The notes under the pieces were generated by a model. The model was not told the origin of the DNA and searched no databases. It was given only the letters and a program-made list of their open reading frames with translations. Made by a program: the position numbers and the translations under genes. A DNA stretch of 64,000 nt from Rahnella aceris (GTDB lineage Bacteria > Pseudomonadota > Gammaproteobacteria > Enterobacterales > Enterobacteriaceae): NCBI RefSeq assembly GCF_011684115.1, contig NZ_JAADJV010000001.1:434001-498000 (forward strand), read 5' to 3'. Every line of letters begins with the position of its first letter. The stretch's first letter is position 1. Positions 1 to 64,000 of this stretch are shown here, piece after piece.

Positions 1-3000
1 GACATTCAAGGAAGCAATCCAGATCTCAACAGCATTTCTGCCACTGTCGAAGGGCCTGGTGGAATAATTTTATCGAACAGTATTAATATCGGTATTGATA
101 ACACCAATCCTCTTCCCACTCTCAATACCCCGTTTGGCGATAGTCTGCTCAATGCGACTGAAGCCGCCGCCGGGCAGACTCTCAGCGGTACCACTGGAAA
201 ATCGGGTGATGGTCAAACCGTCACCGTCACATTAGGCGGGAAAACCTATAACGCGACAGTGGCCGCAGACGGCAACTGGTCAGTTCAGGTTCCGGCAGCA
301 GATTTGCAGGCGTTGCCACAGGGCAATGTGGCGATTGCCGTCACTGCCACTGACGGCGCGGGCAATACCGCCACGTTAAGCAGTAACGCTACGGCTGATT
401 TCACCGCGCCGCTTCTGACTGTTAACCCGGTTTCCGGCGACGGATACATCAACGCCTCTGAAGCGGCTGAGGGGGTGACGATCACCGGAACTGCCTCGAT
501 TTCGGAAGCCGGACGCACCGTCACCGTCACCCTCAACGGTGAAACCTATACCGGCATTGTGCAGCCAAACGGCCAGTGGAATGTTGCCGTGCCAGCCACC
601 GCATTCAATGGTGTGGCAGATGGTAGCTACCCGGTGAGCGTCCAGTTGTCCGATGCGGCGGGCAACAGCACAACGGTTAACTCCGGCGTGCAGCTTGCAG
701 CCGATGCGGCGAACGGCCCGACCATCACCGTTAATACCTTTGCGGGTAATAATGTGCTGGATGGAGCAGAACAACAAACCGCGCAGCAGCTCAGCGGTTC
801 AACCTCCCGTGTTGAAGCGGGTCAGACAGTCCTGATCCTGCTGAATGGCCATTCTTATACGGCAGTGGTGCAGCCAAGCGGAAGCTGGAGCGTCAGCGTT
901 CCGGCGGCGGATCTGGCGACCATCGCCAACGGCACCACACAAATTAGCGTGTCAGTGGCGGATAAAGCGGGAAATGTGGCGACAGGCAGCGAAACCCTGA
1001 TCGTCAACAACCTGCTCAGCGGGCTGGCGGTGAATCCGGTGGCGGGCGATAACCAGCTCAATGCCGGTGAAGCCGCCGCAGGAATTACCCTCAGCGGCAC
1101 CTCCAGCAACGTGCCGGTAAATGGCGTGGTGACCATCACGCTGAACGGTAAAATTTATACGGCAACCGTCGGCACGGGCGGTGCCTGGAGTGCGCAGATC
1201 CCGGCAGCCGATCTGGCGCTGCTCAGTGACGGCACTAACACCGTGAAAGTCAGCGCGACTGATGCGGCAGGCAATCCGGTGTCCGGCAGCAGTGACTTCG
1301 GTGTGATCATCCATTCCCTCCCTGACGCGACACTCAACACGCCGTTTGGCGATACGCAGCTCAATGCCAGTGAAGCGGCAGCAGGTCAGACGCTGACCGG
1401 CAGCACCGGGGTCAGCGGCGACGGACAGAGTGTCATCGTTACCGTCGGCGGGACAGATTACACCGCCACGGTGGATGCCAGCGGGAACTGGAGCGCCACC
1501 GTCCCTGCCGGAGATTTGCAAACCCTTCCTCAGGGACCCGGGGCGGTGCTGGTGGCCGTCACGGATGCGGCAGGCAATACCAGCAATGTCAGTACGCCGG
1601 TAACTATTGATACCGTCGCGCCAGTAGTCACCATCACCACACCGGTCGCGGGCGACGGCACCATCAATGCCGCAGAAGCCGGGGCGATTATTCCGGTCAG
1701 CGGCACGGCAGGAGCGGGTGAGGCGGGCGATACCGTCACCATCAGCATTGGCGGACACACTTATACCGGCACTGTGGCAGCAGGCGGCGGCTGGACAGTC
1801 AACATTCCGGCCGATGCGCTGGCAAACGTGGCGAACGGCACCTATACCCTGACCGCCACGGTGACCGATGCCGCCGGTAACGCAGGCACCGCAACCGCAC
1901 CGGTCACTGTGACAGCGGATCCGGCATTGCTGCCGACAATCGACATTGACCTCTTTGCCGGAGACGGCACCCTCGACGGCGCGGAACGTATGAACCCGCA
2001 AACCGTCAGCGGAACGACCACCCATGTGGAAGCCGGACAAATCGTCACCGTGACCATCGGCGGCATTGATTATCAGGCTACAGTGCTGGCCAGCGGTGCA
2101 TGGAGCGTCAGCGTACCGGCTGCCACCTTGCAGACCCTGCAAAATGGCGCGGCAACCATTGAGGTTTCTGTCGCCGATAAAGCCGGTAATCCGGCGAACA
2201 ACAGCGAAGACTTCACCGTTAACAGCGCGCTGGGCGGTGTGACCATCAATCCGATCACCGGCGATAACAAAATCGACGCTACGGAAGCGGCTGCGGGTTT
2301 TGATATCAGCGGTAAAACCGCCAACGTGCCGGAAGGAACGCCGGTAACCGTTAAACTGGGTACGGTGACCTACACCACGCAGACCGATGCTGACGGTAAC
2401 TGGACAGTTAACGTTCCGGCGTCTGACGTTGCCAGTCTGGCGGATGGCACCAGTCATGTGATTGCCTCGACTGTCACCACGGATCAGGGGCCGGTGACCA
2501 CCACCCAGGATTTGGGCATCTACGCCACATTGCCGGAGCCAACGCTCAACACCCCGTTTGGCGATGGTTTGCTGAGCAGCGCGGAAGCCGCCACCGATCA
2601 GACACTGACCGGTAAAACCGGACTGACCGGCGACGGTCAGACGGTGACGGTTACCCTTGACGGCGTCCCTTATACCGGCACGGTTGCCACTGACGGTAGC
2701 TGGACCGTGACCATTCCTGCCGCGGATTTGCAGGGCCTCGGTGAAGGCACGAAGACCATCACTGTTGATGTGACAGACGCGGCGGGTAACACCGCAACCT
2801 TACCGGGTTCCGTGGATGTGGACTTCACACCGCCTCCGCTGACGCTGGATAACGTGGCGACGGACAATGTGATTAACGCTGCTGAAGCTGGGGCACCGAT
2901 CACCCTCAGCGGGACCAGTGATCCGGCCGATGCAGGACAGTCAGTGACACTGACCTTTAACGGACAAACCTATACCGCAGAGGTGCAACCAGACGGTAGC

Positions 3001-6000
3001 TGGAGCACCACCATTCCGGCGAATACCCTCAACGGTCTGGCGGATGGCAGCTATCCGCTGACCACCACACTGACGGATGCAGCGGGTAATACCACCACTT
3101 TGCCACCGGTCAATATCGGGATCGCGACCAATAACGTCCCTGTGCCGGACATTGATACACCGTTTGGCGATACCTATCTCAACCTGACCGAGTCCGGCCA
3201 GTCGCAAACCATCACCGGCAGCATTGGTGCGACGGCTGACGGCCAGACGGTCGTGGTTTCCTTAGGCGGTGAAGACTATCCGGCGACGCTGAACCCGAAC
3301 GGCACCTGGAGTGTCACGATTCCGGCGGCTGATTTAGGGGCGCTGGACAATGGCAGTCTGCCGCTGAGCGTGACGGTCACGGACGCCGCCGGTAACACTG
3401 GCACCACCAGCTCGCAAATCACGGTTGACCGCACGGCACCGGTTCTCAGTATTAATGACGTGGCGACCGACAATATCATCAACGCGGCTGAGTCCCTGCA
3501 ACCGGTGGTGATCAGCGGTACGGCCGGTCTGGACGATACCGGACGTACGGTGTCTGTAGTGCTGAGTTTCAACAACGTCAGCTACACGGCAACCGTGCAG
3601 CCCGATGGCACCTGGAGCTTCACGCTGCCAAGTACCGTCGTGCAGTCGCTGACGGATACCACTTATACGCTGACCGCCACGATCACCGATGCGGCAGGCA
3701 ACAGCACGACAGCCACGCAGACCTTCAGTGTGGATGCGAATGTCGCTAATTTGCCGACGCTGACGATTACAGCCGTGTCCGGCGATGATTACATTAATGC
3801 GGCGGAGAAAGGCGCGGATATTCCGATCACCGGGACATCCACCAATCTTGAAGTCGGGCAGACGGTGGTGGTGAGCTTTAACGGCAAAAACTACAACGCC
3901 GTCGTCGGTGCGAATGGCGACTGGACGGCAACCGTGCCGCTGGCTGATCTGGGCACCTTGTCTGACGGACCGGTTACCGTTACAGCGACCGCCAGCGATG
4001 TGGCGGGTAACCCGGCATCCGCATCGCACAACGCCACTGTTATCACCCAGCCGGGCGACCTGCCAACCCTGACCATCAACGCCATTTCCGGCGATGATTA
4101 CATCAATAGCACTGAACACAATCAGGGCATGATCGTGAGCGGAACCTCCACGCATGTGCCCGTGGGCGGTACGGTGACCGTGGTCATTACCGGCGAAAAC
4201 TACACGGCGACCTATACCGCTACCGTGCAGGCTGACGGGAGCTGGAGCTTCCCGATGACGGCGGCGCAGGTTCAGGCGATGCCCGCCGGGAACAATACCT
4301 TCACAGCAACAGCGGATGATGTGGCGCAAAACGTAGCAACCAGTACGCATGATGTCACGGTTGATACAACTCCTCCGCTGCTGACTGTCGAGGTGGATAC
4401 CGGCGGTGACGGCATCATCAATCTGGCCGAAGCCGCGCTGGGTGTGCCGGTGAGCGGGACGACGGATCCTAATCTGACGGTCAAAGTGACCTTCAATGGT
4501 AAGGATTACCTGACCACGGCCAACGATCAGGGAGTCTGGTCGCTGACCCTGCCGGGCGTTGATGTGCAGGCACTCGCCACCGATGGCAGCAAAACCCTCG
4601 GCGTGAGCGTCAGTGATGCGGCCGGTAACATTGTGACCGCTTCAGGCAGTTTCACGCTGGCAACCCATTCGCTGCCAACCCTGACCGTCGGTGCTATTGC
4701 AGGCGACGGCGTGCTGAATATTGCTGAAGCCGCCGCAGGGTTTACCCTGAGCGGTACCAGTACCGGGCTGGTTGCGGGCACCACGGTGCTGGTCACTATT
4801 CCGGGGCTGGCGGATCCGATCACCGGTACCGTGAACGGCCTCGGAACAGGCTGGACAGCCGTCGTGGCACCGGGTCTGCTCAGCGGGCTGGACAACGGGC
4901 CGGTTCAGGTCAGCGTCTCCGCGACGGATACCGCGCTTAACCCGGCGTCTTCCAGTGCCAGTCTGAATGTGGTGCTGACCCAACCGGGTGTGCCAACCAT
5001 TAATACGCCGTTTACCGATGGCGTGCTGAATGCCGCTGAAGCGGGCGCAACGCAGCTGATTACCGGCACCACCGGCATTACCGGCGCAGGTCAGACCGTG
5101 ACGGTGACGATAGATGGCACGACGGTCACCGCGACCGTCGGCGCGGATGGCAACTGGACCGCCACCGTCCCTGCTTCTGTCTTGCAGGGGCTGACGGATG
5201 ACACACACACTATTTCGGTGACGGCAACCGACAGTGCAGGAAACCCGAGCAGCGCAGCCGGTACCCTTGATTTCACGTCGGTAACGCAAATCCTGCCGCA
5301 GGCCGGAATCAATACACCGTTCGGTGATGGTGTGCTGAATCTGGATGAAGCGACGGCGGGTGGCACCATTACCGGGACGACCGGTATCACCTCGCCGGGT
5401 CAGACGGTTACCGTCGTGATTAACGGTAATGCGGTGCCGGTGGTGGTGGATTCTGCTGCCGGAACCTGGAGTGTCACTCTGACACCCGCGCAGTTGCTGG
5501 GTTTACAGGATGGCACCTGGCCTGTTGTGGTGACGGTCACGGACAGCGCGGGTAACATCTCGCCGCTGACGACGTCGGTTGACGTACAAATCAACAACGT
5601 CCCGGCACCGGCAATCAATCTGCCGTTTGGTGACGGTACGCTAAATATTGCCGAATCCATTGACGTTAACGGGCAAACCCTTACCGGTACCACCGGCGTA
5701 ACCGGAGCCGGGCAAACCGTCAGCGTGGCGATCGCGGGCATGACCGGCAGCCCGTTTACGGCAACGGTCGACCCGGACACCGGCAACTGGAGCCTTAACC
5801 TGACATCAGCGCAGCTCACTTCCCTTGGCACCGCGACGGCGTCACATCTGATTACCGTCACGGCCACCGACAGCGCGGGTAACCATACTGATGCGACACT
5901 GGCCTTCACGTCATACCTGTCTGCCCCTGTGCCGGTTATCGACCTGCCGTTTGGCGACGGCAATCTGAATATCACGGAAGCGGCTGATGTGAACGTGATT

Positions 6001-9000
6001 ACCGGTAATACCGGCATCACCGGCAACAACCAGAACGTTAAACTGACCATTGATGTGAATGGCATTACCTATAACGCGACCGTCGATCCGCTGACCGGCG
6101 ACTGGTCGGTAAGTCTGCCTGCAGGCGTGCTGAACTCTCTGGGCAGTGGTTCGCATGACATTAACGTCACCGTGACCGATGCCGCAGGCAACAGCACGCC
6201 TGCGACGTTGCCATTCACCAGCTATCTCACCGCGCCGGATGTCACCATCAACACGCCGTTTGGCGATGGTTATCTGAGCGCTGCGGAAGCCGCCACACCG
6301 CTAACCCTGAGCGGGACGACGGGGATTACAGGGGCGGGGCAAACCGTGGTGGTCACTATTGCCGGAATACCTCTTCCGGGTGTCACGGTGGATGCGGACG
6401 GTAACTGGACGGTGCCTGTGACGGCGGGCGAAATCGCCGATCTGCCGCAGGGCGCACAGCAAATCTCCGTGACGGTCACGGACGGCGGCGGCAACACCGG
6501 TTCGGCCTCGGCTGACGTTGGCATTGCCGTAACCCAACTGCCAGCCGTAGCAGTAACGTCCTTTGCCGGTGCCGGTTTTGATCTGACCTACGCCGAGAGC
6601 CAGAGCACGCAAACCATCACCGGTACAACGGTGAATGTGCAGGCGGGACAGCAGGTAACGGTCACTGTCGGCAGCATCAGCCATCAGGCAACGGTGCTGG
6701 GCGATGGCTCATGGAGTGTGACGCTGACACCGGCTGAGCTGGCTACGCTGAACAGCGCGGACACCATCACCGCTTCTGTCAATGATCTGGCGGGTAACAC
6801 GGCAAACCTGCTGGCGCCACAGGCCATCACGGTCAACCTGACGCCGCCAACATTCGCCATCACCATTGATCCGGTCACCGGTGACAACATCATTAACGTG
6901 GCGGATGGCAATCCGGCGAACATTACCCTTTCCGGTAAAACAGTGAATGTGCCGGATGGCACATTGGTCAACATCACCGTGGGAGGTGTTCCGCATCTGG
7001 CGACTGTCACTGCGGGAACCTGGTCTGTGGCTGTCTCTGCCACTGAATTTGTGAATGGCACCACCACCACGGTGACCGCATCAACGCTTATTCCGTTGAC
7101 CAATGCCACACAAAGCGTGCTGGTGGATACCACCGCACCGACCCTGACTATCAGCGCCTTTACCGGCGACGATATTCTGAATAATACCGAGTCCAAATCC
7201 GCACAACTGATTTCAGGGACGGCGGATACCAGCGAGGTGGGCCGGGTGGTTACGGTCACGCTGAATGGCAAAACTTACAGCGGCACCGTGCAGGCAGGCG
7301 GTACCTGGTCTGTCAGCGTGCCCGCCGCCGATTTGCAGGCATTACCGCAAGGGAATGGTGCGACCAACGTGATCTCCGCCACCCTGACGGATGCGGCAGG
7401 CAACGTGGGGACGGCGGTTCCGCATACGGTGAACGTCGATACGTCTGCGCCGTTGCTGGCGCTGGATGCGGTGGCCGGTAACAACGTCATCAATCTGGCG
7501 GAATCACTGCTCAACGTACTGGTGGGCGGGACCTCCAGCGGCGCGGACGGTCAGACCGTCAACGTCACACTGGGCGGTGCATCAATCGGTACGGCGGTTA
7601 TCCAGCCGGGCGGGGCATGGTCGCTCAACCTGACACCTGAACAACTGATTTTACTCAACGATGGCACCCTGACACTGGCGGCCTCCGTGACCGATGCGGC
7701 GGGTAACACCACCAGCGTCAGCACCGGTCTGGATATCTTCTTTAACAAACTGCTTAATCTGAATGTCACCAGCGGGCTGGGGCTGACGGATGGTTTCCTC
7801 AATCTGGCGGAATCGCAGGTAGCGCAAACCCTCAGCGGAACGGCGATTGGTGCGGGTGTGGGTTCAGTGGTGTCGACGGTTATCAACGGCACGCCGCTCT
7901 CGGCGATTGTCGGGGCTAACGGTGCGTGGTCACTGAACATTCCGGCGGCCTTGCTCGGTGCGCTGGGTGAAGGTCAGCAGGTGCTCAACCTGAACCTCAC
8001 CGATGCGGCAGGGAACGTGAAAGCGTCTGTGCTGAATCTGGACGTCATTAAAACGCTTCCGGTTCTGGGCGATCTGGATCCTCTGTTTGGTGGTAACGGT
8101 CTGCTGAATGCGGCGGAATCTCTGCTGGCACAAACCATTGGCGGCGTCGCGACAGCGGTTGACGGCACTCTGGTGACCGTGACGCTTGGCGGTAAAACCT
8201 ACAACACTACCGTGACGGCGGGTACCTGGGATCTGCAGATCCAGCCGGGTGATCTGGGCGCGTTGCTGGATGGCAACCTGAATCTGGGCATCACCCTGAC
8301 TGACCCGGCAGGCAACTCGTCTGCAACGAATATTCCGGTGGGGATTGCGATCCACAATCTGCCGCAGGTGGTGCTCGACACCGTGTTTGGCGACGGCGTG
8401 CTGAATATCGCCGATCTGCTGGTGAATCAGACCATCAGCGGCACGGTCTCTAACGTGGCTGCGGGGACAGCAATCGCAGTGCAGGTCGGAACGCAAACCA
8501 TTGATGGCGTGGTCGATGCGACCGGGCATTTCCTGGTCACCGTCCCGCCGTCTGTTCTTGGTTTGCTGAGCGGCACGACCGCTGCGGTCAGCGTGACGGT
8601 AGCAGATGCTGCCGGTAACGTTGGCAGCGCGGCCGTGAACGCGGTGCTGGATCTGGTCAGGCCGGTCATTAACCTGACCTCAGTTCTGGGCGACGGCTTG
8701 CTGAACGCGGCTGACGCGCTGACGACCCAGGTGATTGGCGGTACGGTCACCGGTGTGGCGACGGGTACGCAGGTACAGGTCACGCTGGGCGGGAAAACCT
8801 TCCTCGGGGCGACCGATGCCAGCGGTGCATTCAGCATCACCCTGCAACCGGGTGACCTGAACGCGCTGGGGGATGGCACCTTCACGGTCGGGGTTTCTGT
8901 GACCGACAGTGTAGGCAATACCGCCACTACCAGCGGAACGCTGAACGCTATTATCAATGCGGTACCGAAAATTGTGCTGGATCCGGTCTTTGGTGCTGAC

Positions 9001-11196
9001 GGTATTCTTAACGCCGCTGAAGCGTTGCTGACTCAAACCATCAGCGGTACGGTCACCAACGGCCAGGTCGGGGAAATCGTCAATATCAATGTCGGCGGCG
9101 GTCTGATTAACCTGACCGCTACCGTAGACAGCGACGGCAAATTCTCAGCGTCGCTGACGCCGCTGCAATTATCCGGCCTGCTTGACGGCAACCTCACCCT
9201 CGTCGCCTCAGTCACCGATGCGGTGGGTAACACGACCTCAAGTACCGTGGGCCTGAATGTCGGTATTAACAATCTGCCGTCGATTGTGCTTAACCCGCTG
9301 TTTGGCGATGGCGTGCTGAATGTGGTTGACCTGCTGACCGGACAAACCATCAGCGGTGTCGCGACCAACGTGGCGCAGGGCACGCAGGTGCAGGTTTCCC
9401 TGAATGGCAAAAATTATCTGGCGACGGTCGGTGCGGGCGGTGTCTTCAGTGTCACCGTGCCGGTGACCGATCTGACCGCCATCCTCAACGGCACGCAGTC
9501 GGTGGTCGCCAGCCTGACGGACGGATCCGGTAACGCGGCGTCGGTCACCGGCCTGCTGAGTGTGGTATCGCAGTCACTGCCAACCATCACGCTGAATCCG
9601 CTGTTTGGCGATGGTCTGCTGAACGCGGCAGATGCGCTGCTGACCCAAACCATCAGCGGTACCACGACTAACGCGCAGGGCTCAACGGTGACCCTGAACG
9701 TGGGTGGAAATACCCTGACGGCGCTGGTGAAAGCCGACGGCACCTTCAGTGTGGCGATTCCGCAGCTCACTCTGGCGGGCTTGCTCGACGGTACGCTGAA
9801 CGTCGGTGCCTCGGTGACCAACGCCGCCGGTAACGCCGTCAGCGGCAGTGCTACAGCAACGGTGGGGATCCATACCTTGCCGACGCTGCTGGTCAATACC
9901 TTGTTTGGCGGAGACCAGTATCTCAATGCCGCAGAAGCCGGTGCGAATACTAATATTACCGGTACATCTAATCTGCTCAACGGCACGGTATCTGTAACGG
10001 TCGGCACCGTTACACACACCGGTACTGTCACTAATGGCGTCTGGAGCGTGCCGTTCACCTCTGCTGAATTGCAAGGACTGGCGGACGGTTCCACACAGGT
10101 CTCCGTGGTGGTGAGAGACAGTGTGGGTAACACCGCGACGTCTTCCAACCTGCTGAACGTCCTGACACATGATCTGCCGCTGGTGGCGCTGAATCCGGTT
10201 CTCGGGCTGACGCTCGGTCTGGTGAGCAATATCCTCGGGGGTCAGGGGCTGACGCTGAGCGGCACCAGCCGCAATATCGCGCAGGGCGGTCTGGTCAGCG
10301 TAACCCTGCTGGGGAATACGCTGGCGGGTACCGTGCAGGCAGACGGTTCGTGGACGGTGAAATTCAGCAGTGCGCTGCTGAGCAGCTACGGACTGGTGGG
10401 CCTGCTGTCGGCATTACTGGGATCGGTGGTTGAACTGAAAGCCGTTGATGCCGCCGGTAACGGATTTGATGCCCATGTCGGGCTGACCGTCGGTTCATCA
10501 TTACCGCCAGAAACCGCCACGCTGATGGCGACCTCTCTGTCTGCCGAGGATACCGACACGCATACACTGGCCGCCAGTGTGGTAGCCGATTCTACGACCA
10601 CTTCTACATCGGAACCCACAGACACCACGCACGCCACCAGCACACTGGTCTCGTCGCTGGCGACTACGGAGTCTACTGCCACCACGACATCAGAAACCAC
10701 CGCGCATGCTGATACTGCCTTCTCGATTGGCGGAGTCACTATCGATCTGACGGCAACGGACGGTGTCGCACTGGGTGGCACCGGCGATGACGTGATTGCA
10801 GTTCACACGCTGGACTTCGGTCTGATCGACGGCGGTACCGGTGTCGATACCTTGCTGCTGGCGGGCACCAATCAGCATCTGGATCTGACCCTGCTCGGGC
10901 TGAAAGTTGAGCATATCGACATCTTCGATTTGGGCAATTCCGGCACCAACAGTATCTCGCTGAACCTGCATGAGGCGCTGAGCGTGAAGGATAACCCGAC
11001 CGATGAAGTGATCATCAAAGGCGGCGAGGGCAGTCTGGTGAATCTGCACATCGGCACTGACGGTGCGTGGAACGAAACCGGGCAACGCACGGTGGATGGC
11101 CTGACGTTCGACGTTTACCACAATACCTCAATAGAAGCCTCGAATACGCTGGGAGACGTTCTGGTGCAGCACGGTCTGCACGTTCAGCAAAGTTGA
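1..11196 (+). CDS. bapA: BapA-type giant Ig-like repeat adhesin, 5' partial
   Basis: The reading frame is open from base 1, so the N-terminus and start lie outside the window; about 3731 residues are visible. Nearly all of it is a tandem array of about 34 Ig-like domains of 95-105 residues. Each opens with a Gly-Asp-x-x-Leu/Ile-Asn-x-x-Glu motif, has a central V-T-V-T-L-N-G-x-x-Y strand and W-S-V-x-V-P, and ends in V-T-D-A-A-G-N. A Ser/Thr-rich linker follows (about 10500-10720), then a C-terminal domain with Gly-Gly-Thr-Gly-Asp-Asp and Gly-Gly-Thr-Gly turns, as expected of a type I secretion signal. Three secretion genes follow directly, the bapABCD order of Salmonella. Such proteins are exported to the cell surface and drive biofilm formation and cell-cell contact. 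The family call is firm; that it is functionally BapA rather than another Bap/Lap/Sia-like adhesin is inferred from context. Confidence 0.93.
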   Translation, partial: DIQGSNPDLNSISATVEGPGGIILSNSINIGIDNTNPLPTLNTPFGDSLLNATEAAAGQTLSGTTGKSGDGQTVTVTLGGKTYNATVAADGNWSVQVPAADLQALPQGNVAIAVTATDGAGNTATLSSNATADFTAPLLTVNPVSGDGYINASEAAEGVTITGTASISEAGRTVTVTLNGETYTGIVQPNGQWNVAVPATAFNGVADGSYPVSVQLSDAAGNSTTVNSGVQLAADAANGPTITVNTFAGNNVLDGAEQQTAQQLSGSTSRVEAGQTVLILLNGHSYTAVVQPSGSWSVSVPAADLATIANGTTQISVSVADKAGNVATGSETLIVNNLLSGLAVNPVAGDNQLNAGEAAAGITLSGTSSNVPVNGVVTITLNGKIYTATVGTGGAWSAQIPAADLALLSDGTNTVKVSATDAAGNPVSGSSDFGVIIHSLPDATLNTPFGDTQLNASEAAAGQTLTGSTGVSGDGQSVIVTVGGTDYTATVDASGNWSATVPAGDLQTLPQGPGAVLVAVTDAAGNTSNVSTPVTIDTVAPVVTITTPVAGDGTINAAEAGAIIPVSGTAGAGEAGDTVTISIGGHTYTGTVAAGGGWTVNIPADALANVANGTYTLTATVTDAAGNAGTATAPVTVTADPALLPTIDIDLFAGDGTLDGAERMNPQTVSGTTTHVEAGQIVTVTIGGIDYQATVLASGAWSVSVPAATLQTLQNGAATIEVSVADKAGNPANNSEDFTVNSALGGVTINPITGDNKIDATEAAAGFDISGKTANVPEGTPVTVKLGTVTYTTQTDADGNWTVNVPASDVASLADGTSHVIASTVTTDQGPVTTTQDLGIYATLPEPTLNTPFGDGLLSSAEAATDQTLTGKTGLTGDGQTVTVTLDGVPYTGTVATDGSWTVTIPAADLQGLGEGTKTITVDVTDAAGNTATLPGSVDVDFTPPPLTLDNVATDNVINAAEAGAPITLSGTSDPADAGQSVTLTFNGQTYTAEVQPDGSWSTTIPANTLNGLADGSYPLTTTLTDAAGNTTTLPPVNIGIATNNVPVPDIDTPFGDTYLNLTESGQSQTITGSIGATADGQTVVVSLGGEDYPATLNPNGTWSVTIPAADLGALDNGSLPLSVTVTDAAGNTGTTSSQITVDRTAPVLSINDVATDNIINAAESLQPVVISGTAGLDDTGRTVSVVLSFNNVSYTATVQPDGTWSFTLPSTVVQSLTDTTYTLTATITDAAGNSTTATQTFSVDANVANLPTLTITAVSGDDYINAAEKGADIPITGTSTNLEVGQTVVVSFNGKNYNAVVGANGDWTATVPLADLGTLSDGPVTVTATASDVAGNPASASHNATVITQPGDLPTLTINAISGDDYINSTEHNQGMIVSGTSTHVPVGGTVTVVITGENYTATYTATVQADGSWSFPMTAAQVQAMPAGNNTFTATADDVAQNVATSTHDVTVDTTPPLLTVEVDTGGDGIINLAEAALGVPVSGTTDPNLTVKVTFNGKDYLTTANDQGVWSLTLPGVDVQALATDGSKTLGVSVSDAAGNIVTASGSFTLATHSLPTLTVGAIAGDGVLNIAEAAAGFTLSGTSTGLVAGTTVLVTIPGLADPITGTVNGLGTGWTAVVAPGLLSGLDNGPVQVSVSATDTALNPASSSASLNVVLTQPGVPTINTPFTDGVLNAAEAGATQLITGTTGITGAGQTVTVTIDGTTVTATVGADGNWTATVPASVLQGLTDDTHTISVTATDSAGNPSSAAGTLDFTSVTQILPQAGINTPFGDGVLNLDEATAGGTITGTTGITSPGQTVTVVINGNAVPVVVDSAAGTWSVTLTPAQLLGLQDGTWPVVVTVTDSAGNISPLTTSVDVQINNVPAPAINLPFGDGTLNIAESIDVNGQTLTGTTGVTGAGQTVSVAIAGMTGSPFTATVDPDTGNWSLNLTSAQLTSLGTATASHLITVTATDSAGNHTDATLAFTSYLSAPVPVIDLPFGDGNLNITEAADVNVITGNTGITGNNQNVKLTIDVNGITYNATVDPLTGDWSVSLPAGVLNSLGSGSHDINVTVTDAAGNSTPATLPFTSYLTAPDVTINTPFGDGYLSAAEAATPLTLSGTTGITGAGQTVVVTIAGIPLPGVTVDADGNWTVPVTAGEIADLPQGAQQISVTVTDGGGNTGSASADVGIAVTQLPAVAVTSFAGAGFDLTYAESQSTQTITGTTVNVQAGQQVTVTVGSISHQATVLGDGSWSVTLTPAELATLNSADTITASVNDLAGNTANLLAPQAITVNLTPPTFAITIDPVTGDNIINVADGNPANITLSGKTVNVPDGTLVNITVGGVPHLATVTAGTWSVAVSATEFVNGTTTTVTASTLIPLTNATQSVLVDTTAPTLTISAFTGDDILNNTESKSAQLISGTADTSEVGRVVTVTLNGKTYSGTVQAGGTWSVSVPAADLQALPQGNGATNVISATLTDAAGNVGTAVPHTVNVDTSAPLLALDAVAGNNVINLAESLLNVLVGGTSSGADGQTVNVTLGGASIGTAVIQPGGAWSLNLTPEQLILLNDGTLTLAASVTDAAGNTTSVSTGLDIFFNKLLNLNVTSGLGLTDGFLNLAESQVAQTLSGTAIGAGVGSVVSTVINGTPLSAIVGANGAWSLNIPAALLGALGEGQQVLNLNLTDAAGNVKASVLNLDVIKTLPVLGDLDPLFGGNGLLNAAESLLAQTIGGVATAVDGTLVTVTLGGKTYNTTVTAGTWDLQIQPGDLGALLDGNLNLGITLTDPAGNSSATNIPVGIAIHNLPQVVLDTVFGDGVLNIADLLVNQTISGTVSNVAAGTAIAVQVGTQTIDGVVDATGHFLVTVPPSVLGLLSGTTAAVSVTVADAAGNVGSAAVNAVLDLVRPVINLTSVLGDGLLNAADALTTQVIGGTVTGVATGTQVQVTLGGKTFLGATDASGAFSITLQPGDLNALGDGTFTVGVSVTDSVGNTATTSGTLNAIINAVPKIVLDPVFGADGILNAAEALLTQTISGTVTNGQVGEIVNINVGGGLINLTATVDSDGKFSASLTPLQLSGLLDGNLTLVASVTDAVGNTTSSTVGLNVGINNLPSIVLNPLFGDGVLNVVDLLTGQTISGVATNVAQGTQVQVSLNGKNYLATVGAGGVFSVTVPVTDLTAILNGTQSVVASLTDGSGNAASVTGLLSVVSQSLPTITLNPLFGDGLLNAADALLTQTISGTTTNAQGSTVTLNVGGNTLTALVKADGTFSVAIPQLTLAGLLDGTLNVGASVTNAAGNAVSGSATATVGIHTLPTLLVNTLFGGDQYLNAAEAGANTNITGTSNLLNGTVSVTVGTVTHTGTVTNGVWSVPFTSAELQGLADGSTQVSVVVRDSVGNTATSSNLLNVLTHDLPLVALNPVLGLTLGLVSNILGGQGLTLSGTSRNIAQGGLVSVTLLGNTLAGTVQADGSWTVKFSSALLSSYGLVGLLSALLGSVVELKAVDAAGNGFDAHVGLTVGSSLPPETATLMATSLSAEDTDTHTLAASVVADSTTTSTSEPTDTTHATSTLVSSLATTESTATTTSETTAHADTAFSIGGVTIDLTATDGVALGGTGDDVIAVHTLDFGLIDGGTGVDTLLLAGTNQHLDLTLLGLKVEHIDIFDLGNSGTNSISLNLHEALSVKDNPTDEVIIKGGEGSLVNLHIGTDGAWNETGQRTVDGLTFDVYHNTSIEASNTLGDVLVQHGLHVQQS
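10498..10728 (+). other. Ser/Thr-rich low-complexity linker in the adhesin
   Basis: About 75 residues between the last Ig-like domain and the C-terminal secretion domain are dominated by Thr, Ser, Ala, Asp and Glu, with runs such as TTTSTS and TATTTSETT. The composition breaks sharply from the Gly/Val/Asn-rich repeats. It is probably an extended stalk or spacer next to the secretion signal. Confidence 0.7.
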
Positions 11197-11205
11197 TGCA
11201 GGGAT

Positions 11206-11287
11206 CCTCCCCCTGCGAAGGGGGAGGCGGGGAGGGGGGGGTGCAAACGACTGCGCCCACCCAACCCTCCCCTTTGCAGGGGAGGGA
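11206..11287 (-). repeat. GC-rich dispersed repeat, copy A (short, reversed)
   Basis: Two GC-rich hairpin-forming ends (11206-11227 and about 11256-11287) face each other across a short spacer. They match, in reverse orientation, the ends of the repeats at 16288, 28543 and 33329, but lack the AT-rich middle. It lies 9 bp after the adhesin stop codon and ends about 45 bp before the TolC-like gene, so it is probably within the transcript and could form a strong hairpin there. Confidence 0.8.
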
Positions 11288-11331
11288 GCAGTACCAAAAA
11301 TATAAATCGGCGTAATTAAGTGGTGTCGGTA

Positions 11332-12708
11332 ATGAAAAATAAGAGAGTGATGCGGTCACTGACCGTGATGTTGGGCACCTTGTGCCTGACCGGTTTAACA
11401 GGGAATACGGGGGTGACGGCGGCGGTTAAACAGCCGGAATTTAACTGGCAGGCTGCGCCGACCGAGGAGATGCGTGCCAGCCTGACGTTGCAGGATGCCA
11501 TCCTGCGGGCATTTGCGCGTAATCCGCAAATTTCAGAAGCGGCGGCGCAAATTCGCGTCGGCAAAGGCAACCTTGATGAGGCAAAAAGCGCCTGGTATCC
11601 GCAGATTTCCTTACAGGGAACTGCCGGAAAATCACATCAGACTGACTCGGCAGGTAGCCTGAGTAATAACGCATCGGCGGGCGTCCAGCTCAGCCAGTTG
11701 CTGTATGACTTTGGTCGTACCGGCGGCAGCATCAGTCAGCAGGAATACCTGTCTGATGCCTATCGTTATTCGCTTTACAGCACAATGACTGATGTGGCGC
11801 TCAGTACCCTGCAGGCCTATCTCTCGGTCAAACGCTATCAGGCGCTGAGCCTGGCGGCGCGCGACAATATCGCTTCTCTCGAACGTGTGCGGGACACCGC
11901 CAGACTGCGGGCAGACGCCGGACTGAGTTCACAGTCTGACGTGTTGCAGGCAGAAACGCGTATCGCCGGAATGAGAGCCACCGTTGAGCAATACCGCGCG
12001 CAGCAACGTTCTGCGCAGGCACAACTGACGGTGCTGACCGGCGTGGTGTCCGATAATTTGCCGGATCTGCCGCAAAGCCTGCTGGACCAGAAAGTGACCC
12101 TCGACAAAATCCCTTACGAAAACAGCACGCTGGTGCGTGCCGCGCAGGCTAAACAGCAGGCGGCGATCGAAGAAGTTAATCAGACCGAAGCTCAGCACTG
12201 GCCGACCCTGAAAGTGCAGGCAGGACGTACGCGCTATGAAAACAGCGGCGGTGGCGGTTCTTACTGGGACGATCAGGTACAGCTGGCGGTGGATGCGCCG
12301 GTGTATCAGGGCGGGGCGGTGAGCGCCAAAGTCCGCGCGGCAGAAGGCCAGCGGCAGGCGGCACAGGCCGAAGTCGAAAAAGCCAAGCTGGACATCAACC
12401 AGAAAGCGTCGGCAGCTTATGCCGATATGATCGGCGGTCAGCAGCGGCAACTGGCGGGTGAGGAACAGTTCGGCAGCGCGACGCATACCCGCAGCGTTTA
12501 TCAGGATGAATACAAACTCAGCAAGCGCAGCCTGAACGATTTGCTCAGCGTTGAGCAGGACGTTTTTCAGGCCGATACGTCGCGTATTGGCGCGCTGTAT
12601 GACGGCTGGGATGCGACGGTGCGCTACGCCGCCGCCGTGGACAATCTGGTCGATATGTTAGGCATCGACAGACACAAACAAACAGGTGACACCATCCCGA
12701 TGCTGTAA
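11332..12708 (+). CDS. bapB: TolC-like outer membrane protein of the BapA type I secretion system
   Basis: Outer membrane efflux/TolC family protein of 458 residues from the ATG at 11332, which gives a clean signal peptide (basic MKNKR start, hydrophobic core, Ala-x-Ala region near residue 30). An in-frame GTG at 11320 is possible but adds only four residues. The body has the long alternating Ala/Gln/Glu helices of TolC proteins, including repeated A-Q-A-Q-L-T and S-D-V-L-Q-A-E-T motifs. It should form the outer membrane channel for the adhesin. It lies between the adhesin and the ABC exporter in the same direction. The hairpin repeat before it may lower its expression relative to the adhesin or stabilise the upstream message. 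Confidence 0.9.
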   Translation: MKNKRVMRSLTVMLGTLCLTGLTGNTGVTAAVKQPEFNWQAAPTEEMRASLTLQDAILRAFARNPQISEAAAQIRVGKGNLDEAKSAWYPQISLQGTAGKSHQTDSAGSLSNNASAGVQLSQLLYDFGRTGGSISQQEYLSDAYRYSLYSTMTDVALSTLQAYLSVKRYQALSLAARDNIASLERVRDTARLRADAGLSSQSDVLQAETRIAGMRATVEQYRAQQRSAQAQLTVLTGVVSDNLPDLPQSLLDQKVTLDKIPYENSTLVRAAQAKQQAAIEEVNQTEAQHWPTLKVQAGRTRYENSGGGGSYWDDQVQLAVDAPVYQGGAVSAKVRAAEGQRQAAQAEVEKAKLDINQKASAAYADMIGGQQRQLAGEEQFGSATHTRSVYQDEYKLSKRSLNDLLSVEQDVFQADTSRIGALYDGWDATVRYAAAVDNLVDMLGIDRHKQTGDTIPML

Positions 12709-12758
12709 GGCGCGGACAGGACGGGAATAAACCAGAAGCATTCGATATCGAGGTTGAA

Positions 12759-14936
12759 ATGAGTAATGAAGCAACAACACCTTTGTCGATCGACGTCTGG
12801 ATAAGCGCCATGGGGCGCGTGGCCGAAACATTCGGTAAACCAGCAGATCCGCTTTATCTTCGCCAGCAAATGCGCTGGTTCGAACATCAGCCGTTGCGGC
12901 GTCAGCTCGACCGGCTCAGCGGTCTGATGGGGCTTCAGGTGGGTATGGTCAGCTGGAATCAGGTGCGCTGGCGTCAGGAAGTGTTACCTGCCGTCATTAC
13001 GCTGCAACAGGGTGGCATTGCGGTACTGGAAAATCTGCACGACGACGGCATGGTGGACTACTGGCTGAGCGACGGCGGCAACTTAGTGCGTTCGGCTGAA
13101 CTGGTGGTGTTGCTTGAGCAAAGCACCGGTCCGGTCTTTCTGGTTGGCGTGGCACCGCGCGGGCGCGATCAGCGTATCGACCCGTTCGTTCAGCCGCATA
13201 AAAAACACTGGTTCTGGGATAACTTCCGGGGTTCCGGGCGCAAAATCGCGGAAATCTCGCTGGCCTCTATTCTCGGTAACGTGCTGGCGCTGGCGGGAAT
13301 TTTGTTCTCAATGCAGGTGTATGACCGCGTTATTCCGGCGCAATCTTACCCGACCTTGTGGGTGCTGTTTTTCGGCGTGGTGCTGGCGGCGGGGATGGAA
13401 TATGTCATCCGCCTGATGCGTACGCTGGTGTCGGATCTGATGGGCAAGAAAGTCGATCTGAAAGTCTCCTCGCTGTTTTTCGTGCGGGCGATGAATATCA
13501 AAAACGACGACCGGCCGAAATCCACCGGTTCCTTTATCTCTCAGTTGCGTGAAATCGATCAGGTGCGCGAACTGCTGACCTCGACCACCATCAGCGCGGC
13601 GGCGGATATGCCTTTCGTGTTGCTGTTCCTTGGCATCATGTTTTTCATCGGTGGCCCGCTGGTGATTATCCCGCTGCTGGCGATCCCGCTGATTGTCATT
13701 CCCGGCATTCTGATCCAGTGGCCGATGGCCAAACTGGCGAAAGAAGGTATGCGCGAAAGCGCACTGCGCAACGCCGTGCTGGTGGAAACCATCGAAGGCA
13801 TCGAAGACATCAAAGCCTTGCAGGCGGAAGCCTATTTCCAGCGTCAGTGGGAACAGACGCACGAAGTGAGCGCGGCGGTCGGCATGAAGCAACGCGTGTG
13901 GGGCGCGCGCCTGACAGGCTGGGCCTCCACCGTGCAGCAACTGACTTACGGCGGCATGCTGGTTTTCGGCGTGTATCTGGTGCTCAGCGGCGACATCACC
14001 ACCGGTACGCTGGTCGCCAGCAGCATGTTGTCATCGCGCACCATCGCACCGCTGATGCAACTGACGATGGTGTTTTCCCGCTGGCAGCATGCGAAAAGCG
14101 CCATGCGCGGGCTGGATGAACTGCTGAAAAAACCTGTTGACCGGCCAGCGGATGCGCAGTTGTCACATTGCCCGACGCTCAGCGGTCATTTCAATGTGCG
14201 TAATCTGCAATACACCTACGACAAAGAAAATGCGCCGAATGTGCTCGGTATCGGGCAACTGGAGATCAAGCCGGGCGAACGCGTGGCAATCCTCGGGAAA
14301 GTCGGTGCGGGTAAATCCACATTGCTCAAACTGCTGGCGGGGCAGGCCAGTCCGTCGCAGGGGAAAATTCTCATCGACGGCGTCGACATGACTAAAGTTG
14401 AACCGGCGGATATCCGCCGCCAGCTCGGTTATCTGTCGCAGGATTCGCGGCTGTTTTTCGGCACCTTGCGTCAGAACCTGATGCTGGGTTATCCGCACGC
14501 GACTGACCAGGAAATGCTGCAGGCGTTACGTATCAGTGGCGCGTTGTCGATGGTGCAGGCCGACGCGTCGAGCCTGGATAAAATCATTAACGAAGGCGGG
14601 CGCGGGTTGTCCGGCGGTCAGCGGCAGATGGTGATGCTGAGCCGCATGATCCTGCGTAACCCGCAGGTGGTGCTGATGGACGAACCGACCGCGTCGATGG
14701 ATGAACAACTGGAAGAATACGTCATCCGTCAGTTACATGGCTGGCTGGTGGGGCGGACGCTGATTGTGGTGACGCACCGTCCGGCGCTGCTCAGGCTGGT
14801 GGACAGGATCGTCGTGATGGATAACGGGCGCGTGGTGGCTGACGGACCGCGGGATCAGATCCTCGCCAAAGTAGCCAGCACCACGCCCGCTCCGGCAGCG
14901 GCGGTCATGGACGATAAAAAACAAGGCGCAGCCTGA
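12759..14936 (+). CDS. bapC: Type I secretion ABC transporter (LapB/RtxB-like, BapC)
   Basis: Inner membrane ABC exporter of 725 residues. Residues 1-135 form a C39-like domain without an obvious catalytic Cys-His pair, as in RTX/adhesin exporters that do not cleave a leader. A membrane domain spans about 160-430. The ATPase domain follows, with Walker A (GKVGAGKST), signature LSGGQRQM, Walker B VVLMDEP and the switch His in VVTHRP. It should power export of the adhesin through the adaptor and TolC-like channel encoded on either side. The gap from the preceding stop is 50 bp and the next gene starts 17 bp after this one, so the genes are probably one operon. Confidence 0.93.
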   Translation: MSNEATTPLSIDVWISAMGRVAETFGKPADPLYLRQQMRWFEHQPLRRQLDRLSGLMGLQVGMVSWNQVRWRQEVLPAVITLQQGGIAVLENLHDDGMVDYWLSDGGNLVRSAELVVLLEQSTGPVFLVGVAPRGRDQRIDPFVQPHKKHWFWDNFRGSGRKIAEISLASILGNVLALAGILFSMQVYDRVIPAQSYPTLWVLFFGVVLAAGMEYVIRLMRTLVSDLMGKKVDLKVSSLFFVRAMNIKNDDRPKSTGSFISQLREIDQVRELLTSTTISAAADMPFVLLFLGIMFFIGGPLVIIPLLAIPLIVIPGILIQWPMAKLAKEGMRESALRNAVLVETIEGIEDIKALQAEAYFQRQWEQTHEVSAAVGMKQRVWGARLTGWASTVQQLTYGGMLVFGVYLVLSGDITTGTLVASSMLSSRTIAPLMQLTMVFSRWQHAKSAMRGLDELLKKPVDRPADAQLSHCPTLSGHFNVRNLQYTYDKENAPNVLGIGQLEIKPGERVAILGKVGAGKSTLLKLLAGQASPSQGKILIDGVDMTKVEPADIRRQLGYLSQDSRLFFGTLRQNLMLGYPHATDQEMLQALRISGALSMVQADASSLDKIINEGGRGLSGGQRQMVMLSRMILRNPQVVLMDEPTASMDEQLEEYVIRQLHGWLVGRTLIVVTHRPALLRLVDRIVVMDNGRVVADGPRDQILAKVASTTPAPAAAVMDDKKQGAA

Positions 14937-14953
14937 GCTGCTAAGGACACCGC

Positions 14954-16123
14954 ATGGCACATCTGACATTGCATGATGAACTGGAAGCCGAAAGCCGCAA
15001 AGTCTCGTGGATTATCTGGGGCACGCTGGCCAGTTTGCTGGTGTTTTTTGTCTGGGCACGTTTTGCTGTGCTGGACGAGGTAACGGTCGGTACCGGCAAA
15101 GTGACGCCATCGAGCAAAGCACAGCAAATTGACTCGCTCGATGGTGGCGTAATTTTAAAACTGATGGTGCAGGAAGGATCAGTGGTGAATCGCGGCCAGC
15201 TTCTGGCGCAGCTTGACCCGACACGTTCTCAGTCAAACTATGGCGAGGCCGCCTCCCGTGTGCGGACATTACGTGCTTCTTCTGAACGTCTGAGCGCCGA
15301 ACTGACCGGCGCACCGCTGAAATTCAGCCCCGAAACCATGAAATCACCGGAACTGGTGGCGCGTGAACGCCAGTTATATTTATCACGTAAGCAGAACCGT
15401 GATGAAACGGTGACTAACCTGCAACAGTCGCTCAGACTGGTTAACGATGAAATCAACATGACGCAACCCCTGGTGGCCAAAGGCGCGGCAGGGCAGGTCG
15501 AAGTCATTCGCCTCAAACGTCAGGCCAGCGAACTGCGCGGAAAAATCGACGATGCCACTAACCAGTACGCGGTACGTGCGCGTGAAGAGCAGGTGAAAAA
15601 TAACGCCGATCTGGACGCTGAATTGCAGGTGTTGGCCGGTAAAGAAGATCAGGTGACGCGCTCTGAGCTGTATTCGCCGGTTCACGGCATTGTTAAAGAC
15701 ATTCAGGTTTCCACTGTCGGCGGTGTTCTGCAACCGGGTGGCAAGCTGATGGAAATCGTGCCGATTGAAGATCAGCTGCTGATCGAAACCCGCATTAACC
15801 CGCGCGACATCGCCTATATCCGCCCCGGACTGCCTGCCACGGTAAAAATCTCGGCGTACGATTCATCAATCTATGGCGATCTGGACGGTAAAGTTGAAGG
15901 TGTCTCACCGGATACGTTGCAGGATGAAGTGAAGCGCGACCAGTATTATTACCGTGTGTATGTTCGCACCGACAAAGCTTTCCTGACCAACAAAGCCGGG
16001 CGCCAGTTCCCGATCGTGCCGGGGATGGTGGCGAATGTGGATATCAAAACCGGTCAGAAAAGCGTGCTGGATTATCTGATTAAACCGTTGAATAAGGTGA
16101 AAGAATCCCTGAGGGAGAGGTAA
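14954..16123 (+). CDS. bapD: HlyD-family membrane fusion protein (BapD)
   Basis: Periplasmic adaptor of 389 residues. A single transmembrane helix at about residues 17-37 is followed by a split biotinyl-lipoyl region, a coiled-coil hairpin (about 90-220, rich in Arg/Gln/Glu/Leu) and a C-terminal beta-barrel with the HlyD motif around P-G-M-V-A-N-V. It links the ABC exporter to the outer membrane channel. It starts 17 bp after bapC with AGGAC upstream and is the last gene of the operon. No strong U-tract terminator follows; instead the transcript runs into a repeat-rich gap. Confidence 0.93.
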   Translation: MAHLTLHDELEAESRKVSWIIWGTLASLLVFFVWARFAVLDEVTVGTGKVTPSSKAQQIDSLDGGVILKLMVQEGSVVNRGQLLAQLDPTRSQSNYGEAASRVRTLRASSERLSAELTGAPLKFSPETMKSPELVARERQLYLSRKQNRDETVTNLQQSLRLVNDEINMTQPLVAKGAAGQVEVIRLKRQASELRGKIDDATNQYAVRAREEQVKNNADLDAELQVLAGKEDQVTRSELYSPVHGIVKDIQVSTVGGVLQPGGKLMEIVPIEDQLLIETRINPRDIAYIRPGLPATVKISAYDSSIYGDLDGKVEGVSPDTLQDEVKRDQYYYRVYVRTDKAFLTNKAGRQFPIVPGMVANVDIKTGQKSVLDYLIKPLNKVKESLRER

Positions 16124-16164
16124 GCAGGAGGGCGCTGCTGCTGAGGCTTTAAAGTCAACACCTT

Positions 16165-16665
16165 GGGCTCGCCGCCCAAACTGGCCCAGAGGACGCGTAA
16201 GCGCGCGCCCTCTGGACTCCGGCGCTTTTTTAACTGCGCGCTCTGCTCGCTGACTATGTTTCAGCTGCCGCAGTGATAGCCATAAAGCTCCCTCCCCTGC
16301 GAAGGGGAGGGTTGGGGTGGGGTATTAAAGAAAAATCAGAGAGTTAAAGTAAGCTTTGACTAAGTGTTAGCCCGTAAACCCCCTCCCAACCTCCCCCTTC
16401 GCAGGGGGAGGAGGAAAGATAAAACATTCTGTCGTTGAATTTAAGATCGTGCGGGCGATTCAGAAATCTTGCTGAACGGAGCGGCTTCGAGACCTGTGGC
16501 TCGAAGACCGAGAGAAGGAACCGCGCAGCGGCAAGATTTCCAGCCTGTCTCTGCGGCAACTGAAACATAGCCAGCACGCGATAGCGCTTGTTGAAAAGCG
16601 AAGGGAGATCCAAGAGGGAAAAAGCACTTTTCCCTCTTGGTCGGTTTCGGCGCGAAAGGCTCTGC
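16165..16665. repeat. Large imperfect inverted repeat with hairpins at both ends
   Basis: Two arms of about 100 bp face each other. The best-matched part is 16249-16273 against 16551-16575 (23 of 25 bases complementary). Outside it the arms stay similar, each carrying a hairpin: 16186-16215 (CCAGAGG stem) on the left and 16610-16640 (CCAAGAGGGAAAA stem) on the right. The central part contains the 128-bp GC-rich repeat. The whole could fold into a cruciform or long RNA stem. It fills the gap between the converging bapD and Sel1-like genes. No transposase gene is present. Confidence 0.7.
16288..16415 (+). repeat. GC-rich dispersed repeat, copy B (about 128 bp)
   Basis: A left end with CCCTCCCCTGCGAAGGGGAG followed by GGTTGGGGTGGGGTATTAA, an AT-rich middle containing GTTAAAGTAAGCTTTGAC and GTTAGCCCGTAAA, and a right end with CCTCCCCCTTCGCAGGGGGA. 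The ends are inverted copies of each other and each forms its own hairpin. The same layout appears at 28543 and 33329. It resembles REP/BIME or MITE-like non-coding repeats; no coding sequence is present. Confidence 0.85.
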
Positions 16666-16678
16666 GATAACAGTTATT

Positions 16679-16758
16679 GAGAAACCGAAATATTCCCGAT
16701 CAAGCCTCCACGGCGAGTGAGAAACCGAAATATTCCCGATTAAGCCTTCACGGCCAGT
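16679..16758. repeat. Two direct 40-bp tandem repeats
   Basis: The unit starting GAGAAACCGAAATATTCCCG at 16679-16718 is repeated at 16719-16758 with four substitutions. It lies just outside the right arm of the large inverted repeat and ends 21 bp from the stop codon of the Sel1-like gene. No function is evident. Confidence 0.85.
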
Positions 16759-16779
16759 GAAAACCCAAAATTTGCACCT

Positions 16780-18789
16780 TTATAAAAGGTGTTTAAGCCG
16801 CGATTGCAGCGGCTCCTGCAATCTAAACCCGGCGATAGGATCTTCAATCTCAGTCTTGCGCTTATCCTGCCAAAGATTCATCCTCGCCCGCAGCGAGCCG
16901 CTGAGTTCATCGTGAACCTGCTTCGCAGCCTCGGATTCCGGGTTCAGCTCAAGCACGAATTCCATAAATTTATCCGCGATATAACGGTTTTTCTTCACGC
17001 CGGTACCGGTCAGCCAGGCCATGCCAAGGGTATAAGCGGCTTCGGCGCGATCCGGGTGTGCGGCGTTATGCAGAATTTCCGGCAGCCAGACTTCTGCTGC
17101 CTGACGTTTCTCGGCATCTGAGCCATTATCCAGCGCGCAACTGGCGCGATAGTAGGCGGCGGACAGGTGCCCGGCGTCTATCGCACGCTGATACCACTGC
17201 ATCGCCTGTTCATAATCCGGTTCGCCGCTCAGCCCGTCGCGCAGCGCGTTAGCGCAGGTAAACATAGCCGGAACCATGCCAGAGCGGGCGGCGCTGAGCA
17301 CACAATCCATCGCATTACTGTCATTGTGATAATGCTCAGGCACATCATGGTGCCAGCCGTTGCGGTAGAAGAAATACAGCTCGTAGCAGTGAATGGCACT
17401 GCCGTGGCGCGCCATGCCGGTCATCAGAAAATGAGCGGCATCGATGTCGTCATTGATTGCCATATCATGCGCCAGCGTGACCAGATCGCTGACCGGTTGT
17501 TCATCCCCCGATTGCTGGATAAGCGACCATGCGTGTTCCATCAGCCCTTCACTTAACTCTGGCCGGGCTGGCAGTCCGTACAATCCGAATTGCAGCGCCG
17601 TCGCGGCAAACGCGACCAGCACCGGATCATTGGCCTGGCTCAGGCCGCGGGTCAGTAACTGAGTGAGTACCGGCAAACCTTCTTCATGACCGTTTGCCAG
17701 CACGGCGCGGGAAATAAACATGCGGGCAGAATGGCCCGGCATCGCCTGCGGTGAAACGGCGAACAATGCGTCATAAACGGTCAGGCCGGCCTGATCATCA
17801 TCCTGCCAGTAAGCGGTACAAATCCCGGCGAGATCCAGCAGGCGGACGCGGGTTTCAGGCGTGAGGGGCTGAGCCAGTAAAGTCGCCAAACGCTGCTGGA
17901 GTTCCTGCGCCCGCGGTGATTCCCGTTCTGCAATATCGCCGGATAGCGCATCGCACAGCGCGTTCGCACGAAACTGGTTACGTTCTTCATCGCTGAATTC
18001 CGCACACAGCGGGCTGTCGATAATCAGCATCTGTTGCTCGTCGCTGCCGCCCCAGAACGCGGAATGGAATAACAGGTAGGATTCCATCGTGCCGACGTCG
18101 GCGTGACGCACGGACATCGCCATGCGCAGCCAGTAATCCAGCGCTTCTTCACCGGTTTTTCGGGTTTGCTGTAACGCGGCAGGTAACATTTGCGGCCAGT
18201 GTGTGGCAGGTTCGAACCCGAGGGCGTGGATATGCGCCACCCCGGCTTGCCAGATTTCACTGTCCTGAATCGAAAACTTCTCATGCAGGGGCTTGGGGAT
18301 TTCGCCAGCGAAAAGAGATTTCAGCCAGTAAGGCTCACCGAAACCCCCGCTGAGATTCATCAGATGGCGGAACGCATGAGTCGGGCGCGGGTGTAATTCG
18401 ATGGCGCGTAAAAACGCCAGCACGGCGTAATCGCAACACAACTGGGCACCGAGCCACTGGTGATCTTCAATTTCATTTTCGCCCTGAGACTGGCGGATCA
18501 ACCAGGCATTTTCATGCCAGACCATGCCCAGCAATACGTGAGCGTGGTAGCTCTGCGGGCATTGCTGCGCCCAGTCACTGAGAACTTCCAGCGGATTAAG
18601 TGCAGGCGATTCCGTACCGGTAAACAGAGTGGCCGGATGCATCAGCAGGCCGTAATCGCTTTGGCCTTCGCCCTGATTCTGCCAGCCACGCATCAGTGAC
18701 AACAGCCACTCGTCGAGTTTTAGAAAACGGCGGGCTGCCAGAAGCATTCTGGCTTTGGATATGTTGTCTAGCTGATCCTGTTGTGGCAT
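16780..18789 (-). CDS. Sel1/TPR-like repeat protein, function unknown
   Basis: A 669-residue cytoplasmic-looking protein without a signal peptide. I start it at the ATG at 18789, which has AGGGAA upstream and begins MPQQDQLDN; the longer frame to 18933 adds an Arg-rich, unlikely N-terminus. The N-terminal half has Trp-rich helical segments resembling DUF4034-type proteins, and the C-terminal third has Sel1-like repeats (A-M-Q-W-Y-Q-R-A-I-D-A-G-H around residue 535 and a G-T-G-V-K-K-N-R-Y motif later). Such repeats usually mediate protein-protein contacts. It is a single gene converging on bapD; there is no neighbour that fixes its role. The DUF4034 assignment is from memory of the family and should be taken as tentative. 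Confidence 0.7.
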   Translation of the reverse strand: MPQQDQLDNISKARMLLAARRFLKLDEWLLSLMRGWQNQGEGQSDYGLLMHPATLFTGTESPALNPLEVLSDWAQQCPQSYHAHVLLGMVWHENAWLIRQSQGENEIEDHQWLGAQLCCDYAVLAFLRAIELHPRPTHAFRHLMNLSGGFGEPYWLKSLFAGEIPKPLHEKFSIQDSEIWQAGVAHIHALGFEPATHWPQMLPAALQQTRKTGEEALDYWLRMAMSVRHADVGTMESYLLFHSAFWGGSDEQQMLIIDSPLCAEFSDEERNQFRANALCDALSGDIAERESPRAQELQQRLATLLAQPLTPETRVRLLDLAGICTAYWQDDDQAGLTVYDALFAVSPQAMPGHSARMFISRAVLANGHEEGLPVLTQLLTRGLSQANDPVLVAFAATALQFGLYGLPARPELSEGLMEHAWSLIQQSGDEQPVSDLVTLAHDMAINDDIDAAHFLMTGMARHGSAIHCYELYFFYRNGWHHDVPEHYHNDSNAMDCVLSAARSGMVPAMFTCANALRDGLSGEPDYEQAMQWYQRAIDAGHLSAAYYRASCALDNGSDAEKRQAAEVWLPEILHNAAHPDRAEAAYTLGMAWLTGTGVKKNRYIADKFMEFVLELNPESEAAKQVHDELSGSLRARMNLWQDKRKTEIEDPIAGFRLQEPLQSRLKHLL

Positions 18790-19111
18790 GAGGTTCCCTG
18801 AACGGTTGAATAAAGAAGCTGTTGCGTGGCACCGCAGTTTATCGGTCTTCCCGGCGGTGATCAGCGGGATTGGTCTGACTTTGGCTATAGTAACGGATCT
18901 GAAGTGTCGCTGACCAACAAAGCCTCTCCACAATATCGATTAATAATTTTCCGAAAATACCTTATTAATTTAATGGATTAGATATCGAATATTAAGAAAA
19001 TCGAAATTCAAAAGATGGAGATAATGTGAAGTAATTATGGAGAAATACAGTCAACGGGCGCGATATAATCAATGATGAATATCACAGAGTGATATTATAT
19101 CTTTGTAAATC
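18790..19111. other. AT-rich gap with a perfect palindrome
   Basis: No gene is apparent. The stretch should carry the promoter of the Sel1-like gene on the minus strand. A perfect inverted repeat, AATATCAC-AGA-GTGATATT, lies at 19078-19096, a possible regulator site. It is 289 bp before that gene start and 16 bp beyond the micF U-tract, so its target is unclear. Confidence 0.5.
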
Positions 19112-19196
19112 AAAAAAAAACCGGCCACAAAGGGCCGGCTGTTGTTTCCACAAAACGGGGAATGAGGGTAATTGAATAACAAATAATGATGATAGC
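19112..19196 (-). ncRNA. micF: MicF antisense small RNA
   Basis: On the minus strand the sequence begins GCTATCATCATTA, identical to the first 13 bases of E. coli MicF as I recall it, and continues with ATTACCCTCATTC, one base different from the E. coli pairing region. It ends in a strong GC hairpin (AGCCGGCCC/GGCCGG) and nine T residues at 19112-19120, a Rho-independent terminator. The length is about 85 nt against 93 in E. coli. A good minus 10 box (TATACT, 19204-19209 on the minus strand) lies 7 nt before the predicted 5' end. It is divergent from the porin gene at 19564, the E. coli micF-ompC arrangement. MicF pairs with the ompF message at its ribosome binding site and represses it. Confidence 0.9.
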
Positions 19197-19563
19197 GAGA
19201 GAGAGTATATATTATTGCTGAATGTATGATTTATCACTTAGTGCGGTAACGGGTTTAATTAATTAATTGATATATATCATTTTTTTATTAAATTAGCTTT
19301 GCGTGCTTTATTTTAACAAAAATAAACAGACGTAAATTTACGCAAAATTAATATATTGTTACATATTCTAATATATACGTAATGTCTTCACTAATTTCGT
19401 ATCATTTTCTTTCTGGATTAAAAGAATCTATATCATGAGAATGGAACTGCCATGTCGGGCCAACATTTATACAGATACAAAAAACGTTATGCAGATTTAA
19501 AGCGGTAAAAAAACTGTACTTTACATTTAGTGGCACGGTCCGACACCTATCGAGGACAAAAAA
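19197..19563 (+). promoter_or_regulatory. Divergent micF-porin control region
   Basis: This 367-bp AT-rich stretch carries the micF promoter on the minus strand and the porin promoter on the plus strand. In related bacteria phosphorylated OmpR activates both from shared sites; motifs such as GTTACATATT (near 19360) and TTTACATTTAG (near 19520) are plausible OmpR half sites but were only judged by eye. The porin has GAGGAC 8 bp before its ATG. The long leader is consistent with small RNA control of the porin. Confidence 0.6.
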
Positions 19564-20691
19564 ATGAAAATCCGTGTTCTTTCACTCATGATCCCTGCTT
19601 TAGTGGTGGCGGGATCAGCAAGTGCGGCAGAAGTTTATAATAAAGATGGTAATAAACTGGACCTGTACGGTTTAGTGGATGGCTTGCACTACTTCTCTAA
19701 CGACAAAGGTTCTGATGGCGATCAGAGCTACATCCGCCTTGGTTTCAAAGGCGAAACCCAGATTACTGATCAACTGACGGGTTACGGCCAATGGGAATAT
19801 CAGGTTCAGGCTAATCAGGCTGAAAGCTCTGATGACGGTGACCGCGCATTTACCCGTTATGGTTTTGCAGGTCTGAAATTTGGCGACATGGGTTCATTCG
19901 ACTACGGCCGTAACAACGGCGTGATGTATGACGTTGCCGCCTGGACCGACATGCAGCCTGAGTTCGATGGTTCCACTTATGGTGCTGACCAGTTCCTTTA
20001 TCAGCGTACCAACGGCGTGGCAACTTACCGCAACGACAACTTCTTTGGTCTGGTCGATGGCCTGCACTTTGCCCTGCAATATCAGGGTAAAAACGACAGC
20101 GGCGGCGGCGAACCAGGTACCCGCGATGTGCTGACACAGAACGGCGACGGTTACGGTATGTCGCTGAGCTACGATATTGGCGCGGGCGTCAGCGTAGCGG
20201 GTGCATTCTTCAACTCTGACCGTACTGACGAGCAGAACTCTGCACCGGGTATCATGGGCGACGGTAAAAAAGCCGAAGGCTACACCGGGGGTCTGAAATA
20301 TGACGCGAATAACGTCTATCTGGCTGCGATGTTTACCCAGGCTTACAACGCTTCCCGCTTCGGTTCCACCGATTCAGAAGCTTACGGTTATGCTAACGAA
20401 TCCCAGGCATTTGAAGCCTATGCAAGTTATCAGTTCGATTTCGGTCTGCGTCCGTTCGTAGCTTATAACCAAACCCGCGGTAAAGATTTAGGTTCAGACC
20501 GTCTGGGTAATAACTACCAGGATCAGGATCTGGTTAAATTTGTTGACCTCGGTGCGACTTACTACTTCAACAAAAACATGTCAGCCTACGTTGACTATAA
20601 AATTAACCTGATCGACAGCAGCACCTTCACCGACAACGCTGGCATCAATACCGATGACGTGACGGCGGTAGGTCTGGTGTATCAGTTCTAA
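19564..20691 (+). CDS. ompC: OmpC/OmpF-family general porin
   Basis: Trimeric outer membrane porin of 375 residues. A signal peptide of about 21 residues ends Ala-Ser-Ala-Ala, and the mature protein starts [15 protein letters not shown], the hallmark of enteric porins. Repeated amphipathic strands and the loop 3 motif with D-M-Q-P-E-F-D-G are present, and the protein ends in V-Y-Q-F, the terminal Phe needed for outer membrane assembly. The divergent micF RNA upstream favours the OmpC ortholog over OmpF or PhoE. It allows passive entry of small hydrophilic solutes. It is a single gene ended by a terminator at 20748-20775. Confidence 0.93.
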
Positions 20692-20747
20692 GCGTGCCTT
20701 TCTCAGACACAGAATAGCGCTTAGCAGTAAAGAATAAGCAGTAAAAG

Positions 20748-20775
20748 AACGCGGCCTCTGATGGCCGCGTTTTTT
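20748..20775 (+). terminator. Rho-independent terminator after the porin
   Basis: The stem AACGCGGCC/GGCCGCGTT is followed by a T run. It sits between the porin and the converging AraC-family gene and, with A residues on the other side, may serve both. Confidence 0.85.
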
Positions 20776-20792
20776 GTGGATTTCTGACAGCT

Positions 20793-21179
20793 TCAGGCAG
20801 ATTTCTGATGGATGAGATGCAGCGGGGGAGAGACATCAAGTTTGATGTCAGGGTTCTGGCGGAATTCATGTGGCGTTATGTTGAAACGCTTGCGGAACAT
20901 GTAGGTGAAATGCGATTGCGAACCAAAACCGAAATCCATAGCAATGTCAAAAATCGGGGTTTCACTGCTGCTCAGCTGATAAACAGCACTCGCCAGACGG
21001 CGTTCCCTGATGTACTTCCCCAGAGAAATGCCTGTCGATTCTTTGAACAGTTTTTGCATGTGCCAGAGCGAATAGCCTGAATACTCAGCCAGTTCTTCAA
21101 GATGGATAACACGACCAAGATGGCCTTCAATCCATTTGCTGAGTGCGCAGACGATAGCGATATGAATGTCTTGAGCCAT
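20793..21179 (-). CDS. AraC-family activator, MarA/SoxS/RamA size class
   Basis: A 128-residue protein made almost only of an AraC-type double helix-turn-helix domain: the first HTH around L-E-E-L-A-E-Y-S-G-Y-S-L-W-H-M-Q-K-L-F, the second around I-F-D-I-A-M-D-F-G-F-G-S-Q-S-H-F-T. MarA and SoxS are 107-129 residues and have the same layout without a ligand domain, so their amount rather than a ligand sets activity. Members activate stress and drug efflux regulons, often including micF, which is encoded 1.6 kb away here. The short C-terminal tail (S-P-P-L-H-L) recalls the linker of Rob, but no Rob C-terminal domain follows. I cannot name the exact ortholog. Confidence 0.88.
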   Translation of the reverse strand: MAQDIHIAIVCALSKWIEGHLGRVIHLEELAEYSGYSLWHMQKLFKESTGISLGKYIRERRLASAVYQLSSSETPIFDIAMDFGFGSQSHFTYMFRKRFNITPHEFRQNPDIKLDVSPPLHLIHQKSA

Positions 21180-21209
21180 AACCAGTCTGTATTAAGGTTG
21201 AATATCGCT

Positions 21210-21236
21210 ATTATACACGAGTTCGCCAGGTTGGCG
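21210..21236 (-). promoter_or_regulatory. Candidate promoter and operator of the AraC-family gene
   Basis: On the minus strand a perfect minus 10 hexamer TATAAT (21210-21215) lies about 31 bp before the start codon. A perfect palindrome CGCCA-GGT-TGGCG (21224-21236) occupies the minus 35 to spacer region and no good minus 35 hexamer is visible. A bound repressor there would block polymerase. The binding protein is unknown. Confidence 0.5.
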
Positions 21237-21326
21237 TGGCAGCTGTTGCTCAGAGATGTTCAGGGGTTGGGCAGACAATAATAGCCCGGTGGGCAGGACT
21301 GTAATGACAGCCGCGCGGGCCATGTT

Positions 21327-21434
21327 TTAACGTAACAGGATCCAGTGGATCAAACGGGCGATGCCATCGTCCACCACGACTATCCCGACGAGAATAAGAA
21401 CAATCAAAACCACAAAGTTCTTACCGGTTGGCAA
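21327..21434 (-). CDS. Possible small membrane protein, 35 residues
   Basis: Starts with TTG at 21434, preceded by GGGAG at a spacing of about 8 bases. After a short polar start (PTGKN) comes a strongly hydrophobic segment of Val, Leu and Ile (about residues 6-22), then an amphipathic tail ending in I-L-L-R. The shape is that of a single-pass small membrane protein. It lies directly downstream of another tiny hydrophobic frame at 21477. Only composition and the ribosome binding site support it; conservation was not tested. Confidence 0.4.
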   Translation of the reverse strand: MPTGKNFVVLIVLILVGIVVVDDGIARLIHWILLR

Positions 21435-21476
21435 AATGATGTCTCCCTTTATCCCTTTTCAGGGAACGGAACTCAG

Positions 21477-21566
21477 TTACCAGGGGCTGCTGCCCTGCAT
21501 ATTCAGTGCAATCACACCCAGACAAACCGCAACAAAGATCAAAAATACGATAAGAAGCCGTTTCAT
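21477..21566 (-). CDS. Possible small membrane protein, 29 residues
   Basis: ATG at 21566, starting MKRLLIVFLIF and ending in S-S-P-W, with one hydrophobic helix after two basic residues. The ribosome binding site is weak (an A-rich tract just before the start; GGAGG lies about 30 bases upstream). The frame is open further upstream to about 21650, so a longer form from a TTG is possible. It lies 142 bp downstream of the PBP gene in the same direction and 42 bp before the 35-residue frame. Treated as a plausible but unproven gene. Confidence 0.4.
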   Translation of the reverse strand: MKRLLIVFLIFVAVCLGVIALNMQGSSPW

Positions 21567-21708
21567 TCTTTTTTTTACAGAGCTTGCGCTCTTCCTCCAC
21601 AGTGAGTCAGCCAGCAATTTCTTTAGCCACAAACACTGCGAACGTTAACCGCTTATTTCTGCGAGATCCAGTCTGTCAGAAATTTTTCATCTTTTTGCTC
21701 GCGTTTGA

Positions 21709-23481
21709 TTAACCGTCTGTGGCCGGGCGACGTACCAGATCGGTTTTCTGCCCGCCATTAATCACCGTCGTTGGTGGCGTTTCCGGCACCAGCGCATCCG
21801 GCGCAATGTTCATATGGTTAAGGATTTCGCCCATAATCTGCCCGAAAATCGGGCCTGCAACCGAACCACCGAAGTGCTTGCCCGCTTGCGGATTATTGAC
21901 CATCACCACCAGTGCAACACGCGGATTACTGGCAGGCGCAACACCGGCGGTGTAGTTGATGTAACCGCCGTCGTATTTGCCACTGGCTCCCATTTTTTCC
22001 GCCGTACCGGTTTTAATCGCCAGACGGTATCCCGGCACCGCAGCGCTGAGGCCGGAGCCGCCGGGCAGGGCGTCACTTTCCATCATATGAATCACGGTTC
22101 TGACCACGTCAGCCGACATCACACGGGTACCAAGCACCGGCGGCGTGACTTTGGTTATCGACAGCGGGCGGTAAATACCTTCGGCACCAATCGTGGCGTA
22201 TTCACGGGCGATTTGCAGTGGCGTGACGCGCAGGCCGTAGCCAAAGGAGAAGGTAGCGCGCTCGATATCAGCCCAGCGGTCACGGTGGAGCGGGAAATAA
22301 CCACTGCTTTCGCCACCGATACCCAGATCTGTCGGTTTGCCCAAACCAAAGGACTGATAAAGCTGAACCAGTACACTGGCAGGCATCGCCAGCGCAATGT
22401 GCGACACCGCAATGTCACTGGATTTTTGCAAGATACCGGTGATGGTCAGCGCTGGCCAATGACCAACGTCGCGGATCAGGTGGCCGTTAACGGTATACGG
22501 ATGGGTATCGAGAACGGAATCCGGACGGATCATATGGCGGTTCAGACCCGCCATCACCACCAGTGGTTTGACCGTCGAACCCGGTTCGAAACTGTCGCTG
22601 ATCGCCACATTTCGCATGTCTTTTGCCTGAACACCGGCATAGTTATTGGGATTATAGGACGGATAGGACGCCATCCCTAAAATCTCACCGGTATTCACAT
22701 CCACCAGAACAGCAGCACCGGATTCAGCCTGGTTAAGCGTAACGCCATCGCGCAGCCGCGAGTACAAAACGTACTGCATAAAGCTGTCGATACTCAGGTT
22801 GATGGTGGGCGGCTGTTGTGGCGCGACTTCTTTCAGGATGCCGATCACATTGCCATGGCGATCCTGACGGTATTCGCGCATGCCCGGTTTGCCCTGCAGC
22901 AGAGCATTAAAGCCTTTTTCAACGCCTGTCAGACCTTCGTTATCTGTCCCGACGACGCCGACCAGATTTGCTGCGGCTTCACTCATCGGGTAATAACGGC
23001 TGTCATCGAGCTGACTGCTGATGCCGCCGAGGTGCAGCTGGCTGATATCTGCGGCGATGCCTTCTTCTATTTTGCGGCCGAGATAGACGAAGCGGCGTTG
23101 AGGATCACTGGTGATGGTTTGCTGGAGCTGCGAAAGTGGCATATTCAGCGCGGAAGCCAGATATTGCCACTTCGGACTGTTCAGGTCGCTGTGCAATTCC
23201 AGCACACGGAACGGATCGGCGATAATGTCTTTTGAGGCGACGCTCAGCGCCAGCGGATGGCCGTTACGATCAACAATAGTGCCGCGCCCGGCAGGGATGA
23301 CAGTGGAACGCAACGAGCGGGAGTCGGCTTCTTTTTCCAGCATTGGCTGGTTGAGCAATTGCAGGTAGCCCACCCGGCCGAGCAGAAGCGCCAGACAACA
23401 GACAATACCGAGACAAATCAGCGCAAAGCGCTTGGTGTAGAAATTAGGTTGGGCGCTGGATTTTTTTAGGCTCGGTGGCAT
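21709..23481 (-). CDS. FtsI-like class B penicillin-binding protein (PBP3 paralog)
   Basis: Septal-type peptidoglycan transpeptidase of 590 residues. One transmembrane helix (about 19-40) precedes a PBP dimer-type domain (60-215) and the transpeptidase domain, with catalytic Ser302 in S-T-V-K and K-T-G at 490-492. The second motif, normally S-x-N (SSN in E. coli FtsI), reads SSD at 354-356. The gene is outside the mra/dcw cluster, so it is a second FtsI copy like PBP3SAL of Salmonella, which works in acidic conditions; equivalence is inferred. It is a single gene, possibly with two tiny membrane frames after it. The Asp in the SxN motif might make activity pH dependent. Confidence 0.9.
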   Translation of the reverse strand: MPPSLKKSSAQPNFYTKRFALICLGIVCCLALLLGRVGYLQLLNQPMLEKEADSRSLRSTVIPAGRGTIVDRNGHPLALSVASKDIIADPFRVLELHSDLNSPKWQYLASALNMPLSQLQQTITSDPQRRFVYLGRKIEEGIAADISQLHLGGISSQLDDSRYYPMSEAAANLVGVVGTDNEGLTGVEKGFNALLQGKPGMREYRQDRHGNVIGILKEVAPQQPPTINLSIDSFMQYVLYSRLRDGVTLNQAESGAAVLVDVNTGEILGMASYPSYNPNNYAGVQAKDMRNVAISDSFEPGSTVKPLVVMAGLNRHMIRPDSVLDTHPYTVNGHLIRDVGHWPALTITGILQKSSDIAVSHIALAMPASVLVQLYQSFGLGKPTDLGIGGESSGYFPLHRDRWADIERATFSFGYGLRVTPLQIAREYATIGAEGIYRPLSITKVTPPVLGTRVMSADVVRTVIHMMESDALPGGSGLSAAVPGYRLAIKTGTAEKMGASGKYDGGYINYTAGVAPASNPRVALVVMVNNPQAGKHFGGSVAGPIFGQIMGEILNHMNIAPDALVPETPPTTVINGGQKTDLVRRPATDG

Positions 23482-23700
23482 GGCGGTTTCGCAAAGTCAT
23501 TGGCGCGTGTGAAGCGAAAAGCGAAGGTGCGGGAACAATGTACCGGATGAAATCACCCAGGTCTGTACCTCATTCTGTGCAACTCATCGCTCTGATTGAT
23601 AATGAATTTCGTATAACCCGCACATCTTATATTAAGCCATAGCGATGGATTGTTTATTTCAATTGCTCTTTGTAAGTAAGTGCAACGGCAAGGTGGATTT

Positions 23701-23943
23701 TTACTCCACAGCGAGCCACTCATCGGCTTCTTCGAACATTTCCTCTAACATTTGGTTTAACTGCGAACGTTCCTGCTTGCTGGCACCGTGGGTATTCAGC
23801 CCGTTAGCCTGCATCGGTTTTACTTTTACTTCCGCGTCAGGAAACAGACGGTGTACCCGTTTAACCAGTTCCGCTTCAATCTTTTCACTGGCATTGGGGA
23901 TGCCGGAGACATTCCGTTTGTCAAAAATCAGTTCGACCCGCAT
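23701..23943 (-). CDS. dinI: DinI-family DNA damage-inducible protein
   Basis: An 80-residue protein starting MRVELIFDKRN, close to the 81 residues of E. coli DinI, with an acidic C-terminal helix (E-E-M-F-E-E-A-D-E-W) of the kind that binds RecA. I use the ATG at 23943 because GAGGAAAG lies just before it; the longer frame to 23955 includes that site. DinI modulates RecA filaments and slows the end of the SOS response. A near-perfect LexA box lies 32 bp upstream. It is a single gene. The neighbourhood differs from that of dinI in E. coli, so it may be one of several DinI paralogs. Confidence 0.88.
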   Translation of the reverse strand: MRVELIFDKRNVSGIPNASEKIEAELVKRVHRLFPDAEVKVKPMQANGLNTHGASKQERSQLNQMLEEMFEEADEWLAVE

Positions 23944-23974
23944 AACTTTCCTCATAAAAGACAGGGAGAAATAA

Positions 23975-23990
23975 CTGTTGAAATATACAG
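23975..23990 (-). promoter_or_regulatory. LexA (SOS) box of dinI
   Basis: CTGT-ATATTTCA-ACAG on the minus strand: both conserved half sites with the required 8-bp spacing. It lies 32-47 bp before the dinI start codon, where LexA would block the promoter. Confidence 0.88.
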
Positions 23991-24017
23991 TCTTATTTGT
24001 GCGGGTCCAAGTGATTT

Positions 24018-24983
24018 TTAGTCTGTTCTCTGCATAACGCCGCGCCCGATGAGACGCTGACGATCGTGAGGGCGGCGCAGATCAAGCTGCGGACCTGCCG
24101 GAACGATACCTGTCGGATTCAGCCATAAAATACCGTAGTAACCTTGTTTGATATGCGCCAGGTTTACCGTGTCGCTGACCCCCGGCCACTGATAGAGTTC
24201 ACGCAAATAATTTGAAAGATTTCGATAGTCTTCAATACGGCGAATATTACATTTGAAGGCACCGTGATACGCGCTGTCGAAACGCACCAGAGTGACGAAC
24301 AGACGCCAGTCGGCTTCGGTAATATATTCACCGGCCATGTACCGGTGGGTGTTTAAATGCGCCTCAAGGGTATCGAGCGTGCCGAACAGTTGGGTCACGG
24401 CGGCGTTATAGCTTGCCTGAGTCTTCGCAAAGCCTGTCTTGTACACACCGTTGTTGACGTCGTGATAAATCACTTCATTCCAGCGGTCGATGTCTTCGCG
24501 CAGGGCTGCAGGGTAAAAGTTATCCCGATTTCCGGTCAGTGCATCAAACGTATGGTTAAGAATGCGGATAATGTCAGCCGATTCATTATTGATGATACGT
24601 CCTTCGCGACGGTCCCACAGTACGGGCACGGATACTTTGCCGGTATAGTGTGCATCGCTGGCGGTATAGAGCTGATGGATGTAACGCACCTGCTCAATCT
24701 TTTCGCCTGCATCCTGCGGCGTGTCGAACGTCCAGCCATTTTCACCAATCACTGGCTGAGCAACGGATACCTGAATGAATTTTTCCAGCTCTTTCAGATG
24801 GCGGAAAATTAACGTGCGCGAGGCCCACGGACACAAATAAGAGACGAAAAGCTGATACCGTCCGGCTTCCGGCTCAAGATGTGTCTGGCGAAAGGCAGTT
24901 TCCTCACGATGAAATGCCCCGTTTTTTATTTCTTCTTTCGCGACGTCGCCGCTTACCCATTTTCCGTTGACCAGTCCCGCCAC
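24018..24983 (-). CDS. yqjG: Glutathionyl-hydroquinone reductase (YqjG family)
   Basis: A 321-residue Xi-class glutathione transferase. The N-terminal thioredoxin-like part has the catalytic motif Y-L-C-P-W-A-S-R (Cys near residue 51); the helical C-terminal domain contains A-G-E-Y-I-T-E-A-D-W-R-L-F, typical of the family. These cytoplasmic enzymes use glutathione to reduce glutathionyl-hydroquinones and so help recycle or detoxify quinones. Length and motifs match E. coli YqjG (328 residues). It is a single gene between dinI and yejM, outside the yqjFG pair of E. coli, so it may be a relocated copy or a paralog. Confidence 0.9.
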   Translation of the reverse strand: MAGLVNGKWVSGDVAKEEIKNGAFHREETAFRQTHLEPEAGRYQLFVSYLCPWASRTLIFRHLKELEKFIQVSVAQPVIGENGWTFDTPQDAGEKIEQVRYIHQLYTASDAHYTGKVSVPVLWDRREGRIINNESADIIRILNHTFDALTGNRDNFYPAALREDIDRWNEVIYHDVNNGVYKTGFAKTQASYNAAVTQLFGTLDTLEAHLNTHRYMAGEYITEADWRLFVTLVRFDSAYHGAFKCNIRRIEDYRNLSNYLRELYQWPGVSDTVNLAHIKQGYYGILWLNPTGIVPAGPQLDLRRPHDRQRLIGRGVMQRTD

Positions 24984-25124
24984 GATGGTTGCACTCCGCT
25001 CATTTTTTAGAAAGTTATCAGAATATAGGGTCCACCGTAACGGTTTCAGGCTGCGCTATAAACGACATTATTTTCAAGAAGAAGGTCAAATAATTTGATA
25101 GGGGAAAATGGGCGTGGCCCCAAT

Positions 25125-25153
25125 AAAAAAGCCAACCGGTCAGGGTTGGCTTT
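25125..25153 (-). terminator. Terminator after yejM
   Basis: On the minus strand the stem GCCAACC/GGTTGGC is followed by a run of T residues, 24 bp after the yejM stop codon. Confidence 0.88.
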
Positions 25154-25176
25154 CATTTTTGCGCTAACGGCGAATG

Positions 25177-26958
25177 TCAGTTTGCCAGGAAGCGTTTTTC
25201 ATCTGTCAGCACCTGAAGCAGCAAGCCAAGCTCGGGTTTCTGATCTTTAATCCGCTTGCCGTTAATGTCAAAAGCGCGGTAATCCCCGTTATTTTCCAGT
25301 TCCAGCGTCTGGTCCGGGGTGGTGATCACCAGCGTACCGTCGTCGCTGGTCGTGACCCAGTTATGACGACGCTTCGCAGCGAACAAATCTTCGCCCTGCG
25401 AGTAATCCGCCGGGGCCGTAGTGACGTGCAACAGGCGCTGCATCAGCGTGGTCATCACATCGGCATGATCCGTCAGCTTATCGATATTCTGCGCCGGTGT
25501 GCCCGGCCAGTGAATGATCAGCGGAACCTGCAACTGGCGGCGGTTCATCGAGTTACCTGACCCCCAGGTGCCATTCTCGTTGAATTCAATACCGTGTGAG
25601 GCGGTAATGACTACCACGGTTTTCTCCAGCTCTCCGCGGTCTTTTAACGATTGCAGGATGGCCTTGATTTGATCATCCACGCCCAGTGCACCGTTCTGAT
25701 AGCGACGAATAAAGGTGTTACCGGTTGGCACACTGGCCCCGTCCTGACGCAATGCACTGCTGATGCCGTTCAGGTTCACGTAGGAGAACCACGGTCCGTT
25801 GCCAAGGCCATTCAGCCATTGTTGCCATTGATAAACGGTTTGCTGGTCAGTCTGTTTGACTGGCGGCGGCAAGGTGAAATCGGTCAGTAACGCCTGGCGG
25901 TACAGCGGGCTGTTAAAACCGTCTGAGGCAAATAAACCAAATTCGTAACCTTGTTGCTCCAGCGATGTCACCAGCGCAGAAGGTTTACGCGCTGCCAGAA
26001 TGCCCTGCATATAGCTTGGCGAAATCCCGTAGAACAGGCCGAACTGCCCGGTGTCATTACGGTTTCCGGAACTGAAATGCTGATCAAAACGAATGTTATG
26101 TTTGGCAAAATCACTCAGTGCTGGCATGTCTTTATCCAGCGTGGTGGTATGGACACCGTCGAGTACCACCATCAGCAAATTATACTTCGACCCGGTTTTC
26201 GCGAAGCTGAGGCTATTCAGCGGATATTCCACGGCCAGCGCTTCAGGGTTGCCTTGTTCGATCAGCCGTTTCTGGTATTCACCGGCATTCAGCAAGCCGT
26301 GTTTTTCAAGGAATTTGCGCGCCGTCATCGGATACGACAGCGGAAGATTCGCGCGCTGCATGGTGATCGGGCGATAGAAGTTGGCATCCGCCCAGATATA
26401 CATCAGATGCGAAGCAAAGAAGCTGGCAATGAACAGCACGACAATCGGCTTGGCGAAATTACGGCGGTTCAGGCTGCGCAGCTTTTGCCACGCCCAGGTA
26501 CCAAACAGCATTTCGAGCAGGAATATCACCGGCACAGCAATAAACATCAGCTGCCAGTCGCGTGCCATCTCGCCCTGAACGGGATTGACCACCAGTTCCC
26601 ACACAACCGGATTAATATGCAGGTGGAAACGGGTAAAGACTTCGGTATCGACCAGGAGCAGGGTCAGCCCGGCGGTAGCCAGAATAGCGGATAAGAACCG
26701 CAGCAGGCGTTGCGACATCACCACGAAGGTGAGCGGGAAGATGATCAGTAAATATGCCGAGAAACCGATAAAACTGAAATGCCCAAGCCAGCTGACCAGC
26801 GCGTAAATACGCCCCTGCAATGAAGAAGGCCAGTCAGAAACAAACAGGTAGCGGCTGCCGATCCCAAGAATGAGCAGGATATTAAACAGGGCGAACCAGT
26901 GGCCCCAGCTGATCATCTGGGATACTTTTTCGCGATAGCGCTGACGATTTGTCACCAT
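25177..26958 (-). CDS. yejM: Cardiolipin/LPS homeostasis membrane protein YejM (PbgA, LapC)
   Basis: An inner membrane protein of 593 residues, start MVTNRQRYREKVSQM as in E. coli. Five transmembrane helices occupy about residues 1-190, followed by a basic linker and a periplasmic sulfatase/alkaline phosphatase-like domain (about 245-590, with the V-L-D-G-V motif and S-S-G-N-R). The domain lacks normal catalysis in E. coli. YejM senses periplasmic LPS and controls LpxC turnover through LapB, and is essential. It follows yejL by 24 bp on the same strand, the conserved yejL-yejM pair, and is closed by a terminator. Confidence 0.95.
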   Translation of the reverse strand: MVTNRQRYREKVSQMISWGHWFALFNILLILGIGSRYLFVSDWPSSLQGRIYALVSWLGHFSFIGFSAYLLIIFPLTFVVMSQRLLRFLSAILATAGLTLLLVDTEVFTRFHLHINPVVWELVVNPVQGEMARDWQLMFIAVPVIFLLEMLFGTWAWQKLRSLNRRNFAKPIVVLFIASFFASHLMYIWADANFYRPITMQRANLPLSYPMTARKFLEKHGLLNAGEYQKRLIEQGNPEALAVEYPLNSLSFAKTGSKYNLLMVVLDGVHTTTLDKDMPALSDFAKHNIRFDQHFSSGNRNDTGQFGLFYGISPSYMQGILAARKPSALVTSLEQQGYEFGLFASDGFNSPLYRQALLTDFTLPPPVKQTDQQTVYQWQQWLNGLGNGPWFSYVNLNGISSALRQDGASVPTGNTFIRRYQNGALGVDDQIKAILQSLKDRGELEKTVVVITASHGIEFNENGTWGSGNSMNRRQLQVPLIIHWPGTPAQNIDKLTDHADVMTTLMQRLLHVTTAPADYSQGEDLFAAKRRHNWVTTSDDGTLVITTPDQTLELENNGDYRAFDINGKRIKDQKPELGLLLQVLTDEKRFLAN

Positions 26959-26982
26959 GAGAGGGTTTGGGCAAGTTGTGAA

Positions 26983-27210
26983 TTAATGGGCTTTATCTTC
27001 TCTTATCGACGCTTGCAACGCTTTCGCAAAGGACTGCGACAAGGCTTTGCGCTGTGCAGGAGCGACGCTGGTATTAATAAGGTTTGTCACCATATTGCCC
27101 AGAACCATCAGAGACAGGTCTGTCGGGGCGCGGTGTTTTTCCAGAACTGTCGCCAGCTCGGAAAGGAGCTGTTCAACGTGTTCGTCACTGTAACGGGATG
27201 ATTGTGCCAT
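26983..27210 (-). CDS. yejL: Conserved small protein YejL
   Basis: A 75-residue protein, the same length as E. coli YejL, starting [16 protein letters not shown] at 27210. The frame is open to 27237 but the shorter start matches the family. Predicted all-helical; function unknown. It is the first gene of a yejL-yejM operon and is divergent from yejK across a 322-bp gap containing an ERIC element. Confidence 0.93.
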
Positions 27211-27280
27211 AGAGTATTGTGCTTCTTGATCCGACAAAGTCCAATATCTTAGCGTATCACGCCTCTGTTTTCCGCATTTT

Positions 27281-27407
27281 TATAACCCCTTCACACTTCG
27301 GGTTGCAGATGCGTTGACTGCACTCAGTCACCCGAATCACTTACCGGCGTAAGCTCATCGGGATTTCTTCGTTTGCCGCCTTCCTGCAACACGAATTATT
27401 TTGGGTT
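27281..27407 (-). repeat. ERIC element (127 bp)
   Basis: Read on the minus strand it contains ATCCCGATGAGCTTAC and GTAAGTGATTCGGGTGA, the conserved core of enterobacterial repetitive intergenic consensus sequences, followed by GTGCAGTCAACGCA. The two ends are inverted copies. The length is exactly the classical 127 bp. It lies between the divergent yejL and yejK, so it is in the leader of one or both. Confidence 0.9.
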
Positions 27408-27532
27408 TTTTCTCGCATCAAACTCTTATTTCTAAGGCATGAGCGGTTGCGGCTTTGACGCTTCGGTGTTTGAATACGCCCCGCAGACAAACCCTTCTTA
27501 CACGGCTGCAATTCTTACAGGAGAAAATCCCC

Positions 27533-28537
27533 ATGAGTCTGGATCTCGAGCAGATCGCTCTGCACCAGTTGAACAAACGTGATGAGCAAACGCTGGATGT
27601 TGTGCTGCGTGATACGCTTCTGACGCCCAATGCTGCCGTTGATGAAATGATGGCAGAACTGCACCGCGTCTACAGTGCAAAAAGCAAAGCGTACGGTCTG
27701 TTCAATGAAGACAGCGAGCTGGCAGTCGCATTACGCAGTTGCCGCAAAGGGGACGACGATTTCCTGTCATTCAGCCGCGCTGCCACTGGCCGTCTGCGTG
27801 ACGAACTGGCGAAATACCCGTTTGCCGAAGGCGGCGTGGTGCTTTTCTGTCATTACCGCTTCCTGGCAGTCGAATATTTACTGGTTGCCGTGCTGAACAG
27901 CCGCAGCAGTATGCGCGTCAATGAACAGCTGGATGTCAGCAGCATTCATTATCTCGACATCAATCATGCGGATATTGTGGCGCGTATTGATCTGACGGAA
28001 TGGGAAACCAATCCGGAATCGACCCGTTACCTCACCTTCCTGAAAGGCCGGGTAGGGCGCAAAGTCTCTGACTTCTTTATGGATTTCCTCGGCGCATCCG
28101 AAGGTCTGGATACCAAGGCGCAGAACCGTGGCCTGCTGCAGGCGGTTGATGATTTCTGTACCGAAGCGCAGCTCGATAAAAACGAGCGTCAGAATTACCG
28201 TCAGCAGGTTTATACCTACTGCAACGAGCAACTGCAGGCGGGCGAGGAGATCGCGCTGGATGATCTGTCCGAAGAACTGCCGCCGTGGAATGACAAGAAA
28301 TTTAAAGAATTTACCCAGGAGCAGGGCTATCAGCTGGAAGAAACCTTCCCGGCCGACCGCAGCACCTTGCGTCAGCTGACCAAATTCGCCGGCAGCGGCG
28401 GCGGTCTGAGCATCAACTTCGATGCCATGCTGATGGGCGAACGCATTTTCTGGGATCCGGCCACGGATACCCTGACCATCAAAGGCACACCGCCGAATTT
28501 GCGGGATCAATTGCAGCGCAAAGCGGGCAATAAATAA
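27533..28537 (+). CDS. yejK: Nucleoid-associated protein YejK (NdpA)
   Basis: A 334-residue protein starting [13 protein letters not shown], with CAGGAG 10 bp before the ATG; the longer frame from 27455 has no support. Family NdpA/YejK, found with the nucleoid and binding double-stranded DNA; E. coli YejK also interacts with topoisomerase IV. The C-terminal part has the conserved [12 protein letters not shown] region. It is a single gene that converges on rplY, with repeat copy C and a bidirectional terminator between them. Confidence 0.95.
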
Positions 28538-28542
28538 TCGCA

Positions 28543-28669
28543 CCCTCCCCTGCGAAGGGGAGGGTTGGGGTGGGGTATTAAAGCAAAATCAAGATGTTGA
28601 AGTGTGCTTTAGAAAAGGGTATTAGCCCTTAAAACCCCCACCCAACCTCCCCCTTCGCAGGGGGAGGAG
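28543..28669 (+). repeat. GC-rich dispersed repeat, copy C
   Basis: Same layout and orientation as copy B: a CCCTCCCCTGCGAAGGGGAG left end, a TATTAAAGCAAAATCAAG middle with GTGCTTT and TTAGCCCTTAAA, and a CCTCCCCCTTCGCAGGGGGA right end. It starts 6 bp after the yejK stop codon. Confidence 0.87.
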
Positions 28670-28690
28670 CAAATCAGAATAGCGCCCAAT

Positions 28691-28718
28691 AAAAAACGCC
28701 GCATAAGCGGCGTTTTTT
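28691..28718. terminator. Bidirectional terminator between yejK and rplY
   Basis: A 12-bp perfect stem AAAAAACGCCGC/GCGGCGTTTTTT with an ATAA loop works in both directions. Confidence 0.9.
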
Positions 28719-28764
28719 ATTTGTTCTCGCACGGCGTCCCGATGCGCAACAACTCAGTCAGCGA

Positions 28765-29055
28765 TTAAACGCGAACGAAGTCGATGTGAGCCAGTTTTGG
28801 CTTGAACGGGTGACGCTGTACAGCCTGAACTTTAACTTTGGTTTCTTTACCGTCGATAACCAGAGTAATTGCTTCAGAGTAGAACTCCGCTTTAACTTCC
28901 AGATTCTTGACAGAATCGTGGTCCAGTTTGATAGAAACCGGAGCAGCTGAGCCACCGTAAACGATAGCTGGGAATTTGTTTGCTGTACGCAGGCGGCGGC
29001 TCGCACCTTTGCCCTGCTCGTCCTGTGGACGTACTTCTACATTGATAGTGATCAT
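28765..29055 (-). CDS. rplY: 50S ribosomal protein L25
   Basis: A 96-residue protein starting [20 protein letters not shown], close to the 94 residues of E. coli L25. The single-domain form binds loop E of 5S rRNA. The ATG at 29055 has GAGAAA upstream; the longer frame to 29262 runs through the promoter and leader. It has its own promoter (29159-29187) and a leader of about 100 nt that could be autoregulatory. Confidence 0.96.
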
Positions 29056-29152
29056 TGTATGTTTCTCGATTAGAACTACTTCTAAAATGTGCCCCGCCAC
29101 CTGCGACCGAGTGACGAGTTGAGTACTGCGGCTTTCACACAAGGCGAAAGCG
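29056..29152 (-). promoter_or_regulatory. rplY 5' leader, candidate L25 autoregulatory RNA
   Basis: From the predicted transcription start to the ATG there are about 95 nt. The minus strand contains a hairpin GCTTTC-loop-GAAAGC and a purine-rich stretch. In enterobacteria L25 is reported to repress its own translation through a leader resembling its 5S rRNA site. I see a structured leader but did not fold it or confirm the loop E motif. Confidence 0.45.
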
Positions 29153-29158
29153 GGCGGT

Positions 29159-29187
29159 ATGATACCGGAGTCGGCGCGCAGCAACAA
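29159..29187 (-). promoter_or_regulatory. rplY promoter
   Basis: On the minus strand TTGTTG (29182-29187), a 17-bp spacer, then TATCAT (29159-29164). It lies entirely between radD and rplY, showing rplY need not depend on radD transcription. Confidence 0.75.
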
Positions 29188-29215
29188 TGAATAATTACCG
29201 ATTTGGTCATCCCTG

Positions 29216-30979
29216 TTACCCGCGCAGTTCGTTAGCGCGCCGGTAGCGGCCTTCATAATCAAACATTTTTTCCCGCACCTGCCAGAACTGGCCTTTCATG
29301 CGCGCCACCACAAAATCCGGATGACGCAATAAAATCTGCTGCGCGACGATATCCGCGGCGGTATTCCATTCCAGCGGTACGCCCGGCGCGCGCTGGTGCG
29401 GACGCAGGAAGTTATGCAGAAACGCCATGCGCTGGGCAGGCGTCGTCAGGCGAAAGCGCTCGGAAACGTCAGCACCGTCTTCATCGTAATAAGTAATCTT
29501 CAGCCATTCGCCTTTGTCGTCGCGCCCGTTTTGCAGATTCATACCACCACAGCGCAGCACCAGTGCATCTTTCAGGCGCAGCGCGGCTTTCAGCATATCA
29601 TCGGGATCGACCAGAATTTCCTGACACTGATGACAACGCCGTGCGGCGATATCGTTCTCGGCGCCACAGTGCGGACAGCTTTTAAAGCGAAAGCGGAAAT
29701 CACATTGCTCGCGATTGCCTTCATCATCTTCCAGCACGCCCTGACAACGGCGGCCAAAATGCTCGATGACTGTGCCGTCTTCGGTGGTTTTTCCCCAGAA
29801 AATATTGGCGAAACCGCAGGCCGGGCAGAACACCTGCACCGGTTTGTTATCGCCCGCCGGTTTATGGCTGCCGACTTCCGGCGTAAACAGGTCATGCGGG
29901 TTTCCGGCGTAATCGAGGATCAGGCAATCCGTTTTGCCCGGTGCGAGCCGCAGCCCGCGTCCGACAATTTGCTGATACAGACTGACGGATTCGGTCGGGC
30001 GCAGGATGGCGATAAGATCCACATGCGGTGCGTCAAAGCCGGTAGTCAGCACCGATACATTCACCAGATAGCGTAACTGCTGCGCTTTAAACGCGGTAAT
30101 CAGCCTGTCCCGTTCCACCGCGTGTGTTTGTGCGCTGATCAGCGCCGCTTCGCCTTTCGGCAGCAGACCGAAAATTTCACCGGCATGTTCCACCGTCGAG
30201 GCAAAAATCATCACCCCTTTGCGGTCCTGTGCGAACTCAATAATCTGGCTGATGATGTGCGGCGTGATGCGCTTTTGCTGGCGCAATTCGTCATTCAGAT
30301 CGGCTTCACTGAACAGACCATTACTGCTGGCCTGCAGGCGGCTGAAATCGTAACTGACTACCGGCATATCGAGCCGTTCCGGCGGTACCAGAAAGCCGTT
30401 TTTAATCATGTAACGCAATGGCAGTTCATAGATGCAGTCGCGGAACAGGCTGTTGGCATCGCCGCGTACAATGCCCTGATGGTGATACTGATAAATCCAG
30501 CCCTTGCCCAAACGGTAGGGCGTGGCGGTCAGGCCGAGCAGCCGCAGGCGCGGGTTTTGTGCTTTGAGGTGGCCGATGATTTGCTGATACTGACTGTTGT
30601 CATCGTCGGAGATACGGTGGCATTCATCGACAATCAGCAGGGAAAACTCACCGCTGAACTCCGCCAGGTTAGGCGCGACGGACTGCACGCTGCCAAATAC
30701 CACTTTGCCGCTGCTTTGCTTGAGATTCAGACCGGCTGCGAAGATATCGGCTTCCAGCCCGTAAGAAAGGTATTTGCTGTGGTTTTGCGCCACCAGTTCT
30801 TTGACGTGGGCGAGCACCAGCACACGCCCGCGGGCAACGCGCGCCAGTTCGGCAATCACCAGACTTTTTCCCGCGCCGGTCGGCAGCACAATCACAGCCG
30901 GTTCGTCGTGCTGGCGAAAATGACGCAGCGTGGCATCCACGGCATCTTGCTGGTAAGGGCGGAGGGTAAAAACAGTCAC
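29216..30979 (-). CDS. radD: Superfamily 2 helicase-like ATPase RadD (YejH)
   Basis: A 587-residue protein with Walker A P-T-G-A-G-K-S near residue 36, DEAD-box variant V-D-E-C-H-R, and motif [10 protein letters not shown]. The C-terminal part has Cys pairs (C-P-A-C, C-P-H-C, C-H-Q-C) forming zinc-binding ribbons, as in RadD of E. coli (586 residues). RadD acts in DNA double-strand break repair and stimulates RecA-mediated strand exchange. It lies upstream of rplY on the same strand and is divergent from rsuA. Confidence 0.95.
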
Positions 30980-31311
30980 GCGATGATCACCTGTTCGTTA
31001 TTGAGTTAACTTACCTGTTTATAAAAACAGTAATGCAGTATGCCAAGAAATCCGGCTGATGGCGATGAGCAAAGAAATCGCCCGCTGTGAATGTTTAGCC
31101 TGCTTATTTTCCTTCTTCCTTGCAGGATGCACGGCTATACTAATGCGCTCAATGCGGCAGTATTTCTGCCCCCCCGAAGTAATAATAACTCTTTGCAATT
31201 ATTACGAACCGAACAACCCTGAACCCTGTCAGTTGCTGTATTGCGACGGCGGGGTCTTGTGTTTTATCAGTAACGCGATCACTCAGATCGCCATGAAGGC
31301 AAGTCGATCCA
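30980..31311. promoter_or_regulatory. Divergent radD-rsuA gap
   Basis: A 332-bp gap that must hold both promoters. A GTAATAAT (31179-31186) / ATTATTAC (31198-31205) inverted repeat is visible. A 107-residue frame at 31059-31382 overlaps rsuA and looks non-coding. Nothing else is supported. Confidence 0.4.
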
Positions 31312-32019
31312 ATGCGTCTGGACAAGTTTCTCTCTCAGCAATTAGGCGTAAGCCGCGCGCTGGTTTTGCGCGAACTGCGTAACAAACGTGTCACCGTAGA
31401 CGGTGAAATCGTCAAAACCGGCTCAATGAAAATCAGCCCTGAACAACGCGTCGAGTTTGATGGCAATGTGCTGGATCAAATTACCGGTCCGCGTTATTTC
31501 ATGCTCAACAAACCGCAGGGATACGTGTGTTCTACCGATGATCCGGATCACCCGACCGTGCTGTATTTCCTCGAAGAACCCGTTGCCTACAAACTGCATG
31601 CCGCGGGGCGTCTGGATATCGACACCACCGGTCTGGTGCTGATGACCGACGACGGTCAGTGGTCACACCGCATCACCTCGCCGCGTCATCACTGCGAAAA
31701 AACCTATCTGGTGACGCTCGAACATCCGCTGGCTGACGACACCGCTGCGCAGTTTGAGGCCGGTGTGCAGTTGCATAACGAAGATTCCCTGACCAAACCG
31801 GCACAGCTCGAAAAAATCGAAGACTGTCTGGTGCGTCTCACCCTCAGCGAAGGCCGTTACCATCAGGTAAAACGCATGTTTGCCGCCGTCGGTAACCGTG
31901 TGGTTGCGTTGCACCGTGAACGTATCGGCGAGATTGTGATGGATGAAGATTTAGAACCGGGTCAGTACCGTCCGTTAACTGAGCAGGAAGTGGCCAGCGT
32001 TGGCGTTCCTTCGCGATAG
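31312..32019 (+). CDS. rsuA: 16S rRNA pseudouridine(516) synthase
   Basis: A 235-residue protein. Residues 1-60 are an S4 RNA-binding domain ([12 protein letters not shown] start), then the pseudouridine synthase domain with the catalytic motif [10 protein letters not shown] near residue 100. It isomerises U516 of 16S rRNA during 30S assembly. The length matches E. coli RsuA (231). bcr starts 27 bp downstream, so the two are probably cotranscribed, as in E. coli. Confidence 0.96.
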
Positions 32020-32046
32020 TTTTTTCGATAACTGGAGCAGCTGAAA

Positions 32047-33252
32047 GTGCAAGAAAAACCGGTCTCCCACGTCGGACTGATTTTCATCCTGGGATTGATA
32101 TCGATGCTGATGCCTCTGGCCATCGATATGTATCTGCCAAGTATGCCCGTGATCGCACAGGAATATGGCGTTCCGGCGGGCAGCGTGCAAATGACGCTCA
32201 GCGCTTACGTGCTGGGTTTTGCAATAGGGCAGCTGTTTTACGGACCGATGGCGGACAGCCTCGGGCGTAAGCCGGTTATCTTCTGGGGCGTGATGATCTT
32301 TGCCGTCGCGGCCGGTGCCTGTGCGCTGGCGCAGTCGGTCGAGCAACTGGTCTGGATGCGTTTCCTGCACGGTCTGGCAGCCGCTGCCGCAAGTGTGGTC
32401 ATCAACGCGCTGATGCGCGATATGTTCACCAAAGATGAATTCTCGCGAATGATGTCTTTTGTGGTGCTGGTGATGACGGTTGCGCCGCTGCTGGCACCGA
32501 TGCTCGGTGGTTTGCTGATGGCCATATTCAGCTGGCACGCGATTTTCTGGGCAATGGCCATCGCAGCGCTGATTGCCGCGACGCTGGTGGGCGTCTATAT
32601 CAAAGAGACACTGCCCAAGGAACGACGGCAGAAATTTCATCTGCGTACCAGCGTCGGTAACTTTGCGTCCCTGTTCCGTCACAAACGTGTGCTTAGTTAT
32701 ATGCTGGCGAGTGGTTTCTCATTTGCCGGGATGTTCTCTTTCCTCAGCGCCGGTCCGTTTGTTTACATCGAACTTAATGGCGTTTCGCCGCAGAACTTCG
32801 GCTTTTACTTTGCGCTGAACATCGTCGCACTGGTCATTCTGACACTCATCAACAGCCGTAACGTGCGCCGTACGGGCGCGGTGAAAATGTTCCGCTTCGG
32901 GTTGTTTGTGCAACTGACGATGGGGATGTGGCTGGTGATTGTGTGTACCTTCGGATTGCCATTCTGGGCGATGGTGATCGGTGTGGCGGGGTATGTCGGT
33001 GTGATTGCGATGGTGACGTCTAACGCCATGGCCGTCATTATGGATGACTTCCCGCACATGGCCGGTACAGCCGCTTCACTGGCTGGCACGATTCGTTTCG
33101 GAACCGGTGCGGCGATTGGTTCTGTGCTGTCACTGTTTACGGCGAAAAGCGCCTGGCCGATGGTCGGTTCAATGGCGTTTTGCATACTGGCGGCGACGCT
33201 TTTGTATCTCTACGCCAGCCGTCCGGTGAAAGTGTCTGCGGAAACGGCATAA
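32047..33252 (+). CDS. bcr: Bcr/CflA family drug efflux MFS transporter
   Basis: A 401-residue, 12-helix major facilitator protein. The GTG start at 32047 has GGAG upstream and gives the family-like start before [19 protein letters not shown]. The [11 protein letters not shown] motif A lies between helices 2 and 3. Bcr exports bicyclomycin and some other compounds, and in E. coli also L-cysteine. It is downstream of rsuA as in E. coli, but its usual next neighbour yejG is 8.9 kb away, separated by the sugar-acid cluster. Confidence 0.94.
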
Positions 33253-33328
33253 CTTGTCTCCCTGGCGGGGGAGGTGCAAAGTCCGATTGATCTGCTGGTT
33301 TTACAGACGTAGAAGCAGGGTTCGGTCT

Positions 33329-33458
33329 GCTCCCTCCCCTGCGAAGGGGAGGGCTGGGGTGGGGTATTAAGGTCAAAATCAAAAAGGTAAAGTGTGCTTT
33401 GACAAGATGTTAGCCCTTAAAACCCCCTCCCAACCTCCCCCTTCGCAGGGGAAGGAGC
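33329..33458 (+). repeat. GC-rich dispersed repeat, copy D
   Basis: Same orientation and layout as copies B and C: CTCCCTCCCCTGCGAAGGGG, GGTATTAAGGTCAAAATC, GTGCTTTGACAAGATGTTAG and CCTCCCCCTTCGCAGGGGAA. It lies between the converging bcr and MFS permease genes, at the left border of the sugar-acid cluster. Confidence 0.87.
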
Positions 33459-33495
33459 AAAACCAGCACCGTTTTCTCTGCTTCGTGCTGGATCA

Positions 33496-34848
33496 TTAAA
33501 TCACTTCCGCTTTCACTCCCTGAACCCGGCGCGCCGCTTTGGCACGGGCATATTCGTCGGCCATGGCTTTGGCCTTCGCCCCCGGTACCAGCGCCATATC
33601 GCACTCTTTTGGCAGCAACGTGGTGACTGCCGCGGCAATCAGTAATGAGGCCACCAGGGCATAAATCGCGGTGCTCTGGCCGTAGAGACTGACCAGCACG
33701 CCGACCAGATACGGACCGCAGAAACCGCCCAGATTCCCCAGACCGTTGATCACACCCCGTGCGCTGCCTGCCACTTCCGGCGTGGTGACTTTACCCGGAA
33801 TGGTCCAGAAGGCGCTGGTGGCGGCTTGCAGGAAGAAACCGGCACCGACCAGGAAACCGTAGGCCGCCATGATGTTATGGCCAAATGCGACAGAGGCCGC
33901 CAGACAAGCTGCGAAACCACACAGCGGCAGGGCGATAAACATACGACGCTTACCGGTTTTATCCGACAGCACCGACATCGCCAGGATCCCCAGCATGGTG
34001 CCGACGTAAGGGATAATCGCCAGCATACCCACCGAACTCATGTCACCGCCGGTCAGGTTTTTCAGGATGGTCGGCAGCCACAAGGTATAGCCGTAAATCC
34101 CGGTCTGATAGAAGAAGTTAATGATGATCAGTTTGACGATAGACTTGTTACGGAACACCTCTTTCAGCGGCGCATTGTTTACCGGCGCCAGGGCTTTCAG
34201 GGCTTCGCGTTCGCGGTTCAGTTCCGTCACCAGATAGTCGCGTTCACGCTCTGACAGCCATTTCGCTTCTTCCGGACGGTCGCTGATGGTGAACCACCAG
34301 AAAATCATCACCACGAAAGATAATGCCCCTTCGATGATGAACAACCAGCGCCAGTCGAGCGTATCAAGAATCAAGCCGGACAACGGCGCGGTGATCATCC
34401 CGCCGAGCGGCGCGAACATCAGCACGTAAGCATTGGCGCGGCCACGTTCTTTATCAGGGAACCAGTTGCTGACCATCGTCAGCACCACCGGCAGCATCCC
34501 GCCTTCTGCCACACCCAGCGCAAAGCGCAGGAACAACAGCTGATACTGATTGGTGATAAAGCCGGTCAGGATGGAGATCACCGCCCAGGCAATCAATGAG
34601 CAGGCAATGAATTTCCGTCCGCTGCCGTGTACCGCCAGGCTGCCGCCCGGCACCTGCAGGAATAAATAGCCGATAAAGAAGATACCGGCGGCCAGACCGG
34701 CCATTGAAGCGGTAATCCCTAATTCCGCGTCCATCCCGCCGGGCATGGCGAAACTAATATTGACCCTGTCCATGAAGGAAATAATGCAAGCGATAAGGAT
34801 TGGCGTTATTACTCGAAGCCAGCGAGCCTTAGGAATCTTATTATCCAT
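33496..34848 (-). CDS. MFS permease, anion:cation symporter family, probable sugar-acid importer
   Basis: A 450-residue, 12-helix transporter starting MDNKIPKARWLRV at 34848, with AGAGGAAAG before the ATG (the longer frame lacks support). S-F-M-D-R-V-N-I-S in helix 1 and the R-W-L-F-I-I-E-G segment are typical of the family that carries galactonate, glucarate, phthalate and 2-ketogluconate. It lies downstream of an IdnR-like repressor gene, with a gap of 175 bp containing a CRP-like palindrome. From its neighbours I infer uptake of gluconate, a ketogluconate or idonate; the substrate cannot be read from sequence. Confidence 0.85.
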   Translation of the reverse strand: MDNKIPKARWLRVITPILIACIISFMDRVNISFAMPGGMDAELGITASMAGLAAGIFFIGYLFLQVPGGSLAVHGSGRKFIACSLIAWAVISILTGFITNQYQLLFLRFALGVAEGGMLPVVLTMVSNWFPDKERGRANAYVLMFAPLGGMITAPLSGLILDTLDWRWLFIIEGALSFVVMIFWWFTISDRPEEAKWLSERERDYLVTELNREREALKALAPVNNAPLKEVFRNKSIVKLIIINFFYQTGIYGYTLWLPTILKNLTGGDMSSVGMLAIIPYVGTMLGILAMSVLSDKTGKRRMFIALPLCGFAACLAASVAFGHNIMAAYGFLVGAGFFLQAATSAFWTIPGKVTTPEVAGSARGVINGLGNLGGFCGPYLVGVLVSLYGQSTAIYALVASLLIAAAVTTLLPKECDMALVPGAKAKAMADEYARAKAARRVQGVKAEVI

Positions 34849-34912
34849 ATTCTTTCCTCTGTGTGCCTGTAACCGGTGATGGCTTAATAAAAGCATTTTG
34901 AGGAAAGTATTT

Positions 34913-34928
34913 CGTGACAGGAGTCACG
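34913..34928. promoter_or_regulatory. CRP-like palindrome before the MFS permease
   Basis: The perfect palindrome CGTGAC-AGGA-GTCACG contains GTGA-N6-TCAC, the CRP core. It is 65 bp before the permease start codon, a position where CRP could activate. A LacI-family operator is an alternative reading. Confidence 0.5.
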
Positions 34929-35023
34929 TTGAATTATGTTAAGAAAAGGTGTTACCACTTACGTGATCCTGCACCGGAGTTGGCGTGCAGGACGAAGGGG
35001 GAGAAATGGACGGGAAAGGAGGA

Positions 35024-36007
35024 TTAAATGGTGCCGCCGAGGGAAATACGGTAATGCAAATCCACCCTTTCGATCGTCGGCAGGTTCCTGATTTTTTTGA
35101 GCAATATCTCTGCCACCACTTTCCCCATCTCAAAGCGCGGGGTGATCACGCTGGCTAATAATGGTGTAGTGGCGAGGCCGATATCCAGCCCGTGGAAACC
35201 GGAAATTGCCATATCCTGCGGGACGCGGATCCCCTGTTTGATACATTCTTGTAACACGCCGACGGCAATATCGTCATTGGTACACAAAATAGCGTTGGTC
35301 TGCGGATATAACTGACGCGCCATGGCCAGCATGCCCGCACCGATAGATACCGACGACACTTTATTAGGCGTGATATGCACCGGCGTCAGCCCGCGTTCAT
35401 CCATTGCGCGGCTGTAACCCTGATAACGCTTCTGGTCGCGGGCATCCGACATCGAACCGAAATACACCACATGTTCTTTGCCGCTGGCGAGCAACGTATT
35501 CGCCATATCGTAACCGGCCTGCTGGTTATCAAAACCGACGGCAATCCGCCCGTGCGGATCGTCGAGATCCATCACCTGCGCAACAGGAATTTCTGCGGCA
35601 TTCAGATACTTATCGGCTTTCAGGGTATGCACGGAATCCGTGAGGATCAGTCCGGCAAGCTGATAACCGAGCAGATTAATGATGTGTTCTTCCTCGCGCT
35701 CTTTGCTGTAATCGTAATTGACGACCAGCGTCTGAAAGCCCTGCGCGGAAGTGACCGACTCAATGCCCGCCAGTAAGTCGGAGAAAATCTGGTTGTTAAA
35801 TGACGGCACTAAAATGCCGATACGCGGCGCTTTGGCCGGTCCGCGGGCTTCTTCCAGCGGATATCCCACTTCTTCCATCACCTTCGTGATGCGTTCGCGG
35901 GTTTCAGGAGACACCTTTTCCGGCGTGCGCAGAAAACGGCTCACCGTCATCTTCGTGACATCCGCCAGTTGGGCGATGTCCTGTAGTGTCACGCGCTGGT
36001 TTCTCAT
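35024..36007 (-). CDS. LacI-family repressor, IdnR/GntR-like
   Basis: A 327-residue regulator starting MRNQRVTLQDIAQLADVTKM at 36007. The HTH contains V-T-K-M-T-V-S-R-F-L-R and is followed by a sugar-binding domain with I-G-I-L-V-P-S-F-N-N-Q-I-F-S-D-L-L-A-G-I-E-S-V-T, very close to E. coli IdnR/GntR. Those proteins respond to gluconate or 5-ketogluconate, and the next gene on the other strand is the idnO-like reductase, so this is most likely the local regulator. The gene is divergent from idnO across a 205-bp gap and upstream of the permease. Confidence 0.9.
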   Translation of the reverse strand: MRNQRVTLQDIAQLADVTKMTVSRFLRTPEKVSPETRERITKVMEEVGYPLEEARGPAKAPRIGILVPSFNNQIFSDLLAGIESVTSAQGFQTLVVNYDYSKEREEEHIINLLGYQLAGLILTDSVHTLKADKYLNAAEIPVAQVMDLDDPHGRIAVGFDNQQAGYDMANTLLASGKEHVVYFGSMSDARDQKRYQGYSRAMDERGLTPVHITPNKVSSVSIGAGMLAMARQLYPQTNAILCTNDDIAVGVLQECIKQGIRVPQDMAISGFHGLDIGLATTPLLASVITPRFEMGKVVAEILLKKIRNLPTIERVDLHYRISLGGTI

Positions 36008-36129
36008 GCGGAGTTTTCCTGATTGGGCCTGCAAATATACCTTGTTATTGAAACAGAAAGCGCCGGAGATTGTTATCAAAATGATGATGATCACACCCGG
36101 AGTAACAGGGTTTTTTAACATTCCGTCAG

Positions 36130-36143
36130 GTGATCTGCATCAC
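36130..36143. promoter_or_regulatory. CRP-like site before the idnO-like gene
   Basis: GTGA-TCTGCA-TCAC: both CRP half sites at the right spacing, 70-83 bp before the idnO-like start codon and 123 bp before the divergent repressor gene. It suggests catabolite control of sugar-acid use. Confidence 0.65.
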
Positions 36144-36212
36144 AGTTTAGCGCGGGGTAAACCGGTGTAGTGAAGCTAACTTTTTAAATCAGCGTTCAAT
36201 AAGGCCAACGTC

Positions 36213-36977
36213 ATGACAAATCTCTTCTCACTGGACAATAAAAAGATTCTGATTACCGGCTCGACGCGCGGTCTGGGTTTCCTGCTGGCGAAAGGGCTGG
36301 CGCAGCATGGCGCGGAAATTATCGTTAACGGTACACAACAGGAATCCACGCAAAAAGCGGCCGAAGCCCTGCGTGCTGAAGGCTTTATCGCCCATGCCGT
36401 CTCATTTGATGTCACCAGCAGTCAGGCGGTGAATCAGGCGATTGATCATATCGAAAGCACCATCGGGCCGATTGATGTGCTGGTGAATAACGCCGGTATT
36501 CAGCGCCGCCATAAATTCACCGAGTTTCCGGAAAAAGACTGGGACGACGTGATTGCCGTAAACCAGAAATCTGTGTTCCTGGTATCGCAGGCGGTGGCGC
36601 GTTACATGATCCAACGCGAGCGCGGCAAAATCATTAATATCGGTTCGATGCAAAGCGAGCTGGGTCGCGACACCATCACGCCATACGCCGCTTCAAAGGG
36701 CGCGGTAAAAATGCTGACCCGTGGCATGTGCGTTGAACTGGCACGCTACAATATTCAGGTGAACGGCATCGCGCCGGGCTATTTCAAAACTGACATGACC
36801 CAGGCGCTGGTCGATAACAAAGAGTTCTCCGAATGGCTGTGTAAACGCACGCCGGCTGCACGCTGGGGCAATCCTGAAGAGCTGGTGGGCGGCGCGGTTT
36901 ATCTGTCCTCTAGGGCCTCAGATTTCGTGAATGGTCATTTACTCTTTATTGATGGCGGCATGCTGGCTGCAGTATAG
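36213..36977 (+). CDS. idnO: Gluconate 5-dehydrogenase / 5-ketogluconate reductase (IdnO-like)
   Basis: A 254-residue short-chain dehydrogenase starting MTNLFSLDNKKILITGS. The cofactor motif T-G-S-T-R-G-L-G, the N-N-A-G-I-Q-R-R-H segment and catalytic Ser plus Y-A-A-S-K are present; the run M-Q-S-E-L-G-R-D-T-I-T-P-Y is as in E. coli IdnO (254 residues). It interconverts 5-keto-D-gluconate and D-gluconate with NADP(H) in the cytoplasm. It is followed 9 bp later by a second SDR gene, so they form one operon divergent from the repressor gene. Confidence 0.92.
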   Translation: MTNLFSLDNKKILITGSTRGLGFLLAKGLAQHGAEIIVNGTQQESTQKAAEALRAEGFIAHAVSFDVTSSQAVNQAIDHIESTIGPIDVLVNNAGIQRRHKFTEFPEKDWDDVIAVNQKSVFLVSQAVARYMIQRERGKIINIGSMQSELGRDTITPYAASKGAVKMLTRGMCVELARYNIQVNGIAPGYFKTDMTQALVDNKEFSEWLCKRTPAARWGNPEELVGGAVYLSSRASDFVNGHLLFIDGGMLAAV

Positions 36978-36985
36978 GAGGCCCA

Positions 36986-37729
36986 ATGAACAAAATCGCA
37001 TTAATCACTGGCGGGGGCAGCGGTATCGGCCTGAGCGCCGCGAAAGCGCTGGAAGCGATCGGATTTAAAGTGATTCTGGCCGGGCGTAATAAGGCAAAAC
37101 TCGACCAGGCGGTCGCGTTGTTTACACCGGGGCAGGCGGTGGCACGTCAGCTGGATGTGACCAGCCCGCAATCGGTGGCCGCGCTGTTTCAGGATATTCA
37201 GGAAACCTGCGGGAGGCTGGATTTGCTGTTCAATAACGCCGGTAATAACGTGAAGGATGTGCCGATCGAACAACTGCCGGTGGAAGACTGGCTGTCGGTG
37301 ATCAATACCAATCTCACCGGCGCTTTTTTGTGTACGCAGGCGGCGGTAAAACTGATGAAACAACAAACGCCGCAAGGCGGACGTATCATCAACAACGGTT
37401 CGATTTCGGCGCAGTCGCCGCGCCCGAATTCTGCGCCGTACACCGCCAGCAAGCACGCGATTACCGGACTGACCAAATCCACCGCGCTCGATGGTCGCGC
37501 GTTCAACATTGCCTGCGGGCAAATCGATGTCGGCAATGCGGCGACGGATATGGGCAATAAAGCGCTGGCAGGCAGAATGCAGGCGGACGGACATATCGCT
37601 GAGGAACCGGTGATCCCGGTGGAGCGCGTCGGTGAGGCGGTGGCGTTTATGGCCGGTTTACCGCTCGACACTAACGTGCTGACCATGACCGTAATGGCCA
37701 GCGCCATGCCGCTGGTCGGGCGCGGTTAG
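36986..37729 (+). CDS. Second short-chain dehydrogenase, substrate unknown
   Basis: A 247-residue SDR with T-G-G-G-S-G-I-G near the N-terminus, N-N-A-G-N-N, and catalytic Ser with Y-T-A-S-K-H near residue 155. An unusual stretch I-A-C-G-Q-I-D-V-G-N-A-A-T-D replaces the common P-G-x-V-x-T loop. It starts 9 bp after idnO with GGAGG before the ATG, so it is translated from the same message. I infer a sugar or keto-acid substrate linked to the idnO reaction, but no exact function is recognisable. Confidence 0.88.
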   Translation: MNKIALITGGGSGIGLSAAKALEAIGFKVILAGRNKAKLDQAVALFTPGQAVARQLDVTSPQSVAALFQDIQETCGRLDLLFNNAGNNVKDVPIEQLPVEDWLSVINTNLTGAFLCTQAAVKLMKQQTPQGGRIINNGSISAQSPRPNSAPYTASKHAITGLTKSTALDGRAFNIACGQIDVGNAATDMGNKALAGRMQADGHIAEEPVIPVERVGEAVAFMAGLPLDTNVLTMTVMASAMPLVGRG

Positions 37730-37746
37730 CTTTCAGATCCGCATAT

Positions 37747-37773
37747 AAAAAACGGCCCAAACAGGGCCGTTTT
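37747..37773. terminator. Bidirectional terminator between the SDR and cytochrome genes
   Basis: Stem AACGGCCC/GGGCCGTT with flanking A and T runs, 18 bp after the SDR stop codon and 18 bp after the cytochrome stop codon on the other strand. Confidence 0.87.
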
Positions 37774-37790
37774 GCATTTCAGTGTACGGA

Positions 37791-39194
37791 TTACGCTGCT
37801 TTGGTTTTGCGTTTCCGGCCAAGCCAGAAAATCAGCACCAGCAGAACAATCACGCCAGCCACCATTGCAGGAGCCATAAACGGTTGCAGTTTCGCCAGTA
37901 ATGTCACCGGACCGCCTGCGCGTAACACCGCGACATCATGTGCGCTGACCTGAATGGTCGCATTGCCGTAGTTTTTCAGCACGTAGTTGGAGATGTCAGC
38001 AATCTGCTGATCATCTAACTGACCGACATACGAGCCCACGCCAAATTTCGGCATCAGTACGTGATGGTCGCCGACCTGTCGATCCACGCCGTAAAGAATG
38101 GCGGAAATCAGGTTAGACGCATTACCCATGCCGGTGGCGGTATTGTTGAACAGCGACGGATATGCCTGATTTTCGCTGCCAGAACCGTCCGGCTGGTGGC
38201 AACTGGCGCAATAACCGCTGAACAGTGCCGCACCGTTGTCGATGGTTTTGTTCGCATTAAACGGGTGCGCGCCGCGTAAACCTTCTTCCACGTTCACCGG
38301 TTTACCGAAGGTGTCCGCCGCCTGCGTATCACGCGGGTCACGCACCGGCGTGCTGTTTTTCAGGTAGAAAGCAATCGCGTTCAGGTCACTGTCAGACATG
38401 TATTGCAGACTGTTTTGAACCGCTTCCGCCATACCGCCCGCTGCCTGGTTTTTCCCGGCGGTGCGGCCCGTTTTCAGGTATTCCACCAGCTGAGGTTGCG
38501 ACCAGTTACCAATACCACTGACCGGATCCGAGCTGATATTCGGGGCATACCACGGGCCGACCATGCCGCCTGCCAGCGGTTTATCGGTCACAGAACCCAT
38601 CATCAGGTTACGTGGCGTATGACAGGTATCACAGTGACCGGCACCGTTGACCAGATACGCACCGCGGTTCCATTGTTCACTTTTCGACGGATCCGGCTTA
38701 AACGGCGTGCTGTCAAGATACATCATGTTCCAGCCCGCCATCGCAATACGCATGTTGAACGGGAACGGCAGGGCAGTTTCAACATTCGGTTGTTCGACCG
38801 GCTTCACACCCTCTTTGAAATAGACATACAGCGCATGCATGTCGGCATCGCTCATATGACTGTAGGAAGTGTAAGGCATGGCCGGATACAGATTGGCACC
38901 GTCAGGGCGAACACCTTCCCGCACCGCGCGGGTGAACTGTGCTTCGGTGTAATTACCGATACCGAACTGTTTCGACGGTGTGATGTTGGTGGTGTAAATC
39001 GTGCCCATTGGTGAATGGATTTCATAGCCACCGGCAAACGCTTTACCGCCTTCCGGGGCAGTATGGCAGGCCTGACAGTCGGCGGCTGTCGCCACTTCTT
39101 GCCCCTGACGGATCAGTTCAGCCTGATTGTCCGCAGCGAAGGCGAATCCGCTTAGCGATGCGCTCAGCAGGCAGGCGGTGAGAAGTTTCTTCAT
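37791..39194 (-). CDS. Triheme cytochrome c subunit of membrane-bound sugar-acid dehydrogenase
   Basis: A 467-residue periplasmic protein. A signal peptide (MKKLLTACLL start, cleavage near Ala21) is followed by three heme c motifs: C40-x-x-C43-H, C188-x-x-C191-H and C329-x-x-C332-H. A C-terminal helix (about 440-460) followed by R-K-R-K-T-K anchors it in the inner membrane. It passes electrons from the flavoprotein to ubiquinone. Its start codon overlaps the flavoprotein stop by 4 bp, so the two are translationally coupled. The family includes gluconate 2-dehydrogenase, 2-ketogluconate dehydrogenase and sorbitol dehydrogenase cytochromes. Confidence 0.92.
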   Translation of the reverse strand: MKKLLTACLLSASLSGFAFAADNQAELIRQGQEVATAADCQACHTAPEGGKAFAGGYEIHSPMGTIYTTNITPSKQFGIGNYTEAQFTRAVREGVRPDGANLYPAMPYTSYSHMSDADMHALYVYFKEGVKPVEQPNVETALPFPFNMRIAMAGWNMMYLDSTPFKPDPSKSEQWNRGAYLVNGAGHCDTCHTPRNLMMGSVTDKPLAGGMVGPWYAPNISSDPVSGIGNWSQPQLVEYLKTGRTAGKNQAAGGMAEAVQNSLQYMSDSDLNAIAFYLKNSTPVRDPRDTQAADTFGKPVNVEEGLRGAHPFNANKTIDNGAALFSGYCASCHQPDGSGSENQAYPSLFNNTATGMGNASNLISAILYGVDRQVGDHHVLMPKFGVGSYVGQLDDQQIADISNYVLKNYGNATIQVSAHDVAVLRAGGPVTLLAKLQPFMAPAMVAGVIVLLVLIFWLGRKRKTKAA

Positions 39195-40846
39195 GCGGCA
39201 CCTGCCAGTTTTTTCGCCATATCATCGGCGGCTTTCAGGCCGAGTGCGGCCATAGTCAGCGTACTGTTCACCACGCTGGAGGACGGGATCGCGCCGCCGC
39301 CCGGCAACCACAGGTTAGCGTGGTCGTGTGCGCGGCATTCGCCGTTGACTACAGAATCTTTCGGATCACTGCCCATGATGGTGCCGCCCATGATGTGGTT
39401 GTTGGCGTTCAGGCTGGTGGTGATATTGAATTCTTCTGCCATGAACAGGGAACCGATGTGCTCAAGCTGCTTGTGAGCCGCTTCCGCGCCTTTGCGCACG
39501 TAATCCCCGACATCGTAGTGAATATCCGGGCACGGCAAACCGTGTGGATCTTTACGGGTGGTGCTGAGTGTCAGGCGGTTATTTGGATCCGGCAGCGGTT
39601 CCAGGCTGATGGACAAATCCACGCCAAAGATGGAACGGCGGCGGATTTCCTCATCCAGCTCTTTGCCCACCAGCCCCATCTGCAACGCTTTAGAGGTCGC
39701 AGGGATCACGCGGCTGATGTTGTTGAGGATCATTTTGTTGGCAGAATAGTCTTTGCGGAAATCGCCATCGCGCGGGCCGACCAGACAACTGCTCTGCGCC
39801 GGACCACGGCCGATCCACAGCGGCTCTTTGGCGATAAACGTGCAGTGGAAACCGGAGTGATCCATCATGTTACGACCAACATGATCAGACGAATTGGCGA
39901 TACCGTTTGGATTTTTTTCGTTCGCGGCCATCAGCAACAGGCGTGGCGTCTCGATGCCGTTACAGGCCAGCGCGAACACTTTACCGGTCGCTTTATGCGA
40001 TTTCTTCTGATTATCCAGCCAGTGAACGGCGGTCACATTGTTGTTTTCATCCGTGTCAATTTTGTAGACCACCGCTTCAGCCAGTACCACGGCACCTTTG
40101 TTCTCAGCGCGTTCGACGTGCGCAATTCCGTTATACATCGCACCAATCGGGCAGATTGGCTGGCAGTTGTTGTTGCCACAACAGGTCGGGCGGCCATTCC
40201 ACGGACGCGTACTGCGACCCTGCGGAATTGGCACGGAACGGTAACCGTGCGGGTTAACGATTTCAGCAAAACGGGTGTCGCCGTAACCGTAAGGCACCTG
40301 TTCCATCGGATAGGGTTTGCTGCGCTCAGAAGGCGACTGCAACTCAGGGTCATTGGGACCGGCTACGCCGATTTCTTCTTCAGCACGGCAGTAATAAGGT
40401 TCGAGTTCATCATAGGAAATTGGCCAGTCGCGGCCCACGCCGTACAACGTTTTCATTTTGAAATCGTTGGGAACGTGACGCCAGCAGGATGCTGCCCAGT
40501 GCCAGGTGGTGCCGCCGACGGTGCGCAGATAACCTTGTTTGAAGCTGCTGGCGCTCGGCCCGGTCAGATGGACGTAGTTATTTTCCGGGAAGTACAGCGG
40601 TGCGGGGGCTTTTTCAGACTGCGGGTAAAGCCCCTGGAAGTCAGAGCCAGCGCGGTTTTCGAAAGGCATGTTGCGCCAGTTTTCAACGGCCTGCGCGCGC
40701 TCAATGCGCAAACCTGCTTCCAGCACCAGAACGGAATATCCCTGGCTGACCAGCTGATCGGCAATCATGCCGCCCACGATACCGGAACCGACAACAATCA
40801 CATCAGCAGACGCATCGCCGTCTGCCGTAAATTCTGGTTTTTTCAT
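39191..40846 (-). CDS. GMC flavoprotein subunit, gluconate 2-dehydrogenase family
   Basis: A 551-residue FAD protein with the dinucleotide motif V-G-S-G-I-V-G-G near residue 20 and the GMC C-terminal region with N-H-I-M-G-G-T and N-S-T-L-T-M-A-A-L-G. A Cys-rich segment (C-C-G-N-N-N-C-Q-P-I-C-P-I-G near residue 223) is typical of the gluconate/2-ketogluconate dehydrogenase large subunit and may bind an iron-sulfur centre. There is no signal peptide; it should travel to the periplasm with the Tat-bearing small subunit. It overlaps both neighbours by one to four bases. Gluconate is the likeliest substrate, from cluster content; 2-ketogluconate is an alternative. Confidence 0.92.
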   Translation of the reverse strand: MKKPEFTADGDASADVIVVGSGIVGGMIADQLVSQGYSVLVLEAGLRIERAQAVENWRNMPFENRAGSDFQGLYPQSEKAPAPLYFPENNYVHLTGPSASSFKQGYLRTVGGTTWHWAASCWRHVPNDFKMKTLYGVGRDWPISYDELEPYYCRAEEEIGVAGPNDPELQSPSERSKPYPMEQVPYGYGDTRFAEIVNPHGYRSVPIPQGRSTRPWNGRPTCCGNNNCQPICPIGAMYNGIAHVERAENKGAVVLAEAVVYKIDTDENNNVTAVHWLDNQKKSHKATGKVFALACNGIETPRLLLMAANEKNPNGIANSSDHVGRNMMDHSGFHCTFIAKEPLWIGRGPAQSSCLVGPRDGDFRKDYSANKMILNNISRVIPATSKALQMGLVGKELDEEIRRRSIFGVDLSISLEPLPDPNNRLTLSTTRKDPHGLPCPDIHYDVGDYVRKGAEAAHKQLEHIGSLFMAEEFNITTSLNANNHIMGGTIMGSDPKDSVVNGECRAHDHANLWLPGGGAIPSSSVVNSTLTMAALGLKAADDMAKKLAGAA

Positions 40847-41463
40847 CAGGCTTTGCTCACAACATGTGTTTCAGAAGGATTAGTAAAACGATCAGCATTC
40901 ATGGATTCAGGCATCGCAGCGGCGGGAGGTGCGGCGGTGAAGTACAGCGGACCGTTTCCGCAGTAAGTGGGCACAATCAGGCCGTCACTGACCGGGCGAT
41001 ACATCAGCGCATCTTTGTATGCAATTAAAATGGAATCGGTTCCATGTCCAACCGTGCCAGTATACCAGGCGGTGACGATGCGGGTCACCAGTTCACCCAA
41101 ACCGTTTTGCTTTGCCACTTCCTGCAAATCCTTCGCTGCCTGACCGGGTTTCACCAGCGCGTGTAGTTTGCTGACCTGCGCAGGGAAGTCGGGTTGTGAG
41201 CGATAGAATGCGTTGAAAATCTGTGCGGAAGAGCCTTCGCTGATATTTTTATGTTCAGTGATAGCCTGCGATACCAGGTAGAACTGGCCGAAGATAACCG
41301 GATCCTGCGTGGCGGTTTCTTTCTCCGCCTGGCTCAGGAACGGGAAACCGAGCAGGGTAGTTGCCACCATCGCAGACGTCAGGCCTTTGAGGAGTTCACG
41401 ACGACTGAAACCGGTTCCATTTTCGGGTGTGTTGCTTCCAATGATTGAAGGATCGTTTTCCAT
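40846..41463 (-). CDS. Small Tat-signal subunit (gluconate 2-dehydrogenase subunit 3 family)
   Basis: A 205-residue protein with a twin-arginine signal, S-R-R-E-L-L-K-G at residues 20-27, then a hydrophobic stretch. The body matches the gluconate 2-dehydrogenase subunit 3 family, including A-W-Y-T-G-T-V-G near residue 136. It is needed to export the folded flavoprotein and probably for its stability. First gene of the three-gene operon; its stop overlaps the flavoprotein start. The 675-bp upstream gap should carry the promoter. Confidence 0.92.
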   Translation of the reverse strand: MENDPSIIGSNTPENGTGFSRRELLKGLTSAMVATTLLGFPFLSQAEKETATQDPVIFGQFYLVSQAITEHKNISEGSSAQIFNAFYRSQPDFPAQVSKLHALVKPGQAAKDLQEVAKQNGLGELVTRIVTAWYTGTVGHGTDSILIAYKDALMYRPVSDGLIVPTYCGNGPLYFTAAPPAAAMPESMNADRFTNPSETHVVSKA

Positions 41464-42138
41464 CTCTTTCTCTCTGGGAATGGGTTTTTGCCAAAAGGCA
41501 GGGAGTTCGCTGTCTGATTCTTATTATAATTTGCGTAATACGAGATTTATCAGCGGGTTAGTTTTGCCGATGTCTGTCCCGATAGGGTATACCACTTATA
41601 ACGATGCGGATGATAAGCCAGAGAAGAGGGATTTGTGCAAACAAATTGTGCGGATTTATTAACATTAGATCCAGATTTTAACGTATGATGCGCGACGATA
41701 AAAAATGTAACCAACAGGTTCATTTCAAAATGAAATTAACCGATACCGCATCATTCTTAACTCCTCTGACTTAACTATCCTGTTGATATTAATCATTTTA
41801 GTGCGGAATTAGTCATGTTTACGTAGTTTGATTTGTATATTAAATGTAAAAAATAAGGATCAAAAGGTAGCGGCAATTGATTAAAGTGGTTGTTAATAAA
41901 GGCGTAAAAGGTTACAAATAAGCCAAAATGAGATCTGCCTCTCAATATGGTCGGGAGCAGACATAAAGTTAGCAACAGTCTGTCAATTTGTATCCTATTG
42001 CGTTAATTCAATGTTAATAATTTGAACGAGGAGTAGGCAAAGAGCAGCCTGTCGGCTATAACTTAAGCAGTGTGGTTGTAGCTATTTTGTAAAAACAGCG
42101 TGTAAATAATTTGCATGTATCATTGTCTGGGGAACGAC
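41464..42138. promoter_or_regulatory. AT-rich gap between the dehydrogenase operon and yejG
   Basis: No convincing gene. It must hold the minus-strand promoter of the dehydrogenase operon and the plus-strand promoter of yejG. A 25-bp near-perfect inverted repeat (GGTTCATTTCA and TGAAATTAACC arms) lies at 41717-41741, about 254 bp before the dehydrogenase start. The base composition is clearly more AT-rich than that of the flanking genes. Confidence 0.5.
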
Positions 42139-42483
42139 GTGAATAATATCCAACTTTCGGTAGTACATCGTTTGCCGCAAAGTTATCGCTGGTTGTCAGG
42201 TTTTGCGGGTATCAAAGTTGAACCGATTCCGCTGCCTGGTAATGATGAAGATAACAATCTGATCGGCCTGAAACTGCTCAGCCATGAGGGCGAATTCGCC
42301 TGGCAGGTGATGCATCAGCTCACTGATGCATTAGAAGATATTCAGGTAAAAGCGGCGATTGTTGAAATCGACGGCGAGCCGTGTTTATTCGTTCATCGTG
42401 AAGATGAAAGTGCCACGCTCTGCTGCCTGAAAAATATCGGCGCAGCGATCGCGGAATCTGTAACCGCACTTTATCCTTTCTGA
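42139..42483 (+). CDS. yejG: Conserved protein YejG
   Basis: Starting at the GTG at 42139 (GGGGAAC upstream) gives 114 residues, the length of E. coli YejG, beginning NNIQLSVVHRLPQSYRW after the initiator. The longer frame from 42115 is less likely. Function is unclear in the family; the conserved core has G-E-P-C-L-F-V. It converges on yejF with 43 bp between, containing a terminator. Confidence 0.9.
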   Translation: MNNIQLSVVHRLPQSYRWLSGFAGIKVEPIPLPGNDEDNNLIGLKLLSHEGEFAWQVMHQLTDALEDIQVKAAIVEIDGEPCLFVHREDESATLCCLKNIGAAIAESVTALYPF

Positions 42484-42517
42484 CACGCCGCAATCCCGAG
42501 GCATTCCGGCGTGTTTT
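42484..42517 (+). terminator. Terminator after yejG
   Basis: Stem CACGCCG/CGGCGTG followed by TTTT, starting immediately after the yejG stop codon. Confidence 0.75.
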
Positions 42518-42526
42518 GCCTGCGTC

Positions 42527-44149
42527 TCAGCGCTGGTGGGTGTCGAAAGCCTCTGACGCGGCCAGTAATTCGCGGGTATAAGCCTGCTGCGGTGCAGTAA
42601 AAATCTGCTCACACTCTCCCTGTTCGACCACTTCTCCGTTTCGCAACACCATCAGCTGATGGCACAAAGCCCGCACCACGTGTAAATCATGACTGATAAA
42701 CAGATATGTCAGGCCGTGACGTTGCTGTAACTCACTTAAAATGGTCAGAATCTGCGCCTGAACCGATTTATCCAGCGACGACGTAGGTTCATCCAGGATC
42801 AGCATTTCCGGTTGTAAAATTAACGCACGGGCGATCGCGATACGCTGGCGCTGGCCGCCAGAAAACTCCGTCGGGTAGCGGTGGCGGGATTGCGGATCCA
42901 ACCCCACTTCCTGCATTGCGCGGATCACTGCTTTATCGCGCGCCTGTTCACTGACGTTGCGATGCACCAGCAGACCTTCAGCGATGATTTGCCCGACGGT
43001 AAAGCGCGGATTTAACGCAGAGAAAGGATCCTGAAACACCACCTGAATCCGGCTGCGGAACGGCAGCATTTTCTTGCGCGAGAAAGCATGCAGTGGCTGG
43101 CCGTCAAACCAGATTTCCCCTTGCGATTTGAGCAAACGCAGCAATGCCAGCCCGGTGGTGCTTTTGCCTGAACCGGACTCGCCCACCACACCGAGACTTT
43201 CTCCCCGGCGAAGCTGGAAACTGACCTGGTTCACCGCGTGTTTGATGCCGACCGTGCGACGCAGCAGGCCGCGTTTGACGGGAAAACCGACATCCAGATT
43301 TTTCACATCCAGCAGAACAGGCGGTTTACCGGTCAGCGGCTGCGGGCGACCCTGTGGTTCGGCTTGTAACAGCTGGCGGGTATAAGGGTGCTGAGGCTGA
43401 CTGAAAAGTGCGGTACGTGATTGCTGCTCCACGACGCGCCCGTGTTGCATGACTGCTACGGTGTCTGCCAGACGGCGCACTATGCGCAGGTTATGGGTGA
43501 TAAACAGCATCGCCATCCCCATTTCCTGCTTGAGCTCGTCGAGCAGCGATAAAATCTGCGCCTGCACGGAGACGTCCAGCGCGGTGGTTGGTTCATCGGC
43601 AATCAGCAGCTTTGGCCTGGTTAGCACCGCCATGGCAATCATCACGCGCTGGCGTTCACCGCCGGAAAGCTGGTGCGGAAAATCCCGCAGGCGCGAGGCT
43701 GCCTGACGAATACCCACGCGATCCAGACAGCGCAGAATTTCAGTGCGTGCTGCATCACCGTGAAGATTACGGTGCAGCGTCAGCACTTCAGTCAGCTGTT
43801 TTTCGATGGTATGCAGCGGATTTAGCGACACCATCGGTTCCTGAAATATCATCGAAATCTGGTTGCCACGGATCTGGCGCAATGTGCTGGCATCTGCGTT
43901 CAGTAAGGATTGGCCAGCAAACAGAATGTCGCCTTGCGGATAGACCACGGAAGAGGGCAGCAGACGCAACACTGACAGCGCAGTGACGCTTTTGCCGGAG
44001 CCGGATTCACCCACCAGCGCCAGGGTTTCACCGGCACGGATATCGAGCGATACATTGCTGACCACTTCACGTTGCTGTTTTCCCTGACGGAATGCGACGC
44101 TGAGATTTTTGATTTGCAGTAACGGGGCGGATAACGCAGCGTCTGTCAT
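42527..44149 (-). CDS. yejF: Peptide/microcin C ABC importer ATPase YejF
   Basis: A 540-residue protein with two ABC ATPase domains. Walker A motifs G-E-S-G-S-G-K-S occur near residue 45 and 330, with signatures L-S-G-G-E-R-Q-R and F-S-G-G-Q-R-Q-R. The ATG at 44149 lies one base after the yejE stop; the longer frame to 44209 overlaps yejE. YejABEF imports oligopeptides and microcin C across the inner membrane; YejF supplies energy. Last gene of the yejABEF operon. Confidence 0.95.
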   Translation of the reverse strand: MTDAALSAPLLQIKNLSVAFRQGKQQREVVSNVSLDIRAGETLALVGESGSGKSVTALSVLRLLPSSVVYPQGDILFAGQSLLNADASTLRQIRGNQISMIFQEPMVSLNPLHTIEKQLTEVLTLHRNLHGDAARTEILRCLDRVGIRQAASRLRDFPHQLSGGERQRVMIAMAVLTRPKLLIADEPTTALDVSVQAQILSLLDELKQEMGMAMLFITHNLRIVRRLADTVAVMQHGRVVEQQSRTALFSQPQHPYTRQLLQAEPQGRPQPLTGKPPVLLDVKNLDVGFPVKRGLLRRTVGIKHAVNQVSFQLRRGESLGVVGESGSGKSTTGLALLRLLKSQGEIWFDGQPLHAFSRKKMLPFRSRIQVVFQDPFSALNPRFTVGQIIAEGLLVHRNVSEQARDKAVIRAMQEVGLDPQSRHRYPTEFSGGQRQRIAIARALILQPEMLILDEPTSSLDKSVQAQILTILSELQQRHGLTYLFISHDLHVVRALCHQLMVLRNGEVVEQGECEQIFTAPQQAYTRELLAASEAFDTHQR

Positions 44150-44150
44150 T

Positions 44151-45194
44151 TCAGAGCACCTCATTATGGTGTGCGGACGGATTGAAGGCATCGCGAACGG
44201 CTTCACCAATGAAAATCAATAATGACAGCAGCGCGGCCAGCACCACGAAAGCGCTGATCCCCAGCCACGGCGCCTGCAAATTATTCTTCCCTTCCATCAG
44301 CAGTGTACCCAGCGATGGCGAGCCCAGCGGCAGGCCGAAACCGAGAAAATCCAGTGACGTCAGTGTGGTGATCGAGCCGCATAGGATAAACGGCAGATAG
44401 GTCAGCGTGGCGACCATCGCATTAGGCAGCATATGACGCCACATGATAGCGCGGTCGCTGACGCCCATCGCCTGCGCGGCGCGGATATAATCAAAGTTAC
44501 GGGTACGCAGGAATTCGGCGCGCACCACGCTGACCAGCATCATCCAGCCGGAAAGTACGGTGATCAACAGCAGCCACCAGAAGTTGGGTTGCACCACGCT
44601 GGCCAGAATAATAATCAGGAACAGCGTGGGAATGCTCGACCACACTTCGATAAAGCGCTGCCCGAGCAAATCGATTAATCCGCCGTAATAGCCCTGCGTG
44701 GCACCGACAATCATGCCAATCACCGAGGTCATCGCCGTCAGCAGAACGCCGAAGAACAGCGAAATCCGCAACCCGTAAAGGATTTGCGCCAGCACATCAT
44801 GCCCGTTACTGTCGGTGCCCAGCCAGTTTTGAGAAGAAGGCGGTGAAGGGAAGGGCTGCGCGGTAGAAAAGTTAATGGAGTTATAACTGCTGCGGATCGG
44901 TGCCCAAATCGCCCAGCCGTGGTCTTCAATCTGGCGCACAACAAACGGATCCTGATAATCGGTTGGCGTTTCCAGCTCACAACCAAACGTCGTTTCGCTG
45001 TAATTGACCAGAAACGGCACATAGAGATGTCCCTGATAACGTGCCAGCAGCGGTTTGTCGTTGGCGAGGACGTTGGATAACAGCACCAGGATCAGCATCA
45101 CCATGAAAATCCACAGCGACCAGTAACCACGGCGGTTCTGGCAAAAACGCGCCCAGCGCGCCTGACTGACGGAGTTCAGTTTAAAAAGGCTCAT
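44151..45194 (-). CDS. yejE: Peptide/microcin C ABC importer permease YejE
   Basis: A 347-residue inner membrane permease. One N-terminal helix (about 25-45) is followed by a long periplasmic loop and a BPD_transp_1 domain with the EAA-like loop R-A-A-Q-A-M-G-V-S near residue 240. Its start overlaps the yejB stop by one base, so translation is coupled. It pairs with YejB to form the channel. Confidence 0.95.
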   Translation of the reverse strand: MSLFKLNSVSQARWARFCQNRRGYWSLWIFMVMLILVLLSNVLANDKPLLARYQGHLYVPFLVNYSETTFGCELETPTDYQDPFVVRQIEDHGWAIWAPIRSSYNSINFSTAQPFPSPPSSQNWLGTDSNGHDVLAQILYGLRISLFFGVLLTAMTSVIGMIVGATQGYYGGLIDLLGQRFIEVWSSIPTLFLIIILASVVQPNFWWLLLITVLSGWMMLVSVVRAEFLRTRNFDYIRAAQAMGVSDRAIMWRHMLPNAMVATLTYLPFILCGSITTLTSLDFLGFGLPLGSPSLGTLLMEGKNNLQAPWLGISAFVVLAALLSLLIFIGEAVRDAFNPSAHHNEVL

Positions 45195-46288
45195 TACTGG
45201 CGGCCCTCAAAATCGATACGCGGGTCAACCAGCGTGTAAGTGATGTCGCTGACGATATTGAGCAGCAATCCAATCAGCGTGAAAACATACAGCGTGCCGA
45301 AAATCACCGGGAAATCGCGCTGTACGATGGCGTCGTAGCCCAGCAATCCCAACCCCTGTAAGGAGAACATCACTTCAATCAGCAACGAGCCGGTGAAAAA
45401 CATGCTGATAAAAGTGGCAGGGAAACCGGCGATCACCAGCAGCATCGCGTTGCGAAATACATGCCGGTACAAAATCTGTTTTTCGTTCAGCCCTTTGGCG
45501 CGCGCGGTCACCACATATTGCTTGCCTACTTCATCCATAAACGAGTTTTTAGTCAGCATGGTCAACGTGGCAAACCCGCCAATCACCGTCGCCAGCACCG
45601 GCAATGTGATGTGCCAGAGGTAATCGGTTACTTTGCCGTACCACGGCAGGGTATCGAAATTCGGCGACGTCAGGCCGCGCAGCGGGAACCAGTCGAGATA
45701 ACTGCCGCCGGTGAATAGCACAATCAATAAGATGGCAAACAGGAAAGAGGGAACGGCATAACCGACAATGATGACGGAGCTGCTCCAGGTATCGAATTTC
45801 GTGCCGTTGCGCACCGCTTTGCGGATCCCGAGCGGGATCGACACCAGGTAGATAATCAGCGTGCTCCACAGGCCAATGGTAACGGAAACCGGCAGCGCGC
45901 TTTTCACCAGTCCCATAACGGATGAGCCGCGAAACAGACTGTCGCCAAAATTAAAGCGAACATAGTTGGATAACATCTCGAAATAACGCACATGCAGCGG
46001 TTTATCGAAGCCGAAGCGGTGGGTGATTTCAGCAATGACTTCCGGATCCAGGCCCCGTGCGCCGCGATACTGACCTTCACCAAACTGCGCTAAACCCGGC
46101 GATGCTTTGCCATTTCCGCTGCCCGCGCTGGCACCCGGTAAACCGCCTGACTGCCCCATTTCAATAGCGGCAATCGCCTGATCAACCGGACCGCCGGGAG
46201 CAATCTGCACAATAAAAAAGTTAATGGTAATGATCGCCCACAACGTGGGGATCACCAGAAGCAGTCGTCTTAAAAGATAGGCGGCCAC
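45194..46288 (-). CDS. yejB: Peptide/microcin C ABC importer permease YejB
   Basis: A 364-residue permease with helix 1 at about 10-30, a periplasmic segment, and a BPD_transp_1 domain with the loop T-A-R-A-K-G-L-N-E near residue 265. It starts 10 bp after the yejA stop codon. A Gly/Ser-rich loop at about residues 48-65 ([14 protein letters not shown]) is in the periplasmic part. Confidence 0.95.
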
Positions 46289-46298
46289 AGTATGCTCC

Positions 46299-48104
46299 TC
46301 AGCGGCGTTGCGCAGGTAAACGGGCTGCGCGGTTAACGTCGTACCACCATGTGTCGAGTTCCATTCCGTTGGATGGGGTGACGGCTGGCATCGAGAATTT
46401 ATCCCAGTAAGCGTAGCGCTCGTGATGGGTATACCACATTGGGATCATCAGCATATTCCACGTCAGCACACGGTCGAGCGCATGGCCCAGCGACAACAGG
46501 GCATCAGGTTTGCCCTGATTGGCGGCGATTTCGTCGGTCAGCTTGTCAATGGCCGGATCGCTGACACCTGATTTGTTATAGGTGGAATCGAGATATTTAC
46601 TGTTCCAGTAAATCTGCAAATCGCTGCTCGGATACGACGTGGCGGGATAAACCGTCGGCAGCATATCGTAATCACGCTGGCGCATACGGCGCACGAACTG
46701 CGAATTATCCACTTCACGGATCGACATCTTAATGCCCAGTCGCTGTAAATTATGCTGGAACGGCAAGACGTACTGTGAATTCCCGCCGCCAGGTAACAGC
46801 AGCTCGAAGGTAAACGGCTTACCGGTTTTGCCATTCACCAGCACCTGATTTTTCACTTCCCAGCCCGCTTCTTTCAGTAATGCGGTGGCTTTCAGCAGAT
46901 TTGCGCGGTCATTACCGGTGCCGTCAGAGCCGGGTGGCTGATACAGCGCGCTAAAGACTTCAGGCGGCACTTGGCCTTTCAGCGGCCCCAGCCACGCCAG
47001 TTCTGCGGAGTTCGGATAATCTTTTGCCGCGTAGTCGGTATTCTGGAAGTAACTGTTCACCCGCTGATACGCCCCGAAATACAGCGCCTTGTTCATCCAG
47101 TCAAAATCAAAAGCCAAAGTGATGGCTTCGCGCACCTTGCGGTCGGCGAATTGCGGGCGATGGATATTGAATGCCAGCCAGCGGGTATCCTGCGCTGCCT
47201 GATTTTCCACATCAGCTTTAACGATAAAGTTTTTGCTGAAATTACCGCCCTGATATTGCGTCGCCCAATTTTTCGGCGAGGTTTCCATGCGGAAATCAAA
47301 CGCGCCGGACTTAAACGCCTCCAGCGCCACATTGTCGTCGAGGTAATAGTCGTAGCGGATGGTGTCAAAATTATAGCGGCCCCGGTTGACGGGCAAATTG
47401 GCCGCCCAGTAATCCGGCACGCGGGAATAGGTGATGTACTGACCGAGTTTGTAATCGCTGATGCGGTAAGGCCCGCTGCCCGGCGGCGGTGTACTCAGCG
47501 GTTCATTGAATTTATGCTTTTCCCAGAATGTCTGCGGCAAAATCGGCAAACCGAGCAGGCCGAGCATCATGTCTTTATCCGCTTTCGGCAACACCATGCG
47601 TACTGTCAGGCGCGAAATGGCTTTTACTTCCACACCTTTATACACCACGCGAAATTGCGGTACGCCTTCGGTCATGAATTTTCGGAAGCTGAAGGCCACA
47701 TCACTGGCGGTAATCGGGGTATTGTCGTTGAAACGGGCGCGCGGATTGATATCCACTTCGACCCAGCGGTACTGGCTGTCATAACGGGCAGAATCGGCGA
47801 TCAGCGGATAATAACTGCCAATCTCATCGCTGGAGGTGGTAAACAGGCTGTCGTAAAGCGAGCCGCTGCGCGCAGCCGGATTACCGCGAGACGCGAAGCG
47901 GTTGAAGTTGTCGTAAGTACCAATGGCCGCCAGTGTGATCTGACCGCCTTTCGGGGCGGCAGGATTGACGTAGTCAAAACTGGTGAAGTTTGAGACATAC
48001 TTGGGCTCGCCTAATATGGCGAACGCGTAACTGTCCTGTATGACTTCAGCTTGTGCGCTGAGACTCAGCAGGCACAGCACACCGGCAAAAACGCGAGAAA
48101 ACAT
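46299..48104 (-). CDS. yejA: Peptide/microcin C periplasmic binding protein YejA
   Basis: A 601-residue solute-binding protein of the SBP_bac_5 family (E. coli 604). From the ATG at 48104 the signal peptide is [19 protein letters not shown]. The mature part has [10 protein letters not shown] and [10 protein letters not shown] as in E. coli YejA. A longer frame reaches 48137 but spoils the signal peptide. It delivers peptides to YejBEF. First gene of the operon; its promoter should lie within 48105-48298. Confidence 0.94.
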
Positions 48105-48298
48105 CCTGAATCTGCACTCCTGTGATGACGACAGCATAATGCGGCATTACCGCGGGCTATTTCGATATTAATCAATTGAAAGCAAAGATTTTGTCACGCA
48201 CGACTCTTCGGTTTCGTCCCTGATTTTGGCCTTTTTATCACAACCGGATGCAGACGCCTAAAAGAAAAATGGAACAAAAGATGCGGGACTGATGCAGG

Positions 48299-49882
48299 TC
48301 AAATCTGCCAGGTGGCTTCTTTCTCATTGAAATCACGTATAAAGTCCAGCAGCTCAGGAACACCGAGCGATTTGCTGTACAGATATCCCTGTAAATAGGT
48401 CACGCCGTGATTGCGCAGATACTCCGCCTGCATCTGGGTTTCGACGCCTTCGGCTACGGTTTTGATCTTCAGTTCTTCCGTGAGTTTAAGGACGGTATCC
48501 AGCACCGGGGCGATCAGGGTGTTCTGATCAATCGACATGACAAAGCCGCGGTCAATTTTCAGATAATCCAGCGTGAACTTCTCAAGATAGATCAGCGCGC
48601 TATGGCCGGTGCCAAAATCGTCAATGGCTATTTCAATCTTATGGCGGCGCAGCCAGTTAAATTCCCGTAATGCACCTTGTGTATCAATCATTCCACGTTC
48701 TGTAATTTCGAATACCACCTGGAAAGCATTCTCAGGTAACGCTTCAATAAAATTCATCACATCGTCATGAAAGCTGATTTTGTTCATGTGGTGAGGAGAA
48801 ATGTTGATACTGAGTTTGCCCGGACCGGGAAAAGCGTGCTGCAAGGTATGGGCGTCCGCTGCCACCAGAGCCATCATATGTTGAGTCAGGTCGACGATAA
48901 GCCCCTGATTTTCAGCATAGCTGATAAAAACATCGGGCGGAATGGGCCCCTCAATGGGGTGCTGCCAGCGCAGCAGGGCTTCAACGCCAGTCACCTTCAG
49001 GCTCTTTGAGTCGATAACCGGCTGATATTCAACAAAGAATTCTTTATTTTTCAGCCCGCGCAGAACCTCACGCTCAACGTTATGGCGGTTCAGCAGGCTG
49101 TGGTAAATCAGCGCGCAAACCAGCAGGCTAAGCAGCAGGCCGCCTGAGAACGTAAAGAGTATGTTATCGCGGGTCAGGGAAGGAGAGTAGAGACGAATGC
49201 TGAAAGGATAATTATCTATTTTGACTTGAGTAAAATGGCTGCGGGGCAAATCACTGATCTTGATCAGACCGGCCTGAGAAGAAATCAGTGCGCTTTTTCC
49301 CACCAGCAGTGCAAAACCCCGGTAGCCGGAACCTGGCTGCGCAAAAAGCATATACGGCGACAACGTCAGTTCCAGCGTTGCTATCACGCCATCGTCCGTT
49401 GCACCGGGGTTACGCTGCCATATAAGGATCACCGCGCGGTTCGGGACGGCAGGGGTGCCCATCTGCAGGCCGATACTCATGTTGTTATCAAATTCGAGGT
49501 CATGCAGGGTACTGTTTACAGGAATGTGCTGATTACCGGAAGCCGAGGAACAAAAAACGATGCCATTACGCACCAGCTGAAAATCACGAACACCCATGCT
49601 GAATGCGACGTCACGGTTTAATTCCCCGGCAATGGAATGGCAGGGTTCTGTCGTGAGCAGTCCGATTCTGTGCATCGTGTCGGTTAACTGGCGCAGATAA
49701 TCAGCAGTAAATTGTGCCGTTCGTTGCGCGATTTCATTTTGTTCGCGGAGATTGTTGGTTTTAATAACGGTGAGGGTAACTGCGATAAATAAAATGAAAA
49801 ACAGGGCTGAAAAAAGCAGGCTTCTCTTTAAATACAGATGTTTGGGCAATACGGTGTGTGTTAACGCCGTTTTTAAACCCAT
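48299..49882 (-). CDS. rtn: Cyclic di-GMP phosphodiesterase with CSS domain (Rtn/PdeN)
   Basis: A 527-residue inner membrane protein. A helix near residues 18-40, a periplasmic sensor containing the F-C-S-S-A-S-G motif, a second helix, then an EAL domain with E-A-L-L-R-W, E-I-T-E-R-G, D-D-F-G-T-G-H-S and K-I-D-R-G-F, so the catalytic residues appear intact. I start at the ATG at 49882, which gives the usual topology; the frame stays open to 50023 through the mepS terminator. It should degrade c-di-GMP in response to periplasmic redox state through DsbA/DsbB in CSS enzymes. c-di-GMP commonly controls biofilm adhesins like the one at 1-11196, but no direct link is shown. Confidence 0.92.
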   Translation of the reverse strand: MGLKTALTHTVLPKHLYLKRSLLFSALFFILFIAVTLTVIKTNNLREQNEIAQRTAQFTADYLRQLTDTMHRIGLLTTEPCHSIAGELNRDVAFSMGVRDFQLVRNGIVFCSSASGNQHIPVNSTLHDLEFDNNMSIGLQMGTPAVPNRAVILIWQRNPGATDDGVIATLELTLSPYMLFAQPGSGYRGFALLVGKSALISSQAGLIKISDLPRSHFTQVKIDNYPFSIRLYSPSLTRDNILFTFSGGLLLSLLVCALIYHSLLNRHNVEREVLRGLKNKEFFVEYQPVIDSKSLKVTGVEALLRWQHPIEGPIPPDVFISYAENQGLIVDLTQHMMALVAADAHTLQHAFPGPGKLSINISPHHMNKISFHDDVMNFIEALPENAFQVVFEITERGMIDTQGALREFNWLRRHKIEIAIDDFGTGHSALIYLEKFTLDYLKIDRGFVMSIDQNTLIAPVLDTVLKLTEELKIKTVAEGVETQMQAEYLRNHGVTYLQGYLYSKSLGVPELLDFIRDFNEKEATWQI

Positions 49883-49968
49883 ATGTTTTGCCCTTTTCGC
49901 GCAGAGGAAATAAAAGAATAACGTCGTCAAAAAATCAACAGACACTTCATACACTTTATTACAGGCAT

Positions 49969-50001
49969 AAAAAAACGCCATCCAAAGATGACGTTTTTTT
50001 A
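49969..50001 (-). terminator. Terminator after mepS
   Basis: Stem AACG(T)CATC / GATGGCGTT on the minus strand followed by T7, 47 bp after the mepS stop. A run of A on the other side makes it usable in both directions. Confidence 0.85.
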
Positions 50002-50047
50002 TTCGCTTGGCATAGGACAACAAGAACTAAATCATAAGGTAACGGGA

Positions 50048-50623
50048 TCAGCCGTTAGCTAAAACTCGTCTTGCTTCACGATAACGTGCATTCCAGTAGG
50101 ACTCTTTCAGATTTGAAATCATCACACCGTTGCTGGTGGATGCATGTACAAACTGATCGTTACCTAAATAAATGCCGACGTGACGGCCTGTTGAACCCGC
50201 ACGGAACAGAACCAGATCACCCGGACGCAGTTTCGTGCGCTGGATTTTCTTGCCTTTCTCTTCCTGTTCATAGGTTGAACGAGGTAAATCCATACCAAAT
50301 TGTTCGCGGAATGTTACCTGAACGAACGCTGAGCAATCGATACCACGCTTGCTGTCACCGCCCAACCGATAACGAACGCCTTTCCAGCCAGCGTACTGAT
50401 CCATAATTTTGGATTTAACGTTGACGTTGCGAACCATTGCTTCGAATTCATCCTGAGAGGCTTGCAGTAGAAGGCCATCATTGCCATTTACTGCACGCAT
50501 ATCAGTTTGCGCGTTTTCTGTGTTCGAAGAATGTGTACCACTACATGCAGAAAGAATAATTGCTGCACCAATCGCGGGAATTATCCGCGTGATATATCTC
50601 AGAAACGGTTGAGACTTGACCAT
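50048..50623 (-). CDS. mepS: Peptidoglycan DD-endopeptidase MepS (Spr)
   Basis: A 191-residue lipoprotein starting [13 protein letters not shown]. Lipobox L-S-A-C with lipid-attachment Cys27. The NlpC/P60 domain has catalytic Cys97 in G-I-D-C-S, His148 in R-H-V-G and His160. It cuts meso-DAP-D-Ala cross-links so that the wall can expand; in E. coli it is degraded by NlpI-Prc. Single gene in its E. coli position between rtn and lpxT, though yejABEF precede rtn. Confidence 0.96.
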
Positions 50624-51050
50624 TATTGTTGTTATCCCTTGCTGTCCTTAACGATGAAATCGTTATTAAAATTGCCAAACGAAGCGAGATTACCTGCCAT
50701 ATATCTGTGGGACAAATACCAGGGGGAGGAAATGTGCGTCGCAGCACGTTTTTTTCCTGAACCGGGGTGTTTTTAACACAATTCTATACAGGCGAATTGG
50801 AGATTACCGTAATGAACAGGTGATTGCGAGAGGTATTATGAGATTTTTTATAAGAAATTGTGATGTAAGGTGATGTAAGTAAACATGTTAAAAATGCTGT
50901 GTGATCTTTACGCGAATTTGGGTTAAAACCGCATCAATAGCGCGTTCAGGGGACATAATACAGCGCAGAGGCGTTGAGAAACATCCTTTAAAAAGGCCCG
51001 GCAAATCATAAAGATCTGCCGGGCCATAAATATTATGTATGCATCCAAAA
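50624..51050. promoter_or_regulatory. Gap between mepS and lpxT
   Basis: A 427-bp AT-rich stretch holding the mepS promoter on the minus strand and the lpxT terminator. Frames of 60-90 residues exist but have no ribosome binding site or family resemblance. Confidence 0.4.
50989..51025 (-). terminator. Terminator after lpxT
   Basis: On the minus strand the stem GGCCCGGCA/TGCCGGGCC is followed by TTTTTA, 26 bp after the lpxT stop codon. Confidence 0.9.
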
Positions 51051-51764
51051 TTATGCGTGTGTCTTAGGATTTTTTTTACCGGGTAATTTTTGATCAAGCC
51101 AGTTAATCAGCGTATCGCTGGCTGGTGTCATCAGCCACCAGCTGGCACCGACCAGCACGACGGACATTGAGCCGACCGCGATATCAGTAAACCAGTGTGC
51201 ACCAATCATCACGCGTGGGAGTGAGAAGATGAAGGTGATGATCAAGGCGACAGCGAATGCTGACTTACTCAGGTAGCGCAGCATAAAGCATGAAAAAATA
51301 ATCAGCATCATGCCATGGTCGCCGGGGAAGCTGTCGCTGGAAGCATCTTTGGTGGGAATGCCGGTCAGTTCGCTCACGCGGTTTACGCCCGGGAAGCTGA
51401 GTGACGGGCTTTTATGGCTGACAGGCAATAAATGTCCGAGCTGGTTGAGCACAACGGCAGTCAGCAACATCACGACACCAATAATGATGTACCGGCGACG
51501 CCCGTCGCTATCCTGCTTCAGGAAATAGCTCAGATACAGGATTCCCATCGCCAGCAATGAAATCAGATCAAAGGCACGATTATTGGTCACGGCGACCAGG
51601 TGCAGAAACCACGCATCAGTGGCCAGATGTTGATTAAAAAAGAAGAAAATCGATTTATCAATCGGGAACCAGAAACCATGGTTTGCTGGCAAATAGAAAG
51701 ATAAAAATAAGGCAACACCTAATACATTGAGTATCAGGATTGCGGGAATATTGCGGCGCCACAT
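51051..51764 (-). CDS. lpxT: Lipid A 1-diphosphate synthase LpxT (YeiU)
   Basis: A 237-residue, six-helix inner membrane protein of the PAP2 family, the same length as E. coli LpxT. Motifs F-P-G-D-H-G and P-R-V-M-I-G-A-H-W-F-T-D carry the catalytic His and Asp. It moves a phosphate from undecaprenyl diphosphate to lipid A at the periplasmic face, recycling the lipid carrier. A DNA sequence of AGGAAG lies upstream of the ATG. Single gene with its own terminator. Confidence 0.95.
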   Translation of the reverse strand: MWRRNIPAILILNVLGVALFLSFYLPANHGFWFPIDKSIFFFFNQHLATDAWFLHLVAVTNNRAFDLISLLAMGILYLSYFLKQDSDGRRRYIIIGVVMLLTAVVLNQLGHLLPVSHKSPSLSFPGVNRVSELTGIPTKDASSDSFPGDHGMMLIIFSCFMLRYLSKSAFAVALIITFIFSLPRVMIGAHWFTDIAVGSMSVVLVGASWWLMTPASDTLINWLDQKLPGKKNPKTHA

Positions 51765-51824
51765 AAAGGAAGACCTATTCTTAGCAAAGTAAGGAATAAC
51801 TTAGTTAGCGTTAACTTAATCTGA

Positions 51825-52799
51825 TCAACTTAAACGAATCTTCAACAAGGAGGATTGTATTGCATTCCACTGCACTTCATTTTGCGTAATAAGCTCAATT
51901 CTGCTGTCTAACGGCGCCACCGGTTTCGTTTCAATGTGTAAGTCATTGCCCTGACGGTTAATCAGTAATGTGCCTTCTTTAATGCGTATAACCCCTTTGA
52001 CGCGATCAACCGGCACCGCGCGCGCCCAGTCGAGAATGCCCGCGGTCTCAAACTGCGTTTCGCCATCAAATATCCACCCGCAACTGGTATAACCGTCAGC
52101 CTGATTCAGCGCGCGACGCCAGCGCTGTTTTCCCGGCAGGCTCAGTGCAGCCAGTCCTTGTTTAGCGGCGTGAGCGTGATGATGTTTACCTTGCGGTAAC
52201 TCAACCAGATTCTGGCGCGGAAAATCAAGTAATGTCAGGTCGATCTCACCTTGCGAAGCCGTCACCAGAAGTCGCTCGTGACCATTCTGCTGATACCATT
52301 CGTCCAGCTTCTGCGTGTCCTGCGCCTGCGTCACATCAGACTTATTTGCCACGATAATGTCTGCTGCGGCTAACTGATCGCGAAAGTTTTCATTATCAGT
52401 CACCCGCTGATCGCTTAACTGACGCGGATCCAGCAGGCAAAGCGTGGCATTGAGTGTCAGCCAGTTGCTGTAAACGTCAGACGTCAGTAAAGAAAGAATC
52501 TGTTTCGGATGCCCCAGCCCGGTGGGTTCTATCAGCAAGCGGTCAGGTTTAGCCTGCTGCAATAACATATTCAGACCGACCTGCATTGGCAATCCGTTCA
52601 CACAGCACATGCAACCACCGGGGATTTCCTTCAAAACCGCACCACTGCCAGCCAGTAATGCACCATCAATGCCGACTTCGCCGAATTCATTCACCAGCAC
52701 GGCCCACTTTTCACCTTCAGGCTTCTGAGCCAGAAGGTGGCGCAGCGTGGTGGTTTTTCCGCTTCCCAGAAAGCCGGTGATCAGGTTGGTTTTGGTCAT
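51825..52799 (-). CDS. yeiR: Zinc-binding GTPase YeiR (COG0523/CobW family)
   Basis: A 324-residue protein with P-loop G-F-L-G-S-G-K-T-T and metal motif C-M-C-C near residue 65, then N-K-S-D for guanine recognition. His-rich loop G-K-H-H-H-A-H-A near residue 205 and a CobW C-terminal domain. E. coli YeiR has zinc-stimulated GTPase activity; family members are thought to be metallochaperones. Lies between lpxT and yeiQ as in E. coli, though a fimbrial-like gene and a regulator gene intervene on the other strand. Confidence 0.94.
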   Translation of the reverse strand: MTKTNLITGFLGSGKTTTLRHLLAQKPEGEKWAVLVNEFGEVGIDGALLAGSGAVLKEIPGGCMCCVNGLPMQVGLNMLLQQAKPDRLLIEPTGLGHPKQILSLLTSDVYSNWLTLNATLCLLDPRQLSDQRVTDNENFRDQLAAADIIVANKSDVTQAQDTQKLDEWYQQNGHERLLVTASQGEIDLTLLDFPRQNLVELPQGKHHHAHAAKQGLAALSLPGKQRWRRALNQADGYTSCGWIFDGETQFETAGILDWARAVPVDRVKGVIRIKEGTLLINRQGNDLHIETKPVAPLDSRIELITQNEVQWNAIQSSLLKIRLS

Positions 52800-53013
52800 G
52801 GTTGCACATCCTTTTTGAAAAATTCCCCGCCAATGTGCAGCGACTCCTTAAGAAAATCCAGCGTTGCGCCGATGTAAGACATGGATTGCTTATTTTTGCC
52901 GGCAGGCAAGCAAGATTTATTTTGCCTCCAGACGTGTAAATTCAATTAGATGTATTAATGTTAAATTGTGGTTACGGGAACTTTAAAATTAATAGTTATG
53001 ATGAGGTGTCACC

Positions 53014-53325
53014 ATGAACAGAATTACCTGTGTACTGTTTTTGGGAGTCATGGCCTCAGGGACGATTCAGTTTGCCAGTGCCGCTGCAACAGGCGGAATT
53101 ATTCATATTACCGGGTCAATTGTTGACGGAGGATGTCACGTCAGTGCCGCACGTAATGCGGTGATCAGCGACTGTGAACGTGGCGGAAAACAGGTGAGGC
53201 AAGTTCATACGCTGAATGCGCAAAATCCTTCTTCTTTCGCCTTGCCTTTGTCTCTCGGGCAGGTCACCACGCGGCATATTAATAATGATCCTCGCCTTGC
53301 GGTGATGACGGTGAGTTATAACTAA
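53014..53325 (+). CDS. Short orphan fimbrial-subunit-like secreted protein
   Basis: A 103-residue protein with a signal peptide (MNRITCVLFLG start, cleavage near Ala-Ser-Ala-Ala at 22-25). The mature N-terminus reads G-G-I-I-H-I-T-G-S-I-V-D-G-G-C-H, the G-x-I-x-F-x-G-x-I-V-x-x-x-C pattern of type 1 fimbrial subunits, and a second Cys (D-C-E-R-G) could pair with the first. It is much shorter than normal pilins (about 150-180) and has no chaperone or usher gene nearby. Weak GATGAGGTG ribosome binding site before the ATG. A hairpin follows at 53419. It may be a pilin remnant or a free periplasmic/secreted protein. Confidence 0.75.
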   Translation: MNRITCVLFLGVMASGTIQFASAAATGGIIHITGSIVDGGCHVSAARNAVISDCERGGKQVRQVHTLNAQNPSSFALPLSLGQVTTRHINNDPRLAVMTVSYN

Positions 53326-53418
53326 GTAGCTGTAAATAGTTAGTATCGTTAATATGTTTCGCTCCGGTCATTGAGCGCGGTAATGCAATGTATCGTTATG
53401 TGGCCGGACAACTTTATG

Positions 53419-53456
53419 AACTGGCTGGCCCAATCTTGATCGGGCCGTCAGTTTTC
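53419..53456 (+). terminator. Terminator after the fimbrial-like gene
   Basis: AACTG-GCT-GGCCC pairs with GGGCC-GT-CAGTT, followed by TTTC; 94 bp after the stop codon. Confidence 0.65.
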
Positions 53457-53573
53457 TATTCCTGTCCTTTCCCTTTCTGCTGACATGTTATAATTTTCTC
53501 TCTTATTTCAGGCATCAGAACGATTAATCAGATGTCAGACCAATTGAGCTTGTGTCAGTGAAAGGGGCAAAAC

Positions 53574-54305
53574 ATGCGACTTTATCAGGAGATAGGCGGT
53601 CATTTACGTCGCGATATCCATGCCGGAAAATATGCCCCTGGCGATCGCCTCCCTCCGGAGCGTGACATTGCGGAATCTTATTCCGTCAGCCGAAGTGTAG
53701 TGCGTGAAGCGCTGATCATGCTGGAGCTGGAAAAAGTGGTCGAAGTGCGTAAAGGTTCCGGCGTCTATGTATTGCATCAACCGGAAGATAGCCAGCCGGA
53801 AAGCGCTGACAGCGGATATGGCCCGTTCGAGTTATTACAGGCGCGGCAATTGCTGGAAAGCGAAGTCGCGGCTTTTGCGGCGATGCAGGCCACTAAGACG
53901 GATATTCTGCAAATGCGCGATGCCATTGATGCACAGCGAGAATGCATTGCACGTGGCGTCTCCGATGATGCTGAAGATCAGCGGTTTCATGCCTTGCTGG
54001 CGCAGGCTTCCCAGAACAGTGTGCTGGTTAAACTGGTGGATGATCTGTGGCTGATCCGCCAGCGCAGCTCCATGTGGCAGGGGATCCATCAGCATGTCGG
54101 CGATAAAAACTACAGTCAGATTTGGTTGCAGGACCATCAGACAATCTTGCAGGCAGTACTTCGCAGGGATCCGAAAGCCGCGAAGCAGGCGATGTGGCAG
54201 CATCTGGAAAATGTCAAAGATATGCTGTTACAGGTTTCGGATGCTGATGATCCGTCTTTTGACGGATTCCTTTTTTCCTCAGTCCCCTCAGAACTGAACG
54301 ACTGA
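53574..54305 (+). CDS. UxuR/ExuR-like GntR-family (FadR subfamily) regulator
   Basis: A 243-residue regulator. The N-terminal winged helix has P-P-E-R-D-I-A-E-S-Y-S-V-S-R-S-V-V-R-E-A-L-I-M-L-E in the standard place, and the FCD ligand domain contains G-P-F-E-L-L-Q-A-R-Q-L-L-E-S and A-M-W-Q-H-L-E-N-V-K, both found in UxuR and ExuR of E. coli. These repress hexuronate genes and are released by fructuronate. The gene converges on yeiQ, a mannonate oxidoreductase-like gene whose promoter region has a UxuR-type box, so it probably controls yeiQ. It has a minus 10 TATAAT at 53489-53494. Confidence 0.9.
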   Translation: MRLYQEIGGHLRRDIHAGKYAPGDRLPPERDIAESYSVSRSVVREALIMLELEKVVEVRKGSGVYVLHQPEDSQPESADSGYGPFELLQARQLLESEVAAFAAMQATKTDILQMRDAIDAQRECIARGVSDDAEDQRFHALLAQASQNSVLVKLVDDLWLIRQRSSMWQGIHQHVGDKNYSQIWLQDHQTILQAVLRRDPKAAKQAMWQHLENVKDMLLQVSDADDPSFDGFLFSSVPSELND

Positions 54306-54320
54306 TACCGCCGTACAAAT

Positions 54321-54348
54321 AAGAACGGCTGCCGCAGCAGCCGTTCTT
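54321..54348. terminator. Bidirectional terminator between the regulator gene and yeiQ
   Basis: A perfect 12-bp stem AAGAACGGCTGC/GCAGCCGTTCTT with a 4-base loop lies between the two stop codons. Flanking A/T runs are short. Confidence 0.75.
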
Positions 54349-54365
54349 AGCTTCAGTTGCCGGGC

Positions 54366-55835
54366 TTAACCTACGTATTTTGCCACGGTTTTCTTCGCGC
54401 CAATTCTTTGCAGATCGGCATACGCGCTCAGTATGGCCGCTACGACTTTCTCTTCATGAGGCAATTGCTCACCGAATACGCCCGTCAGGGCCAGCAGGGC
54501 TTTCACCCGCTGTTCGCCATCTTCGGTTGATGCCACAATTTTAGCGACGGTTTCAGCCATCGGATCTTTAATCTCAATGGACTGCCCGGCATCATCAGTA
54601 CCACCGACATAACGCATCCAGCCTGCCACGCCCAGCGCCAGTAATTCATAGGAACCACCATTTTTAACATGCCAGCGGATGGAATCGAGCATACGTTGTG
54701 GCAGTTTCTGGGTGCCGTCCATCGCGATTTGCCAGGTTCGGTGTTTCAGCGCCGGGTTGCTGTAACGTGCAATCAGGCTGTCAGCATACGCACCGAGATC
54801 GACACCCTCGACGCTCAGCGTCGGAGCTTGTTCATGCAGCATCAGATGATGGGCAGCGGCCTTATAGTTGGCATCTTCCATGCAATCGTTGATGTGCTGA
54901 TAACCGGCCAGATAGCCGAGATAGGCGAGGAAAGAGTGGCTGCCGTTCAGCATGCGCAGCTTCATCTGTTCGAAAGGCAAAACGTCGGCAACCATCTGTG
55001 CGCCAGCTTTTTCCCAGTCCGGACGGCCCGCCACGAAATGGTCTTCCACGACCCACTGAATGAAGGGTTCACAGGCGATACCGCAAGGATCGGTCACACC
55101 TCCGAGGGCTTCGGTGATTTCTTCCAGCGTATTTTCCGTCGCGGCAGGAACAATACGGTCAACCATGGTGCTTGGGAAAGAGACGTTTCCGGCGATCCAT
55201 TCAGCCAGTTCTGCGGAACGTGCTTTCGCCATGCCCAGTACGGCGTTTTTTACCACCAGACCGTTTTCAGGAATGTTATCGCAGCATAAAACGGTGAAGC
55301 CTGGTAAGCCGCGCTCATGACGTAAACGCAGGGCTTCGACTAAAACGCCCGGAGCGGTACCCGGCGCCTGACCGCCCGCCAGATCCTGCTGAATTTTTGG
55401 ATTTTGCAGATCCAGTTCGCCGGTGCCCGGCTCAATGCAATAACCTTTTTCAGTGATGGTCAGGGAAACAATCGCGATCTGTGGCTCAGTGAGTTTTTCA
55501 AGTACTGCTTCCAGCCCGTCAATCCCGCCGTGCACAGATTCATGTGCAGAGCCGATGATAATCGCCTGATTGCCGTCCGCGCCTTTTTCCAGCACGGTAA
55601 ACAGATGATTTTGCTGACGCAAACTCTGGATCAGCGTTTCATTGCCGAACAGGCTAATTTCGCAAATGCCCCAGTCGCCCCCCTGGAGGTTCAGCACGCG
55701 GTTGGTCAGTAGCGCCTGGTGAGCGCGATGGAAGGCACCAAATCCGAGATGAACAATACGGCTTTTTAACACATCGCGATCATAAGCAGGCAATGACACT
55801 GCTGCAGGCAGGGACGCTGTGGCAATAGTTTTCAT
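54366..55835 (-). CDS. yeiQ: Mannitol dehydrogenase-family oxidoreductase YeiQ (UxuB-like)
   Basis: A 489-residue polyol/uronate dehydrogenase. N-terminal R-I-V-H-L-G-F-G-A-F-H-R-A-H-Q-A carries the NAD site, and M-V-D-R-I-V-P-A-A-T and K-L-R-M-L-N-G-S-H-S the substrate and catalytic Lys regions. It follows E. coli YeiQ (488) closely, for example G-G-D-W-G-I-C-E-I-S-L-F, more than UxuB. The expected activity is D-fructuronate/D-mannonate interconversion or a related one; YeiQ itself is not well characterised. It lies between yeiP and yeiR as in E. coli. Confidence 0.93.
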   Translation of the reverse strand: MKTIATASLPAAVSLPAYDRDVLKSRIVHLGFGAFHRAHQALLTNRVLNLQGGDWGICEISLFGNETLIQSLRQQNHLFTVLEKGADGNQAIIIGSAHESVHGGIDGLEAVLEKLTEPQIAIVSLTITEKGYCIEPGTGELDLQNPKIQQDLAGGQAPGTAPGVLVEALRLRHERGLPGFTVLCCDNIPENGLVVKNAVLGMAKARSAELAEWIAGNVSFPSTMVDRIVPAATENTLEEITEALGGVTDPCGIACEPFIQWVVEDHFVAGRPDWEKAGAQMVADVLPFEQMKLRMLNGSHSFLAYLGYLAGYQHINDCMEDANYKAAAHHLMLHEQAPTLSVEGVDLGAYADSLIARYSNPALKHRTWQIAMDGTQKLPQRMLDSIRWHVKNGGSYELLALGVAGWMRYVGGTDDAGQSIEIKDPMAETVAKIVASTEDGEQRVKALLALTGVFGEQLPHEEKVVAAILSAYADLQRIGAKKTVAKYVG

Positions 55836-55864
55836 GCAATACTCCAGGCAAGTCAGAAATAAAT

Positions 55865-55882
55865 AATTGGTCAGGCCAAATT
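55865..55882 (-). promoter_or_regulatory. UxuR/ExuR-type operator before yeiQ
   Basis: AATTGGT-CAG-GCCAAATT, an imperfect palindrome close to the known UxuR/ExuR site AAATTGGTATACCAATTT. It lies 30-47 bp before the yeiQ start codon. The UxuR-like gene converging on yeiQ is the natural candidate to bind it. Confidence 0.65.
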
Positions 55883-56056
55883 GGGGCTATTTACCCGTCA
55901 GTTGAATTTTATGCTGGATAAAGCGACGATTTAAGCCGAAATCAGGGCTTAGAGTGTAAAGTCATATGATAGAAAGGGGAATTGGTAAGTCCAGATAGCC
56001 ACTCATTTTGTGATGCAGATCCACAGTCTGAAGGATTAATCGCAAAATGCAGACAA

Positions 56057-56084
56057 TAAAAAAGGAACGCCGCAGCGTTCCTTT
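56057..56084 (-). terminator. Terminator after yeiP
   Basis: Stem AAAGGAACGC/GCGTTCCTTT with CGCA loop, followed on the minus strand by TTTTTTATT. Confidence 0.9.
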
Positions 56085-56105
56085 CAGCAGAGAGCGGGGC
56101 GCTGA

Positions 56106-56678
56106 TTAATCCGCGCGCCCCATATAACGACGTTCTGCGATATGAATACGGATTTTGTCGCCAGAACTCAGATATTCAGGAACCTGAATGTTCAGACCGG
56201 TGCTCATGACCGCAGGTTTGGTGCGGGAACTGGCGGAAGCGCCTTTGATGCCCGGTGCCGTTTCCACGATTTCCAGATCCACCGTCTGCGGCATTTCAAG
56301 CGCCAGCAGCTGGCTGTCCAGCGTCAGAACCTGCATGCCCTGCAAACCTTCTTCAGGGATGAACTGCAGTTCGTCTTCAATCTGCGCCTTATTAAAGGTG
56401 TAGGGCGTGAAGTCTTCGTCATCCATAAAGATGTATTCGTCACCATCAACGTAAGAGAAGTTCACTTTACGACGGGTCAGGGTAACGGTATCCAGGATAT
56501 CGTCGCCTTTGAAGCGCTCTTCCACTTTGCCACCAGTACGAACGTCAGCAAAACGCATTTTGTACAAGGTGCTGGCACCACGGGCGCTCGGGCTCTGAAC
56601 ATCAATATCTTTTACCAGCAGCAATTTGCCGTCGTAGTTCACAACGAAGCCGCGTTTAATTTCGTTAGCACGTGCCAT
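56106..56678 (-). CDS. yeiP: Elongation factor P-like protein YeiP
   Basis: A 190-residue, three-domain EF-P paralog, the same length as E. coli YeiP. The loop that carries the modified Lys in EF-P reads S-P-S-A-R-G-A-S-T here, so an Arg takes the tip position. EfpL/YeiP relieves ribosome stalling at difficult peptide sequences. The C-terminal half has the EF-P signature G-D-K-I-R-I-H near residue 175. Single gene ended by a terminator. Confidence 0.95.
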
Positions 56679-56922
56679 ATAAATAACCTGTCAGGAGAGA
56701 GATAAATAATTTGCGACACGTTACCCGCGCCGCTGATTTCAGGCAAGCAGATAGCGTAAAAAGAGTCGCGAAAATCCGCTTTATGACGCATATTTTGCGC
56801 TTCGCCTGCCGGTATGAAAAATGTTCGGGTTATCGTGTTAAAGAGTCGTAAATATTTCGCTGGTGGCGCATTACGCTGCCTGCTATTGTCGCGGCTCAAA
56901 ATGAGGCCTGAGGAGGCTGTTG

Positions 56923-57177
56923 ATGGACTGTCGTACTGATTGCGGAGCCTGTTGCATAGCGCCTTCAATTTCCAGCCCGATCCCGGGAATGCCAGACGGT
57001 AAGCCTGCCAATACGCGCTGTGTTCAGCTGGCTGATAACTTTCTGTGTAAGATTTTCACCTCACCACTGCGTCCGAAAGTTTGCGCCAGCCTGCAGGCCA
57101 GCCGCGAAATGTGCTTTACACATCGCGACCAGGCGCTGACTTATCTGATTCAGCTTGAGGCAGATACCGCGCCTTAA
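56923..57177 (+). CDS. yeiW: YkgJ-family cysteine cluster protein YeiW
   Basis: An 84-residue protein, the length of E. coli YeiW, starting [11 protein letters not shown] with AGGAGG 6 bp before the ATG at 56923. Seven Cys, including C-G-A-C-C and C-K-I-F, suggest a zinc or iron-sulfur site. Function unknown. Its stop codon overlaps the stop of setB on the other strand by 4 bp, so the two genes interlock at their 3' ends. Confidence 0.93.
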
Positions 57178-58388
57178 ACCACCGCTGCGGGCACGTCTTC
57201 CGCCGGTTTATCGACGTTTTTCACATTCCAGATACATAACACCGAACCAATCACCATCGCCAGTGCGGCATAAAATACCGCATGGTATGTCCAGAACTGG
57301 GCGATCACCCCGGCCAGCGAACCGGCCAGGATCCAGCCCGCCCGCGTTGAATTGGTAAATAACGTGGTGGCCGCGCCTGCCTGACCCGGCATCAGATCCT
57401 GGAAATACAGCATGCCGATCCCGGCCAGAATGCCGATGAAAATTGCGTTCAGCAACTGTAAAGCAATCAGCATTGCCGCACCGGTAGTAAACAGAATGCC
57501 GCCGTAGAAAATCACCCCCGCCAGCACAGCGAAACGCATCAGGAAGCGTTTCCCCAACTGTTTAGCCAGATATCCGGCGATCAGCATGGTCGGAATTTCC
57601 AGACAGGCTGCACTGCCCATCAGTACCCCTGCCAGTTTTTCCGGCAGACCCAGTTCACGCACCACATACAGCGGCATATTGATCAGATAAATGCTGTTTG
57701 CTGCCCACATCAGTGAACAGGCGATGAACAGCATCAGCGTATCACGGCGGTTACGGCGTGGTGCTTCCAGCGTGGCGGTGGTCTTGATGTGCGCCTTGGG
57801 CATCGAAGGCAGGAACATCCACACCATTACGCCGCACAGCAAGAAAGCCAGCGTGGCAGCGCAGTACATAAAGGTAAAACCAAAGCCCATCGACAGGGCA
57901 AAGGCCAGCGGCGGTCCGACGACCCATGCCAGCGAAACCTGTGCGCGCAAAATGGAGCTGAACATCACGGCTTCGCGACCAGTTTTTTCGGAATGCTCCC
58001 GTGCTAACGCGAACATCTGCGGGTTAGCTGTGGAACCAAAGCTCGACAGCAAAACGCCGATGAACAGCAGGATAAAGTAATTACGGTTAAAGGCGAAAAG
58101 CACACAAGCCAGCGCACCCAGAATGCAGCAATACAAAATCAGCGTTTTGCGGTCACCGCGTTGATCAGACCAGGTCGCCAGCAACTGGCTGACGAAGATG
58201 CCAATCACGGCACTGCCGGTAAAGAAGATACCCACCATAAACGGGCTGACGTGAACCTGAGAAGTGAGGAACAGGCTGAGCGTCGGGGTCTGTAACGCGC
58301 CTGCAATGCCGGTAAGGAAGGCGATGATCAGAAAAGCAGTTGACGTCATGTCGGGTAAACGGCGGGCTGACGTTGTAGAAATTCGCAT
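57174..58388 (-). CDS. setB: Sugar efflux transporter SetB
   Basis: A 404-residue, 12-helix MFS protein; the first helix begins [19 protein letters not shown] as in E. coli SetB (393), with the same 14-residue leader, so I keep the start at 58388. G-D-R-K-T motif between helices 2 and 3. SetB exports lactose/glucose-type sugars and in E. coli has been linked to chromosome segregation. It is divergent from fruBKA across 463 bp and overlaps yeiW tail to tail. Confidence 0.94.
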
Positions 58389-58750
58389 TAGCTAAGTGAA
58401 CCAGAAGTAGAGGAGGGGACGAAATTTGCGCGAATGTTACGACAGTTTAAAAAAAACAAAAACAGGTTTTGATCATCAAAAATGTAAACCACAGTGAATT
58501 TGCCATACTGAATAATAAAACCGCACTTTGTGTCAAAAATGACCGGGTGAGGCGTCGCTTCTTCACCGCAATATTGTCCGCAGAGAAGGGGACAGCTTGC
58601 GTCAGCATTTTTCGTCAGCCTGACTTCAGCATTTGCGTTAAGTTATCCGTTTCGGAAAGCTCTCAGAAAGGAAACTGTGCGTAACATCAAAAAATCGTTA
58701 CGCAAAATCAGGGAAAGCTTGATTTAAATACAGGCCGGATTGAGACTTCT

Positions 58751-58762
58751 TGAAACGTTTCA
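58751..58762 (+). promoter_or_regulatory. Cra (FruR) operator 1
   Basis: TGAAACGTTTCA, a perfect 12-bp palindrome matching the strong Cra consensus, 90 bp before the fruB start. Confidence 0.9.
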
Positions 58763-58815
58763 GCGTTGTCGGTTTTTCTTCTGAAATCTGATGACGCTCC
58801 TTTTTTCTCAGTAAA

Positions 58816-58829
58816 GCTGAAACGATTCA
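58816..58829 (+). promoter_or_regulatory. Cra (FruR) operator 2
   Basis: GCTGAAACGATTCA, one mismatch from the Cra core, 23 bp before the fruB start and 65 bp after operator 1. E. coli fruB also has two Cra sites. It is part of a larger inverted repeat (GCTGAAA ... TTTCAGC, 58816-58837). Confidence 0.85.
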
Positions 58830-58851
58830 ATTTCAGCAGGAGAGGAGAATT

Positions 58852-59982
58852 ATGTTCCAACTGTCACAGCAAGATATTCATCTCGGTGCGGCTGCCAGCG
58901 ATAAGCAGGACGCTATTCGCCAGGTTGCAGCAGCACTGACTCAGGCCGGTCGCGTCAGCGCAGGTTATGTAGACGGCATGCTGGCGCGTGAGTTGCAAAC
59001 CTCTACTTACCTTGGCAACGGCATCGCAATCCCGCATGGCACCACAGATACCCGTGATCTGGTGCTTGATACCGGTGTGCAGGTTTTCCAGTTTCCGCAA
59101 GGGATTACCTGGGGCGAAGGCCAGACGGCATATGTCGTGATCGGCATCGCAGCTCGTTCTGATGAACACCTCGGTTTGCTGCGTCAGCTGACGCACGTCT
59201 TAAGTGACGACAGCGTGGCTGATCGCCTGGCAAAAACAGATTCCGCTGAAGAATTACGCACCCTGCTGATGGGCGAAAAAAATACGGCTGAATTCCTGTT
59301 TGATAGCCAGTTGATCGCAGTCGATGTGGCCGCAGAAAACCTGATCACGTTACAGGCGCTGAACGCTGGCCGCCTGAAAGAGATTGGCGCTGTCGATACC
59401 GCTTTTGTCAGTGATGTGATCAGCCGTAAACCGCTGAACCTCGGGCAGGGCATCTGGCTGAGCGACAGTACCGAAGGCAACCTGAAAAGTGCTGCAACGG
59501 TAAGCCGTGCACAGCAGGCATTTGATCTGGATGGCGAAAAAGTCTCCATGCTGCTGACGATTTCCGTTGCTGACGATCAGCCGCTCGATGTGCTGAACTA
59601 CCTCAGTGATTTGCTGATTGCCAACAAAGCTGAACGCTTGCTGACGGCAGATTCCGTCGGTGTGCTGGCATTGCTGACCAGCGAAGTCGAAGAACAAGCC
59701 AACGTGCTGACCGCTGAATACGTTATCCGTAACGAACACGGCTTGCACGCCCGTCCGGGTACCGCACTGGTGAACGTTATTAAACAGTTCAGCAGCGAAA
59801 TCACGGTAACGAATCTTGATGGCAGCGGTAAACCTGCCAACGGCCGCAGCCTGATGAAAGTCGTGGCGCTGGGCGTGAAAAAAGGTCACCACCTGCGTTT
59901 TACCGCGAGTGGTGAGGATGCAGAGCTGGCATTAAAAACCATCGGTGAAGCGATTGCTGAAGGTCTTGGGGAGGGCGCATGA
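58852..59982 (+). CDS. fruB: Fructose PTS diphosphoryl transfer protein FruB (EIIA-FPr)
   Basis: A 376-residue cytoplasmic fusion. EIIA-Fru domain at the N-terminus (phosphorylated His62 in I-P-H-G-T), a central linker domain (about 150-280), and a C-terminal HPr-like FPr domain with His299 in G-L-H-A-R-P. It passes phosphate from EI to FruA. AGGAGAGGAG lies before the ATG. First gene of fruBKA; its stop overlaps the fruK start by 4 bp. Confidence 0.96.
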
Positions 59983-60914
59983 GCCGTCGGGTCGCCACTA
60001 TTACCTTAAACCCGGCCTATGATCTGGTCGGATACTGCCCCGAAATCGAACGGGGTGAAGTCAACCTGGTACAAACCACCGGCCTGCACGCGGCAGGTAA
60101 AGGGATTAACGTTGCCAAAGTGCTGAAAGATCTCGGCATCGATGTCACCGTTGGCGGTTTCCTCGGTAAAGAAAATCAGGATGGCTTCCAGCTGTTATTC
60201 AGCGATCTGGGTATTGCGAACCGCTTCCAGGTGGTTAATGGCCGCACCCGTATCAATGTCAAACTGACTGAAAAAGATGGTGAAGTCAGTGATTTCAATT
60301 TCTCCGGCTTCAACGTCACGCCTGCTGACTGGGAACGTTTCGTAACGGATTCCCTGTCATGGCTGGGCCAGTTCGACATGGTTGCCGTCAGCGGCAGTCT
60401 GCCAGCGGGTGTTGATCCTGACGCTTTCACCGACTGGATGAAACGTCTGCGCGCACAGTGCCCGTGCATCATCTTCGACAGCAGCCGTGAAGCGCTGGTT
60501 GCCGGTCTGAAAGCCGCGCCCTGGCTGGTGAAACCTAACCGCCGTGAACTGGAAATCTGGGCTGGCCGTAAATTGCCGGAACTGAGCGACGTGGTAGAAG
60601 CCGCGCATGCCTTACGTGATCAGGGGATCGCCCATGTGGTGATTTCTCTGGGTGCTGAAGGTGCATTGTGGGTTAACGCCTCCGGTGCGTGGATCGCCAA
60701 ACCGCCAGCCTGTGAAGTCGTCAGCACCGTGGGTGCAGGTGATTCCATGGTCGGTGGTCTGATCTACGGTTTGCTGATGCGTGAATCCAGTGAACATACG
60801 CTACGACTGGCCACTGCTGTTGCTGCCCTGGCTGTCAGCCAGAGTAATGTCGGTGTCACCGATCGTCCGCAACTCGCGGCGATGATGGCCCGTGTTGATC
60901 TGAAACCCTTTTAA
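59979..60914 (+). CDS. fruK: 1-phosphofructokinase
   Basis: A 311-residue PfkB-family kinase with G-K-G-I-N-V-A near residue 40 and the C-terminal signature G-A-G-D-S-M-V-G-G with catalytic Asp255. It converts fructose 1-phosphate to fructose 1,6-bisphosphate with ATP; its substrate is also the inducer for Cra. Translationally coupled to fruB by ATGA overlap; fruA follows 15 bp later with CAGGAG before it. Confidence 0.96.
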
Positions 60915-60929
60915 TCCGCAGGAGTCAGA

Positions 60930-62630
60930 ATGAAAATGCTGCTGATGATAGACAGTTCGCTGGGACAGGCTCGCAGCCAACTGGCAAAAAATTTGCTCGC
61001 TGCTGCTGCGGCGAAAGCAGGCCACTCGTTGACCGAACAGGCCGCTGACGCTGATGTAGTGATTGTGGCCGGTGAAACCGTGCCAAACGAACCTGCGCTG
61101 GCTGGCAAAAATATTTATACCGGTAATGTGGCTGATGCAGTCCGTGATCCGGAGGCTTTCCTGCAACGCGCTGTGGCTGAAGCTAAACCTTATGTCGCAC
61201 CTGTTGCGGCAGCCGTTGCCGCTCCGGCAGCCAGCGGCCCGAAACGTATCGTCGCCATCACTGCCTGCCCGACCGGTGTTGCACACACCTTTATGGCTGC
61301 AGAAGCGATTGAAACTGAAGCCAAAAAACGTGGCTGGTGGGTAAAAGTTGAAACCCGCGGTTCTGTAGGTGCAGGCAATGCTATTACACCGGAAGAAGTT
61401 GCAGCGGCCGATCTGGTGATTGTCGCGGCTGACATCGAAGTGGATCTGGCGAAGTTTGCCGGTAAGCCGATGTACCGCACGTCTACCGGTCTGGCACTGA
61501 AAAAGACCAAACAGGAACTGGACAAAGCGCTGGTTGAAGCTGAGGTGTTTGAGCCGAAATCTCAGGGCGCAGCGACGGGCACCAGGAAGAAAGAAGCGGG
61601 CGGCGCAGGCCCATACCGTCACCTGCTGACCGGCGTGTCTTACATGCTGCCAATGGTGGTTGCGGGTGGTCTGTGTATCGCACTGTCATTTGTCTTCGGT
61701 ATCAAAGCCTTTGAAGTGAAAGGCACGCTGGCGGCGGCATTGATGCAAATCGGTGGCGCTTCAGCCTTCGCGCTGATGGTGCCGGTTCTGGCCGGTTTCA
61801 TTGCCTTCTCTATCGCTGACCGTCCGGGCCTGACGCCGGGTCTTATCGGCGGCATGCTGGCTGTCAGCACCGGTGCTGGTTTCCTCGGTGGTATCATCGC
61901 AGGTTTCCTGGCGGGTTATGTGGCGAAAGCCATCAGCGGCAAGCTGAAATTACCGCAAAGTATGGAAGCGCTGAAACCTATCCTGATTATTCCGCTGGTG
62001 GCGAGTCTGATTACCGGTCTGGTGATGATTTACGTGGTCGGTACGCCGGTTGCTAAAATCATGGCGGGTCTGACTGCCTGGCTGCAATCTTTGGGTACAG
62101 CCAATGCGGTACTGCTCGGCGCAATTCTCGGTGCGATGATGTGTACCGACATGGGTGGCCCGGTGAACAAAGCTGCTTACGCGTTCGGTGTGGCACTGCT
62201 GAGTTCTTCCGTCTACGCACCAATGGCCGCCATCATGGCTGCCGGTATGGTGCCACCTCTGGCGATGGGGCTGGCGACATTGCTGGCGCGTCATAAGTTC
62301 GAGCAAAGCGAACGTGAAGGCGGTAAAGCGGCGCTGGTATTGGGCTTGTGCTTTATCTCTGAAGGTGCGATTCCGTTTGCGGCCCGTGACCCGATGCGTG
62401 TTCTGCCATGCTGTATCGCAGGTGGTGCACTGACCGGTGCGCTGTCGATGGCATTCCACGCACAACTGATGGCACCACACGGCGGTCTGTTCGTACTGCT
62501 GATCCCTGGTGCAATCACGCCGGTTCTCGGTTATCTGGTGGCGATTATCGCCGGTACGGTTCTGGCGGGTGGCGCATACGCGATTCTGAAACGTTCAGAT
62601 GCTGCGGTAGCCGCGAAAGCTGCTGCATAA
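60930..62630 (+). CDS. fruA: Fructose PTS permease EIIB'BC
   Basis: A 566-residue membrane protein. A degenerate IIB' domain (1-90), an Ala/Pro-rich linker, a IIB domain with phospho-Cys113 in T-A-C-P-T-G-V-A-H-T, then the IIC membrane domain from about residue 230 with roughly eight to ten helices. It brings in fructose and phosphorylates it to fructose 1-phosphate. Last gene of fruBKA, ended by a strong terminator. Confidence 0.96.
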   Translation: MKMLLMIDSSLGQARSQLAKNLLAAAAAKAGHSLTEQAADADVVIVAGETVPNEPALAGKNIYTGNVADAVRDPEAFLQRAVAEAKPYVAPVAAAVAAPAASGPKRIVAITACPTGVAHTFMAAEAIETEAKKRGWWVKVETRGSVGAGNAITPEEVAAADLVIVAADIEVDLAKFAGKPMYRTSTGLALKKTKQELDKALVEAEVFEPKSQGAATGTRKKEAGGAGPYRHLLTGVSYMLPMVVAGGLCIALSFVFGIKAFEVKGTLAAALMQIGGASAFALMVPVLAGFIAFSIADRPGLTPGLIGGMLAVSTGAGFLGGIIAGFLAGYVAKAISGKLKLPQSMEALKPILIIPLVASLITGLVMIYVVGTPVAKIMAGLTAWLQSLGTANAVLLGAILGAMMCTDMGGPVNKAAYAFGVALLSSSVYAPMAAIMAAGMVPPLAMGLATLLARHKFEQSEREGGKAALVLGLCFISEGAIPFAARDPMRVLPCCIAGGALTGALSMAFHAQLMAPHGGLFVLLIPGAITPVLGYLVAIIAGTVLAGGAYAILKRSDAAVAAKAAA

Positions 62631-62650
62631 CAGTAAATCGTTAAAAAACA

Positions 62651-62684
62651 AAAAGGCGCGACATGTGAATGTCGCGCCTTTTTT
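62651..62684. terminator. Terminator after fruA
   Basis: A perfect 14-bp stem AAAAGGCGCGACAT/ATGTCGCGCCTTTT with a GTGA loop and further T residues, 20 bp after the fruA stop; usable in both directions. Confidence 0.93.
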
Positions 62685-62687
62685 ATT

Positions 62688-62716
62688 GCGCCTTCCCTTC
62701 GCAGGGGAGGGCGCCG
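62688..62716 (-). repeat. GC-rich dispersed repeat, half copy E
   Basis: GCGCCTTCCCTTCGCAGGGG followed by AGGGCGC resembles one hairpin end of the 128-bp repeat. It lies between the converging fruA and nfo genes. No second end is present. Confidence 0.55.
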
Positions 62717-62736
62717 ACCGGAATTTACGGTAAAAA

Positions 62737-63603
62737 CTACGCCGCGGCTTCGTCATTCTCGGCAGTCTGCTGCGCTTTCAGCCAGGCGATTTCATCTTTC
62801 CAGATATCCGGATTGACAGTTTCGAGGATCATCGGGATGCCGTCGAACCGCGCGTCTTTCATGATCCAGCTAAATACGGTATTGCCGATATTGCCTTCGC
62901 CAAGGCTGTGGTGGCGGTCAACGCGGCTGTTGAACTCGCTTTTCGCGTCGTTGAGGTGCATCCCTCGCAGATATTGAAAACCAACCACCTCTTCAAAGTG
63001 CTTAAAGGTTTTCTCGCATTCTTCTGCCGTGCGCAGGTCGTAACCTGCCGCAAAGGCATGGCAGGTATCGATACAGACGCCAACGCGGCTTTTGTCTTCC
63101 ACGCCTTCAATAATTTTGGCCAGGTGCTCGAAGCGGAAGCCAAGATTGCTGCCCTGACCGGCGGTGTTTTCGATAACCGCGGTCACGCCTTTGGTTTTAT
63201 CCAGCGCAATGTTCAGGGATTCAGAAATCAGCGCCAGGCATTTATCTTCTTCGATTTGCATCAGGTGGCTGCCCGGATGGAAATTCAGCAGCGACAGGCC
63301 AAGCTGTTCGCAGCGTTGCAACTCATCAAGAAACGCCTCGCGGGATTTCTCCAGCGCTTCGGTGACCGGATGACCAAGGTTGATCAGGTAGCTGTCGTGC
63401 GGCAAAATCTGATTGCTTTGGTAACCGTATTTTTCACAGGCCACTTTGAATTTTTCGATGACGTCTTCCGGCAACGGTGCGGCTTTCCACTGACGCTGAT
63501 TCTTGGTGAAAAGCGCAAAAGCCGTGGCTTCCAGCTCGTGTGCCCTCAGAACCGCCTGATCGACACCCCCGGCCGCACTCACGTGTGCTCCCACAAACTT
63601 CAT
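62737..63603 (-). CDS. nfo: Endonuclease IV
   Basis: A 288-residue TIM-barrel AP endonuclease (E. coli 285) with the three-zinc site ligands in place: His69 in L-P-H-D-S, His in N-F-H-P-G-S, Glu in [20 protein letters not shown] and I-L-E-T. It cuts DNA at abasic sites and oxidised bases during base excision repair. CTCAGTTATT-free AGGAGC lies before its ATG. Its neighbour yeiH is upstream on the same strand, as in E. coli. Confidence 0.96.
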
Positions 63604-63645
63604 TTTTGCTCCTCAGTTATTCATCGCGTTTATGGACAAATGATA

Positions 63646-63666
63646 GCGCCTCCGGGCAGGAGGCGC
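63646..63666. terminator. Hairpin between yeiH and nfo
   Basis: GCGCCTCC-GGGCA-GGAGGCGC, an 8-bp perfect stem 28 bp after the yeiH stop codon. There is no U-tract, so it may be a weak terminator or a mRNA-protecting hairpin. Confidence 0.45.
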
Positions 63667-63693
63667 AGCACTGAAGTGTTAAAAGCAGCAATA

Positions 63694-64000
63694 TCAGCCA
63701 AAAAGATGCTGAACCACTTGGTTGATACCGGCACCGCCGACAATCAGCCAGATAAACAGCAACGCCGCCAGCAGCATCGGTTTAAGCCCCGCCTGACGCA
63801 GTGCGCTCATGTGGGTGGTCAGCCCGAGCGCCGCCATCGCCATCGCCAGCAGCACGGTATCGAGCGTAATCAGCGCCGGGATCCAGCTGTGTGGCAAAAT
63901 ATTCAGCGAGTTGAATGCTGCCACCAGAATAAACAGCAGGGCAAACCATGGGATAGTTATATTGCGCATGCCCGCATTCTGGCCACCTTGTTGTACCTCT
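63694..64000 (-). CDS. yeiH: YeiH/UPF0324 family membrane protein, 5' partial
   Basis: The C-terminal 102 residues of a multi-helix membrane protein; the frame stays open to the window edge, so the start is outside. Q-Q-G-G-Q-N-A-G precedes I-P-W-F-A-L-L-F, and M-A-A-L-G-L-T-T-H follows, all as in the C-terminal part of E. coli YeiH (349 residues). The ATG at 63969 is internal. Transport function is presumed; the substrate is unknown. Confidence 0.9.
   Translation of the reverse strand, partial: EVQQGGQNAGMRNITIPWFALLFILVAAFNSLNILPHSWIPALITLDTVLLAMAMAALGLTTHMSALRQAGLKPMLLAALLFIWLIVGGAGINQVVQHLFG

Follow-up and report, generated by a model that had tools for sequence, protein, structure and literature searches.

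Architecture of the repeat

The window, by which we mean the whole stretch of 64,000 nucleotides of Rahnella aceris DNA analysed here, holds copies of a repeat unit that in Rahnella measures about 126 bp and consists of a hairpin at either end with a variable core between them. The window copies were inspected, and their coordinates are given in Table 1. In agreement with the initial annotation, B, C and D (126-129 bp) lie in one orientation and have both hairpin ends in common, while E is a half copy, a single imperfect hairpin. Copy A, correctly seen as reversed and short, is a short-core doublet, since both of its hairpins are present around a very short core. The core is about 29-65 nt long in Rahnella doublets, and the loop of the ends is nearly fixed (TGCGAA / TTCGCA). 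A 14-mer from the hairpin, allowing up to 2 mismatches, gave 16 matches in the window against 0.57 expected, a count that covers both strands and enters near-palindromic places twice. Copy B is predicted to fold into one long hairpin, both as DNA (z -6.1) and as RNA (z -7.9), and an Rfam scan of the window returned nothing at the gathering threshold.

Table 1. Copies of the repeat and their hairpins in the window
Feature	Position	Strand	Description
Copy A	11205..11288	-	Reversed; two hairpins and a very short core; gap between two codirectional genes
Copy B	16288..16413	+	Full doublet; convergent gap
Left hairpin of B	16290..16311	+	CCCTCCCC-TGCGAA-GGGGAGGG, then TTG GGGTGGGG; tail predicted to be triplex/G4-capable
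Right hairpin of B	16390..16411	+	CCTCCCCC-TTCGCA-GGGGGAGG; C-rich tail before the hairpin
Copy C	28541..28669	+	Full doublet; convergent gap; starts 3 nt past the upstream stop
Lone hairpin left of D	33257..33276 (about)	+	Found by reading
Copy D	33330..33457	+	Full doublet; convergent gap
Copy E	62690..62712	.	Imperfect lone hairpin, preceded by a separate T-tailed hairpin; convergent gap

Copy number and distribution

The suggestion that the repeat forms a dispersed family was confirmed genome-wide. In the same Rahnella genome we catalogued 51 near-full copies among 73 BLAST places in the fetched stretches, a catalogue that is not exhaustive, as a left-end match at C4:326427 falls outside those stretches; at least 41 places reach at least 100 bits, with 40 of 107 candidates scored. 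With 8 candidates scored per genome, matches were present in all 14 Rahnella genomes (only partially in G013) and in none of 45 genomes from other genera of the same family. The 126-mer found no match in 20,395 E. coli records. A search of plasmids matched 17 records, 11 of them from Rahnella; the other six, from Moraxella, Aeromonas and Shewanella, matched only 36-39 nt of an end.

Relationship to known repeats

The family, left unnamed by the initial annotation, is on the evidence of its sequence of the boxC/PIT/TM kind. Its left end follows the layout of the triplex motif, in which a C-block (CCCTCCCC), a loop (TGCGAA), a purine block (GGGGAGGG), a 3-nt loop (TTG) and a mirrored purine block (GGGTGGGG) succeed one another, with 8 mirrored positions in the predicted motif as read from the sequence. 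As in boxC/PIT/TM_ECO, the element is intergenic and combines a hairpin with a second purine block that is predicted here to be foldable as an intrastrand triplex. The available part of Holder et al. 2015 (PMC4666352) traces boxC in E. coli to the 1990s, reports triplex formation in vitro for E. coli oligonucleotides, describes partial loss of TM pairs that leaves stem-loops, and counts 5 pairs among 23 motifs in MG1655. From the coordinates in Table 1 of that source, tails point inward in 4 of the 5 pairs, which span 85-129 bp, near the Rahnella size range. Inverted pairs with inward tails, partial loss to stem-loops and, by our own count in E. coli, 3'-end placement are shared by the two systems. 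The differences lie in number, with 51 near-full doublets in Rahnella against 5 pairs in MG1655, and in sequence: the Rahnella loop is nearly fixed, and by reading the Rahnella ends fail to fit the TM_ECO consensus taken literally (CCCTCNCCC...GGGNGAGGG N3 GGGNGAGGG).

The initial annotation had named REP/BIME repeats as the known comparison. The likeness stands for architecture and placement, but not for the ends, which are of the boxC/PIT/TM kind, nor for an associated RAYT, which a PF01797 search did not reveal. Two inverted conserved ends around a variable spacer, as in REPINs and BIMEs (PMC3116915), are found here as well; the available text of that source also takes single units as remnants, and that of PMC3733652 places REPs near 3' ends, matching the concentration 3' of genes in Rahnella. 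In contrast, the Rahnella hairpin by reading lacks GT[AG]G at its 5' foot (one of the two alignments used omits 1 of 51 copies), and the GTGG present in the left tail lies 3' of the hairpin; no repeat-flanked RAYT was found among the PF01797 loci examined, and the ends are related to boxC and not to REP. The CGTC-tagged REPs, for which PMC3733652, in the part available, knows of no transposase, are likewise REP-like palindromes, mostly paired and near 3' ends; unlike them, the Rahnella hairpins carry G-rich tails, with no CGTC tail by reading.

Placement relative to genes

Using gene calls from our own script, we placed 63 sites, drawn solely from stretches picked by matches, in 33 convergent, 29 codirectional and 0 divergent gaps, with 1 site at a stretch edge unscored; this count leaves out copy E and stretches L091, L113, L117, L121 and L129 (weaker hairpins, no BLAST match), and its background gaps are neighbours of the sites, not a random sample. 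A stop codon lies within 50 nt at 57 of the 62 scored sites, which places the repeat as a rule directly behind a gene, and 28 of the 29 codirectional sites are nearer to the stop of the gene before them than to the start of the one that follows. Within the window, B, C, D and E do sit between converging genes and A between a codirectional pair, and the excess in convergent gaps that the initial annotation proposed as a test was found (33 convergent against 0 divergent, 62 scored). Its description of the repeat as a mark of convergent junctions was too narrow, with 29 of 62 sites codirectional: copies concentrate just 3' of genes, convergent or codirectional. In E. coli, our own count of boxC gaps (n=18) gave 7 convergent, 9 codirectional and 2 divergent.

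Such placement, together with the very stable RNA hairpin (z -7.9 for B), would suit a host-functional 3'-UTR element, each copy being selected as an mRNA 3' stabiliser, a transcript-end barrier or a bidirectional terminator; we regard this as unlikely. At locus 2480856 it draws support from three relatives (G006, G007 and G011), which by reading hold a hairpin of different sequence at that position, and a terminator scan at C gave 3 minus-strand hits (0.7 expected), one being the left hairpin, which scores as terminator-like when read leftward. Against it, the scan found no terminator-like site around B and D, the available part of PMC4666352 reports E. coli PIT elements to be without promoter or terminator activity, locus states vary between species, and at orthologous loci conservation is not clearly higher in the ends than in the cores.

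This last point was examined by comparing paralogs with orthologs. Among the 51 near-full paralogs, deviation from the consensus per column, gaps counted, was 2.1% in the left end, 4.4% in the right end and 30.0% in the core. In orthologous same-core pairs (n=13, from six loci), ends differ at 35 of 936 columns and cores at 37 of 735 (p=0.22); these pairs overlap because all of them include the genome of the window (G000), and their choice for the same core and the presence of both ends favours conserved ends. Since orthologous ends and cores change similarly, the low divergence of paralog ends is not due to slow change at fixed loci, and purifying selection on the ends locus by locus is not supported. 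The pattern speaks for mobility rather than for selection acting copy by copy, and B and the copy at contig 1:1734218, which lie at different genes and form a recent pair, have cores that are 93% identical. Of the two options in the initial annotation, the non-autonomous mobile element is the one favoured, and ortholog rates lend no support to per-copy selection.

States at orthologous loci

Loci C and D were compared in the relatives, leaving G010 at C (where the genus search saw a partial copy) and G011 at D unresolved; of the 24 relative-by-locus comparisons, 6 showed a full doublet, 11 a single hairpin, 2 no element at all and 5 some other state. A different core occupies the same locus at 276523 and part of 2242830 in G012 and at C in G011, and at 142779 in G004 the core is inverted in place. 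The single hairpins and these swapped and inverted cores could mean that an ancestral single hairpin is a fixed address at gene ends, where cores and inner half-ends enter or swap via recombination or targeted insertion. We think this rather improbable: deletion between palindromic ends, whose products the available literature describes for E. coli TM pairs and proposes for REP dimers, would yield identical single hairpins, and the C copy in G011 may be a separate insertion, as its outer flank differs too. The comparison of empty sites advised by the initial annotation gave one clean case (C in G002, n=1), which lacks a target duplication and which a deletion could also explain; loci 450288 (B), 48219 and 1734218 were dropped because their flanks were not syntenic or lay inside another repeat.

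Orientation and the search for a mobiliser

Scored on a left-end 25-mer, orientation agrees with the replication fork in 128 of 177 chromosomal copies from four genomes (28/38 on contig 1 of G000, 38/48 in G012, 20/25 in G010 and 42/66 in G003). Left aside here are 20 of the 58 copies in G000, which lie on other contigs, together with 1 of the 49 in G012 and 5 of the 71 in G003, and the counts are not independent, since orthologous copies are common to the four genomes. The bias is weak in G003 (p=0.025), and on G000 contig 1 it is weaker when the copies are taken from the BLAST catalogue of whole elements (29/43, p=0.034). By the same assay, IS200-like genes in G012 agree with the fork in 9 of 9 cases. 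On G000 contig 1, 17 of 23 copies in convergent gaps agree, a subset in which gene direction cannot confound; in codirectional gaps, the direction of the element shows no relation to that of the genes (5:8 vs 8:8), so gene direction is not supported as the cause of orientation.

Mobilisation by a RAYT, the other part of the REP comparison, was not supported. A PF01797 profile search found no match in the genome of the window and 16 matches in 4 of 14 Rahnella genomes; two of these genes, on reading, resemble IS200 and IS605-type transposases, and the others are broken, fragments or copies of the first. A boxC-type hairpin was absent from all eight PF01797 loci examined (L277-L284, 8 of the 16 matches). 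By PF01797, then, no RAYT was found in this genome or the genus. A conventional MITE, mobilised by a DDE transposase and flanked by target duplications, to which the short, non-coding, dispersed form and inverted ends might point, is very improbable, given ends that are hairpins, an orientation that tracks the fork, and target duplications absent from the one clean empty site and unseen by eye in the flanks.

Interpretation and significance

We consider it probable that the repeat is a non-autonomous mobile REPIN-like doublet, in which a pair of inverted boxC-type hairpins, predicted to be triplex-capable, flanks a variable core. Copies would spread via single-stranded DNA at the replication fork, with the two hairpins serving as the recognised ends and with a mobilising activity that would not be an extant RAYT and has perhaps been lost. 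They would persist chiefly just past stop codons, because genes and promoters stay unbroken there, and deletion between the two palindromes would leave single hairpins; mRNA 3' ends would be affected only secondarily, if at all. We give little credence to a bolder version, in which RAYT-free, fork-coupled single-strand repeats have triplex hairpins as fixed gene-end addresses and cores written, swapped or inverted by replication or repair enzymes without a dedicated transposase.

The available part of PMC4666352 offers no means of spread for boxC, nor does it report the gene-end placement that our own count indicates for E. coli. In Rahnella, an orientation that follows the fork and ends that are nearly identical point to mobile single-strand spread, and the absence of a RAYT in the PF01797 search means that a laboratory strain could serve to test what mobilises repeats of this kind. 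With a large doublet family across several species, gain, loss, inversion and core exchange can be traced locus by locus.

Structure and genomic distribution of the element

The repeat, a doublet of about 126 bp in which two facing hairpin ends enclose a variable core, was catalogued by BLAST over the window and 59 stretches around matches, which gave 73 places. Of these, 51 are near-full copies (99–102, 108, 115 or 122–135 bp), one of which runs into a tandem neighbour. Among the near-full copies the ends, including the loops, are almost invariant: the per-column distance from the consensus, with gaps counted, is 2.1% in the left end, 4.4% in the right end and 30.0% in the core, and the left end equals the consensus in 30 copies. 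A weak flanking consensus extends about 12 nt each way outside the hairpins, peaking at -1, -3, -4 and +1 to +4 (50 copies).

The window covers 434001-498000 of contig 1 in a genome of 5.23 Mb. Reading and BLAST within it agreed with the initial annotation on copies B, C and D. Copy A is reversed, as proposed there, but is a doublet with a short core rather than simply a short copy, and E, described as a half, is one imperfect hairpin. A strict pyrimidine-purine hairpin scan returned eight hairpins in the window, every one within A–D, compared with none in any of 20 Markov sequences. Folding gives B a single long hairpin, with z of -6.1 as DNA and -7.9 as RNA.

Coordinates of the element and neighbouring features
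Feature	Location	Observation
Copy A	window 11205-11288 (-)	
Copy B	window 16288-16413	
Copy C	window 28541-28669	
Copy D	window 33330-33457	
Copy E	window 62690-62712	
Open reading frame and genes	window 259-16123	3645 codons, with three genes of the same direction following; may be a large adhesin plus secretion genes, after the gene name in the initial annotation
Second dispersed repeat family	window 16415-16780	remainder of B's gap
Likely tandem array of the element	G003 contig 1, 3768690-3769488	four matches to the left end, spaced about 258 bp, single orientation
Insertion sequence in the D counterpart	G012 contig 1, ~1459058-1460475	stretches L250 and L264

Parts of the second repeat family match at 77–89% in three further stretches of the same genome (L102, L120 and L134), and parts also match in at least nine of the 13 relatives compared.

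When at most eight candidates were scored per genome, the 126-mer matched all 14 Rahnella genomes (our own counted, and G013 across 52 bases only), none of 45 genomes from other genera of the family, and two of 39 from the same order, by single ends only. Its long plasmid matches are Rahnella without exception. The exact 33-mer of the left end was found in 98 stretches of named genomes (Rahnella 89, Enterobacterales bacterium AwEntero 7, Aeromonas 1 and Alcanivorax 1); eight of the nine non-Rahnella stretches were read.

Placement at gene ends

Based on our own gene calls, the 63 merged sites comprise 33 convergent, 29 codirectional and no divergent gaps, with one site at a stretch edge. A circular chromosome must hold roughly as many convergent as divergent gaps, so chance would hardly give 33 against 0 (p = 2e-10); finding 0 divergent among 62 has a probability of 1e-15 if gaps are weighted by intergenic length (divergent gaps make up 43% of it in these stretches) and 2e-6 if gaps are simply counted. 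The upstream stop is nearer than the downstream start at 28 of the 29 codirectional sites (medians of 12 and 134 nt), and 57 of 62 sites lie at most 50 nt from a stop codon. The proposal that the repeat marks convergent junctions is therefore right in the excess over divergent gaps but too narrow, since 29 sites are codirectional, mostly adjoining the upstream stop. Placement at gene ends is well supported, and is that described for REPs in PMC3733652, on GTAG and CGTC REPs.

The 23 boxC motifs published for E. coli were all located at their NC_000913.3 coordinates or within about 1 base. Classified by hand, their 18 sites were 7 convergent, 9 codirectional (8 nearer the upstream stop) and 2 divergent.

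Differing states at orthologous loci

Loci C and D were each resolved in 12 of 13 relatives, and the 24 comparisons comprised six full doublets, eleven single hairpins (some of diverged sequence), one degenerate hairpin, one degenerate doublet, one hairpin interrupted by an insertion sequence, two cases of another repeat and two of nothing. Further readable loci show like states, including same-core doublets and single hairpins. A different core occupies the same site at 276523 and partly at 2242830 in G012, and at C in G011; at 142779, G004 has the core inverted in situ. No hairpin was present at 2242830 in G005 and G013, nor at 1072052 in G007. In 13 same-core pairs from six loci, ends differ at 35 of 936 positions and cores at 37 of 735 (p = 0.22), so that at orthologous loci ends change about as fast as cores; the likeness of paralogous ends thus points to renewal, through spread or conversion, and not to local selection alone.

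In the relatives' stretches L256, L258, L295 and L297, the place that the element takes in our genome at loci C and 2480856 is held by a different repeat, which ends in CCGTCATACTTC or AAGTATGACGG on one side. The insertion sequence in the hairpin loop of the D counterpart carries HTH and rve domains and reads as IS3-like; similar end sequences lie in or beside hairpins at 2480856 (G012 and G002) and 1087620 (G012). It resembles the REP-targeting insertion sequences described by Tobes and Pareja (PMC1525189).

Search for a mobiliser, and orientation to the replication fork

A RAYT-type mobiliser, the comparison raised initially, found no backing: Y1 transposases (PF01797) gave 16 matches in 4 of 14 Rahnella genomes, the hairpin was absent from the eight of these loci examined, and PF01797 was absent from G000 (our genome), G003 and G004, all rich in the element. 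As read, the genes are presumably IS200-like in G012 and IS605-like beside a TnpB-like gene in G001; the remaining matches are a broken gene and fragments.

Fork direction was taken from dnaA and from a putative dif site, located by its sequence pattern, in four genomes. Element and fork run the same way for 28 of 38 copies on G000 contig 1, 38 of 48 in G012, 20 of 25 in G010 and 42 of 66 in G003, or 128 of 177 pooled, counts that are not independent because copies are shared. Agreement was 75 of 96 for copies with a perfect left-end 25-mer versus 53 of 81 for the others (p = 0.07), and 29 of 43 on G000 contig 1 when the catalogue of whole elements is used (p = 0.034). Gene direction does not account for this bias. 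Nine of the ten Y1-transposase matches in G012, presumably IS200-like, lie on contig 1, all nine with the fork. We infer a fork-coupled single-strand route of spread. According to Quentin et al. (PMC6006769), TnpA proteins use the lagging-strand template.

In the literature searched, we recognised no account of this family of Rahnella repeats. The element is a REPIN-like doublet of boxC-type hairpins, compared here with REPINs (PMC3116915) and with boxC/PIT/TM (Holder et al., PMC4666352); Quentin et al. also state that a 'double foot' REP could arise when the centre of a REP dimer is deleted. The evidence supports an element that is mobile within Rahnella.
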